DNA from: Apostichopus japonicus
Lineage: Eukaryota; Echinodermata; Holothuroidea; Aspidochirotida; Stichopodidae
Direction of reading: 5' to 3'
DNA length: 64,000 nucleotides
NCBI RefSeq assembly: GCF_037975245.1
Contig: NC_092577.1
Span: 139,501 to 203,500 of the forward strand
Of this stretch, positions 1 to 64,000 are shown in pieces (position 1 is the stretch's first letter; each line of letters begins with the position of its first letter). The notes beneath the pieces are model-generated. The model was not told the origin of the DNA. It saw nothing but the letters and a program-made list of their open reading frames with translations, and searched no databases. A program made the translations under genes and the position numbers.

Positions 1-1210
1 AGCTAAAAACAGACAGCTACGACAGGTGATGGAAAGACTCCGACAGCTTGTATGGGACATAAACACCATGATGGCAATGAAGCATACCCACCCATCTTGA
101 TGGCAATGAAGCATGCCCACCCATCCTGATGGCAATGAAGCATACCCACCCGTCTTTAGAAACATTAAGATGACACGAGGGTCATGGTATGAATGATATT
201 TGTCTGATGGAAAGATTCCCACAGCTTGTATGGGACATAAACACCATGATGGCAATGAAGCATACCCACCCATCTTGAGAAACATTAAGATGACATCTCT
301 TGTAACACCAGGGTCATGGTATGAATGATATTTGTCTGATGGAAAGACTCCGACAGCTTATATGGGACATAAACACCATGATGGCAATGAAGCATACCCA
401 CCCATCTTGATGGCAATGAAGCATGCCCACCCATCCTGATGGCAATGAAGCATACCCACCCGTCTTGAGAAACATTAAGATGACACCAGGGTCATGGTAT
501 GAATGATATTTGTCTGATGGAAAGATTCCCACAGCTTGTATGGGACATTAACACCATTATGGCAATGAAGCATACCCACCCATCTTGAGAAACATTAAGA
601 TGACATCTCTTGTAACACCAGGGTCATGGTATGAATGATATTTGTCTGATGGAAAGATTCCCACAGCTTATATGGGACATAAACACCATGATGGCAATGA
701 AGCATACCCACCCATCATAAGAAACATTAAGATGATATCTCTTGTAACACCAGGGTCATGGTAAGAATGATATTTACTGTCTGATGGAAAGATTCCCACA
801 GCTTGTATGTGACATAAACACCATGATGGCAATGAAGCATACCCACCCATCATAAGAAACATTTGGATGACATCTCTTGTAACACCAGGGTCATGGTACA
901 AATGATATTTGTCTGATGGAAAGATTCCCACAGCTTATATGGGATATAAACACCATGATGGCAATGAAGCATACCCACCCATCATGAGAAACATTAAGAT
1001 GGCATCTCTTGTAACACCAGGGTCATGGTACAAATGATATTTGTCTGATGGAAAGATTCCCACAGCTTATATGGGACATGAACACCATGATGGCAATGAA
1101 GCATACCCACCCATCATAAGAAACATTAAGGTGACAGCTCTTGTAACACCAGGTCCATGGTATGAATGATATTTACTGTCTGATGGAAAGATTCCAACAA
1201 TTTGTATGTG
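1..1210. repeat. Tandem array, about 132-bp unit
   Basis: About nine imperfect copies of a roughly 132-bp unit. Each copy has the landmarks GATGGAAAGATTCCCACAGC, then CACCATGATGGCAATGAAGC, then TTGTAACACCAGGGTCATGG. A shorter subrepeat of about 32 bp, carrying the GATGGCAATGAAGCATACCC segment, is expanded to two or three copies inside some units (63-160 and 376-465). The array begins outside the window. Its short reading frames are by-products of the repeat and show no gene. Confidence 0.93.
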
Positions 1211-2235
1211 AACAATTGGGTAGCTCATTAATAAATTTCTTCTTTTTGAAGGAGCGTCATTCCTTTGAATTTTAATTAAATAAACTCAGCAGTTTGGCTA
1301 GGCACATGTTGAATTGGAACAAAGCCTCTTGTTTTTTTTATTTATAGTAATGAAAGTTGAAAGGACATTGTAAAAGATTTGTTTATGTTGTTCAGCTGTT
1401 AATCTGTGATGGTCAGTTGATGGTATGTTCTAATATTAGTAATGTTAAATAAGTGTATTTGACAAAGTGCACAATTCCACAATAAAATGATCCAAGGTGA
1501 CAATTTAAAGAAGCAAACATATAAATATTTAAAGCAAAAAACAACCAAAAAGTAAATACTTTAAAGTCTAAAGCAGAAGGACAAGAATAGTAAAAATAAA
1601 TGACAAGTATATTGATATATACACTATATTATTATTAAATAGATGAGTTTTAAGTCTACACTTTAAAATCTCAACTAATGGGTTTGAACAAACAAAGATT
1701 GGTGAATTGTTGACATGCTATGGATCCAGAATAACAAAGAAACAGTCTTAGTATTGACATTTACTTGAACAAGAGTTCTTTACAGCTCTTGTTTGAACAA
1801 AGAAATTTAGAATCAGACCTTAACTTATGCTTAGAATATACGACTCAATAAGGTCACACAAATGACCTTATGGCAAGTCAGTTTGATTGCAGTATCCATA
1901 GTATGATGCGCACAAATGAGAGGTTTGAGTGATTCGCAGATAAACCATCCAATAACAAATTACATCCATCTAAACCAGAACAATTACAAACATGCACTAA
2001 CTTAAATAAGAATGACTAACTTACACTTATAAGATAAGGAAGCTGAACAGATATTAGAAATGTGATTTTCCTTTGAAAACTGCAAGTGAAATTAAAACAC
2101 CTAGATTCCAAGCCCTACACAAAAAAACATTTACAAATTATTCAACAATCTTGATCAGACTGATAGTGAAGAGAAAAAAACAGAAATTCCGAGACCTATA
2201 GATCGCAAATTATGTCTCTGACTGGTGGAATAAAA
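1211..2235. other. AT-rich stretch without recognised features
   Basis: Non-repetitive AT-rich sequence. I see no convincing exon, RNA gene or element end on either strand. Confidence 0.5.
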
Positions 2236-2690
2236 GCAAGAAATGACATGTTCATATAGTCCTTTGTATCGTGAAGACAAGCTGCATGTGTGCCCCTGAC
2301 ATTAATGTGATTAACATTAGCAAGGAATTACATGTCATACAGTCTTCATATCATGAAGACACGGTACTGTACATGTGTGCACCTGACATTAATGTGATTA
2401 ACATTAGCAAGGAATAACATGTCATACAGTCTTCATATCGTGTAGACAAGCTGCATGTGTGCACCTGACATTAATGTGATTAACATTAGCAAGGAATTAC
2501 ATGTCATACAGTCTTCATATCGTGTAGACAAGCTGCATGTGTGCACCTGACATTAATGTGATAAACATTAGCAAGGAATTACATGTCATACAGTCTTCAT
2601 ATCATGAAGACAAGCTGCATGTGTGCACCTGACATTAATGTGATTAACATTAGCAAGGAATTACATGTCATACAGTCTTCATGAATATCA
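2236..2690. repeat. Tandem array, 82-bp unit
   Basis: About five and a half copies of an 82-bp unit with the landmarks GTCATACAGTCTTCATATC and ACATTAATGTGATTAACATT. The first copy is more diverged. The unit contains a short inverted repeat, TCTTCAT-AT-CATGAAGA. Confidence 0.92.
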
Positions 2691-2828
2691 TTCATGACAC
2701 ATTAGAGAGCAGTGACTGCCATGAGCAGAGTGATATGCCTATTGTTATTGGTCATACAAGTAAAACGAATATCGTTCATGACATGTTAGAGAGCAGTGAC
2801 TGTGCCATGGGCAGAGAAATATGCCTAT
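2681..2828. repeat. Two-copy direct repeat, about 60-65 bp
   Basis: A segment starting near GAATATCATTCATGACA (2681-2745) is repeated at about 2767-2828, starting GAATATCGTTCATGACA. Both copies share TTAGAGAGCAGTGACTG and end in ATATGCCTAT. The second copy ends exactly where the transposon at 2829 begins. Confidence 0.8.
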
Positions 2829-3172
2829 CAGTGGCGGAGCGTCCATACAGTCAAGGGGGTGGGGGGGCATATGCCCCCCCTGACAGACTCAAATGGACTG
2901 CTGGCGCCCTTTTCAGCTTTTTACCACTTTTTACTTATTCGCGATTATTGACCTTTTTATTGCGCTCTCATCTACCTATTGACGTTTGTCACATTATCTG
3001 CAAATTAGCAAGGCCCGGAAAGGGTCATTTCCGGCGATCTAGGGAGTATCATTACTCAAAAAATGTCTGTATGCCCTGCGCCAACCTGTGGTGGCGCTCC
3101 GCTTAGATAGTGTAGAAAGCGCCCCTACAGACCATTCTCGCCCCCTGACCAATAACCTTAGCTCCGCCACTG
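2829..3172. mobile_element. hAT-like non-autonomous element (MITE), 344 bp
   Basis: The ends are perfect 12-bp inverted repeats, CAGTGGCGGAGC and GCTCCGCCACTG. The flanks are ATGCCTAT on the left and ATGCCTTG on the right, which fits an 8-bp target duplication with two later changes, or a 6-bp one. It contains a G-run/C-run arm and, on the minus strand, the core ACTATCTAAGCGGAGCGCCA shared with the elements at 44550, 45946, 46259 and 47271. It is related to 46259-46668 in the opposite orientation. It encodes no transposase. Confidence 0.85.
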
Positions 3173-3537
3173 ATGCCTTGTACTTGTCACACAAATTAAA
3201 AGTCAACAAAGTATTCTTTTGAAATGTAACAATATGCCCATGATTTTACCAGAAAACTTAATTATGTTGTTGAAATGAATGCCATCAGTTGCGTATAATG
3301 TCATATTAAATACCTCGATCTTCACACCAAAGATCTTACAAACAACATCTACTAACTCAAAAGTCTTCTTTCACGCCATGACTCACAAGCGCACTTGAAT
3401 AAGTTTGGATATTATTATGACAGCAAACAAATTCTAGAGTCGGGTAAAGTCTGCAATATTTTCAGTGAATGATATTAGTGTAGATAAGTTTGGACAATAT
3501 CTAGGACACCCCTGACATTGATATGCTGATTTCTTCA
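3173..3537. other. Probable downstream flank or 3' UTR of the coiled-coil gene
   Basis: Unique sequence immediately left of the 52-bp array. On the minus strand the last array unit ends in AAGTGAAG and runs into this segment, so this was probably the original sequence following the stop codon before the array expanded. I found no AATAAA hexamer here. Confidence 0.4.
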
Positions 3538-6500
3538 CTTAGCTTTCTTATCTTTTACAGCATGTTTAATCAATTCTCTGTGTGTTTCACTTAGCTTTCT
3601 TATCTTTTACAGCATGTTTCATCAATTCTCTATGTGTTTCACTTAGCTTTCTTATCTTTTACAGCATGGTTAATCAATTCTCTATGTGTTTCACTTAGCT
3701 TTCTTATCTTTTACATCATGTTTAATCAATTCTCTATGTGTTTCACTTAGATTTCTTATCGTTTACAGCATGTTTAATCAATTCTCTATGTGTTTCACTT
3801 AGATTTCTTATCGTTTACAGCATGTTTAATCAATTCTCTATGTGTTTCACTTAGCTTTCTTATCTTTTACAGCATGTTTAATCAATTCTCTATGTGTTTC
3901 ACTTAGCTTTCTTATCTTTTACAGCATGTTTAATCAATTCTCTATGTGTTTCACTTAGCTTTCTTATCTTTTACAGCATGTTTCATCAATTCTCTGTGTG
4001 TTTCACTTAGCTTTCTTATCTTTTACAGCATGTTTAATCAATTCTCTATGTGTTTCACTTAGCTTTCTTATCTTTTACAGCATGTTTAATCAATTCTCTA
4101 TGTGTTTCACTTAGCTTTCTTATCTTTTACAGCATGTTAAAATCAATTCTCTGTGTGTTTCACTTAGCTTTCTTATCTTTTACAGCATGTTTAATCAATT
4201 CTCTGTGTGTTTCACTTAGCTTTCTTATCTTTTACAGCATGTTTAATCAATTCTCTGTGTGTTTCACTTAGCTTTCTTATCTTTTACAGCATGTTTAATC
4301 AATTCTCTATGTGTTTCACTTAGCTTTCTTATCTTTTACAGCATGTTAAAATCAATTCTTTGTGTGTTTCACTTAGCTTTCTTATCTTTTACAGCATGTT
4401 TAATCAATTCTCTGTGTGTTTCACTTAGCTTTCTTATCTTTTACAGCATGTTTCATCAATTCTCTGTGTGTTTCACTTAGCTTTCTTATCTTTTACAGCA
4501 TGTTTCATCAATTCTCTGTGTGTTTCACTTATCTTTCTTATCTTTTACAGCATGTTTAATCAATTCTCTGTGTGTTTCACTTAGCTTTCTTATCTTTTAC
4601 AGCATGTTTCATCAATTCTCTGTGTGTTTCACTTAGCTTTCTTATCTTTTACAGCATGTTTCATCAATTCTCTGTGTGTTTCACTTAGCTTTCTTATCTT
4701 TTACAGCATGTTAAAATCAATTCTCTGTGTGTTTCACTTAGCTTTCTTATCTTTTACAGCATGTTTAATCAATTCTCTGTGTGTTTCACTTAGCTTTCTT
4801 ATCTTTTACAGCATGTTTAATCAATTCTCTGTGTGTTTCACTTAGCTTTCTTATCTTTTACAGCATGTTTAATCAATTCTCTGTGTGTTTCACTTAGCTT
4901 TCTTATCTTTTACAGCATGTTTAATCAATTCTCTGTGTGTTTCACTTAGCTTTCTTATCTTTTACAGCATGTTTAATCAATTCTCTGTGTGTTTCACTTA
5001 GCTTTCTTATCTTTTACAGCATGTTTAATCAATTCTCTGTGTGTTTCACTTAGCTTTCTTATCTTTTACAGCATGTTTAATCAATTCTCTGTGTGTTTCA
5101 CTTATCTTTCTTACCTTTTACAGCATGTTTAATCAATTCTCTGTGTGTTTCACTTAGCTTTCTTATCTTTTACAGCATGTTTCATCAATTCTCTGTGTGT
5201 TTCACTTAGCTTTCTTATCTTTTACAGCATGTTTAATCAATTCTCTGTGTGTTTCACTTAGCTTTCTTATCTTTTACAGCATGTTTAATCAATTCTCTGT
5301 GTGTTTCACTTTGCTTTCTTATCTTTTACAGCATGGTTAATCAATTCTCTGTGTGTTTCACTTTGCTTTCTTATCTTTTACAGCATGGTTAATCAATTCT
5401 CTGTGTGTTTCACTTAGCTTTCTTATCTTTTACAGCATGTTTAATCAATTCTCTGTGTGTTTCACTTAGCTTTCTTATCTTTTACAGCATGTTTAATCAA
5501 TTCTCTGTGTGTTTCACTTAGCTTTCTTATCTTTTACAGCATGTTTAATCAATTCTCTGTGTGTTTCACTTAGCTTTCTTATCTTTTACAGCATGTTTCA
5601 TCAGTTCTCTATGTGTTTCACTTAGCTTTCTTATCTTTTACAGCATGTTTCATCAATTCTCTGTGTGTTTCACTTAGCTTTCTTATCTTTTACAGCATGT
5701 TTAATCAATTCTCTGTGTGTTTCACTTAGCTTTCTTATCTTTTACAGCATGGTTAATCAATTCTCTGTGTGTTTCACTTAGCTTTCTTATCTTTTACAGC
5801 ATGTTTCATCAATTCTCTGTGTGTTTCACTTAGCTTTCTTATCTTTTACAGCATGGTTCATCAATTCTCTGTGTGTTTCACTTAGCTTTCTTATCTTTTA
5901 CAGCATGTTTAATCAATTCTCTGTGTTTCACTTAGCTTTCTTATCTTTTACAGCATGTTTAATCAATTCTCTGTGTGTTTCACTTAGCTTTCTTATCTTT
6001 TACAGCATGTTTAATCAATTCTCTGTGTGTTTCACTTAGCTTTCTTATCTTTTACAGCATGTTTAATCAATTCTCTGTGTGTTTCACTTTGCTTTCTTAT
6101 CTTTTACAGCATGTTTAATCAATTCTCTGTGTGTTTCACTTAGCTTTCTTATCTTTTACAGCATGTTTCATCAATTCTCTGTGTGTTTCACTTAGCTTTC
6201 TTATCTTTTACAGCATGTTTCATCAATTCTCTGTGTGTTTCACTTAGCTTTCTTATCTTTTACAGCATGTTTCATCAATTCTCTGTGTGTTTCACTTAGC
6301 TTTCTTATCTTTTACAGCATGTTTCATCAATTCTCTGTGTGTTTCACTTAGCTTTCTTATCTTTTACAGCATGTTTAATCAATTCTCTGTGTGTTTCACT
6401 TAGCTTTCTTATCTTTTACAGCATGTTTAATCAATTCTCTGTGTGTTTCACTTAGCTTTCTTATCTTTTACAGCATGGTTAATCAATTCTCTGTGTGTTT

Positions 6501-7378
6501 CACTTAGCTTTCTTATCTTTTACAGCATGTTTCATCAATTCTCTGTGTGTTTCACTTAGCTTTCTTATCTTTTACAGCATGGTTAATCAATTCTCTATGT
6601 GTTTCACTTAGCTTTCTTATCTTTTACAGCATGTTTAATCAATTCTCTGTGTTTCACTTAGCTTTCTTATCTTTTACAGCATGTTTAATCAATTCTCTAT
6701 GTGTTTCACTTAGCTTTCTTATCTTTTACAGCATGGTTAATCAATTCTCTGTGTGTTTCACTTAGCTTTCTTATCTTTTACAGCATGTTTAATCAATTCT
6801 CTGTGTTTCACTTAGCTTTCTTATCTTTTACAGCATGTTTCATCAATTCTCTGTGTGTTTCACTTAGCTTTCTTATCTTTTACAGCATGGTTAATCAATT
6901 CTCTATGTGTTTCACTTAGCTTTCTTATCTTTTACAGCATGTTTAATCAATTCTCTGTGTTTCACTTAGCTTTCTTATCTTTTACAGCATGTTTCATCAA
7001 TTCTCTATGTGTTTCACTTAGCTTTCTTATCTTTTACAGCATGTTTCATCAATTCTCTATGTGTTTCACTTAGCTTTCTTATCTTTTACAGCATGTTTCA
7101 TCAATTCTCTGTGTGTTTCACTTAGCTTTCTTATCTTTTACAGCATGTTTAATCAATTCTCTATGTGTTTCACTTAGCTTTCTTATCTTTTACAGCATGT
7201 TTAATCAATTCTCTATGTGTTTCACTTAGCTTTCTTATCTTTTACATCATGTTTAATCAATTCTCTATGTGTTTCACTTAGCTTTCTTATCTTTTACATC
7301 ATGTTTAATCAATTCTCTATGTGTTTCACTTAGCTTTCTTATCTTTTACAGCATGGTTAATCAATTCTCTATGTGTTT
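3538..7378 (-). repeat. 52-bp minisatellite derived from the 3' coding end of the coiled-coil gene
   Basis: About 74 near-identical copies of a 52-bp unit. Read on the minus strand, each unit is the end of the coiled-coil gene: the codons for ETHRELI-x-HAVKDKKAK followed by TGA. The first unit (7326-7378) is still coding and holds the true stop at 7326-7328; all others lie downstream of the stop. On the plus strand every unit has CTTATCTTTTACAG, a good-looking 3' splice site. Unit variants include GTTTAAT/GTTTCAT/GGTTAAT and GTGTG/ATGTG. Because 52 is not a multiple of 3, the frames shift from unit to unit. Confidence 0.96.
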
Positions 7379-7841
7379 CAGAGAATTCTAATAATGTCAT
7401 GATCATTTCCAGATTGCCTTCTTTTTCCCGACCTGTCAGATAATAGAACACAGCACTCTTTAACATACCAATCTTAGCATCATCAATGCTGGCCACATTT
7501 GGACCCTTTTTGTACGTCTCTTCCCTCTTAGAATCTTTCATTTTCTGGAGCTTTCTCTCTGTTCTTGATAATTTCTCAACTAGTTTCTGGGTGAGGGGAT
7601 CTCCCTTCTCCATGGCAAACCTTCTGACTAGCTCTTCCTCCTGTTCTATTAAGACAGCTTCTTGTCCTTTCTGATAGAGTTCTAGATATCTTCTTTGGTG
7701 TATTTTTTCTCTCTGGTTCTGGTCATCCGTCACCTGAGCCAGTTTTGATTCCATCTCAGAGATCCTTGCTATCTTATCCTGCAGTGTCGATTCTACATCT
7801 TCTGTGTGTTCAGTTAGCTTTTCCAGTTTAGTTGTTACGTC
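7326..7841 (-). CDS. Last exon of the coiled-coil gene
   Basis: The acceptor CCTCAG ends at 7842, and reading runs from GAC at 7841 to TGA at 7328-7326 (171 residues). It carries the coiled coil and the GRIP-like C-terminal helices. Its final 53 bases are the first unit of the downstream minisatellite. Confidence 0.8.
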   Translation of the reverse strand, partial: DVTTKLEKLTEHTEDVESTLQDKIARISEMESKLAQVTDDQNQREKIHQRRYLELYQKGQEAVLIEQEEELVRRFAMEKGDPLTQKLVEKLSRTERKLQKMKDSKREETYKKGPNVASIDDAKIGMLKSAVFYYLTGREKEGNLEMIMTLLEFSETHRELINHAVKDKKAK

Positions 7842-8741
7842 CTGAGGAAAGGGCAGAGGTGTTTGATATTCCCCTTACTTTGGGTCTTGCTGACTTATGC
7901 AGCTAATCATTTTACTTAAATGAAGGGCAGAGAAATATCTAACAAAAACTGACAAATTTGTGGAGTAAGATGATAGTTGATAGTGTCAATATGATCCTTG
8001 TGTAGACTGAAAGTTATTGTAAAGAATTATACACTATTATCAGTTTACTGTTCACAATACTCTTAACCCTTGTGTAGACTGTAAGTTATTGTAAAGAATT
8101 ATAGGCCTACACTATTATCAGTTTACTGTTCACAATACTGTTAACCCTTGTGTAGACTGAAAGTTATTGTAAAGAATTATACACTAACAGTTTATTGTTC
8201 ACAATACTGTTAACCCTTTTGTAGACTGAAGCTTATTATAAATAATTATACACTGTTATTAGTTCACTGTTCACACTCAGGCTACTGTTAACCCTTTTGT
8301 AGACTGAAGCTTATTATAAATAATTATACACTGTTATTAGTTTACTGTTCACACTCAGGCTACTGTTAACCCTTGTGTAAACTGAAGCTCATTGAATAGA
8401 ATTATACACTGTTATTAGTTTACTGTAATCATAACTGTGATGATACTCACATCATGTTGCTTGTCCATGGCTGTTAACTTATCATCAAGATCTTTAAGTT
8501 TGTCATTTAGTTGTTGATTCTGTTGGTTCAGCTCTCGATGATCAGATTCTTTATCAGTTAATTCTCCCTCCAAGGATTTGATCTTCTTTCTCAGTTCTTG
8601 AATCTTCCTGTCTTTCTGCTGCATTGGAGTAATTGCTTTGTAGTCCTTACCATCTTCACCTTTTGTCTTTGTTCCATTGTCCTTTGATTTATTTTTTGAT
8701 TTGTTTGTGGCTTGGATCTGCCCTTCCTCCATTGATGTTGA
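7326..8741 (-). CDS. Coiled-coil protein with GRIP-like C-terminus (two exons, 3' end of gene)
   Basis: Join of 8741-8451 and 7841-7326 on the minus strand. Both exons have clean splice sites (acceptors ...TCTTGCAG and ...TTTCCTCAG, donor GTGAGT) and join in phase 0. If the ATG at 8732-8730 is the start, the protein has 265 residues; upstream exons cannot be excluded, because the first exon shown begins at an acceptor. The N-terminal third is rich in K, Q and E, and the middle is a long charged heptad-like coiled coil. The C-terminus has a segment around MLKSAVFYYLTG and MIMTLLEFS that resembles the helical pattern of GRIP or GRAB domains, which anchor golgins to Golgi membranes through small GTPases. 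This resemblance is my inference; I cannot name the orthologue. The last 17 codons are the seed of the 52-bp minisatellite. No poly(A) signal is visible close to the stop. Confidence 0.75.
7985..8430. repeat. Tandem array, about 72-77-bp unit, in the coiled-coil gene intron
   Basis: About six diverged copies with the landmarks CTTGTGTAGACTGAAAG, AATTATACACT and CAGTTTACTGTTCACA. The array fills most of the intron between the two exons and ends about 20 bases from the donor at 8450. Confidence 0.9.
8451..8741 (-). CDS. Penultimate exon of the coiled-coil gene
   Basis: A 291-base exon between the acceptor TTGCAG (ending 8742) and the donor GTGAGT (8450). It encodes a K/S/N-rich start and then a heptad-rich coiled coil. 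An ATG lies at 8732-8730; its context is weak (T at -3), so it is only a candidate start. Confidence 0.72.
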
Positions 8742-8963
8742 CTGCAAGATAATAAATATTACAGATCGCCAATATTATTGTTGTTTTTGACGTGATTGAT
8801 GGCCCAATACGTATATGGTGTATTCATAAATTTCTTATCATTTACAGCTGATTATTAACTTGTAGTATACGAATGTCCCTTTCATATTTGTGATTCCATG
8901 AAGTTAATATATAGTAAATGTAACTTACCATGTTCACCTAGCAGGATATAAATAAAATATTTA

Positions 8964-8964
<1 letters not shown>

Positions 8965-9013
<49 letters not shown>

Positions 9014-9101
9014 TAGATAGATATATATATATATATAGATATACATAGATATATATATATAGATCTATATCTATATATGTCTATATATATGTCTAAATAT
9101 A

Positions 9102-9140
<39 letters not shown>
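8965..9140. repeat. AT microsatellite with TATAGA variants
   Basis: Long (TA)n runs interrupted by TAGATAGATAGATA and TCTATATCTATATA variants. It is self-complementary and prone to hairpins. Confidence 0.95.
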
Positions 9141-9142
<2 letters not shown>

Positions 9143-9844
9143 AACCAGGTCTTTTAAAAAAATTCCATTGAATTTGATATACTCTCTCACATGCAGTTTA
9201 TGCTTTATACTTGCTACAAGAGAACAAGGAATATTTTAAAATACTTAAATTTCTGGAGGCTTGCCCTGGAGAGATATACTGTAAGTGTAATTCCTCTTTC
9301 TGACATACTTATTTGCACAAAAATTGTGACAAGGATCTAGAAGTGCTTCACCTTCTTGGGGCCCTGCACTTCCAGACAAAAGTGTGTAAAGTTTATGAAT
9401 AAAGCAAGTTTTTGCTGCAATTTTTCAAAATGTTGCTCTGGTAGACACTGCAAGTTGGTCTCGAAATGAACATCCCTCTTGAAAATGGTGTATGTACAAC
9501 CCTACATATATGACATTAAAGTTTTTGCATAATATTGATTTGCATGTAAATATTAAAATTTGTTTCACCAATGAGGGGGGAGGGGTAGGACGTGTTCCCT
9601 AGCCCCCTAAACTTCCAATGATGTGCACTTTATACAGGTGCATATTTGCCAACCCTCTCAAATGTTTTGCTTCCCCCTATTTAAATTTTTTTGGCTGCCA
9701 ATGTGTATAGATATCAATAACCATGCTCATTGAGCAGGATAGACTACATGTTAACCTTAAAATTAATATATATATAACTTTACTTCTAAATAAGTAGCTA
9801 GACCATTAATAACCTAAAACTATGTAGATACAACGCTTTCTAGT
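9141..9844. other. No recognised gene
   Basis: Unique AT-rich sequence. A G-rich then C-rich patch near 9570-9680 may be a worn element end, but I could not find paired termini. Confidence 0.4.
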
Positions 9845-12086
9845 CACTTCGCCCAACAACCATTTCGCCCAACTGCCATTTCGCCCAACCAGCCTGGTCA
9901 TTTCGCCCAACCATCATAGTCATTTCGCCCAACCATCATGGTCATTTCGCCCAACCATCATAGTCATTTCGCCCAACCTTATTTTTACTAATATTCTGTC
10001 AGAATAATATTACTTTTTCTATTCCACTAGTTCAATTTGATTTATTTTGGGTTAGGTTACTTCGTAATAGGTAAATAAAAAAGTGAGGTTCGCTCGATAT
10101 CGATCGGAGTCTGAGCAGTTATTTCGGGTATAATGGGAGGATTACACTACTTTAGGCGTTTACGCATACAATGGAAGTTATATTATTATACAAACACAGT
10201 GCAATCGGTCTTCATAAAAACCTATCAAACCTAACCCCTAAAACACTGATCCATCCTACTGACTAACAATTCCCGAACGTTTCCTTATTAAATGGAAAAA
10301 AAAATATATATAAAACCCGTTCGTAATATTGAATTACTATATTTGGGCCATTCTCTGGAAAATGAAACTGGCATGAAAAAATTAAAGTGTTCAGCAGGAC
10401 CAAGTGCTATACTTTTTGTTTTAGAGGGATTCCTCAAGTTTCCTGTTTCATATTTTTTTCTTTAAAATTACAACCATAACATACTAATTTGCATAAATTT
10501 GCATTATTGTAAGTTGTAGCCAAAATTTGTAGTTTATAACTGTATATTTGTTTTTTCTACATGAGTATCTATAGAAATAATATTTCAGTTATCAACTGTC
10601 ACATGGAGGCAGTTATACATGGGTTCATTTATTTCATTCCTAAAGCAGAGGTTCCTGATCTTAAATTCTTCGTTAATAATGGGTGCTAATTAGCATAATT
10701 TGTGATGTCACACACGTGACCAAAATAACACAAAAGTTTTCATAAAAAGTAACTGACGTGCCTTATGATGTCCACACTTGATATGCAACCGTTCTTGGTA
10801 CAGACTGTTAGTTCTGCAAAATATCCAGTCAAATAATTATTCCTACGATTAATTAATAGCCTCTTATTAGTCGTAACACACGTGACCGATGGTCACGTGT
10901 GTGACATTTATCCATTGAAATGCAGAATGTCACACACGTGACCAAAAAATGTCACACACGTGACCCTCCAAGTAATGGCAGTAAAACTGTTTTAAAGTAA
11001 TTCCTATGGAATATCAACATCAGTGCTGTTCTTTGGTCATTACTAGAGTCACATTTGCACTGCAAAAATTGAATATTATGGACTGAAAATTCAGAATGTC
11101 ACACACGTGACCCAACAATGTCACACACGTGACCGGATTTTTTTAGCTTATGTAGTATTATGCTAATTTTAAGAAGTGAAATATTTAGGTGAAATGTCTT
11201 GTTAGAATGGAAACACATTAAGGTAGAAACTTGATAAATTAGGGTTATCCAGCCCTGTTAGAAACTGAGGAATTTGCCAATGTTTTTTTGTGCAAAAAAG
11301 CCAGTTTCATTTCACGTCACACACGTGACCGACCTTTATATGACCTCTGCCAGCACATGAATGTTCTGAATTTGGCTAAGCTATATTGTTTTGTGAAAGA
11401 GTCCCCTAGTGCATACTTAAGTACTACAATCAACCTAACTTTCTTTACCTAAAAGTAGTTACTTAGTGGTAAAGTGCAAATCTCCCCATTTTTCCGTCAC
11501 ACACGTGACCGAGAATGGCCCATTTAATCAATGTAACCACTTTATCAATGTAACCACATATGTAATCACATATGTAATCAATTTAACCACGACTTCAAGT
11601 TTCCTTAATACTCGGTTCGTATCCCGTAACGTTAACAATTCCCGAACGTTTACTATATCAAACCTAACCCCTAAAACACTGATCCATCCTCAAGATTCCT
11701 TAATATTCGGTTCGTATCCTGTAACGTTAAAATTCCCGAACGTTTCCTTACTAAAGTTATACAAAGTAAAGGACTTCAAGTTTCCTTAATATTCCTTAAT
11801 ATTCGAACGTTTACTATCATACCTTACCCCTAACACACTGACCAATCCTCAAGTTTCCTTAATATTCGGTTCGTATCCTGTAACGTTAACAATTCCCGAA
11901 CGTTTCCTTTTGAAATATCATATTTATCAAGGTTGGGCGAAATGACCAGACTGGTTGGGCGAAATGACCAGGCTGGTTGGGCGAAATGACCAGGCTGGTT
12001 GGGCGAAATGACCAGGCTGGTTGGTCGAAATGACCAGGCTGGTTGGGCGAAATGGCAGTTGGGCGAAATGGTTGTTGGGCGAAGTG
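9845..12086. mobile_element. 2.2-kb element with minisatellite-bearing inverted terminal repeats
   Basis: The left end begins CACTTCGCCCAACAACCATT and the right end is its exact reverse complement, closing with GGGCGAAGTG. Both ends continue as tandem 22-bp units (TCATTTCGCCCAACC...): about six on the left (to about 9975) and seven on the right (from about 11933), in inverted orientation. The interior has nine copies of a GTCACACACGTGAC motif and several direct copies of a block containing AATTCCCGAACGTTT. No transposase-like frame is visible. I could not identify a clean target duplication (flanks TTTCTAGT and TCCTGCTT), so the superfamily is open. Confidence 0.8.
10707..11509. repeat. Dispersed 14-bp motif cluster containing CACGTG
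   Basis: Nine copies of GTCACACACGTGAC or a close variant lie near 10707, 10874, 10892 (inverted), 10929, 10950, 11098, 11119, 11315 and 11495, with unrelated sequence between them. Each contains the palindromic E-box CACGTG. All lie inside the element at 9845-12086. They may be binding sites for a transposase or for host bHLH factors; the function is not shown by the sequence. Confidence 0.8.
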
Positions 12087-12189
12087 TCCTGCTTCCGGTA
12101 CAACATACTACTCACTGAAAATATGTTAGAAATCATTATCACTTACTGAGCATAGCACTGGAACATTGAATAACAGTGAATGATATTAC

Positions 12190-12312
12190 TTACCATGTTC
12201 ACTGAGCCCGGTAGATCACATGTAGTTAACTATATAAGTTACTACTCACTGAGCTGGGTAGACCACATGTAGTTAACTATATAAGTTGCTATACTCACTG
12301 AGCTGGGTAGAC
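12190..12312. repeat. Short tandem repeat, about 52-bp unit, two to three copies
   Basis: Copies share CACTGAGCTGGGTAGAC, CACATGTAGTTAACTATATA and AAGTT, with some diverged bases. Confidence 0.8.
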
Positions 12313-12622
12313 TTTTTGAAACTCACTTGCTGGTGTAAGTATTCCTTGGAATTATATATCATTACACCAAGGTACATAGTTCTCTTGCAATAACCAACTA
12401 ACTGATCACATTATGATGTGGCAGCTCGCTTACCAGGCAGTTTTCTGCACCTGTTATTATTTGCTTTAAATATTTACACACCATACAGGGGTTGCTGCTA
12501 ATTTGCCAGTTTTTGTTTTTTTGGCAACCCTTTGCTATTTACACAAACTTATTTGTAAAGCTGTTATCTCTCTAGACAAGCAGAAATACTTTTTGCATTA
12601 TCAAAAGGGAATAGGACAGATT

Positions 12623-13492
12623 TGAAATAAACCAGCCAGTAGAACATACTATGTATATTCCCATGGCTGAAATCAGCTAACGGAATAACTCAGTGGTTGA
12701 AATAACCCAGCCAGTAGAACATACTATGTATATTCCCATGGCTGAAATCAGCTAACGGAATAACTCAGTGTTTGAAATAAACCAGCCAGTAGAACATACT
12801 ATGTATACCCCCATGGCTGAAATCAGCTAACGGAATAACTCAGTGGTTGGAATATCCCAGCAAGTAGAACATACTATGTATACTCCGTTGGAATATCCCA
12901 GCAAGTAGAACATACTATGTATACCCCCATGGCTGAAATCGGCTAACGGAATAACTCAGTGGTTGAAATAAACCAGCCAGTAGAACATACTATGTATACC
13001 CCCATGGCTGAAATCGGCTAACGGAATAACTCAGTGGTTGAAATAAACCAGCCAGTAGAACATACTATGTATATTCCCATGGCTGAAATCGGCTAACGGA
13101 ATAACTCAGTGGTTGAAATAAACCAGCCAGTAGAACATACTATGTATATTCCCATGGCTGAAATCGGCTAACGGAATAACTCAGTGGTTGAAATAAACCA
13201 GCCAGTAGAACATACTATGTATATTCCCATGGCTGAAATCGGCTAACGGAATAACTCAGTGGTTGAAATAAACCAGCCAGTAGAACATACTATGTATATT
13301 CCCATGGCTGAAATCGGCTAACGGAATAACTCAGTGGTTGAAATGAACCAGCCAGTAGAACATGCTATGTATATTCCCATGGCTGAAATCGGCTAACGGA
13401 ATAACTCAGTGGTTGAAATGAACCAGCCAGTAGAACATGCTATGTATATTCCCATGGCTGAAATCGGCTAACGGAATAACTCAGTGGTTGAA
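12623..13492. repeat. Tandem array, 75-bp unit
   Basis: About eleven copies with the landmarks CCAGCCAGTAGAACATACTA, CCCATGGCTGAAATC and GGAATAACTCAGTGGTTG. The copies towards the right are nearly identical. One shortened unit is present near 12880-12900. Confidence 0.95.
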
Positions 13493-15114
13493 TTTGAGAA
13501 AGGTATGATAGAGATTCCCTGGCTAGAGCAGTTTTAAACTAGCCTGGACTAAATCAGATGACTATTCCCTAGAAAGGTATGCTAGAGATTCCCTGACTAG
13601 AGCAGTTTTAATCTAGGGAGTTGTTATGGAACCATAGCAAGTTGCAACTCTCCGTTTTAACTAGCCTGGGCAATATCCATGCCGCTGAAGTGTCCATTAG
13701 CTATAGGTTGCACCCCAAATTCCGCCGTTTGTGCTGAGTCCCATCTTTTCTCACCTTAGTTGAGCTGCCTATCCATCTGTTACGCAACTCATCACAAGGC
13801 TAGTAGCCAAATCAGTTTTCGTGCAGTGCACGTATTCTTCCACATGCTATACAGTCATAATGTAGTAATAAACTTGATAATGCAAATGTTTTATATATTT
13901 TTATGGTGCAAATCTATCAAACTTCCGCAAGAGTTTAAAAATATGTTTCGAAGAAGAAAAGAATTCATATCAAAATCTTTATAAAAAATCTAAAACCTCC
14001 ACAATCTCATCTCTGCAAAATATGTGTAACTAAAACCTGCAGCAGATTAATAGCTATAATGGAGATGGTTCTATGCACTGTACATGTTACATGTGTAATT
14101 ACACGGTAGTTTCAAACATTAAGCGATTTCTTACAAGTAGTTCTGGCAAAATGATAGGAGACATGGCAAGGCCTTAACAAATCAACTCTTCAACTCACAG
14201 ATCCCAGTTTGTTTGCAGGAGAGATAAAGTTTCAGTAAATTGAGGTCAAGAGAGCTGAAAAAATGCGACCTATGGTTAATGGGCTAATTCTTGTCATGTC
14301 AGATGACTATTCCCTTGCTTTAGCATTCTCCAATTAGCTATATATCAGATTGATATATTCTATGCAGGGCTAAGACAATCTTTAAGTTCAGGGATAAGCA
14401 GGTATCTATTCCTTGGATAGGCCTGGGACAGAAAGCCAGCGGGATTTGGGGATCTTCCCCAGAACACTTCTTTTTACTTATCTGTTGTGGTCCATATTGG
14501 AGATTGGAAATTTATCTTTATATCTCAATTGACATTTTTGCCTCAAAGTGTTGAAAGTACCTTCTTGAAATTACCATTTACTTCATCAAATGTTTGACTT
14601 GTTCCTTATAAGTTTGATTGGTACAGAAATTTGGACTTAATCTATTGAATATTGAATCACAAACTGTCAACCAAGTTCTCATTTCTTCTATTTTCTCTCA
14701 AAATGTTTGCTGAAAAGTTTAAAAAAATAAAATGATACCACAATTTTGACTGTTTGTTTAAGACTACTTTCTCTAAACTACTTTCTCTAAACTACGTTCT
14801 CAAAATTTCTATTAACTTAGACATGTTATACAGAAATTGCAACATTTTATCTCATAATATTGACTACTACATCAAAACCAAATGATCGACAAGAAACTAT
14901 TTAACTACGATTAGGGAGTTATGTAAATATAGACAAAAGTTTAGTTTTGTGAGTTCAATCAACAGCCAAGTTGCAAACTTATAAAAGATAACAGATACAA
15001 TAGTTAAAGACACAGTATACTCTTGATTGGGTTTACATTTATTACAACAAGGTATTACATCACAGCAATACAGAACCAACTTCAAAACTACATAAATTTA
15101 AGGTATCAGACTGC
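13493..15114. other. No recognised gene
   Basis: Mostly unique AT-rich sequence. A short two-copy repeat around GGTATGATAGAGATTCCCTGG lies near 13500-13610. I see no exon with both splice sites and coding character on either strand. Confidence 0.4.
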
Positions 15115-15655
15115 TGACTTACTTATATGTGAATTACACTGCAGACTTATCAATATGTGATTCACACTGACTTATCAATACGTGATTCACACTGCAGACT
15201 TATCAATACGTGAATCACTCTTGACTTATCAATGTGATTCACACTGCAGACTTATCAATACGTGATTCACACTGCAGACTTATCAATACGTGATTCACAC
15301 TGCAGACTTATCAATACGTGATTCACACTGCAGACTTATCAATACGTGAATCACTCTTGACTTATCAATACGTGAATCACACTGCAGACTTATCAATACG
15401 TGAATCACTCTTGACTTATCAATGTGATTCACACTGCAGACTTATCAATGTGATTCACACTGCAGACTTATCAATACGTGAATCACACTGCAGACTTATC
15501 AATACGTGAATCACTCTTGACTTATCAATGTGATTCACACTGCAGACTTATCAATACGTGATTCACACTGCAGACTTATCAATACGTGAATCACACTGCA
15601 GACTTATCAATACGTGAATCACACTGCAGACTTATCAATATGTGATTCACACTAT
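15115..15655. repeat. Tandem array, about 28-bp unit
   Basis: About 20 copies of TCACACTGCAGACTTATCAA followed by TACGTGAA/TACGTGAT, mixed with shorter variants that lack the CTGCAG part (CACTCTTGACTTATCAA). Confidence 0.93.
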
Positions 15656-16074
15656 ATGTGACAAATTGAAATATTCAGGAATGGTGCACAGTTGATAAAT
15701 CAGTGGAGTCCAAATCACCAATATTACATAAAATGTGTAAGCTCATCAGCTCGCACATTTTTAGGTAAGACCTCAGATACATGTAAATTTTCTACAAATG
15801 TATGTAATTCACTTACAATGTTCATAACTTCTTTACAATGTATGTTAATTGCTTAAAATATTATAGGCAACCTCACAATGTAACATTTAATTAAACTGCA
15901 ACTTTTGTAACGTATAAGTATTTTCCTTACATATTTTACACATTTCAACAAATTTCACAAGGTATAAGAAGCACATCCTCTCATTATCAGATTAAGGAAT
16001 GAATTGTCATTGATACCCCAGAAGAATGTACAAATTAATGATCAGGAAACCTTGTATAGAGGTACAAATCAGCA

Positions 16075-16870
16075 TTTAGGAGACCTAGAAAGGAGGTACA
16101 GATCAGCATACCAAGTTAGGAGGTACAGATCAGCATACCTAGTAAGGAGGTACAGATCAGCATTTAGGAGACCTAGAAAGGAGGTACAGATCAGCATACC
16201 TAGTAATGAGGTACAGATCAGCATTCAGGATACCTAGTAAGGAGGTACAGATCAGCATACCTAGTAAGGAGGTACAGATCAGCATACCTAGTAAGGAGGT
16301 ACAGATCAGCATACCTAGTAAGGAGGTACAGATCAGCATACCTAGTAAGGAGGTACAAATCAGCATTCAGGAGACCTAGAAAGGAGGTACAGATCAGCAT
16401 TTAGGATACCTAGTAAGGAGGTACAGATCAGCATACCTAGTTAGGAGGTACAGATCAGCATTTAGGATACCTAGTAAGGAGGTACAGATCAGCATACCTA
16501 GTAAGGAGGTACAGATCAGCATTTAGGATACCTAGTAAGGAGGTACAGATCAGCATTTAGGATACCTAGTAAGGAGGTACAGATCAGCATTTAGGATACC
16601 TAGTAAGGAGGTACAGATCAGCATTTAGGATACCTAGTAAGGAGGTACAGATCAGCATTCAGGATACCTAGTAAGGAGGTACAGATCAGCGTTCAGGATA
16701 CCTAGTTAGGAGGTACAGATCAGCGTTCAGGATACCTAGTAAGGAGGTACAGATCAGCGTTCAGGATACCTAGTTAGGAGGTACAGATCAGCATACCTAG
16801 TAATGAGGTACAGATCAGCATTCAGGTTACCTAGTAATGAGGTACAGATCAGTATTCAAAGTATCTTGAA
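16075..16870. repeat. Tandem array of mixed 27-bp and 34-bp units
   Basis: About 26 copies of GGAGGTACAGATCAGCAT followed by either ACCTAGTAA (27-bp form) or TTAGGATACCTAGTAA (34-bp form). The two forms are interleaved. The array lies just downstream of TCP1. Confidence 0.94.
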
Positions 16871-17109
16871 AGGAGGTATTGGTAAGCGTTAGTGGTCTGG
16901 ATACCTTGATTGGAGGCATGAATCACTCTTCTGGATACCTCAATATCCACAAGAGTGATTCTTACAATACTTTATCTGGTTCCACATACCATAAATGCTA
17001 TGTAAAATTGGCATTTTACCTCACATATGAACAGCAGATTGTGTACACAGTATTTTGGGGAATCAAATTTCTTCAGTTGAAAAATGCTACACAAAATATG
17101 AACAACTAA

Positions 17110-17115
17110 TTTATT
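17110..17115 (-). terminator. TCP1: Candidate poly(A) signal AATAAA of TCP1
   Basis: The minus strand reads AATAAA here, about 160 bases after the TCP1 stop codon at 17276-17274, a normal spacing for a short 3' UTR. Only position supports it. Confidence 0.55.
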
Positions 17116-17273
17116 CACTGCCAACATAGGTAAGAATCAGTGTTGGATAACTGATAGTAAAGATGCAGGGGGAAAACCTTCTGCACCAGACTTCCTGATG
17201 AGCGTATGGCGAGACAAGCAGGGTTGTAAACATCAAAAGCCTTAACCTGTTATTTAAACAAATTATTTTGATT

Positions 17274-17448
17274 TCAATGCCTCTCCTCTTGTTTTTCTGG
17301 ATCCAACTTTATCAAGTCATCAATTCGCAGGATTGTTATTGCAGCTTCAGTTGCAAATTTTAATGATTTGATTTTAGAGATTCCTGGCTCAAAGACTCCA
17401 GCAGCTTTGTTGTCTCTGACAACTCCTTCCACCAAGTCTAATCCAACC
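17274..17448 (-). CDS. TCP1: TCP1 exon 12 (stop codon)
   Basis: The acceptor TCTTCAG precedes 17448. It encodes residues 486-543 ([37 protein letters not shown]) and ends in TGA at 17276-17274. The tail after the last conserved helix is short, which accounts for the 13-residue difference from human. Confidence 0.95.
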
Positions 17449-20400
17449 CTGAAGAAAGAAATATAAATGAGATATTAAATGATTGGCCTTCACCCATTGA
17501 GGCAGTAGGGTGCATGCTGATACTGCAAATCCCTGGTCCTCAAATTTGAAATTTATTTTGGGGGGTTTTAGTTGGTATCGTAACTAGAGAACTTACTGAA
17601 TCTTAAGACTAACATGTGCAGTAATTACTTGCACATTGAAGGTGAGAACATTTCATGTAACTACATATAGGTTTTTCAGTTTTGATCTAAAAAGAACTTT
17701 TGATGGCCATAGATTACAGTTCTGGTACTCATTAATGTGAAACTACACTAATTATGAATTTCATTGCAGCTTTACTTAGATTAAATCACCTTTTCCAGGT
17801 TTCAGACTTGAGATATACATACAAAGTATGAATATATGCAAGCTTTACTTTTAGAACTACCTCACTTACAACCTAACTCTAAGATTTTGACCTCTGGTAA
17901 CCTCAAATGACCCTTGATCTCTACACAAACACAACTGATTCACACCATTCATTGCTATCATCTCAGCACTTTAACATTACACTGTTTCTTGACTACCATA
18001 AAATTCAAGAGATTACAGCATCACTGGATTGTTTACCTTTTTAGTTTCCCATGATACTTTGCTGGTGCTCTATCAGCCTAGTTAAGTTATACTAGATAAA
18101 ACTCACCACTATAGAGCATACAACATTCAAGATTATAGGGATTATGTCTAGTTAAGTTATACTAGATCAAACTCACCATGATAGGGCATACAACAACCAG
18201 ATTACAAGGATTATGCCTAGATAAGTTATACTAGTGAAAACTCACCTATAATAGAGCATACAACAACCAGACTGTGCAGGGATTATGCCTAGATCAGTTG
18301 CACTAGTTATAACTCACCATAATAGGGCATACAACAACCAGATTACAGGGATTATGCCTAGATAAGTTATACTAGTTAAAACTCACCATGATAGGGCGTA
18401 CAACAACCAGACTGTGCAGGGATTATGCCTAGATAAGTTACACTAGTTATAACTCACCATGATAGGGCATACAACCAGATTACAGGGATTATGCCTAGAT
18501 AAGTTATACTAGATCAAACTCACCATGATAGGGCATACAACAACCAGATTACAGGGATTATGCCTAGATCAGTTATACTAGTTAAAACTCACCGTGATAG
18601 GGCATACAACAACCAGACTATATGCAGGGATTATGCCTAGATAAGTTACACTAGATCAAACTCACCATGATAGGGCATACAACAACCAGATTACAGGGAT
18701 TATGCCTAGATAAGTTACACTAGTTAAAACTCACCATGATAGGGCATACAACAACCAGATTACAGGGATTATGCCTAGATAAGTTATACTAGATTAAACT
18801 CATTATGATAGGGCATACAACAACCAGATTACAGGGATAATGCCTAGATAAGTTACACTAGTTAAAACTCACCATGATAGGGCATACAACAACCAGATTA
18901 CAGGGATTATGCCTAGATAAGTTACACTTACACTAGTTAAAACTCACCATGATAGGGCGTACAACAACCAGACTATGTGCAGGGATTATGCCTAGATAAG
19001 TTACACTAGTTATAACTCACCATAATAGGGCATACAACAACCAGATTACAGGGATTATGCCTAGATAAGTTATACTAGTTAAAACTCACCATGATAGGGC
19101 GTACAACAACCAGACTGTGCAGGGATTATGCCTAGATAAGTTACACTAGTTATAACTCACCATGATAGGGCATACAACCAGATTACAGGGATTATGCCTA
19201 GATAAGTTATACTAGATCAAACTCACCATGATAGGGCATACAACAACCAGATTACAGGGATTATGCCTAGATAAGTTACACTAGTTAAAACTCACCGTGA
19301 TAGGGCATACAACAACCAGACTATATGCAGGGATTATGCCTAGATAAGTTACACTAGTTAAAACTCACCATGATAGGGCATACAACAACCAGATTACAGG
19401 GATTATGCCTAGATAAGTTATACTAGATCAAACTCACCATGATAGGGCATACAACAACCAGACCATGTGCAGGGATTATGCCTAGATCAGTTATACTAGT
19501 TATAACTCACCATGATAGGGCATACAACAACCAGATTACAGGGATTATGCCTAGATAAGTTATACTAGATCAAACTCACCATGATAGGGCATACAACAAC
19601 CAGACTATGTGCAGGGATTATGCCTAGAAAAGTTATACTAGATCAAACTCACCATGATAGGGCATACAACAACCAGATTACAAGGATTATGCCTAGATCA
19701 GTTATACTAGATCAAACTCACCATGATAGGGCATACAACAACCAGACTATGTGCAGGGATTATGCCTAGAAAAGTTATACTAGATCAAACTCACCATGAT
19801 AGGGCATACAACAACCAGACTATGTGCAGGGATTATGCCTAGAAAAGTTATACTAGATCAAACTCACCATGATAGGGCATACAACAACCAGATTACAAGG
19901 ATTATGCCTAGATCAGTTATACTAGTTAAAACTCACCATGATAGCCTTAGGGCATACAACAACCAGACTATGTGCAGGGATTATGCCTAGATAAGTTACA
20001 CTAGTTAAACTCACCATGATAGGGCATACAACAACCAGACTATATGCAGGGATTATGCCTAGATAAGTTATACTAGATCAAACTCACCATGATAGGGCAT
20101 ACAACAACCAGATTACAGGGATTATGCCTAGATAAGTTATACTAGATCAAACTCACCATGATAGGGCATACAACAACCAGATTACAAGGATTATGCCTAG
20201 ATAAGTTACACTAGTGAAAACTCACCATGATAGGGCGTACAACAACCAGACTATGTGCAGGGATTATGCCTAGATCAGTTATACTAGTTATAACTCACCA
20301 TGATAGGGCATACAACAACCAGATTACAGGGATTATGCCTAGATAAGTTATACTAGATCAAACTCACTATGATAGGGCATACAACAACCAGATTACAGGG

Positions 20401-23400
20401 ATTATGCCTAGATAAGTTACACTAGTTAAAACTCACCATGATAGGGCGTACAACAACCAGACTATGTGCAGGGATTATGCCTAGATCAGTTACACTAGTT
20501 ATAACTCACCATGATAGGACATACAACAACCAGATTACAGGGGTTATGCCTAGATAAGTTACACTAGTTAAAACTCACCATGATAGGGCAAACAACAACC
20601 AGATTACAGGGATTATGCCTAGATAAGTTATACTAGTTAAAACTCACCACTTTAAGTCTGCCCTCTCTCCTTGTAACTGAGAAGTGTTATGGAATGCTCT
20701 GAGTTTAGCCACTAGATCAACAGAGTCTTTAGCTGCATTTACAGCCAGGGTCTTTGGGATGACCAGCAAAGAGTTGGCAAACTCTGCAATGGCCAGCTGC
20801 TCCCTGGAGCTCTGTGAGGAGAGGAAAACATATCACATGACACATGAACTTTAAGGAGAGTAAGAACACCAACTATACTTGACATCTGTAATTTAAAGTC
20901 ACTTGTTTCATCAACCATAGTCATATACGGTTTCATGCATGAGTAGCTACTACTACCAATAAGCACAGCCAGAATGAGCTGCAACTAGTAATTAAAAATA
21001 TAGGGGAAAAGAACCTGCTACTACCAAGATGTCTAAATAGTGACATGGTACTACCTGTGATGTATAAGAGTGACCTGCTACTACCAGTATTGTCTTAAGA
21101 GTGACCTGCTACTACCAGCATTGTTTTAAGAGTGACCTGCTACTACCAGCATTGTCTTAAGGGTGACCTGCTACTACTACTACCAGTGATGTCTTAAGGG
21201 TGACCTGCTACTACTAGTGATGTCTAAAGAGTGACCTGCTACTACCAGCATTGTCTTAAGAGTGACCTGCTACTACTACTACCAGTGATGTCTTAAGGGT
21301 GACCTGCTACTACTAGTGATGTCTAAAGAGTGACCTGCTACTACCAGTGATGTCTTGAGAGTGACCTGCTACTACTACTACCAGTGATGTCTTAAGGGTG
21401 ACCTGCTACTACTAGTGATGTCTTAAGGGTGATCAGCTACTACCATTATTGCCTTAAGAGTGACCTGCTACTACCAGCATTGTCTTGAGAGTGACCTGCT
21501 ACTACCAGCATTGTCTTAAGAGTGACCTGCTACTACCAGTATTGTCTTAAGAGTGACCTGCTACTACCAGCATTGTTTTAAGAGTGACCTGCTACTACTA
21601 GTGATGTCTAAAGAGTGACCTGCTACTACCAGTGATGTCTTGAGAGTGACCTGCTACTACTACTACCAGTGATGTCTTAAGGGTGACCTGCTACTACTAG
21701 TGATGTCTTAAGGGTGATCAGCTACTACCATTATTGCCTTAAGAGTGACCTGCTACTACCAGCATTGTCTTGAGAGTGACCTGCTACTACCAGCATTGTC
21801 TTGAGAGTGACCTGCTACTACCAGCATTGTCTTCAGGGTGACCTGCTACTACTAGTGATGTCTTAAGGGTGATCTGCTACTACCATTATTGTCTTAAGAG
21901 TGACCTGCTACTACCAGCATTGTCTTGAGAGTGACCTGCTACTACCAGCATTGTCTTGAGAGTGACCTGCTACTACCAGCATTGTCTTGAGAGTGACCTG
22001 CTACTACCAGCATTGTCTTTAGAGTGACCTGCTACTACCAGTGATGTCTTAAGGGTGACCTGCTACTACCATTATTGCCTTAAGAGTGACCTGCTACTAC
22101 TAGTGATGTCTTTAGAGTGACCTGCTACTACCAGTGATGTCTTAAGAGTGACCTGCTACTACCATTGATGTATTAAGAATGAGCTGCTACTACCAGTGAT
22201 GTATAAAGAGTGAGCTGCTACTTACCAGTGATGTAGCAAGGTTCTCAAGGTAGATAGAAAGGGCAGCTTCAACAGCTCCCCCTCCTGTTACTACTGTCTT
22301 ACTCTCAAGAACTCGCTTCACAACACACAGTGAATCATGAATAGACCTTTCCATCTCGTCACACTGTGTATCATTTGCTCCCCTCAGGATGATAGAGGCA
22401 GCCTTCTTTACTTTTGGTCTAGAAAAAAAGTTAAATCCAAAAGGTGTTAACAGAGGATTAAATGTATTCAAATATTTTAGTTATATAGCTAGCCTATCAA
22501 TTATTTCTTGCAAAATGTATGTTAACCCCTATTGTTAATGTATGTTAACCTTTATTTTAATGTATGTTAACCCCTATTGTTAATGTATGTTAACCTTTAT
22601 TTTAATGTATGTTAACCCCTATTGTTAATGTATGTTAACCTTTATTTTAATGTTGTTAACCTTTATTTTAATGTATGTTAATCCCTATTGTTAATGTATG
22701 TTAACCCCTATTGTTAATGTATGTTAACCTTTATTTTAATGTATGTTAATCCCTATTGTTAATGTATGTTAATCCCTATTGTTAATGTATGTTAACCCCT
22801 ATTGTTAATGTATGTTAACCTTTATTTTAATGTATGTTAACCCCTATTGTTAATGTATGTTAACCTTTATTTTAATGTATGTTAACCCCTATTGTTAATG
22901 TATGTTAACCCCTATTGTTAATGTATGTTAACCTTTATTTTAATGTATGTTAACCCCTATTGTTAATGTATGTTAACCTTTATTTTAATGTATGTTAATC
23001 CCTATTGTTAATGTATGTTAACCCCTATTGTTAATGTATGTTAACCTTTCTTTTAATGTATGTTAATCCCTATTGTTAATGTATGTTAACCCCTATTGTT
23101 AATGTATGTTAACCTTTATTTTAATGTATGTTAATCCCTATTGTTAATGTATGTTAACCCCTATTGTTAATGTATGTTTACCTTTATTTTAATGTATGTT
23201 AATCCCTATTGTTAATGTATGTTAACCCCTATTGTTAATGTATGTTTACCTTTATTTTAATGTATGTTAATCCCTATTGTTAATGTATGTTAACCCCTAT
23301 TGTTAATGTATGTTAACCTTTATTTTAATGTATGTTAATCCCTATTGTTAATGTATGTTAACCCCTATTGTTAATGTATGTTTACCTTTATTTTAATGTA

Positions 23401-26400
23401 TGTTAATCCCTATTGTTAATGTATGTTAATCCATATTGATAATGTATGGTAATCCCTATTGTTAATGCATATCTCTGAATGTACACTTCTAACAAATGCA
23501 GTGCTAAATACACTTGTCAAACTCACCATTGATGAATTATATTTGGTTCTGGCCTAAAATCATCATTTTCATTCAAGAACCAATCTTGAGGATATTTTTA
23601 TACAAAGAACTTGAAGAATAGTCATAAACATGTGATATTCCTTAATCAGTGTCTAATTGGCTTCTAGCTAGTAATATTACATTAGCCAAGCTACCTTTAC
23701 TACTTGGCTTGGTGAGTAATGTTACAGCAGCCAAGCTATCTTTACTACTTGGCTTAGGCTAGTAATGTTACAGTAGCCAAGCTACCTTTAGTACTTGGCT
23801 TCGGCTTGTAATGTTACAGTGGCCAAGCTACCTTTACTACTTGGCTTAGGCTAGTAATCTTACAGTAGCCAAGCAACATTTACTACTTGGCTTAGGCTAG
23901 TAATGTTACAGTAGCCAAGCTACCTTTACTACTTGGCTTGGTGAGTAATGTTACACTAGCCAAGCTATCTTTACTACTTGGCTTAGGCTAGTAATGTTAC
24001 AGTAGCCAAGCTACCTTTAGTACTTGGCTTCGGCTTGTAATGTTACAGTGGCCAAGCTCCCTTTACTACTTGGCTTAGGCTAGTAATGTGGTTACAGTAG
24101 TCAACCTCATTTAAGTTGATTTAACAGTCCAGGTAACTTTAACTGTGTGCTACTAATATCCACTTAAGCCAGTCCCTCTTATACCTCGGTGCTTCTCACC
24201 CTTTCACAAGAATAAGTTCATCATCAGATATCCGTTCCTGGACAACCTCCTCTGCATGTCCTATCATACTTGGGTCAAAACTCTCTTCTCCTTCCAAGTT
24301 TGCCAGAGTAACCAGAAGTTGGCCTGCAGAAAAAGACAAAGTTTAAGCAATTACACACTACCATTGCAATTTAAGTTGAATAAAGACAATTTCACTCACA
24401 GTTGTCATTTTGAATGCATTAGCAAACTTAAATATGTGATACAACAGTAGCAAGATTTCAGGGCGATTCATGCAGTTTCAAAACCTTTTAAACCCTGTAG
24501 ACATCTTGTATCAGGAATGCATGGTCAAAAATTCCCTACAACACTGATGTTATCATTTGTTCCATACTGTGCATACAGCATGCATGGTCAGATGTTCCCT
24601 ACAACACTGATGTCATCATTTGTTCCGCACTGCATCCATCATGCATGATTAAGACCTTCCCTTCAACACTGATATTAACATTTGTTCCATACTGTGCATA
24701 TGGCATGCATGGGTTAGACATCCCTTCAACACTGATGTTATCATTTGTTCCACACTGTGCATATGGCATGCATGGGTTAGACATCCCTACAACACTAATG
24801 TTATCATTTGTTCCACACTGTGCATATGGCATGCATGGTTCAGACCTTCCCTACAACACTGATGTCATCATTTGTTCCACACTGTGCATCCATCATGCAT
24901 GGGTCAGACCTTCCCTACAACACTGATATTAACATTTGTTCCATACTGTGCATATGGCATGCATGGGTTAGACATCCCTTCAACACTGATGTTATCATTT
25001 GTTCCACACTGTGCATATGGCATGCATGGGTTAGACATCCCTACAACACTAATGTTATCATTTGTTCCACACTGTGCATATGGCATGCATGGTTCAGACC
25101 TTCCCTACAACACTGATGTCATCATTTGTTCCACACTGTGCATCCATCATGCATGGGTCAGACCTTCCCTACAACACTGATATTAACATTTGTTCCATAC
25201 TGTGCATATGGCATGCATGGGTTAGACATCCCTACAACACTAATGTTATCATTTGTTCCACACTGTGCATATGGCATGCATGGGTTAGACATCCCTACAA
25301 CACTAATGTTATCATTTGTTCCACACTGTGCATATGGCATGCATGGTTCAGACCTTCCCTACAACACTAATGTCATCATTTGTTCCACACTGTGCATCCA
25401 TCATGCATGGGTCAGACCTTCCCTACAACACTGATATTAACATTTGTTCCATACTGTGCATATGGCATGCATGGGTTAGACATCCCTACAACACTAATGT
25501 TATCATTTGTTCCACACTGTGCATATGGCATGCATGGGTTAGACATCCCTACAACACTGATGTTATCATTTGTTCCACACTGTGCATATGGCATGCATGG
25601 GTTAGACATCCCGCAACACTGATGTTATCATTTGTTCCACACTGTGCATATGGCATGCATTCATTAAAACAGTGATGTTATCTTTGTTTCACTATTCTTA
25701 CCTCCAGTTGCCTTGGCTATTCTCTTTAGGTCAACCTTTTTGCACCTCCTGACAGCCATAGCACCAGCTTCCACAAAGTATTTTAGGCAGAGATCATCAA
25801 TACCTCCAGTGGATAGAACCACATTTGTCCCTGCTGATAAGATCTTCTCAATCCTTTCTTTAGTAATATCAGCCTCCCTGGATACCAAACAAAGGCAGAT
25901 TTAGCTTTAAGTAGAAATATTAAACTGTGCTTAACTATCTAACAGTTAATTAAATTGCACTACTGAATGAATCAATCATTCTCCCAATACTTTCAGTGGA
26001 CAAAACTATATGCACAGCAAAGCTTCAGCACAGCTCTTTAACTTTCATTTATCAAAATATTCAATACTCCACAACCCCACTTCCCCACTCTGATGATGTT
26101 CCCTCCTCCTCTGATAATGTTCCCCTCCCTCACTGATGCCCCCCTCCCCAATTGATGATGTTCCCCTCTCCCACTGATGATGTTCCCCTCTCCCACTGAT
26201 GTTCCCTTCCTCCCACTGATGTTGCCCTTTCCCACTGATGATGTTTCCCCTCCCCCACTGATAATGCTCTATTGATAATCTTGGACTGCTTATTAACCCT
26301 TCTACCCTTCCTGTTGTCTCCACCCCCTATCCCCCCCCTCCCATTGACCATTCCTCACATACCAATCCTCCTCCTCCGGATCATTCTGTGTTTTGACCAT

Positions 26401-29400
26401 CCAGCTACTTGCAAGTTGTCTCCCTACTAACTCCCCACACCCCCACTTCAGTCCCTGATGCTGACCCCTCCTTCCTATGTGTAGTTCCTTACCTCTGTCT
26501 AATCGCATCTAGTTTCTCCGGATTGTCAACAATGACATGAACTCCCAGGTGCATCTTAGCTTTCTGAAGGCTAAAATCTAAGAATGCAATTTTAGCGCCC
26601 GTAATCTTCTTCAACATTGCTGCAAGAAAGACAATAAAAATAATAACAGATTTTCACCTCCATTGTAGATTATATATAGCTACTAATACTACAACTGAGC
26701 AACAAATTAGAACAAAAGAGATGCAACAAAACATTAATATTTATGCACTCCTTTAGGATTAATAAAACATTTACATACTTTAGTAAGTCTAAAACACTTC
26801 CATAGGCTGCCACTTACACACACATGTGCTACCAGCCTGCCACACACATCCACAGGCTACCCCAAACATGTGCTGCCAGCCTGCCTCACTCAACAGGCTG
26901 CCACGAACATACACATGTGCTGCCAGCCTACCTCACACATCCACAGGCTGCCACTAACACGTGTACACATGTGCTACCAGCCTGCCACACACATCCACAG
27001 GCTACCCTGTACATGTGCTGCCAGCCTGTCTCACTCAACAGGCTGCAAGGAACATACACATGGGTTGCCAGCCTACCTCACACATCCACAGGCTGCCACT
27101 AACACGTGTACACATGTGCTACCAGCCTGCCACACACATCCTCAGGCTATCCCGTACATGTGTTGCCAGCCTGCCTCACTCAACAGGCTGCCAGGAACAT
27201 ACACATGGGTTGCCAGCCTACCTCACACATCCACAGGCTGCCACTAACACGTGTACACATGTGCTATCAGCCTGCCACACACATCCACAGGCTACCCCGT
27301 ACATATTCTGCCAGCCTACCTCACACATCCACAGGCTGCCACTTACACACATGTGCTACCAGCCTGCCACACACATCCTCAGGCTATCCCGTACATGTGC
27401 TGCTAGCCTGCCTCACTCAACAGACTGCCAGGAACATACACATGGGTTGCCAGCCTACCTCACACATCCACAGGCTGCCACTAACACACACATGTGCTAC
27501 CAGCCTGCCACACACATCCACAGGCTACCCCGTACATGTGCTGCCAGTCTGTCTCACTCAACAGGCTGCCACGAACATACACATGGGTTGCCAGCCTGCC
27601 ACACACAACCACAGGCTACCCCGTACATGTGTTGCCAGCCTGCCTCACTCAACAGGCTGCCACGAACATACACATGGGTTGCCAGCCTACCTCACACATC
27701 CACAGGCTGCCACGAACATACACATGGGTTGCCAGCCTGCCACACACATCCACAGGCTGCCACGATTATATACATGTGCTGCCAGCCTACCTCACACATC
27801 CACAGGCTGCCACTAACACGTGTACACATGTGCTATCAGCCTGCCACATACATCCACAGGCTGCCCTGTAAATGTGCTGCCAGTCTGCCTCACTCAACAG
27901 GTTGCCACAAACATACACATTTACATAAGGAAAGGGACTCACCTTGAGAGGCAACTGTGCAGTTAAGAGCATAGCCATCTACCAAGATAGTATCCTTGGC
28001 ACTCTTGCCGTGAGCTTTAAGAAGATTTATGGCCTTGATTGGGCATTTGACAACTCCTTTGTTGTCTGTCATCTTCACAGCATTGGCAGCATCAACCACC
28101 ATGTTAGAGAAAAAATCAGCATCTCTGCAAAATAAGTCAGAAATGGAAAACATGCATTGCTTCCAAGACATAATAAGTGCAATTTTGAGATAGCATGTTC
28201 ACAACGTTTATACATCTTGAACTCTGCTGACCTCAAATGACCTTCAACTTCCACTAATCACAATCAGTTCCATCTACTAAATACGAGGCTCAAACAGACC
28301 AAGTAGACAATCCATCCATGTTGAGATATCATGTTTACAAAGTTTGCAGACTTTAGAGCACTCAAATCAAAGCGGCTTGCACTCAACACAGGGCATCCAT
28401 AAAATAATGTAGGTATCTTGCACTCAATTCAGGGCATCCATACAATACTGTAGGTGTCTTGCACTCAATTCAGGGCATCCATACAACACTGTAGGGGTGT
28501 TGCACTCAACACAGGGAATCCATACAATAATGTAGATATCTTGCACTCAATTCAGGGCATCCATACAATACTGTAGGTGTCTTGCACTAAATTCAGGGCA
28601 TCCATACAACACTGTAGGAGTGTTGCACTCAACACAGGGCATCCATACAATAATGCAGGTATCTTGCACTCAATGCAGGGCATCCATACAATACTGTAGG
28701 TATATTGGACTCAACACAGGGCATCCATACAATACTGTAGGTGTCTTGCACTCAATTCAGGGCATCCATACAATACTGTAGGTATATTGGACTCAACACA
28801 GGGCATCCATAGAACCACTGTAGGTATCTTGCACTCAATACAAGGCATCCATACAATACTTATTAGGTTGATCCAATTCCAATTTGCCTTTTAACAAATA
28901 TCCTTGTTCATCTGTTGCACTACACTCTAAAAAGAGGCTTCTTATACTCCATGTACACCATCCATATTCCTCTCACAATGCCTCTAATAATTTTAAGTAT
29001 GAAAATCAGACCATGATAAATAAATTTATATAAAGGAAGTTTCTACTGCCTATTTAGATCTTATGACTTCTACCTTTTGCTGATTTTGTTATCAAGCCTA
29101 CAGAAAATATCAGCTATTCTGTGCTGTTAAAAATGCTACTGCTGCACACACATATGTATACAAACCAATGCAACAATAACGATGTTCAACCACATATTGT
29201 AGAATTGTATACTCAGGTTACATCATCGCATGAAAGAGTATGCAATGAAAACAATTCCTGCAGCCTGAGTGAATTACTTAGAAGTTGTGAGAACAGAATC
29301 TTGCTAATTTGGCTTGATTGATGATTTCGAACATTGATGATGCTAAACTTGATGTTTAACTTGAGACGCCTTCAGGGTTATTCTGCTCAGGCTTTAGCAA

Positions 29401-32400
29401 CTTGATACGGCAGAGGACTGATGAAACTTGCTTTGTTGAAACAACTCAGTTATGTGAAGCGTTGCAATGTGGCTATAATGTGTTCAAGCTATTGCATATG
29501 TGGCTGTAATGGCTGTTGCAAGGTGGCTGTACTGTGGAGTTGTTGCTATGTGTTTGTAATGTGAAGCTGTTGCAAGGTGGCTGTACTGTGGAGTTGTTGC
29601 TATGTGTTTGTAATGTGAAGCTGTTGCAAGGTGGCTGTACTGTGGAGTTGTTGCTATGTGTTTGTAATGTGAAGCTGTTGCAAGGTGGCTGTATGGTGGA
29701 GTTGTTGCTATGTGTTTGTTATACCAAATTGATGCAAGGTGACTCTATTGTCAAGCATTTTCTGCATTTGATCAAATCACATAAGAGTATTATGAGGTAT
29801 AGAGTGGTTCTTGTATCTCACCTGCCAATGAGCTTGGATGACATGGAGGTCTTTGCAGCATTCACAACACTGTCTCTTCCCAGCTCATCAACACTGATGG
29901 TAAGATGTTCATTAATATACCTACAGGCTTCTCTGGAAAGACAAAAACAAACAATTAAACCATTTAGTATCTTGAATCAGGATATAAAAGTCTTTATTTC
30001 TATAATAAAGGTTCACTCCAAACAGTAATGTTTGCACCGACACTGAAATAACAAACATACAAGTAATAAAGGTTGCAGAACCTTGTGCTACACATATTTG
30101 AGGTTGGTTTAATATGAAGTGAGAATAAATGAGGCATACAAAAACTTTCTACTGGTGTCAAGGTTAAATATGTTATAAAAAGACAACTGGTTAAAATATT
30201 TGATTGCATGTTTATACAAAAAATGATAACTGAAAGACTTTTCACTTTCACAGAGTGTTGTAGCTGTCCAGTCTGCTGCATACTTACTTCACTGCACACG
30301 TAAGGAGACTAAAGTCCTCCTTAGATCTGTAGTAAGCTAAGATTTCCATTGACTAAGTTTCTCCTTAAATCTAACTGAAACTTGATTTATGGTCTGCATA
30401 CGTAAGGAGACTAAAGTCCTCCTTAGATCTGTAGTAAGCAAAGATTTCCATTGACTAAGTTTCTCCTTAAATCTGACTGAAACTTGATTTATGGTCTGAA
30501 CACGTAAGGAGACTAAAGTCCTCCTTAGATCTGTAGGAAGCTAAGATTTCCATTGACTAAGTTTCTCCTTAAATCTAACTGAAACTTGATTTATGGTCTG
30601 CATACGTAAGGAGCTAAAGTCCTCCTTAGATCTGTAGTAAGCTAAGATTTCCATTGACTAAGTTTCTCCTTAAATCTGACTGAAACTTGATTTATGCTCT
30701 GCAAACATAAGGAGACTAAAGTCCTCATTAGATCTGTAGTAAGCTAAGATTTCCATTGACTAAGTTTCTCCTTAAATCTGGCTGAAACTTGATTTATGCT
30801 CTGCAAACATAAGGAGACTAAAGTCCTCCTTAGATCTGTAGTAAGCTAAGATTTCCATTGACTAAGTTTCTCCTTAAATCTGACTGAAACTTGATTTATG
30901 CTCTGCAAACATAAGGAGACTAAAGTCCTCCTTAGACCCGTAGTAAGCTAAGATTTCCATTGACTAAGTTTCTCCTTAAATCTGACTGAAACTTGATTTA
31001 TGGTCTGAACACGTAAGAAGACTAAAGTCCTCCTTAGATTTGTAGGAAGCAAAGATTTCCATTGACTAAGTTTCTCCTTAAATCTAACTGAAACTTGATA
31101 TATGCTCTGCAAACATAAGGAGACTAAAGTCCTCCTTAGATCTGTAGAAAGCTAAGATTTCCATTGACTAAGTTTCTCCTTAAATCTGACTGAAACTTGA
31201 TTTATGCTCTGCAAACATAAGGAGACTAAAGTCCTCCTTAGATCTGTAGTAAGCTAAGATTTCCATTGACTAAGTATCTCCTTAAATCTGACTGAAACTT
31301 GATTTATGCTCTGCAAACATAAGGAGACTAAAGTCTCCTTAGATCTGTAGTAAGCTAAGATTTCCATTGACTAAGTTTCTCCTTAAATCTGGCAGAAACT
31401 TGATTTATGCTCTGCAAACATAAGGAGACTAAAGTCCTCCTTAGATCTGTAGTAAGCTAAGATTTCTAAGTTTCTCCTTAAATCTGACTGAAACTTGATT
31501 TATGGTCTGCATACGTAAGGAGCTAAGGTCCTCCTTAGATCTGTAGTAAGCTAAGATTTCCATTGACTAAGTTTCTCCTTAAATCTGACTGAAACTTGAT
31601 TTATGGTCTGCACACGTAAGGAGACTAAAGTCCTCCTTAGATCTGTAGTAAGCTAAGATTTCCATTGACTAAGTTTCTCCTTAAATCTGGCTGAAACTTG
31701 ATTTATGGTCTGCATACATAAGAAGCTTAAGTCCTCCTTAGATCTGTAGTAAGCTAAGATTTCCATTGACTAAGTTTCTCCTTAAATCTGACTGAAACTT
31801 GATTTATGCTCTGCAAACATAAGGAGACTAAAGTCCTCCTTAGATCTGTAGTAAGCTAAGATTTCTAAGTTTCTCCTTAAATCTGACTGAAACTTGATTT
31901 ATGGTCTGCATACGTAAGGAGACTAAAGTCCTCCTTAGATCTGTAGTAAGCTAAGATTTCCATTGACTAAGTTTCTCCTTAAATCTGGCTGAAACTTGAT
32001 TTATGGTCTGCATACATAAGAAGCTTAAGTCCTCCTTAGATCTGTAGTAAGCTAAGATTTCCATTGACTAAGTTTCTCCTTAAATCTGACTGAAACTTGA
32101 TTTATGGTCTGCACACATAAGGAGCTAAGGTCCTCCTTAGATCTGTAGTAAGCTAAGATTTCCATTGACTAAATTTCTCCTTAAATCTGACTGAAACTTG
32201 ATTTATGGTCTGCACACGTAAGGAGACTAAAGTCCTCCTTAGATCTGTAGTAAGCTAAGATTTCCATTGACTAAGTTTCTCCTTAAATCTGGCAGAAACT
32301 TGATTTATGCTCTGCAAACATAAGGAGACTAAAGTCCTCCTTAGATCTGTAGTAAGCTAATATTTCTAAGTTTCTCCTTAAATCTGACTGAAACTTGATT

Positions 32401-35400
32401 TATGGTCTGCATACATAAGAAGCTTAAGTCCTCCTTAGATCTGTAGTAAGCTAAGATTTCCATTGACTAAGTTTCTCCTTAAATCTGACTGAAACTTGAT
32501 TTATGGTCTGCACACATAAGGAGCTAAGGTCCTCCTTAGATCTGTAGTAAGCTAAGATTTCCATTGACTAAATTTCTCCTTAAATCTGACTGAAACTTGA
32601 TTTATGGTCTGCACACGTAAGGAGACTAAAGTCCTCCTTAGATCTGTAGTAAGCTAAGATTTCCATTGACTAAGTTTCTCCTTAAATCTGGCAGAAACTT
32701 GATTTATGCTCTGCAAACATAAGGAGACTAAAGTCCTCCTTAGATCTGTAGTAAGCTAAGATTTCTAAGATTCTCCTTAAATCTGACTGAAACTTGATTT
32801 ATGGTCTGCATACGTAAGGAGACTAAAGTCCTCCTTAGATCTGTAGTAAGCTAAGATTTCCATTGACTAAGTTTCTCCTTAAATCTAACTGAAACTTGAT
32901 TTATGGTCTGCATACATAAGAAGCTTAAGTCCTCCTTAGATCTGTAGTAAGCTAAGATTTCCATTGACTAAGTTTCTCCTTAAATCTGACTGAAACTTGA
33001 TTTATGGTCTGCACACATAAGGAGCTACAGTACTGATTTCGCTTAACTCCCGTTAAAATTCGTTGAAAGAAAAATAACCGAAATTCTTCGTTTTTTATCG
33101 AAATTCCCCGATTTTTATCGATTTTTATCGAATTTTATCGATTGGTTATACCAGTCATTTCCTTCGCGGAATTTTCAACGATGCGTTGAAATTCTTTTTT
33201 AAACGAAATAGAAGGTCAATATGTGGTTACGCGAAACGTCGGAAAACGCGTAACTTCGTTTATTAATATCAGTTAGACTTTGGTTCAGTCGTTTGAAAGA
33301 GGGAATATTTACAAAAGCATTCTCATGCTTAAATGAGTAGTAACACTCAAAGAAACGTGTAGTTAAACTGACGGGGGACGTTTTCTGACTGTGAACCCCA
33401 AACACAGTGACATAAGTCTTAACTTCGCCAGGAATTCGAGAGGCTGCAGTACAAGCTATGTACCACGAGGCACCCTACCAAATAAGTTGAAGTTCTGTTT
33501 AACCATTTAAATAACAATGAATGGACATATAAACTTGGTTTACTTGCAGATTACGAAAAACAGTTATTTTTAAGAGATGTAAATTTGGTTTTTTATGAGA
33601 GTTGAAGTATGAAACTTTGTTTTCGAGCGAAAACATATTACTTGAAGCAAAATAAAGATGCCCCGCCCATTCTGCGAGGACGCTTCCATTTTTCAAAGAG
33701 GCGTTTTCTCTTTTTATTTTTTCTATTTTGTTAACATTTTAAACATGAAAATTATTTAAAAATATGTGAAGAACTGAGTAATGTACTGCAAACTATCTAT
33801 AAAAAACAGAAAAACGATGTTTTAGGCATGAATAATGTGTTCAATATAACTAAAGTAGTAGGCCAATAGTCATAAGCTCATGATAGTGTCGTCAATTCGT
33901 TTTCTCAGTTTATATTTGAGACATATATCACCCGTGTACATCGATCAATGGCATGTTGAAATCCCGTGTGAAAATATGTTGACCCCAAAAGACGCAAATG
34001 GTCGTTCTAGAAAGTACCGTCATAACATTAACAACACAAGGCCAGTTTGCTCTCTCAGGTCTGCACGTGTACATCCATTTTTTCACACATGGTATTATGC
34101 TGTGCATGCATTGCGGGCGGGATTGCGGCAAACATAAAAGAAAATGAATGAAAATGAAAAACTTACGATATTTTTCACAAATATTGATGCTTAGATAAGT
34201 GCTTCCTCACAATCAACGAGCCGCCCTAAAATTCGCTCCGCTTACGTAAAACTTCTATATATATAACACATGGAAAAACCCGAGATTTTACACACATAAT
34301 TCCCACTGACATTGGTCACAGAACATAAGTAGGTCATTGAACTTTGCCCAAGTTCATCGCACCATGGGAACGACACAACACATTGAACATGATGTTACAT
34401 CTCCCGCCATCTGGACGCCGAGTGTAAATTTTGATGTTATATGCAAATTATGAATGGTACTGCGCAGCGCGATTAAAACTTAACCTGCGTAATTTGTTTT
34501 CTTAACATGACTTTTAATAAGTAGGCAGGAAAGGTGGGTAAGTTTACTAATTTAGGCGAGTTTTTGTTTAAAATCTTGTGATAGATAGACAAATATATTG
34601 TTTTTTTTTTCTTCAAAAGTTACGATGTTGCCGAAGGCCGAGTGATATAAATTCAGTGATCTGAACTTCTGAAGACCACGAATACTGATCATGTGTGTTA
34701 TTCTTTTCAGCAATTATTACACGAAAGGTTCGCAATATTATTGGGCCTAATTAGTAATTAACATACATTGGTCTTGTTGCCTGAATTGCTACCTGCTGGA
34801 AAAAAACTTAATTATTGTACTCATAATGTCCTATTTTCATTAATAGTCGAGTGACCGTGCGTCGAAAAAACCCTGATCGGGAAACAGCGTTTAAACGTTT
34901 AACCGACCGGCAGGCGATACGGTGAAACGGTTAGCGAAATATCTGTTAGGTCACACCCTTACTTAAACACACACAAAAACGATCTTATTGAATGAAAATA
35001 TACTAAAAACCATATCGCAAAAACACAAAATCGCTTATAACTCGAAAACGGAAGGAGATATCGACTTTTGTCGGCTGTATAGGGATTTCCTAAGCCGAAT
35101 TTTGATGCGCTCTATCCACCTGTGTCATTTATGAGCTTCTCTGACGTAAGCTGCAGTACGTAATTTCTCTATACCAGTTCCGCGAAATTTATTTACTGTA
35201 CGCAATAAGCATCGTTCGTTATGTTTTCTTTCACAACGAATATTCAAAGTTGTGCTCCACACGCTTCACAGATATTGTTTTATGTCGTTCATTTTCAATT
35301 TTACTTTAAAATTACCTTTTTCGAACGATGCATTGCATGCTTTATTAAACATTCCTGATAAGTAAAACTAAGGAAGGATATTCAAATATGTACTTTTTTC

Positions 35401-38400
35401 ATTTGATATGATTTTATGAGCTGTTCCACTTGAAAAACGATGATAAAACCGAAAAACAAAACATCTACTTCTCATGTGACGCATACCGGGAGACTCATAA
35501 AAACTCCCCCTTCTCATTAAATTAAATGTACATGCCGTCAGGCCAGTTGAAAGCCGTTAGGCCAGTTGAAAGCCCTCCCTACTAATGTTTGATCAGCTCT
35601 TCCCAATATACAATACTCAAATAAGCAATGAAAATATATTCATTTTCCACAGATTTCTACCCAACATGGGCCTCAAGTCACTGCTTTATTTTCTTAGTAG
35701 TCATGGAAACAATTGTTTGCAACTCTCTTGCTGGCCAGGTGTTTTCAAGTTTTATTAATAGCACGACTTCTGATTGGTTCATTCAAGATAAACTTTCTAT
35801 CCCTGCTGGATTGTTCTACTTATAATATGAATGAATATTTGGTTTTCAGGTAACATCCATTCCATTACGAACAGTAGGGGTAAAATAATGTTTGCTTCTA
35901 GAGGCAGCCAGCCATAGGTTCAGAAAAATACTATGCTAATTAACAGATGGTAGGCGTGAATTTGACAAAGCCAGGTTTATGATTGGACTAAGCCTCTCAA
36001 AAAAAGTTTGGTGGTGGGGATATCCAGGGTAGGGAATACACATGTTAGCAGCAAACTGCAGGTGGCCCAGACCCAGGCTGCGACCTAAATACCAGGGCAG
36101 TCCATCTGCATTCGCGGGCAACTTACAGTAACGGGTTAGGGGGAAAATAACAGGATGTTTTTTATTTTGCGTGCATTGAAGCTGGGGGAGATTTTTGGGA
36201 CGGAATGCGCTCTGAGAAAAGTTTGAAAGTGAGTGCGGTTCTGTAGTAAACGGTACTGTAGTACGTCAAGTAACACAGGAATTTATTGGAAATAAAGATC
36301 TCTTTGATATCCAGCTACGACTGTTTCATTGTGGATATTTTTTTTTATTTCTTGTTTTTCTGACGCTGCGTTCCTTGGTGAGCTAACCTAAACTTATCTT
36401 AGTTTAATACTAGCCTATAACTTAAGAGTCGTAGAATGTGCTTATTACGATCGATCAAGACTAGTTTTTATTATCCTAGCCAAATCATTTTTCAAACACC
36501 TAGTACAGAACTTACTCTACTGTATCTACAATCAAACTTTTGTAACATTTGTAATATTCCTCTACAACTTCTGGTAGAGTCTGAAAACGGCTGTAGTTAA
36601 ACTAAGGATTCAACGCAAGTCACAACCTTGATATGTCTAGAATTGCCTTTGCGGTTTTTGATCGCGATAACTTTCGTGGAAATTTCGTTGAAACTTCGTT
36701 GACAACCGTGCCCGCAGTAGTCTAAATCTTGTCAACGAAATTATTCGTTTTTAACCGATTTTCAACGTTTTTTATCGATTTTCAACGTTTGTTATCGATC
36801 GTTGATTTTTTTTCAACGGGAGTTAAGCGAAATCAGTACTGTAAAGTCCTCCTTAGATCTGTAGTAAGCTAAGATTTCCATTGACTCAGTTTCTCCTTAA
36901 ATCTGACTGAAACTTGATTTATGGTCTGCACACATAAGGAGCTAAGGTCCTCCTTAGATCTGTAGTAAGCTAAGATTTCCATTGACTAAGTATCTCCTTA
37001 AATCTGGCAGAAACTTGATTTATGGTCTGCACACATAAGGAGCTAAGGTCCTCCTTAGATCTGTAGTAAGCTAAGATTTCCATTGACTAAGTATCTCCTT
37101 AAATCTGGCAGAAACTTGATTTATGGCCTGCACACATAAGGAGCTAAAGTCCTCCTTTTGCCATACACTATTTACAGTAGTGTACATATGATGGTATAGA
37201 CATGACACAATGTATACTACTGTATGGTATGCAACTTTCATAACGTCTGTTAAAATGTTATAGGCTATAAATACACTGTGATGTCGGAAATCAATGTAAA
37301 GTAACAGTGCCTAGAGAGAAAATGCAAGAATAAAAATACTTCACTTTAACTAATTTTATTTAGCCCATTAAATTTTGTAGAAGATATTACTTATCGATCT
37401 TGATGTCACAAGAACATGACCTTTAAGGGCCTAATACACACATAACTAGACTTAAGTCCTCCTTAGATCTGAAGTAAGCTGATTTATTAAACTTAAGCCA
37501 GGTACAAGCTTTTAAAGTTAAGGTTAATTAAGATTCATTTTAAGCCAGGTGCAAGCTTATAAGGCTAATTAAGATTCATTTTAAGCCAGTTGCAAGCTTT
37601 TAAGTCTAATTATGATTCATTATAAACCAGGTACAAAATTTTAAGGCTAATTAAGATTAATTTTAAATCTTTATAGGTTCTGTACACATCAGAAATGGTT
37701 GAATCTGGTGTGGTGAAGGTTGACTTACTTGCATGCTAATCTGTAGCCACTGATGATTGTAGTTGGGTGAATCTTCTGTTTCACTAATTCATCGGCATTT
37801 TTTAGTAGCTCTGCTGCTATAAGAACCTGGAAAACAAACAAAAAGCATGATACCAGCCTCATATTATAATTTGGTATTATACTTGTAATGCTAGTAACAC
37901 ACCACTCAAACATTTGTAGATAAAATTTGGCTTGTTACTGGGGCTTGCAAGATGGCTAGAGCAACCAACCTATTCACTGTTCCTCCAATACTGTACACAA
38001 GGGCTTTTACTGTGGCCAGTAGCAAAGAAATTCCATGTTGCTCGGACTCCAAAATCTTTTTCATGACAACAAAGTTTGATAACGTTTTCATATTGCACCA
38101 TCATTCAAATGTAATATTACCTCCTTTAGGTGATTGCATACCTTTGCAATGAAGGTATGAACTGCTAAATATTCATGGATTTTGTGACATTTTTTATTTG
38201 TAGTACACAACTTAATTAAGGGTGAAAAGATTGCTTGGCTGTTATCTCAGTGATGCCCTTGTACTGCATCTTGAACAATCAATCTATCATTTTCAGCAAA
38301 ATCAGCAAAATATGACAAGGATTTGCTTCAATGTTGTCTTTGTAAAAACAGTTCCAGGAACCAGGTCCCACCATTCATTTGTCCCCTTAACAGAAGATGT

Positions 38401-41400
38401 GCCACATTTCTGCAGATACAGCTCTACTAGGAAGACCATTGTTAACTTGCACCCAGACTTGCAGAGACAATCATCTGAAGCATCATCTCATATTCTATAT
38501 CAGCTTGGCCTTTACATAGCATGTATATATGATAATCAGTGACACATTGGAACTAGTATGGAGAGGCCACATTTCTGCAGATACAGCTCTACTAGGAAGA
38601 CCATTGTTAACTTGCACCCAGACTTACGGGAACAATCATCTGAAGCATCATCTCATATTCTATATCAGCTTGGCCTTTACATAGCATGTTTATATGATAA
38701 TCAGTGACACATTGGAACTAGTATGGAGAGGTCAGAGATGCAAGTTGATGTTAAAATTAACTTCATGAGAAACTCAGAGAATGGTGCATTGTCTTGGCCA
38801 AGTATACCTGATGATTTTAGGGTGCCATTCCCAGCATGTACTTTGCCTTCTTGGCATCCCTAGGAAGGCAATACAAACTTTCCTCCAAAGACCCACAACA
38901 AGTGATGAAAGAGTTAATGGAAATGTAGCATTTTAAAAGCACAGCATCAGCACTAAATATTTATATAACACATGCTTCAGTAATAGGTCAGTATGCATTT
39001 CCAATAATTGCACATACATGCCCTGGAGGAGATGAAGGTTGATGCACACTGCAGGAGAGAATAGTACTACTGTAGTACCACTACTGTAGTACTACTACAG
39101 TATGTACAACTTTGGAAGAGTGTACGCTAAATAGGACTTTGGCATTGTTGTACTCCCCCAGTCTGCCTATATGTATTATTTTTTAACATTACACCATTGC
39201 ATACTTGCATGATTACCATGTAAGATGACAGGTTTAATGATTGCATGAATGCTTGATAAAGGACTTACCACTGAGGTGGTTCCATCTCCTACTTCTTGAT
39301 CTTGGAGATCAGCTAACTCCACCAATATCTTTGCTGATGGGTGTTCTACCTCTAATAATTTCAGAATTGTTGCCCCATCATTTGTAACTGTGACATCCTG
39401 ACAAAGAAAGAATGAGTTGTTAAGTTCTTTCTTTAGAAGTGACAGTACTGGTTATGCATTCCTATCAGTCTTTCATAATAAGATAATGTTCAATATGTAC
39501 ATGTATGAACTAAACCATTCTCCCACAGACTCACCCAAGTCTGCTACCATATGACATGTATGTATGAATTTAATCAGTCTCTCTCAGACTTCACCCAAGT
39601 CTGCTACCATATATACACTGTATGTATCAACTTAACCAGTCTCTCTCAGACTTAACCCAAGTCTGCTGCCATTCTGTATGTATGAACTTAACCAGTCTTA
39701 ATCAGACTTACCCAAGTCTGCTACAAGTACACAGATTTGGTTTTCCTTGTCAATTTATTCACTTTAATGACATTCTAAGTATTGCAGGACTTTCCTGATT
39801 CAAGGTTAAAGTTTAATGAATGCTTTGTAAGGGTTACAGGGAAAGTTAAGGTGTGTATATGTCAATTTTCCATTCAAGTCAGCCTCATCTCTACTGCTGT
39901 TCACACTGGCAAATGTCCATGTTTTTGGCAAACGTTGGTAAAACAATAATTGGTAAGCAAAGTCTTAGCAGTTCTATCAACACAGTACTACTCAGTTAAC
40001 TTTGCTCTACAGGATTGATGGAATGGACAACCCACAGGTTTTTCTTTCTTTGGTTGATGACAGCTGTCTGAAATCCAATAACAATACAATTCATTAGCTT
40101 GGCTAGTGCACCTTCATTTACTAAGTGATTTAAAAAAAAAAACATAGAAACATAAACATAGAATTAAAATACAAAAGTAAGTTGCAATCTTTACTTACCC
40201 CAACATCATCCACAAGCATCTTATCAAGTCCAACAGGACCAAGAGAACTCTTGACAATGTTGGCTATGGACGATGCCGCCATCACTGTAAGGTAAAGAAA
40301 GTAAAAGCATTGTCTCATTTCATGAATGATATGATCAACCTGAATATATTACAAAGTATTCTATCAGAGCTCAAATTAAGTAAAACACTTCATAAGTACA
40401 TACAGTAGCTTAATTATTCATGAAATGAGATTGACAAACGATTTCAGAAGTCAGGTGTTTTGTCCAGGGATGCCAGTTTGGCATTTTACAAGCCCCAAGA
40501 AACGACATATTTGGCATTTTTCAAATTAACTTTTCAATGAGTTCAAATAGCATTTGGGCTATTAATTTTTGTATCAGAAGCACTGGCAATCCGGTTTTTT
40601 CATGCTCACATTATATTGAGAACGATACTTTTGGCCGTGGAAAGCAGAATCATAACTAGGATTTTCAAAACTTGCACATCGGGAACACATCCAAAAGAAG
40701 ATCCAAACGCTCGTCCCTGCAATCTGGCATAAAACCTTGCATTTTAAACTTCCTTGTACAGTAACAGAGCATGCGTAGCGCTAATGACCCCTGAAGGCAC
40801 ATTCGTTTCAGTGTTGGAAAACCTTGCTTGATTTCAAATGAACACACTTCAAACAACTGTTGATTTCCCGCTGGTGTTCACCCACAAAGAATTTGGTGTT
40901 GGGTCCAGGGGTTAGCCATACGGGGGCAAAATTTTGGTATATTTGAATGTCTGGCGACAAACAAATCACAGCTGCATATGCAAAATGCTGACAAATTTTC
41001 AATTTACATTGTCATGAAACTGACTAAAAACATGAAAATGTCAAGTAAGAGTAGCTACATTTTGATTGTTTATTGGTATTCCTTGTGCTAGTGTCTTAAT
41101 TGTTAAGCACCTGTATACTTATGCTAAGAAGTTGATGTTTGAATTACTACAAATCGTCTTGTGCAAGCAGTTTCATACATATGAAGTGCGTGATTTTCGT
41201 AAATTTTAGTAGATAACATAAAATACACATCTTTTTTACTTCTTTTTTAAAATAGGGTCAAAACACTCCTGAAAATTGGTATTTAAAGAAAAATTGAAAT
41301 TTACCCACAGAAGTAAGATTTTTTAAGCTTAAGGGCGCTGTTCGTAAAACATACGACCTGCTGGACTATTTTTTTGCACTTTTCCAGTACAACTACCACT

Positions 41401-43080
41401 GGACAAGGATCATATGCAAATTAAATCTCAAACATGCCTTTGTTTGTGAATATGGAGTACTCTCATTTTCTGCCAATTTAACAAGTGTCTGATATAACGA
41501 ATGTAAGTACTAGTGTTTGCACAGGTTATCTGGATACCCGGGTGCCCAACGGGCGCGATACTACCTGGTTCCTAATTTATTACCCAAATCCTACACAAAG
41601 TGTGATTTTTTTGGGGCAAACCGATGGTTAGGCAAGATTTTCCCATTAACTTAGTGTGGTGTTAGGCTAACATGTGGTCAAAGATATCAGCAACAACGAA
41701 AGTATTCCATGGATATCTTATAACTGCGCCACAACTTGAATAAACAGATGGTTAGGCTAGATGTCCCCATTGAGTTAGTGTGGTGTTAGGCTATAATGTG
41801 GTCGAAGATAACAGCCGTAATGAAAGTATTCCACGGATATCTAATAACTGTGTCACAATTTCAGTGAATAAACAGATGGTTATGCTAGATTTTCACATTG
41901 ACTTAGTGTGGTGTTAGGCTACCATGTGGAAGAAAGTGAAAAAACTCTGTTATTATTTTTCATTCCTTTTTTTTTATAGAAGGAAAGACTGACAAGGAAT
42001 TTACGAGATGTTACTAATGGATTATAGACGGGATAACTAAAAATTATAATTGCAAGTGGCTTTTTACTAATCGTTTATTCCAAATGCGATCAAATTGCGG
42101 GAATCGCCTAATTCAGCAGCTAATGCGAACCCTGAGCCTACATAATATAGTAGTAGTAACACTTTTTAAGAGCTGAATTGGATATTTCTATGGTCTAATC
42201 CAAAAGAGGTGGAAAGCAACATTAGCAGCGGCGGCAGTGAGATGTTAGTAGTGATGTTAAACAAGTTAATGAAAGAAAAAGAGCAAATAGAAATTATTGA
42301 GGAAGGCTTCATTCCTTATCAAACAGACACCTATTTGAACATGAAAACATTGTCAGTGGAGAATATAATTCATTTAGTATAGCATCCAATATGTAATTTC
42401 TGGAAAATTGCACTACACAAGGGTAAACCATTTTTTCGGGTACCTGGATACCCGACAGGAAACGGCTCTCGGGTACCCGGTTCCCGTTTTTTGGACCCGT
42501 GTAAACATTAGTAAGTACTGAAAGAGTCCAAGGTATGTGATAGATAGGTTGTTTCTCTTTTCAAAAGCAAGGTGAAGCAATCTTCATTACTGATATTCAG
42601 AATAATTATTTATGTGTTCTGTTTGTTATATTGTGTATGATTTATATGTGCAGGGATCCTGGGGAGAACACTGGTTCACCGGTGACAGGATCCCTGGTTA
42701 CGAATAAAGTTAATAAATAAATTGACAAGTAAAAATTATCTGGGCAAGTTGCTTTAAAAATTAAAGTCAATGTACGGCCGTGTCTTAATACAGTGGTGGT
42801 ATTTTAGTTTACATAAGGCAAGCCTAACATTTGCTTACTGTATGTTGGATTTTCAACCAAGCACACGGCATAAACTATTGTGAATGATGACTCGTACGAT
42901 AGACCTAACATTTTGCACACTGAGGTCTAACGTCACGCCTTGTAGTCGTAGCCTACCGTAGATTAGTCCTTACCGAACTTAGCCTAGTAACAAAAACCAC
43001 AACACATTATTACCATTTTGAGTTCGAACACTTTCTCCAGATGTCCGCTGGCCACCGATCGTTAAAGCGGTCGTTGCCAT
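17274..43080 (-). CDS. TCP1: T-complex protein 1 subunit alpha (CCT alpha), 12 exons
   Basis: Minus-strand join of 43080-43014, 40284-40199, 39397-39269, 37826-37729, 29932-29822, 28124-27943, 26619-26493, 25877-25702, 24323-24200, 22418-22226, 20811-20648 and 17448-17274: 1632 bases, 543 residues plus TGA. All junctions are GT-AG and in phase, and the product matches animal TCP1 along its whole length (human is 556). CCT alpha is one of eight paralogous subunits of the double-ring cytosolic chaperonin that folds actin, tubulin and other proteins with ATP. Visible group II chaperonin signatures include [16 protein letters not shown] (exon 2), the nucleotide-site TNDGATIL (residues 56-63), the catalytic-loop GDGTTS (88-93), the apical domain in exons 6-8, and GGGAVE (412-417). 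No frameshift or missing key residue is seen, so the gene looks functional. Every intron carries repeat structure of its own. Confidence 0.97.
18075..20647 (-). repeat. About 70-bp array in TCP1 intron 11, built on the exon 11 donor
   Basis: About 37 copies of a 69-73-bp unit. On the minus strand each reads TGGTGAGTTTTAACTAG, then a short AT-rich part, then TAGGCATAATCCCTG and TGTATGCCCTATCA. The first unit starts at the real exon 11 donor, so nearly every copy carries a consensus-like 5' splice site, ATG|GTGAGTTTTAAC. A rare variant lacking CAA (CATACAACCAGATT) appears near 18468 and 19171, about 703 bases or ten units apart, indicating a block duplication. Confidence 0.96.
20648..20811 (-). 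CDS. TCP1: TCP1 exon 11; its donor seeds the 70-bp array
   Basis: Acceptor CCTCACAG, donor GTGAGT at 20647. It encodes residues 432-485 plus two bases ([38 protein letters not shown]). The donor sequence TGGTGAGTTTTAACTAG is repeated through the adjacent array. Confidence 0.96.
21009..22230 (-). repeat. 31-bp array in TCP1 intron 10, built on the exon 10 end and donor
   Basis: About 38 copies of a 31-bp unit. On the minus strand it reads ACATCACTGGTAGTAGCAGG followed by TCACTCTTAAG. The exon 10 junction is ACATCACTG|GTAAGTAGCAG, so the unit is the exon end plus the donor with one A lost (GTAAGTAGC to GTAGTAGC). Some units have an extra CTACTA triplet pair. Confidence 0.95.
22226..22418 (-). 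CDS. TCP1: TCP1 exon 10; its end seeds the 31-bp array
   Basis: Acceptor TTTCTAG, donor GTAAGT at 22225. It encodes residues 367-431 with [28 protein letters not shown] and [14 protein letters not shown]. The last nine coding bases, ACATCACTG, and the first intron bases recur as the unit of the 31-bp array in the intron. Confidence 0.96.
22497..23465 (-). repeat. 22/23-bp array in TCP1 intron 9 with repeated AATAAA
   Basis: About 42 copies of two alternating units, AATGTATGTTAACCCCTATTGTT and a form ending CCTTTATTTT. On the minus (transcribed) strand the second form contains the AATAAA hexamer, giving more than ten poly(A)-signal-like sites inside the TCP1 intron. Confidence 0.95.
23655..24105. 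repeat. 46-bp array in TCP1 intron 9
   Basis: About nine copies of a unit with GTAATGTTACAGTAGCCAAG and CTACCTTTACTACTTGGCTT. The unit has a near-inverted repeat, AGCCAAG...CTTGGCT. It ends about 95 bases from the exon 9 donor. Confidence 0.93.
24200..24323 (-). CDS. TCP1: TCP1 exon 9
   Basis: Acceptor TTTCTGCAG, donor GTGAGA. It encodes residues 326-366 plus two bases ([27 protein letters not shown]). Confidence 0.95.
24480..25680. repeat. 63-bp array in TCP1 intron 8 with a 254-bp higher-order unit
   Basis: About 19 copies of a 63-64-bp unit (TGTTATCATTTGTTCCACAC, TGTGCATATGGCATGCATGG). Variants with CATCCATCATGCATG recur every four units, giving near-identical 254-bp blocks starting near 24808, 25062 and 25316. 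The last unit grades into the sequence just inside the exon 8 donor (25701), so the array abuts the 5' splice site. Confidence 0.95.
25702..25877 (-). CDS. TCP1: TCP1 exon 8
   Basis: Acceptor GTATCCAG, donor GTAAGA. It encodes residues 267-325 plus one base, with [13 protein letters not shown] and [20 protein letters not shown], the most conserved apical segment of CCT alpha. Confidence 0.96.
26085..26270. repeat. About 22-bp C-rich array in TCP1 intron 7
   Basis: About eight copies of CCCACTGATGATGTTCCCCT with length variation. Strongly strand-asymmetric (C/T on plus). Confidence 0.88.
26493..26619 (-). CDS. TCP1: TCP1 exon 7
   Basis: Acceptor TTCTTGCAG, donor GTAAGG. It encodes residues 225-266 plus two bases, with [19 protein letters not shown] from the apical domain. 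Confidence 0.95.
26800..27915. repeat. About 48-bp array in TCP1 intron 6 with higher-order structure
   Basis: About 23 copies built from ACACATCCACAGGCTGCCAC and ACACATGTGCTACCAGCCTG, alternating with a form carrying CTCACTCAACAGGCTGC. The plus strand stays open for over 300 codons across it, but this follows from the repeat. The array starts about 25 bases inside the exon 6 donor. Confidence 0.93.
27943..28124 (-). CDS. TCP1: TCP1 exon 6
   Basis: Acceptor TTTTGCAG, donor GTGAGT. It encodes residues 164-224 ([30 protein letters not shown]), the entry into the apical domain. Confidence 0.95.
28375..28860. repeat. 41-bp array in TCP1 intron 5
   Basis: About twelve copies of CTTGCACTCAATTCAGGGCA then TCCATACAATACTGTAGGTAT. 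Variants use CAACACAGGG in place of CAATTCAGGG. Confidence 0.94.
28861..29504. other. TCP1: Unique part of TCP1 intron 5
   Basis: Non-repetitive intron sequence between two arrays. I see no exon or element ends. Confidence 0.5.
29505..29735. repeat. 54-bp array in TCP1 intron 5
   Basis: Four copies of a 54-bp unit (GCTGTTGCAAGGTGGCTGTA, GTGGAGTTGTTGCTATGTGT). Because 54 is a multiple of three, the plus strand stays open, but there are no gene signals. Confidence 0.93.
29822..29932 (-). CDS. TCP1: TCP1 exon 5
   Basis: Acceptor CTTTCCAG, donor GTGAGA. It encodes residues 127-163 plus two bases, including [13 protein letters not shown], a conserved intermediate-domain segment. Confidence 0.95.
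30293..33027. repeat. 102-bp array in TCP1 intron 4 (left part)
   Basis: About 27 copies of a 102-bp unit. The unit is itself a diverged dimer of about 51 bp: GACTAAAGTCCTCCTTAGAT and GACTAAGTTTCTCCTTAAAT are the matching halves. Each unit can form a hairpin from AAGGAG...CTCCTT. Several units are shortened by about 10 bases (GATTTCTAAGTTTC). The array is cut by a transposon at 33028 and resumes at 36842. Confidence 0.96.
33028..36841. mobile_element. 3.8-kb DNA transposon with 27-bp inverted repeats, TA target duplication
   Basis: Both ends are perfect 27-bp inverted repeats beginning CAGTACTGATTTCGCTTAAC. The first eight bases, CAGTACTG, are themselves a palindrome. The flanking array reads GGAGCTA before and TAAAGTCC after, so the target TA was duplicated; intact units of the same array read GGAGCTAAAGTCC. 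Just inside both ends are copies of TTTTATCGATTTTT-like subterminal repeats. The interior has no long open frame (all under about 90 codons), so it looks non-autonomous or decayed. A TA target and CAGT ends would fit Tc1/mariner-like or related groups, but the length is unusual and I assign no family. Confidence 0.9.
36842..37165. repeat. 102-bp array in TCP1 intron 4 (right part)
   Basis: About three units of the same 102-bp repeat as 30293-33027, separated from it by the transposon insertion. Confidence 0.95.
37440..37690. repeat. Degenerate about 43-60-bp repeat in TCP1 intron 4
   Basis: Four to five diverged copies of TTAAGCCAGGTACAAGCTTT followed by TAAGGCTAATTAAGATTCAT. It ends about 40 bases from the exon 4 donor at 37728. 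Confidence 0.8.
37729..37826 (-). CDS. TCP1: TCP1 exon 4
   Basis: Acceptor TTCCAG, donor GTAAGT. It encodes residues 95-126 plus two bases ([19 protein letters not shown] and RLAC), nearly identical to the vertebrate protein. Confidence 0.95.
38395..38730. repeat. 165-bp tandem duplication in TCP1 intron 3
   Basis: The segment starting GCCACATTTCTGCAGATACA at 38401 recurs at 38566 with few differences. The plus strand of the first copy is open for about 106 codons (38222-38542) but shows no splice or start context; it may be a remnant of a repeated protein-coding element I cannot name. Confidence 0.9.
39269..39397 (-). CDS. TCP1: TCP1 exon 3
   Basis: A 129-base, phase 0-0 exon encoding residues 52-94. 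It holds both the TNDGATIL motif and the GDGTTS motif used for ATP and magnesium binding and hydrolysis. Confidence 0.96.
39495..39735. repeat. Degenerate about 60-65-bp repeat in TCP1 intron 2
   Basis: Four diverged copies containing ACTTAACCAGTCTCTCTCAG and CACCCAAGTCTGCTACCAT, with CATGTATGTATGAA between them. Confidence 0.82.
40199..40284 (-). CDS. TCP1: TCP1 exon 2
   Basis: The acceptor ACCTTACAG precedes 40284 and the donor is GTAAGT at 40198. It encodes residues 23-51, including the highly conserved [16 protein letters not shown]. Confidence 0.96.
41511..42510. mobile_element. 1.0-kb hAT-like element in TCP1 intron 1
   Basis: The ends are TAGTGTTTGCACAGGT and ACCCGTGTAAACATTA (inverted, 13 of 16 matching). 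The element is flanked by the perfect 8-bp duplication GTAAGTAC (41503-41510 and 42511-42518), the mark of hAT insertion. Inside are three tandem copies of a roughly 120-bp unit (41620-41935; AGTGTGGTGTTAGGCTA) and GGGTACCCGG-like palindromes near both ends. No transposase is visible, so it is non-autonomous. Confidence 0.9.
42651..42724 (+). mobile_element. Possible LINE-type 3' tail
   Basis: A perfect 11-bp inverted repeat, CAGGGATCCTG/CAGGATCCCTG (42651-42661 and 42686-42696), is followed by an AATAAAGTTAATAAATAAAT tail. A hairpin followed by a simple AT-rich tail is typical of truncated non-LTR retroelement 3' ends. No coding part is present. Confidence 0.45.
43014..43080 (-). CDS. TCP1: TCP1 exon 1 (start codon)
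   Basis: ATG at 43080-43078, 22 codons plus one base, donor GTAATA at 43013. The encoded [14 protein letters not shown] matches the conserved N-terminal GDRSTGETIRSQN of the family, which fixes the start. Confidence 0.93.
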
Positions 43081-43104
43081 TTCAGTAATTTGCGTACCGT
43101 TCTG

Positions 43105-43114
43105 TTTTTATATA
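43105..43114 (-). promoter_or_regulatory. TCP1: TATA-like sequence upstream of TCP1
   Basis: TATATAAAAA on the minus strand, 25-34 bases before the TCP1 ATG. If used as a TATA box it would give almost no 5' UTR, so it may be coincidental. Confidence 0.25.
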
Positions 43115-44541
43115 ACAGGTATAGAACGTTTAGGCTTTATCTTTTGACAGGCGATGTTGTTTCTCAGTCCCGAGACGGTTAATTGTTGGGTGCAACTAAC
43201 TAGGCGCTATGCAAGCTGTGGTAACAGTACATGTAGTATATACAACAGTTTTGCATTTCAAACCACACACAGTGTGCCATGTGCTCAATGCAGCTCTCGC
43301 GACTTCGCGTAAATCTGTCACCCTCTGAACATGTTGGTATAGTCTATAATCTTGACATTTATTAAGAAATCTATATTTTCATTGCAAAATTAATACACTC
43401 AGAGTAAATTACTTATTTGAAATACAGTTATAAGTCATACTGTAGTTGATAATGCTTACACCCGAAAAAATCGCAATCTTTCTTCTATACTTTAAAACAG
43501 TAGGAGGGGGTGTAATAACGACTGTTGAAAGCTAATACATACTCTCAGTGCAATCGACTATTCTAGAACTTTAGTATAGAAGGCCTGCCGTATTGGCAAA
43601 AAAGAATGTCAAACTTGACTGGACCAAAAGGCTCGACAAAGTGTGATTTTTACAACGTCAAGAGCTAGACTGCTTCTGAATTTTATTCGACCACTGTTGA
43701 AATGATAGCTAATGGAGTACTCTCAATCTGGACATCGGTGTATTGCTTTTTGTCTTCGTTATTAAACGAGCAGCAGAATTCTGAACTGAGGTGGAGTTTC
43801 TGGCACAGGCAGCGAGACCGAAGCGAGTAAAACTGTTGTAGTACTCTAAACGATCAGATGTAGAAATGAATGTCAAATGAACCAATATTCCAGGAAAATA
43901 CTAGTGAAGAACATTATAAGAAGTTTTACCAATGTTCCTGACCTAAAATCACTCGTAGCTACTTGAGCAGACATGCCTCCGTTTTATATAAAGGAAATCA
44001 ATAAAACAAATTACACCAAGTACAAACGTACCTCACAGAAGGATCAATACTGCCGCCACCAATACGTACATCACAAGGAGGAGAAACATCTGCCTTAGCC
44101 TACTGCCAATCTTCCAAGTGAAATTCGCCATCTCAGTTCTTTTTTTCGGTATTCAAAACAAGCATGAAATAACGCATCCAGCGACTCATTGCTTCAAATA
44201 TAGGCCCAGACTCTTTGGCATATGAGTATGTATAGCCTATATACTTGAAACCATGACGGATCTGATATCATCCCGGGCCGTGCAGTTTATAAACTGAAGG
44301 ATACGGTACCGGTCCTAGCTATAAGACCGAACCCTGCGGGACACCATGGGTTATTCAAGACAAGAAAACATAGCTCAGTTTAATTGAGATACTTGCCTCT
44401 ATGTTCTTGGAGCCCATCCCGGCATCACGTTAGTTACAATTTAGGCGTGACCAGAGCCGTCTGTTTACGGCTCTGGACGTGACAGCAAACACTATTCTCT
44501 TCTTCACGTTGTTATTAATACGCGCACGCGGGCCATGTCGT
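43115..44541. other. Intergenic region upstream of TCP1
   Basis: Upstream flank of TCP1. I see no further gene. CpG and GC content look slightly higher than in the introns. Confidence 0.4.
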
Positions 44542-44549
44542 TCCTCCAT

Positions 44550-44880
44550 TAGGCACGTAGCCAGGAATTTGCCAAGGGAGGCGCGAAACTGTAGGCAAAT
44601 TATCAGAGCCGTAGATATGGCATTGCAAACTATCTAAGCGTAGCGCCACCATGTTTGGCGCGAAGCGTACAAGAAAATTTTGGCTGAAAATGCCTCCCAG
44701 ATCGCTGGAAATGGCACTTCCCAGGCCCTGTAAGTTGCATCTTAGCATTTTCGCTTGATGAAATTACTAGCGATATCATAAAAACATTTAAAAAAAATCA
44801 AAAACAAAAAAAAAATCAAATCATATTTCTCAAGGGGGGGGCAACTGCCCCTTCTCCCCCCCCCCCTGGCTACGCGCCTG
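44550..44880. mobile_element. hAT-like MITE, 331 bp
   Basis: The inverted ends are TAGGCACGTAGCCAGG and CCTGGCTACGCGCCTG, with the perfect 8-bp duplication TCCTCCAT at 44542-44549 and 44881-44888. It contains the shared core ACTATCTAAGCGTAGCGCCA and a long G-run/C-run near the right end. No coding capacity. Confidence 0.92.
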
Positions 44881-45499
44881 TCCTCCATCGGTACTTTCCA
44901 CCACTAGACAATGTGTTCTTTCCACCATAGAAAAAGTACCAAAGCACTTTTTTTATGGCGGAAAGAACACATTATTGTGGGTGCATTAATTAAACTATAT
45001 GTACTGTATATTGTTTCGCGTCACTCTACCCGGCTAGGCCGCAAAATCCACAAAATCGGTCATTTAAATCGACAATCAGAATCGGAATGAATGATTAACC
45101 GAGTGGAGTAAATGCGGTTATTGGTTTTCTGCGCAAAAATGATTTGAGGAAAATCGCATGTTACGTGGTTGCAGGGTTTTGGTGTAAGTTACGGATAGAA
45201 ACCACAAGAAAGATTTTGTGTGAGAATGCGCTTGAGTGCTGTGCTTTTACCTCTGTAGATTTATATAGAAAGATAACTGAAGCCGTTTAAGATTATAGTA
45301 TTGTTAGTTTCTAACAATTAATATCGGAAAAATGACGTTAAATTTACTTTTTAAAATCAGACTTACAATTTCGCTTGCTATAAGGTGCGTTTTTATCTTG
45401 TCCGTACTATACTAGATCTAGATACCCACGAAGTCTGAACTGTGATATCCGGTTGAAGCAAATGTCTGTGCTGTCATTACTGTCATTCGTTCAAGTTAG

Positions 45500-45786
45500 T
45501 TAACGCAATTTTTTAGTGTGTAAAACATATTGTCATTCGTTACGTGTAACGCAATTGTCATTCGTTTTAGTAACACCCCGGAAACGGCCCTTCCCGGGTG
45601 TTCATTCTGGTTACCTGGCCTCTTGCTAACTTGAGACACCCCAATTTTTATGTAGAAAAAGGGCACATTTTTAACATGAGGAAAAGTTCCACCGCCCTTG
45701 CTCACCACTGTCCTTCGTTGTCATTCGCGAATGATATTTAACCCTGTACAAAGTCAATTGTCATTCGGTCATTCGTTTTAGTTTGT
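45500..45786. mobile_element. Fragment related to the MITE interior
   Basis: Contains CCGGAAACGGCCCTTCCCGG, like the segment following the core in 45946-46893, and several copies of TGTCATTCGTT. No clean termini found, so it is probably a truncated copy. Confidence 0.4.
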
Positions 45787-45945
45787 CCCCAAAATCCCCA
45801 CGACGAAAGAATTGGCCGAATTGATGCAACTAATCTTGACCAGCAATAATCTGGTATTTGGCAACAAACATTACCCCCAAATTCATGGCACCGCAATGGG
45901 TACCAAAATGGCACCGTCTTTTGCCAACATGATAACATCTTTATG

Positions 45946-46893
45946 CAGGCGCGGCGGAACGGAAAAATTATTGGGGGGGCTAATGTGTCGATACTATCTA
46001 AGCGGAGCGCCACCATCGGTTGGCGCGGAGCGTACAAGAATTTTTTTTTTTTTTCAAACCCCCAGATGGCCGGAAACGGCACTTCCCGAGTGTTTTATGC
46101 TGCGAATACCTAGCCCTAAAATATGGGTCTCAAGCCTGCAATTTCTCAGATTCCGTAAAAGTCTGTGAAAACATTGTAATTTGTATATTCGATGGTGTTT
46201 AAGAGAGTAGCTATAACTCGTAGTGTACCCGCAAAGACGTTTTTGAGTGTAGTAAGGGCAGTGGCGGAGCTAGGGGGTTTTGGTCAGGGGGGGGGTGCAA
46301 GAATGGTCTGTAGGGGCGCTTTCCACACTATCTAAGCGGAGCGCCACCAAAGGTTGGCGCGGAGCGTACAGAAAATTTTCGAGTAAAGATACTCCCTAGA
46401 TTGCAGGAAATGACCCTTTCCGGGCCTTGCTTATTTGCAGATAAACGGAGAATAAATAGGTGTCGTCGCCATTTTGTTGGAAAATTACACCAACAGAATA
46501 TGACAAATGTCAATAGGTATATGAGAGCGCAATAAAATAGTCAATAATCGCGAATAAGTAAACAAGTAGTGAAAAGCTGAAAAGGGCGCCAGCAGTCCAT
46601 TTGAGTCCTTCGGGGGGGGGGGGGGCATCCGCCCCCTGACTGTATTATATATGGACGCTCCGCCACTAAGTAAGGGTATGTTGGAGAACTGGCTGAAATG
46701 AGGCAAGTCATTGGCCTAAGACGAAGTTGTGTTACGCTTACCGGTACTCACACTCACTGCTTCCACTTTTCACGGGGCGTGAGGACTCGGTTGGGGTGAC
46801 AATGTGGTCAATAGCCAGGGGACGGGCCGAGGGTCCCCAGCAATTACTAAAATTATTACACCCCCCCAAGCCCCCCCGGTTCCGCCGCCACTG
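45946..46893. mobile_element. hAT-like MITE inserted in the Penelope-like element
   Basis: The ends CAGGCGCGGCGGAACGG and, inverted on the right, CAGTGGCGGCGGAACCGG are flanked by the perfect 8-bp duplication TCTTTATG (45938-45945, 46894-46901). Without the nested element at 46259-46668 it is about 530 bp. It contains the shared core ACTATCTAAGCGGAGCGCCA near 45992. Confidence 0.92.
46259..46668. mobile_element. hAT-like MITE, 410 bp, nested in the previous MITE
   Basis: The ends CAGTGGCGGAGC and GCTCCGCCACTA carry the perfect 8-bp duplication AGTAAGGG (46251-46258, 46669-46676). Same family as 2829-3172 in the opposite orientation. It is the youngest insertion of the nest. Confidence 0.95.
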
Positions 46894-47270
46894 TCTTTAT
46901 GGGAAACCTCGAGAAAGAATTTATACTTGAAACCACACACATGGTTACGTTTCATTGACGATATCTTCATGATATGGACCCATGATGAGGCAAATCTAAA
47001 ACTCTTCATTGATGACATAAACTCGTTTCATCACACTATCAAATTTACTGCAGATTTTTCTGGACATGGCGTTCACTTATAATTCCTGGACACCACTGTG
47101 ACCCTACGAAATGGTTCACTCAATACAGACTTGTTCAAATAACCCACGAACAAGCACAACTACCTTTTACCAAGCAGTTGCCACACGTCACTGTACCAGA
47201 AATATTCCGTGCAGTCATGGCGTTGCGCATTCGACGCATTTGCTCCTCTGAAGTCGATTTTGATTCCCGC

Positions 47271-48175
47271 CATGGGCGTCAACAGGTGGGGGACGGGGGG
47301 GACATGTCCCCCCCACTTTCAAAAGTGGAGGGGATATCATATCATTTGTCCCACCCACTTTTCAGAGTAGTTATTAAAAAAAATCACATGCATATGCGCG
47401 ATTTTCTATTTAAGGTCAAGAAATCTGGACTCCTGGGCCCCTGCTATCTATCACTTGCACCGCCATTTATCTCCCATTCTCCCAATATCCTAAATCTGCC
47501 CATTTAATTCGTTGGGGGGGGGGGAGACCATTCGAAAGTGTATTGAATCTTGCACACATGTTGTTTGTATGGGTTCCAAGGGATTAGGTAAGCCATACAG
47601 GTAGATGGTGATGAGTTACTATGTTCATATCACTACCTCCAGTCCCTAGCTTGGACTGGACGGACGAATAGGGGTGTAGGGGTTAAGTAATTAAGGCTAC
47701 ATGTATTCGCGGGATATGGTAGATCTTTATTGTTGAGTGCCGGCTAGGCGCTACACACGCTCTGCGCGCGGTGCCTTTTTCTGATTATTATTATTAAAGT
47801 ACCTGGGCACATAACAACTGACGTCTCGCACCTACATGCATGTATTATATATACCACTCCACTCATCCCGGAGGTGACGGCGCCACTTTTTCAATATTTC
47901 GTTTGAGATGGACGCTGTGTAATTCGTCTCCCTTGGTGTCAGAACGGCATCTTTCTACCAGTACTTTCTGTCGGGATTTAGTTTTGTGAGACAAAATTTC
48001 TCCTCACAGATCTGGTTCTGATGTAACTAAAAACGACTCAGGAAGGCCGTCTCCTGCGATCTATGGGGTCTTATGTACCCAAAATTTTCTGGTACGCTAC
48101 GCGCCAACCAATGGTGACGCTCCGCTTAGATAGTATAGTGTCCCCCTCACTTTCTGAAACCTGCTGACGCCCATG
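47271..48175. mobile_element. hAT-like element, 905 bp, inserted in the Penelope-like element
   Basis: The ends CATGGGCGTCAACAGG and CCTGCTGACGCCCATG (15 of 16 inverted matches) are flanked by the perfect 8-bp duplication ATTCCCGC (47263-47270, 48176-48183). The shared core appears on the minus strand near 48090-48140. It is longer than its relatives; the middle (about 47540-47820) may be a further insertion ending in ATTATTATTATTA. Confidence 0.9.
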
Positions 48176-48400
48176 ATTCCCGCACCAAAGAACTGTCACA
48201 ACCCCTCCTAAACAGACAGTATTTTCGGGGTACTATTAAAATGCCATCAAAAAGGCCAAAAGCAAACCCCGTACCGAAACATTGACATACAAAACTCGTC
48301 AAACCAGTTCCAAATGGGTACCATTGGTTACTGAATTCCACCTTGGTCTCCCACCACTGGCTAATATCATGTGGATCATTTGTATTATTGTATAATAATG

Positions 48401-51400
48401 ATACTTGGCTGCCTACCACCAAATAGGTGGCGTTATTCCTCATTACAGCAGTACATTGTGAGATAATTTCGTTACGTGTACAATGCATATGTCGCATGTA
48501 TTTCGTGACGGCCGATGTAATCCCTCAAGCCACCCCAGCCATGATAAAGTTTTTAACCAAACTGTAGGATACATGACAAAGGACGAACACTGTTAGAATA
48601 TTATGTTTCCGGGTTCACGGAGCCCAAGACTGTAGTATCAGCAATAAGCACAGGCCCATCAAACTATAATCTTTGACGGTGACGACCACATTTGTCAACT
48701 CGGTAAGGTTGCACGAGTTGAAAGGAAGTATAGCGTCAACGTTGATGCCGCCGCTCGGGTTCGATTCCTGGCCAATTTTAACTTTCCATAAAATTTATTC
48801 TTTATGATACTTTTTAACACTGAAGGAGCTCTCATTGTCACAGTCCGTTGAACTTTCATAACTTCCATTGTTTCTGTGTTTTCGTAGGCCTAAGTTAAAC
48901 CTTCAATATAGACCTCCATACTTAACATACGGGATAGGTTCCGCGAATTATAATTTCCGCGGAAGGTCAAATGTAAATGTGTTTCGTTTAGTATAGTCAG
49001 TTCACTTTACAAAGAAACATATTTTGTAAACGTAACGACGGTTTAATAGCAAATGTAGGGCGCGTGTACAAAGCAGATCAACCTATGAAATAAGAATAGG
49101 TGACAATACTGGCAAATAGTAATACATAACTTAAGTAAATCAATGCTATTGTTCCTTAGCAAGGTGAATATGTTCAATGTATCCCCACTATTCATCTGGC
49201 AGTTTAACCAATCATAGTGCAGAGCACACAATTTCCACATAAGGCCTAGGTGAAGAAGTGTGTGTCAAGCACTCAATACTCAATCTGAGCAGTATTCACA
49301 TATTAACAGTTTTCTGAAACACAAGTGACACTTTGCATTTGGTGGGAGATTCACGATCAACTACTATCACAATTCAAAACTTGACAAGAACTAATTACCA
49401 AATTAGTTAATAATTTTATTATTAAACCATTATTTGAACCAGGAGAAATCGGAGGAAGATCAACCATACTTGAACAATCTAAGGTCCCAGGTTACCCTCT
49501 TTCAGTTTAAACAGTGGCATAACCAGGAGGGGGTGAGGTTCCCCAGTCAAATGTCTTATCCCCCACTTTTGTCCCACTTCCCCCCCTCCTCAAATTACAG
49601 TGGTGGTAAGAACAAATATTGGACGAAATTACAAAATGCATTTAAAGGCTTGGTTAAACCAGTTCATGGTTGACGTTAATTAGTAGTTGGTAGGAGCTCT
49701 CAAATAAATACCAGACAATTGCGTCTCACGATAAATCCTATCATTTTGCTTTCTTTCGTGCTGCAAGTCTCCCCTCTATCCCCTCCCTTCTCCACACATG
49801 CTACCCAATGAGATAACCTGCTACCATGCTTGTTATATCATGAGTATGTTTATAACTTTATACTATCGTTATATTGACCGTCCGACGTTATTCCAATATT
49901 TTTACTTGGAGGATGCAGTATGATATATTATGTAATTTCAACATCACACATTGAACTCACACAGACTGATCAGTTGTTAGAATAGGCCTCACAGAAATAT
50001 TGACTGATGGACTATGGCGCTGGACAGACAGTTCTGAGTGAATGTAGTCAAATTCGATGAAGCTTCATATACAAATTTATTTTAAATCATAATTATAGTA
50101 AGTAATAGACAATGATATAGCCTAAATTGTACTGTTGAAAGAATAGTCCAGGCCAAAATGAGAACTTCAGACAAAACAATTGAAAGAACAAAAAACTAAA
50201 CCCAATTGTCAAAATCCCATGGCTGTACTTTTTTTATTTTAGGTTTATCCAAATTCTAAATTAATTTTACTGAAAATATGAATCATCCACTTGTACAGAA
50301 ATACATAAGCCTTCAGTTGTGAGGTTAAGAGAGTACCAGAAAATTGTTTCAGACTTCTTGGTGTTGTGTCAAAATTAACATTAGTCAAATAAATTATACT
50401 AAGTAAGACAATAATTCTTATGGATGGCACTTAAATGTCTGTCAACATGATTACTTAAATTAAGAAAAAAAAATCATCAAATGAAGAGGGAAGCAAGTAC
50501 TTGCAAACAATCCTCCCAATTGTAGATAATAATTGTTGACCACTAGGGAATCGTAGAAAAATCTCACAGAATTTTGAAAAGGAATATGTCCCTTACAATA
50601 AGAAAATTAAAATGTTGCAAACTGTTTAATCCTTGTAAGTTATGGCATAGCATATAAATGGCAGCTTTTATTACTCTATGAAAAGTGAGTTGTTAGCAGT
50701 AAAAATGACATTATGAAATGTGTGTAAATTGCATACAAAGGACATCAGTAGCATATGGACTAATAACCCTTAACTCTAGGTATCAATAGTTTTATTGTCA
50801 TGTTTGACTTATATTTCTGTATATTGTACTGTAACTGTAAGTTATTTAACACAAATACTTGTCAGTCTCCATGAAGTTTGTCCAAAATAGAACAAGTAAA
50901 AATAACAGAAAAGAAGGGAAATTATCTATCAAAGAAAATCAGACTGGTAAAATGTAAGAAGAATTGTTCTTTCACCCAAACACAATAGATCTGAAGCTAC
51001 CTCCCCTGCAATAATGAATTTATGGTACCTGTACAGGGAGGCAAGAAATTGAGTTCCCCTTAACCATTTTACTTCAGGCATCATTGCATTTCTGCTCCTT
51101 GATTTAAACTACTGTTTTCTCAATACATTTAAGACTAGGTTCTTCATTGAAAGGCAAGAAACACCAGATTAATACCTTTACAAATCATTCAGCCAATTTT
51201 AGCAGTATAAATTTTAAGGATAAACCAGATCAAAATCTATTCTTGATCTAATGCAATCTACAAAACAGCCAGACTAAATATTTCCAAGAGAAAATGAATC
51301 ATTAACAAAAAATTATATGTATAAAATTGAGATACTACTCATCCTTCAAACAAAAGAACAGATTATGAGAATATGAAACATCCCAATCAGATTTACATCA

Positions 51401-51644
51401 GTTGTGTAAATGCCATGATAGTTACAAGTGAATGTTTGTTGTTCACAGACTTTACATGGAGGTTTCTGCAGTCAAAATGCTTTACATGGAGGTGTCTGCA
51501 GTCAAAATGATTAATAGGAGAAAAGCTTTAACAGTTTGACATCTGAGATAAAGATATACCAGGTATCACCGTGAATGAACATACCTGAAGATTGTAAAGA
51601 ATTATTGTAATAGTTACAAACATATTTTAATCACATCATCTTTT
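48401..51644. other. Intergenic region without recognised gene
   Basis: Unique sequence between the transposon nest and the zinc-finger gene. A patch at 49510-49610 (GGCATAACCAGGAGGGGG then a C-run) looks like a worn MITE. The upstream non-coding exon(s) and promoter of the zinc-finger gene may lie here, but I cannot place them. Confidence 0.4.
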
Positions 51645-51765
51645 TTAGAGATAATTCTGGTCAGATTTGGAGAAAGATCTGGAGTTGGACCGGATGATTT
51701 TCTCCATGTCCAGCCGGGTGTTCCAGCTGACCAGAGCTGTCTGTGCTGATGACATTTCAACATAG
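51645..51765 (-). CDS. Candidate last exon of an unidentified minus-strand gene
   Basis: On the minus strand the acceptor TTAAATGTAG is followed by one base and 39 codons ending in TAA at 51647-51645, then ATTAAA, a poly(A)-signal variant, about 20 bases later. The peptide contains SAQTALVSWNTRLDMEKII and a basic, serine-rich tail, and looks protein-like. Upstream exons would have to lie to the right, within or beyond the plus-strand zinc-finger gene, and I found none. It could be an antisense or overlapping gene, a retro-fragment, or a chance frame. Confidence 0.35.
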
Positions 51766-51949
51766 CTACATTTAAGATCAAGTGTGAATGTTTAACAAAC
51801 TTAATAGAAACATACATTTATTTCTTATCAAGTTGGAGTACAATAGCCAGAAATTTCCTAAAACTAACAGGTTGGGTGAAATATTGTGTAGATTAAGACA
51901 TGACAGTTGACATTGAATACTTTTTCATAAGGCTCTTTTCTTTTTACAG

Positions 51950-52703
51950 TTTATGCTTTACAATGACACGTAGAAGTACAAGACTTTCAGAAAATGTTTT
52001 AAAGAATGAGAGGTTGAAAACGTCATTGGGAGGGATGTCTGGAGCAACCTCAGACCAAGATGAAGAGACTAATGCTGCTGCTTCATCTACTAATGGTGAA
52101 AAAAATCTCAGAACAAGAAAAAGGGGCAGGCACAGCGGCAAGCCAAGAGGAAGGGGCAGGCCAAGAGGAAGGGGCAGGCCAAGAGGAAGGGGCAGGCCTT
52201 TGACCAAGAAGCATAATAATGAGGATGAAAAAGTAAAACCTTTACAAGGTAAAAATCAGAATGTTAGTATAGCAGGAGGAGATAGCAACTTTGCAGAAGA
52301 GAATGTTGATAAAGAACATCCAAGAAGTAGAGGAAGGCCAAGGAAAATTAAGGAAACTTCTGTGAAGGGTAGTAGAAGTAAGAAGAGGACTAGAGGCAGA
52401 GAAAAGGAGGATGGAGCTGGAGATGTCAGAGAGAGTGAAATGAGTGAGACCAGGAGATCTCAGAGAAGATCCAAGGTAGTGAATTATCTCCAGATGATAA
52501 ATGGAGGATCAGATTCTGAGGAGAATGAAGAAACCTCAAAATACAATAAAAGAAGTAAAAGAGCACGCAAGGAGAGCAACCAAGACAAAACTAAAGATTG
52601 TGACACTTCAAGAGAGGAGCAACTGAATATGGAAGTTGAAGTCAAGAAGCAGGTTTCCAAGAAGAAGAAGAAACTGAAACGTGCAGTCATCCATGACTTG
52701 AAG
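51950..52703 (+). CDS. ZNF512B: ZNF512-like exon with start codon and AT-hooks
   Basis: The acceptor CTTTTTACAG ends at 51949. The coding start is ATG at 51963; an earlier ATG at 51953 opens a six-codon frame (stop TAG at 51971-51973) overlapping it. It encodes residues 1-247; donor GTAAGC at 52704. The exon is purine-rich on the plus strand. It contains an in-frame 18-bp repeat at 52141-52198 that creates the tandem AT-hooks. Confidence 0.85.
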
Positions 52704-55700
52704 GTAAGCTCAACCCTCTGGTCACCCTAAAGGTTGCTAAACTTTACTATCCTTTCATATACTGTTGTTATTCTTGCTACCTCATTAATTTGTTTTCTAG
52801 TAATAGATGTCTAATATGTATGACTGATTGAACTATGGGTAATGGTAACTGTTACACTGTTATATACAGTATTAACCCTTGTCTTGAGTAAAATTGGTGG
52901 CACTAGCACCTTTGTAAATGTATATTTAAACATAAAATGCTGATATCGCCATTGCAACAATTTTGCACATGAAAAGGTTTAAATAACCTTTGACCTTCCG
53001 CGAGTCAGACACACTGACAACTACGATCTACAGCTTTACTGTGCTCTACTCCAGGCCCTAAACAATGTAGCATTCGTCCTATACGTGTAATAATGTGTAC
53101 AATTGTGTGCAAATGCTTGGCATACTTGCAGTATACTAGAGCTATACAGTATATGCTTTGCTGGAAGAAGAATGGTTTTCTCAGTCCAAACCAAATCTAG
53201 GCTACCACTTCAACAATATGGCAGCTGCACCATCAGTAATTGAGTTCTCAAATGATGGACTTGAAGTTACAATTGACCCTGTAGTATGTAGTTGTCGGTC
53301 AAACTGTTCCACAAAAAGTGGTAGAGGGGCATGTCCATGCAGAATAGATCAAAGGAATTGCAGACGTGGAACGAGTCGTCACCTGAGTAGAAATCTTTCT
53401 GAATCAGTGAGTATTTGAACTAAATATGTTACCCTGCAGGCTGCACATTTTTGCAGGAAACTCAACAATGCAGTAGCCACGTAGTACGTGTAGATCTAAT
53501 CACCATAGCAGGTACTTGGAGTGAGTAAATAGGGACAGCAATGAACTGAGAGAACCTTATGAATATCGTGATAAAGTTATTCAGGTAAATCAAAAGTCAC
53601 AGTACCCAGCAGTATATCTAGTCACCTTAGCAGGTACTTGGAGTGAGTAAATAGGGGACAGCAATGAACTGAGAGAACCTTATGAATATCGTGATGAAGT
53701 TATTCAGGTAAATCAAAAGTCACAGTACCCAGCAGTATATCTAGTCACCTTAGCAGGTACTTGGAGTGAGTAAATAGGGGACAGCAATGAACTGAGAGAA
53801 CCTTATGAATATCGTGATGAAGTTATTCAGGTAAATCAAAAGTCACAGTACCCAGCAGTATATCTAGTCACCTTAGCAGGTACTTGGAGTGAGTAAATAG
53901 GGGACAGCAATGAACTGAGAGAACCTATGAATATCGTGATGAAGTTATTCAGGTAAATCAAAAGTCACAGTACCCAGCAGTATATCTAGTCACCTTAGCA
54001 GGTACTTGGAGTGAGTAAATAGGGGACAGCAATGAACTGAGAGAACCTTATGAATATCGTGATGAAGTTATTCAGGTAAATCAAAAGTCACAGTACCCAG
54101 CAGTATATCTAGTCACCTTAGCAGGTACTTGGAGTGAGTAAATAGGGGACAGCAATGAACTGAGAGAACCTTATGAATATCGTGATGAAGTTATTCAGGT
54201 AAATCAAAAGTCACAGTACCCAGCAGTATATCTAGTCACCTTAGCAGGTACTTGGAGTGAGTAAATAGGGGACAGCAATGAACTGAGAGAACCTTATGAA
54301 TATCGTGATGAAGTTATTCAGGTAAATCAAAAGTCACAGTACCCAGCAGTATATCTAGTCACCATAGCAGGTACTTGGAGTGAGTAAATAGGGGACAGCA
54401 ATGAACTGAGAGAACCTTATGAATATCGTGATGAAGTTATTCAGGTAAATCAAAAGTCACAGTACCCAGCAGTATATCTAGTCACCATAGCAGGTACTTG
54501 GAGTGAGTAAATAGGGGACAGCAATGAGCTGAGAGAACCTTATGAATATTGTGATGAAGTTATTCAGGTTAATCAAAAGTCACAGTACCCAGCAGTATAT
54601 CTAGTCACCATAGCAGGTACTTGGAGTGAGTAAATAGGAGACAGCAATGAACTGAGAGAACCTTATGAATATCGTGATAAAGTTATTCAGGTAAATCAAA
54701 AGTCACAGTACCCAGCAGTATATCTAGTCACCATAGCAGGTACTTGGAGTGAGTAAATAGGTGACAGCAATGAACTGAGAGAACCTTATGAAAATCATGA
54801 TGAAGTTATTCAGGTAAATCAAAAGTCACAGTACCCAGCAGTGTATCTTATCACCATAGCAGGTACTTGGAGTGAGTAAATAGGGGACAGCAATGAACTG
54901 AGAGAACCTTATGAATATTGTGATGAAGTTATTCAGGTAAATCAAAAGTCACAGTACCCAGCAGTGTATCTAATCACCATAGCAGGTACTTGGAGTGAGT
55001 AAATAGGGGACAGCAATGAACTGAGAGAACCTTATGAATATCGTGATGAAGTTATTCTGGTTATTATCAAAAGTCACAGTACCCAGCAGTATATCTAGTC
55101 ACCATAGCAGGTACTTGGAGTGAGTAAATAGGGGACAGCAATGAACTGAGAGAACCTTATGAATATTGTGATGAAGTGATTAGGGTTAGGGTGCTAACCC
55201 TAACCCTAGTTCTTGCGCTAGTGTTTCTTTCAATGTATATGAATTCTTTTTCTTTGCAAAACAGGGCGATAAACCCCTCATAGTAAAAGCATCCATTGCA
55301 GAAATGGACATACATGATTTCCAGCGTCTTGCCAAAAAGAGCGGAGGAAGAATTCGATGTCCTAATCCAAATTGTATTAGGTCATTTACGACCCGACAAG
55401 GTCTGCTATATCATATCAATAGATGCGGTAAAGAACTTGAGTTGAACTATTCATGTGAACATTGTAAGAAGAGGTATGGATCCTGGCCTGGACTGTCACA
55501 TCACCTGAAACACCATCACAAACAGAAATCTACAGCTGCTGCTACTGAAGAGAGTGATATTCTCATCCCAGGCCAGAGACGACGGGCTGCAGCAAGGTAG
55601 GAATAATATCTACTCATAGTTTTATGCTACACTTAGGGTTAGGGGTAAGTCACATGTCAAACACCATCACAAACAGAATACTACTGCTGCTACTGAAGAG

Positions 55701-58700
55701 AGTGATATACCCATCCCAGGCCAGAGACGACGGGCTGCAGCAAGGTAGGAATAATATCTACTCATAGTTTTATGCTACACTTAGGGTTAGGGGTAAGTCA
55801 CATGTCAAACACCATCACAAACAGAATAATACTGCTGCTACTGAAGAGAGTGATATACCCATCCCAGGCCAGAGACGACGGGCTGCAGCAAGGTAGGAAT
55901 AATATCTACTCATAGTTTTATGCTACACTTACTGTAGGGTTAAGGGTATGTCACATTACCTCAACACACAATCAGAAAGAGAATGTATGTATATTATAGC
56001 TGCTACACAGGAGAAAAACATTCCCATCCCTTTCCAGAGACGATGGGCTGCACCAAGGTAAGAATGTATCTATTCATAGTTTGGTGCTACGTTGAGGGTT
56101 AGGGGTAAGTCACATGTCAAACACCATCCCAAACAGAATACTACTGCTGCTCCTAAAACATTAGTTGCTGCTAGTAAGTTTAAGTGCAACTACAGTAGAG
56201 ACAACAAAGCCTTCATAAGGGAGGAGTAATGAGATATTTATCTTTGTCATTGTCAGGGCAATTGAGAAGCTGCATGAAATTGCTGATGAGTTTAAAGTCC
56301 AGGGAGAATCTGCAGTGACAGACGAGAGTGAATTCATGGATGAAATGGCATCAGCTAAGAGTGTATTGGTTTGTATCATATTGATTGAGTATAGAATGTT
56401 GAATTATGTCAAATTGATATTTAGAGCACAAAAGGTTGTTGGCTTGTTGCCATGGTGATTGAAGTTGGTGAAGACGGAGGTCATATGAGGTGGACATGTG
56501 GATCCAACCTTGGCCTGAGTAAGGCTTGAAAAAGTGTGGAAAGAATCACTATGCATATTGACTTGGTTTCTGGCTTCTATAAGCACCAGAATGACAACAA
56601 TAATATGTAAGGAATGATTTTGGCTAATATTGTGAAATTCATGTTGAAGTTGATTTAATGACATCTAGCTTAGCAATGTATTAGCACATGGAGTACCAGC
56701 ACTTACCTTACATATTAATGGTTGAAAGGTTTGCACTGAAAGAAGACAAAGACATCCATTAGTACACATGGAGTACCAGCACTTACCTTACATATTTATG
56801 GTTGAAAGGTTTGCACTGAAAGAAGACAAAGAGATCCATTAGTACACATGGAGTACCAGCACTTACCTTACATATTTATGGTTGAAAGGTTTGCACTGAA
56901 AGAAGACAAAGAGATCCATTAGTAAACATGGAGTACCAGCACTTACCTTACATATTTCTGGTTGAAAGGTTTGCACTGAAAGAAGACAAAGAGATCCATT
57001 AGTAAACATGGAGTACCAGCACTTACCTTACATATTTATGGTTGAAAGGTTTGCACTGAAAGAAGACAAAGAGATCCATTAGTACACATGGAGTACCAGC
57101 ACTTACCTTACATATTTATGGTTGAAAGGTTTGCACTGAAAGAAGACAAAGAGATCCATTAGTAAACAGGAGTACCAGCACTTACCTTACATATTTATGG
57201 TTGAAAGGTTTGCACTGAAAGAAGACAAAGAGATCCATTAGTACACATGGAGTACCAGCACTTACCTTACATATTTATGGTTGAAAGGTTTGCACTGAAA
57301 GAAGACAAAGAGATCCATTAGTAAACATGGAGTACCAGCACTTACCTTACATATTTATGGTTGAAAGGTTTGCACTGAGACAAGACAAAGAGATCCATTA
57401 GTACACATGGAGTACCAGCACTTACCTTACATATTTATGGTTGAAAGGTTTGCACTGAAAGAAGACAAAGAGATCCATTAGTACACATGGAGTACCAGCA
57501 CTTACCTTACATATTTATGGTTGAAAGGTTTGCACTGAGACAAGACAAAGAGATCCATTAGTACACATGGAGTACCAGCACTTACCTTACATATTTATGG
57601 TTGAAAGGTTTGCACTGAAAGAAGACAAAGAGATCCATTAGTAAACATTTCTTTACTCTTTTGATTCTTTCTGCTGTTTGATCTCAAACAGAAACTATTC
57701 CAAGCTCCAAGCAGCTATAAACCTAGCCCAGAGGATGTTCTATCATGGTCATCTGAGCTGGAAGAATCTGGATATGTCTCCTGTCAATTCTGTAAAAAGA
57801 TTCTTTATGGACTCAAGTTCATCAAGCTTCATACCATCAGCAGTTGTAAAGAGGCAAGCATGACTGAAGCAAGGGCTTAATCTAAAACTGCAAACATTGC
57901 AGCACAATTTCCTTAAGATGTTTGGTTTAATAATATATGAATATTTTAAAAAGGTGTGGTCAAATCTGTGGATGTTTCTTTATTCCTTGCCAAAGGCAAA
58001 ATAAATCCCTGCCATGGTGATGGCATGTGTCTGTGTGTGTGATGCCATGGTGATGGCATGTGTCTGTGTGTGATGCCTTGGTGATGACATGTGTCTGTGT
58101 GTGATGCCATGGTGATGGCATGTGTCTGTGTGTGATGCCATGGTGATGGCATGTGTCTGTGTGTGATGCCTTGGTGATGGCATGTGTCTGTGTGTGATGC
58201 CATGGTGATGGCATGTGTCTGTGTGTGATGCCTTGGTGATGGCATGTGTCTGTGTGTGATGCCATGGTGATGGCATGTGTCTGTGTGTGATGCCATGGTG
58301 ATGGCATGTGTCTGTGTGTGATGCCATGGTGATGGCATGTGTCTGTGTGTGATGACATGGTGATGGCATGTGTCTGTGTGTGATGCCATGGTGATGGCAT
58401 GTGTCTGTGTGTGATGCCATGGCTTATAAACATAATAACTAGAAAACTGTATGATGGATGAACATATTTGGCATGTAGATGAACCATATTGAGTACAAAA
58501 CACCCTATTCAATTGATGAAGGTCAAAGTTTACACCAACTGTTATTAAAGTAACCATGATGAACTTTAAACATGGTGTAAACCACCTTACTGAGTACAAG
58601 ATTTCCAGTACTAATTCACACAGTATGGTATATGGATCCACTTTATAAAAGTGGGTAAGGAATTACTACACCTTTTTGCATTCTGGTTATCAATATCAGC

Positions 58701-59695
58701 TAAGTGACCTAACCCTAACCCCAGCAAACCCAGTAACAAGCTTATGACATGGACAATCCCCTTACTATTCTCTACACAAGTATGTGCGTGGTTGAAGGAT
58801 TTGTTAGTGACAAACACAAGTATGTGTTTGGTTGAAGGATTTGTTAGTGACAAACACCAGTTTTTGCATGGTTGAAGGAAGTCTTAGTGACATACACAAG
58901 TTTTTGCGTGGTTGAAGGATGTGTTAGTGACATACACAAGTATGTGCGTGGTTGAAGGACGTGTTAGTGACACACACAAGTATTGACGTGGTTGAAGGAT
59001 GTGTTAGTGACAAACACCAGTATGCGTGGTTGTAGGATGTGTTAGTGACATACACAAGTATGGATGTGGTTGAAGGATGTGTTAGTGACAAACACAAGTA
59101 TGTGCATGGTTGTAGGATGTGTTAGTGACACACACAAGTATGTGCATGGTTGAAGGATGTGTTAGTGACATACACAAGTATGTGCATGGTTGAAGCATGT
59201 GTTAGTGACACACACAAGTATGTGTGTGGTTAAAGGATGTTAGAGTTGTCCTGTTTCAACAACTATTCTTTGCTTGAAGAAAGTGGAATTTTTGAATACT
59301 GACCTATTGCCTACACTACACAAGGTAGCACTGAACTGTTAGCAGATAATTTGGTGCATTTCAAAGGTGTTAAAGGCTGAATCAATCACAATATCAAGCA
59401 GTCTCTTTGAAAATGAAGATAAAACATGTGTGCTTGCACTGATGATTTACCTGTCTGGCTAGCCATCAATCTCCTGCAAATCCTAGAAGCCATCAAACCC
59501 CTAGCCCTAATCTTAACACTTAGTGAGGATGTATAGTGGAAGTAGCTATGTATAGTGAAGGTGTAAGAGCCCACCTGAAATAGTATTGTTTTAATCCCAC
59601 AGAGACCCAGTGGCTTGTATAGTTGCTTGCAGTGTGACACTGAATGTAAGACTAAGAAACAGATGCTGAGGCACTTAAAACAGGCACATGAAGAG
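51950..59695 (+). CDS. ZNF512B: AT-hook and zinc-finger protein, ZNF512/ZNF512B-like (5 exons, 3' end beyond window)
   Basis: Join of 51963-52703, 55265-55596, 56257-56368, 57692-57853 and 59603-59695: 480 residues, still open at the window's right side. All junctions are in phase. The N-terminus is basic and low-complexity, with three GRGRP-type AT-hooks (residues about 57-79) and a fourth, RGRPRK, at about 123-128, suggesting AT-rich DNA binding in the nucleus. Paired fingers follow: C279/C284/H297/C301 then C311/C314/H327/H331, and C426/C429/H442/C447 then C457/C460/H473/H478. The alternation of a C2HC-like and a C2H2 finger, and linkers such as LHEIADE and SYKPSPEDVLSW, match the ZNF512/ZNF512B family. 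The AT-hook N-terminus is not something I recall from the vertebrate proteins. The symbol is a family-level assignment. Confidence 0.8.
52141..52198 (+). repeat. ZNF512B: Coding 18-bp tandem repeat making AT-hooks
   Basis: Three copies of AGGCCAAGAGGAAGGGGC, each adding one RPRGRG step. It is in frame, so changes in copy number would change the number of AT-hooks without breaking the protein. Confidence 0.9.
53150..53407 (+). CDS. Cysteine-rich CXC-like reading frame in the ZNF512-like intron
   Basis: An open frame with VVCSCRSNCSTKSGRGACPC followed by RIDQRNC, resembling small CXC or pre-SET-type zinc-binding motifs. It is preceded by CTATACAG, an acceptor, at 53149 and ends at a good donor, GTGAGT, at 53408. 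The 5' junction is out of phase with the upstream ZNF exon (reading through would give a stop), while the 3' end is phase 0, matching the next ZNF exon at 55265. It could be an alternative first exon starting at ATG 53218, or a remnant of a mobile element. Confidence 0.4.
53490..55178 (+). repeat. 123-bp array in the ZNF512-like intron
   Basis: About 14 copies of a 123-bp unit (GTCACAGTACCCAGCAGTAT, CAGGTACTTGGAGTGAGTAA, AACTGAGAGAACCTTATGAA). On the coding strand each unit holds donor-like CAG|GTAAAT and GGA|GTGAGTAAA. It runs to about 85 bases from the next exon. Confidence 0.95.
55180..55209. repeat. Inverted pair of telomere-like repeats
   Basis: TTAGGGTTAGGG, a two-base spacer, then CTAACCCTAACCCTAG: two telomeric hexamers facing their own complement, a potential hairpin, at the end of the 123-bp array. 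Confidence 0.9.
55265..55596 (+). CDS. ZNF512B: ZNF512-like exon with first zinc-finger pair
   Basis: The acceptor AAAACAG ends at 55264; phase 0 start at GGC. It encodes residues 248-357 with IRCPNPNC...YHINRC and YSCEHC...HHLKHHH; donor GTAGGA at 55597. Its 3' end is duplicated downstream. Confidence 0.9.
55535..56160 (+). repeat. ZNF512B: 148-bp tandem duplication of an exon end and its donor
   Basis: The exon's last part from CACCATCACAAACAG through GGGCTGCAGCAAG|GTAGGA plus the following intron is repeated at 55670-55817 and 55818-55965, with a diverged copy ending near 56060 and a stub near 56120-56160. Landmark GACGACGGG at 55578, 55726 and 55874 (period 148). Each copy keeps a donor-like site. 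The copied 68-base exon piece is not a multiple of three, so inclusion would shift the frame. Confidence 0.93.
56257..56368 (+). CDS. ZNF512B: ZNF512-like linker exon
   Basis: Acceptor TTGTCAG; one base completes AGG (Arg), then 37 codons (AIEKLHEIADEF, acidic stretch) to donor GTTTGT at 56369. LHEIADE parallels the LQEIAEDE region after the middle fingers in ZNF512B. Confidence 0.82.
56369..56679 (+). other. ZNF512B: Unique part of a ZNF512-like intron
   Basis: Non-repetitive sequence after the linker exon, up to the 80-bp array. I see no exon or element end in it. Confidence 0.5.
56680..57648. repeat. 80-bp array in the ZNF512-like intron
   Basis: About 12 very similar copies of CATGGAGTACCAGCACTTAC, CTTACATATTTATGGTTGAA and GAAGACAAAGAGATCCATTA. 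On the minus strand each has AAG|GTAAGTGC, a donor-like site antisense to the gene. Confidence 0.96.
57692..57853 (+). CDS. ZNF512B: ZNF512-like exon with third finger, GC donor
   Basis: Acceptor CTCAAACAG. It encodes 54 residues, including SYKPSPEDVLSW and GYVSCQFC...LHTISSC. The best end is GAG|GCAAGC, a GC-type donor, which joins in phase to RPSGLYSC in the next exon. That gives the finger-to-finger spacing seen in the family. Confidence 0.8.
58010..58430. repeat. 31-bp array in the ZNF512-like intron
   Basis: About 13 copies of GATGCCATGGTGATGGCATG TGTCTGTGTGT (31 bp). The minus strand has no stop in any of three frames, giving three overlapping artificial long frames. The unit includes the hairpin GCCATGGTGATGGC. 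Confidence 0.95.
58765..59240. repeat. 40-bp array in the ZNF512-like intron
   Basis: About twelve copies of ACACAAGTATGTGCATGGTT then GAAGGATGTGTTAGTGAC. Confidence 0.93.
59603..59695 (+). CDS. ZNF512B: ZNF512-like exon with fourth finger
   Basis: Acceptor AATCCCACAG, 31 codons with YSCLQCDTECKTKKQMLRHL followed by KQAHEE, donor GTGAGT at 59696. It is a canonical C2H2 finger with a phase 0 end, so the gene continues to the right. Confidence 0.87.
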
Positions 59696-59729
59696 GTGAG
59701 TGAAATATATATGAGACAGTTGCCTGTCA

Positions 59730-61800
59730 AATATCACACATACAGTATTTTCATAACCTGGACAGGGCCCTAGTTTCAGCTTGTCACTAAATAACATAGC
59801 AATATCATGTATCACACATAGTTCATAACCTGGACAGGGCCCTAGTTTCAGCTTGTCACTAAATAACATAGCAATATCATGTATCACACATAGTTCATAA
59901 CCTGGACAGGGCCCTAGTTTCAGCTTGTCACTAAATAACATAGCAATATCATGTATCACACATAGTTCATAACCTGGACAGGGCCCTAGTTTTAGCTTGT
60001 CACTAAATAACATAGCAATATCATATATCACACATAGTTCATAACCTGGACAGGGCCCTAGTTTTAGCTTGTCACTAAATAACATAGCAATATCATATAT
60101 CACACATAGTTCATAACCTGGACAGGGCCCTAGTTTTAGCTTGTCACTAAATAACATAGCAATATCATGTATCACACATAGTTCATAACCTGGACAGGGC
60201 CCTAGTTTCAGCATGTCATTTAAAAATATAGCAATATCATATATCACACATAGTTCATAACCTGGACAGGGCCCTAGTTTCAGCTTGTCATTAAATAACA
60301 TAGCAATATCATATATCACACATAGTTCATAACCTGGACAGGGCCCTAGTTTTAGCTTGTCACTAAATAACATAGCAATATCATGTATCACACATAGTTC
60401 ATAACCTGGACAGGGCCCTAGTTTCAGCTTGTCACTAAATAACATAGCAATATCATATATCACACATAGTTCATAACCTGGACAGGGCCCTAGTTTTAGC
60501 TTGTCACTAAATAACATAGCAATATCATGTATCACACATAGTTCATAACCTGGACAGGGCCCTAGTTTCAGCATGTCATTTAAAAATATAGCAATATCAT
60601 ATATCACACATAGTTCATAACCTGGACAGGGCCCTAGTTTCAGCTTGTCACTAAATAACATAGCAATATCATGTATCACACATAGTTCATAACCTGGACA
60701 GGGCCCTAGTTTCAGCTTGTCACTAAATAACATAGCAATATCATGTATCACACATAGTTCATAACCTGGACAGGGCCCTAGTTTTAGCTTGTCACTAAAT
60801 AACATAGCAATATCATATATCACACATAGTTCATAACCTGGACAGGGCCCTAGTTTTAGCTTGTCACTAAATAACATAGCAATATCATATATCACACATA
60901 GTTCATAACCTGGACAGGGCCCTAGTTTTAGCTTGTCACTAAATAACATACCAATATCATGTATCACACATAGTTCATAACCTGGACAGGGCCCTAGTTT
61001 CAGCATGTCATTTAAAAATATAGCAATATCATATATCACACATAGTTCATAACCTAGACAGGGCCCTAGTTTCAGCTTGTCATTAAATAACATAGCAATA
61101 TCATATATCACACATAGTTTCATAACCTGGACAGGGCCCTAATTTCAGCTTGTTACTAAATAATATAGCAAAATATATCACACATAGTTTCATAACCTGG
61201 ACAGGGCCCTAGTTTCAGCTTGTCACTAAATAACATAGCAATATCATATATCACACATAGGTTCATAACCTGGACAGGGCCCTAGTTTCAGCATGCCATT
61301 TAATAATATAGCAATATCATATATCACACATAGTTCATAACCTGGACAGGGCCATGGTTTCAGCATGTCATTTAATAATATAGCAATATATATCACACAT
61401 AGTTTCATAACCTGGACAGGGCCCTAGTTTCAGCTTGTCATTAAATAACATAGCAATATCATATATCACACATAGTTCATAACCTGGACAGGGCCCTAGT
61501 TTCAGCATGTCATTTAATAATATAGCAATATCATATATCACACATAGTTCATAACCTGGACAGGGCAATGGTTTCAGCATGTCATTTAATAATATAGCAA
61601 TATATATCACACCTAGTTTCATAACCTGGACAGGGCCATGGTTTCTAATAATATTTAGCAATATATATCACACATAGTTTCATAACCTGGACAGGGCCAT
61701 TGTTTCAGCTTGTCATTTAATAATATAGCAATATATATCACACATAGTTTCATAACCTGGACAGGGATCTGGTTTCTGCTTGTCATTCAATAATAGAGCA
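59730..61800 (-). repeat. 72-bp array; 24-residue repeat frame on the minus strand
   Basis: About 28 copies of TTCATAACCTGGACAGGGCC, CTAGTTTCAGCTTGTCACTA and AACATAGCAATATCA. Because 72 is a multiple of 3, the minus strand is open for 482 codons (59675-61123) as repeats of YELCVIYDIAMLFSDKLKLG. The right-hand copies are more diverged and contain indels. The array begins about 35 bases inside the donor of the last visible exon and is most likely non-coding. Confidence 0.95.
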
Positions 61801-61809
61801 ATATATTTA

Positions 61810-64000
61810 ACTGGCTGGAATTAATCAAGGGTTTAGCCAGTGAATCATCTGTATCCCTAGTTATTGACAAGGTATTAATGTGGGAGTTTCAACTAACACT
61901 GGAATGAATCTAGGGTTTAACCAGTCAATCATCTGTATCCCTAGTTATTGACAAGATGTTGAGATTGGAGTTTAACTATAGCTGGAATGAATCTAGGGTT
62001 TAACCAGTCAATCATCTGTATCCCTAGTTATTGACAAGATGTTGAGATTGGAGTTTAACTATAGCTGGAATGAATCAAGGGCTTAACCAGTCAATCATCG
62101 GTATCCCTAGTTCTGACAAGATGTTGAGATTTGAGTTTAACTATCGCTGGAATGAATCAAGGGTTTAACCAGTCAATCATCTGTAACCCTAGTTATTGAC
62201 AAGATATTGAGATTGGAGTTTAACTATCGCTGGAATGAATCAAGGGTTTAACCAGTCAATCATCTGTAACCCTTGTTATTGACAAGATGTTGAGATTGGA
62301 GTTTAACTATCGCTGGAATGAATCTAGGGTTTAACCAGTCAATCATCTGTAACCCTAGTTTTTGACAAGATGTTGAGATTGGAGTTTAACTATCCCTGGA
62401 ATGAATCAAGGGCTTAGCCAGTCAATCATCTGTAACCCTAGTTATTGACAAGATGTTGAGATTGGAGTTTAACTAGCTCTGGAATGAATCAAGGGCTTAA
62501 CCAGTCAATCATCTGTAACCCTTGTTATTGACAAGATGTTGAGATTGGAGTTTAACTATCGCTGGAATGAATCAAGGGCTTAGCCAGTCAATCATCTGTA
62601 TCCCTAGTTATTGACAAGATGTTGAGATTGGAGTTTAACTATCGCTGGAATGAATCAAGGGCTTAGCCAGTCAATCATCTGTAACCCTAGTTATTGACAA
62701 GATGTTGAGATTGGAGTTTAACTAGCGCTGGCATGAATCAAGGGCTTAACCAGTCAATCATTTGTAACCCTAGTTATTGACAAGATGTTGAGATTGGAGT
62801 TTAACTAGCGCTGGGCTGAATCAAGGGCTTAGCCAGTCAATCATCTGTAACCCTAGTTATTGACAAGATGTTGAGATTGGAGTTTAACTATCGCTGGAAT
62901 GAATCAAGGGCTTAGCCAGTCAATCATCTGTATCCCTAGTTATTGACAAGATGTTGAGATTGGAGTTTAACTATCGCTGGAATGAATCTAGGGTTTAACC
63001 AGTCAATCATCTGTATCCCTAGTTATTGACAAGATGTTGAGATTGGAGTTTAACTATAGCTGGAATGAATCAAGGGCTTAACCAGTCAATCATCGGTATC
63101 CCTAGTTCTGACAAGATGTTGAGATTTGAGTTTAACTATGGCTGGAATGAATCAAGGGTTTAACCAGTCAATCATCTGTAACCCTAGTTATTGACAAGAT
63201 ATTGAGATTGGAGTTTAACTAGCGCTGGAATGAATCAAGGGTTTAACCAGTCAATCATCTGTAACCCTTGTTATTGACAAGATGTTGAGATTGGAGTTTA
63301 ACTATCGCTGGAATGAATCAAGGGCTTAGCCAGTCAATCATCTGTAACCCTAGTTATTGACAAGATGTTGAGATTGGAGTTTAACTAGCGCTGGAATGAA
63401 TCAAGGGCTTAACCAGTCAATCATCTGTAACCCTAGTTATTGACAAGATGTTGAGATTGGAGTTTAACTATCGCTGGAATGAATCAAGGGCTTAGCCAGT
63501 CAATCATCTGTATCCCTAGTTATTGACAAGATGTTGAGATTGGAGTTTAACTATCGCTGGAATGAATCTAGGGCTTAGCCAGTCAATCATCTGTAACCCT
63601 AGTTATTGACAAGATGTTGAGATTGGAGTTTAACTAGCGCTGGAATGAATCAAGGGCTTAACCAGTCAATCATCTGTAACCCTGGTCATTGACAAGATGT
63701 TGAGATTGGAGTTGAACTATCGCTGGAATGAATCAAGGGCTTAGCCAGTCAATCATCTGTAACCCTGGTCATTGACAAGATGTTGAGATTGGAGTTTAAC
63801 TATAGCTGGAATGAATCTAGGGTTTAACCAGTCAATCATCTGTATCCCTAGTTATTGACAAGATGTTGAGATTGGAGTTTAACTATAGCTGGAATGAATC
63901 AAGGGCTTAGCCAGTGAACCATCTGTAACCCTAGTTATTGACAAGATGTTGAGATTGGAGTTTAACTAGCGCTGGGCTGAATCAAGGGCTTAGCCAGTGA
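61810..64000. repeat. 83-bp array running off the window
   Basis: About 26 copies of GGAATGAATCAAGGGCTTAG, CCAGTCAATCATCTGTAACC and TTGACAAGATGTTGAGATTG. A rare variant (CATCGGTATCCCTAGTTCTG) occurs at 62096 and 63091, 995 bases or twelve units apart, showing a block duplication of about 1 kb. Confidence 0.95.

Follow-up and report, generated by a model that had tools for sequence, protein, structure and literature searches.

Tandem arrays spanning exon ends and 5' splice sites in the sea cucumber Apostichopus japonicus

Boundary-spanning repeats in other genomes

Tandem repeats that span exon boundaries, known as mirages, have been described in the amphioxus genes for Adh3, the globins BflGb6 and BflGb9, troponin C and PGBD5, among others (PMC3087553, PMC3902484). 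According to these accounts, RT-PCR suggests normal splicing of the affected genes, and length instability of the repeats was reported (PMC3087553, PMC3902484). Rogers' idea that introns are gained through tandem duplication of AG/GT proto-splice sites is cited in the globin paper (PMC3087553).

The arrays reported here from the sea cucumber Apostichopus japonicus share several properties with the amphioxus repeats. In both, the unit spans an exon-intron boundary, which is the case for 12 arrays among 212 sea cucumber donors, and many copies, not all, keep the AG/GT signal, GT being retained in 43–100% of the copies of each sea cucumber array. Either exon boundary may be affected in both animals; however, the sea cucumber sample is donor-sided, with 12 donors against one acceptor (at locus L049), whereas the globin paper describes repeats at both boundaries (PMC3087553). 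The two cases also differ in that the host is here an echinoderm and a rate was measured, namely 9 of 197 donors outside the window. Data on normal splicing and on somatic instability come from amphioxus, while the sea cucumber arrays are known from the DNA of one haplotype and from its coding frame. Among the literature matches listed, with subscription papers outside coverage, there was no echinoderm report of boundary-spanning repeats or mirages. New here are the rate, the strong donor-sidedness of the spanning arrays and, for nearby arrays, a mixed outcome.

Three further systems invite comparison. The human IFI6 (6-16) gene also has a minisatellite that repeats splice donors, and Turri and colleagues are said to have found, in 1995, that the extra donors are used in transcripts; in the sea cucumber, such use is predicted to break the protein. 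The Rogers model of intron gain likewise involves a duplicated segment carrying a splice signal, but here the duplicated donor pre-exists and the CCT1 protein is readable without an extra intron. Lastly, the arrays resemble subtelomeric minisatellites, since their density in the samples some 170 kb from chromosome ends is about eight times that of the exon and chaperonin sets described below. Mirages are nevertheless found here megabases from the ends as well (on contigs C4, C11 and C21), and a subtelomere is therefore not required.

The window and its genes

The window is a 64-kb stretch of the A. japonicus genome (NC_092577.1:139,501-203,500, contig C17), taken from an assembly of 671.58 Mb in 35 contigs. 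The published assembly comprises 671.60 Mb in 34 scaffolds, with 23 chromosomes of 18.21–46.02 Mb (PMC10344927). Tandem array (TRF, period of at least 10) makes up 46.9% of the window. Ten other chromosome ends, each sampled by 1 kb at a distance of about 170 kb, gave a share of 47.6%, although the samples were uneven, four being nearly full of array and three being without any. By the same program, arrays occupy 6.5% of the 161.6 kb around the blind-set exons and 5.8% of the 82.3 kb of eight chaperonin genes. Arrays are dense near chromosome ends, and high density looks like a property of those ends, the comparison being with exon-centred and chaperonin regions rather than with intergenic interior DNA.

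The best-defined gene of the window encodes CCT1 (TCP-1 alpha). The alignment of its 11-exon protein with PDB chain 6qb8_a (T-complex protein 1 alpha) is gapless over 520 residues and crosses all 10 junctions, which makes the reading secure. The reading frame, as predicted from these exons, demands use of the first donor. The name of the plus-strand gene is uncertain, since its C2H2 matches in Pfam are weak and were found in two of the six exon frames tried. On the minus strand, the open frame that runs into the 52-bp array gave a weak GRIP match with an E value of 0.0014, short of Pfam's cut-off.

All of the arrays named in the first-pass annotation are real according to TRF (Table 1). That annotation had described four arrays as overlapping an exon end or donor. 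The 31-, 70- and 148-bp arrays do span a 5' splice site, whereas the 52-bp array covers a stop codon and what is most likely the gene's 3' end, in a terminal exon, rather than a 5' splice site. It had also placed five arrays (63, 48, 54, 46 and 72 bp) close behind donors. They do lie 41–110 nt past a donor, but window acceptors are matched by arrays as closely, at 43, 85, 95, 103 and 106 nt. Within 150 nt on the intron side, arrays were found at 7 of 15 donors and 5 of 15 acceptors in the window; arrays spanning the junction were found at 3 of 15 donors and at none of 15 acceptors. The array of about 50 bp was taken to be the 48-bp array of the annotation; TRF on the plus strand puts its edge 22 nt from the donor, as TRF edges are strand-dependent.

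Table 1. Genes, exons and tandem arrays of the window (nt, numbered from the first base of the window)
Feature	Position	Strand	Details
52-bp array, 74 copies	3534..7380	-	Covers last 17 codons and stop (7326-7328) of GRIP-like open frame
CCT1 (TCP-1 alpha) gene	17274..40284	-	11 coding exons read; any N-terminal upstream exon outside the reading
CCT1 exons 1-4	40199-40284, 39269-39397, 37729-37826, 29822-29932	-	
CCT1 exons 5-8	27943-28124, 26493-26619, 25702-25877, 24200-24323	-	
CCT1 exons 9-11	22226-22418, 20648-20811, 17277-17448	-	Stop 17274-17276
69/70-bp array, ~36 copies	18076..20649	-	Spans CCT1 exon 10 donor, from 2 nt within exon
31-bp array, ~38 copies	21013..22234	-	Spans CCT1 exon 9 donor, from 9 nt within exon
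45/68-bp array	22514..23467	-	Ends 95 nt ahead of CCT1 acceptor; absent from first-pass annotation
46-bp array	23667..24089	-	110 nt past CCT1 donor
63-bp array	24533..25660	-	CCT1 intron; 41 nt past donor, 209 nt ahead of acceptor
~50/145-bp array	26794..27920	-	CCT1 intron; 77 nt past donor (gene-strand TRF), 174 nt ahead of acceptor
54-bp array	29512..29719	-	102 nt past CCT1 donor
C2H2-like gene	~51.9-61.8 kb	+	Weak C2H2 finger exons
123-bp array	53490..55181	+	Fills intron of C2H2-like gene; ~83 nt from donor, 85 nt from acceptor
148-bp array, ~4 copies	55508..56151	+	Spans donor of C2H2-like exon 55265-55596; ~90 exonic nt per unit
80-bp array	56685..57648	+	Ends 43 nt ahead of C2H2-like gene acceptor
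72-bp array	59750..61804	+	~55 nt past donor of C2H2-like exon ending 59695

Sampling outside the window

Three sets of exons were sampled outside the window. The blind set consisted of 127 Pfam exon hits that were picked before the DNA was viewed, mainly for a short open frame. It included 54 of 70 myosin head hits, 65 of 134 kinase hits and 8 of 13 Aldedh hits, near-duplicate family members and some others being omitted, and yielded 117 donors and 115 acceptors after filtering. Of 10 chaperonin loci found outside the window, 8 entered the chaperonin set and two, located in long open frames, did not. The set provided 45 donors and 44 acceptors; judged by eye, it contains seven CCT paralogues, of which the one on C21 was labelled 'CCT8', and one HSP60-like gene (C18). 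A kinesin set, added later and picked by the same rules as the blind set, comprised 44 of 126 hits with flanks of ±190 bp and provided 35 donors and 38 acceptors.

Splice sites scoring below 1 were removed, which affected 9/127 donors and 11/127 acceptors in the blind set and 9/44 donors and 6/44 acceptors in the kinesin set. L070, a duplicate of L069, was left out of the counts. Arrays were called nearby when they lay 0–150 nt from the junction on its intron side, and only the nearest array was counted for each site.

Arrays spanning splice junctions

Donor bias was supported for arrays that span the junction. Outside the window, 9 of 197 donors and 1 of 197 acceptors were spanned (Fisher p = 0.020); with the window included, the counts were 12 of 212 and 1 of 212 respectively (Fisher p = 0.003). 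The blind set contributed seven donors and one acceptor (p = 0.066 alone) and the chaperonin set two donors and no acceptor. No spanning array was found at the 35 donors or 38 acceptors of the kinesin set within the ±190 bp analysed, a span that long units may escape; about two of these donors would have been expected to be spanned, and the chance of finding none was 0.14. The cases cluster: one myosin gene accounts for three of them, and CCT1 and the C21 CCT gene for two each. As three cases share one myosin gene and two share one CCT gene, scoring by gene gave 6 against 1 outside the window (p = 0.125), and 8 against 1 with the window included (p = 0.039).

A test independent of TRF looked for a second occurrence, within 300 bases, of the 30 bases that straddle a junction. 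Such recurrence was found at 9 of 117 donors and 1 of 115 acceptors in the blind set (p = 0.019). The corresponding counts were 1/45 and 0/44 in the chaperonin set, 0/35 and 0/38 in the kinesin set and 1/15 and 0/15 in the window.

Arrays near splice junctions

The sets disagree on arrays that lie near the junction, for which donor bias was not supported overall. Nearby arrays were found at 24 donors and 17 acceptors in all sets together (p = 0.32), and the numbers were almost the same for arrays of at least 150 bp (12 and 11) and of at least 300 bp (8 and 8). The proportions of donors and acceptors with a nearby array were 5/117 and 10/115 in the blind set, 7/45 and 2/44 in the chaperonin set, and 5/35 and 0/38 in the kinesin set. 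Merging the chaperonin and kinesin sets, which was done post hoc, gave 12/80 donors against 2/82 acceptors (p = 0.005). An apparent crowding of arrays within 200 nt of chaperonin donors (10/21 against 2/19) had, within 150 nt, a counterpart in the kinesin set (5 against 0) and none in the blind set (5 against 10). The expectation, from the first-pass annotation, that arrays favour donors over acceptors is supported in the sampled sites for spanning arrays, with a mixed picture for nearby ones.

Starts of arrays of at least 300 bp were compared with an even spread of 40:60 between the last 100 exonic nt and the first 150 intronic nt, the size cut having been picked after the data were viewed. 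Outside the window there were nine starts in the exonic interval and three in the intronic interval (p = 0.015), and 12 and 8 respectively with the window included (p = 0.057). Large arrays seemed at first to be far in excess at the junction, but this effect weakened once truncation at region ends and small arrays were taken into account.

The coverage of donor and acceptor sides by arrays was profiled in the blind and chaperonin sets. On the donor side, arrays covered 0/162 sites at position -120 in the exon, 9/162 (5.6%) at the junction and 10–18/162 (6–11%) from +60 to +285. On the acceptor side, 1/159 sites were covered at the junction, 5/159 at 90–105 nt and 6–11/159 at 120–285 nt, so that acceptors have an array-depleted zone about 100 nt wide. 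These profiles indicate that arrays reach over the donor at about the background level and stay off the acceptor, the site of the branch point and the pyrimidine tract. Depletion at acceptors without an excess at donors looks like unequal constraint.

A genome-wide pattern search was also made for AGGTAAGT repeated three times at a spacing of 20–50 nt. It returned 253 matches (209 + 44), against 411 (290 + 121) for the backward pattern; the search counts matches rather than arrays, and the control also catches TGAA/GGAT-like microsatellites, as judged by eye among the matches listed, so that the result speaks neither for nor against a donor bias.

Anatomy of the spanning arrays

The arrays of the window are intronic minisatellites in a subtelomere, and those that span exon ends are, by their anatomy, mirages of the amphioxus type. 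The unit at L069 consists of the final 64 exonic bases followed by GTGAGC, and that at L060 of 12 exonic bases, GTAAGT and 13 further bases. At L100, L013, L126, L057 and L051, about 6–89 exonic bases are joined to the start of the intron. The seven donor-spanning arrays of the blind set are all large and have 81–95% match between copies and up to about 16 copies within the stretch analysed; the five arrays of that set that start within 150 nt downstream of a donor are small. At L029, a perfect second copy of 34 bp of the donor junction lies about 220 bp downstream.

The decoy donors carried by these arrays are mostly intact. GT is retained in 43–100% of copies per array, a range based on rough copy counts that exceed those of TRF in some arrays (12 against 7.1, 10 against 3.9 and 47 against about 36). 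The six intronic donor bases are unaltered in the consensus of 10 of the 12 donor-spanning arrays, including the 70-bp array of CCT1, which preserves GTGAGT. They are altered at L126 and in the 31-bp array of CCT1, whose consensus decoy is short of one A of GTAAGT. In the 12 donor-spanning arrays the decoys were not seen to be eroded, as selection against them might have left them; by a rough measure, they are slightly less variable than other parts of the unit (mean rank 0.30, against an expected 0.5 ± 0.08). Splicing at the best-matching next decoy is predicted from the frame to cause a frameshift, a stop codon or both in 12 of 12 arrays. The unit length is not a multiple of three in eight of the 12, which is chance-like.

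The sole acceptor-spanning array of the sample, at L049, has three copies of 124 bp with 98% match and looks young.

Origin and persistence of the spanning arrays

Donor-sided spanning arrays are probably explained by what splicing tolerates rather than by donors breeding repeats. Genes would undergo small tandem duplications along their length, with a higher frequency near chromosome ends. Where a duplication takes in the exon end, the donor and the start of the intron, the original first donor would stay in place; if the spliceosome used that donor, the extra copies would be intronic and hidden from selection, and would therefore persist and grow by slippage or unequal exchange. Copying the branch point, tract, acceptor and exon start would instead set complete acceptors upstream of the real one, and a duplication within an exon would alter the protein, so that selection would be expected to purge duplications of both kinds. 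The outcome would be arrays with donor-side edges inside the exon, sizeable arrays that halt at least about 40 nt before the acceptor and, now and then, an array beyond a stop codon. Survival of an exon duplication in the last of these positions is suggested by the 52-bp array. The coverage profiles and the lack of an overall bias among nearby arrays (24 against 17) fit tolerance, as do the young look of the L049 array beside the more diverged donor-spanning ones and the frameshift or stop predicted at the next decoy. Counting against it are the donor-biased nearby arrays of the chaperonin and kinesin sets, the starts of large arrays outside the window, the small size of the arrays just downstream of blind-set donors, the uneroded decoys and the unspanned kinesin donors. 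When two equal donors compete in laboratory tests, the intron-proximal one is often preferred, and harmless decoys are therefore surprising if tolerance is the explanation.

The first-pass annotation had instead proposed a mechanism linked to transcription or splicing, such as R-loops or nick-prone donors. Pausing, R-loops, nicks or U1-bound RNA at the 5' splice site might make duplication or expansion of the exon-end/donor segment more frequent, a proposal that we consider possible but doubtful. The used donor would then drive the birth and growth of arrays in the germline through a transcription- or splicing-coupled lesion, with donor-bearing copies being amplified and chromosome ends merely raising the rate; this, too, is unlikely, although if it were true, about 1 donor in 20 would carry the scar. 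The spanning arrays are indeed large and donor-sided (12 against 1), as the annotation would lead one to expect, but nearby arrays have no donor bias overall (24 against 17) or in the largest set (5 against 10), and coverage at the junction is no higher than at intron level. Outside the window, large arrays start more often in the last 100 exonic nt than in the first 150 intronic nt (9 against 3, p = 0.015), and nearby arrays are donor-biased in the chaperonin and kinesin sets (12/80 against 2/82); on the other side, none of the 35 kinesin donors is spanned. Donor-linked seeding would also fit the unaltered donor hexamer in the consensus of 10 of 12 arrays, the perfect 34-bp junction copy at L029, and the clustering of cases within single genes (three in the myosin gene, and pairs in CCT1 and in the C21 CCT gene), which might stem from a cause acting on whole genes, for example germline transcription. 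Against it stand the array that apparently spans a stop codon instead of a donor, the existence of an acceptor-spanning array (L049) and the pattern search (253 against 411 for the backward pattern), although the latter counted matches rather than arrays. Since the size cut and the merging of the sets were post hoc, we hold donor-linked seeding to be a minority prospect; an R-loop or a lesion at nick-prone donors is conceivable but not required by the data.

Chance combined with ascertainment, with donor cases catching the eye in an array-rich subtelomere and acceptor cases being passed over, appears improbable. The array density of the window is like that of other subtelomeric samples (47% against 48%), acceptor-side neighbours were missing from the first-pass annotation, the count by gene outside the window is 6 against 1 (p = 0.125), and in the kinesin set neither donors nor acceptors are spanned, all of which would be in keeping with chance. 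However, the Fisher test gave p = 0.020 for the sites outside the window and 0.003 with the window included, the donor excess was recovered in the blind set without TRF (9/117 against 1/115, p = 0.019), and the units and decoys are plain to read. That the arrays are kept for a function, their extra donors serving as splicing insurance or U1 platforms or providing sequence from which new introns could form, is very improbable: decoy donors are intact in most arrays and intron gain from mirages has been proposed for the amphioxus globins (PMC3087553), but the best-matching next decoy is predicted to break the protein in all 12 arrays, the donor is altered in the consensus of two of the 12 (L126 and the 31-bp array of CCT1), and the eight unit lengths out of 12 that are not multiples of three are chance-like.

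The asymmetry between donors and acceptors is a measurable handle on the differing tolerance of the two splice sites, and a whole-genome version of the count can tell mutational seeding from selection. The arrays appear to extend the amphioxus phenomenon to an echinoderm, and the rate suggests that it is common rather than anecdotal there. In essential chaperonin genes, from a few to dozens of copies of the exon end and donor lie directly behind the real donor. These decoys would have to be bypassed for the chaperonin protein to be made, which would amount to a natural experiment on how the spliceosome, faced with many equal 5' splice sites, settles on the first.

The duplicated gene pair at L069 and L070 has a common array, in which the two copies of the gene differ in internal variants.

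Arrays near and across splice junctions

In the kinesin and chaperonin sets (loci L131-L170 and L001-L012), arrays lying within 150 nt of a junction without crossing it were donor-sided, being found at 12 of 80 donors versus 2 of 82 acceptors. The larger blind set displayed no donor side for such arrays (5/117 donors versus 10/115 acceptors). The only acceptor-spanning array in the sample was found in a myosin gene (L049), and consists of three copies of a 124-bp unit with 98% match. At L029, the donor junction has a perfect 34-bp second copy about 220 bp downstream, which is possibly a newborn mirage; no spanning array was reported by TRF at this junction.

Three separate donors on C4 (L013, L057 and L051) are each spanned by an array of their own, and the repeat units of these arrays are unrelated. 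These donors appear to belong to one myosin gene, which is a gene-level hotspot; the chromosome end is megabases away. In addition, a kinase gene is present in two copies 3.3 Mb apart (L069 and L070). In both, the donor is spanned by the same 70-bp array, the internal variants of which differ between copies and can serve to date array turnover.

Locations of individual features
Feature	Location	Open frame (aa)
Chaperonin-family match	G000:C8:490794-491699	380
Chaperonin-family match	G000:C3:29768027-29769685	613
L029	C13:10603436-10604703	
L049	C19:15108383-15110620	
L013, L057, L051	C4:23.98-24.00 Mb	
L069	C11:6.33 Mb	
L070	C11:9.61 Mb	
~102-bp-unit blocks	window 30292-33031, 36842-37157	
Telomere-like words	window 55175-55215	
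Array-free stretch	window 42000-51400	

Additional observations

Of the two chaperonin-family matches in long open frames, one may be a retrocopy and the other an HSP60-like gene of unusual type. Within a single CCT1 intron, two blocks of the same ~102-bp unit lie about 3.8 kb apart, with mostly non-array DNA between them, as if one array had been divided by an insertion. The array-free stretch, in which TRF found zero arrays, is flanked by two array-rich genes, and some of its reading frames give the impression of transposon remains. In the C2H2-like gene, the 123-bp array has telomere-like TTAGGG/CCCTAA words in inverted order at its edge, and TTAGGG-like words are present in most of the 148-bp units (e.g. 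near 55635).
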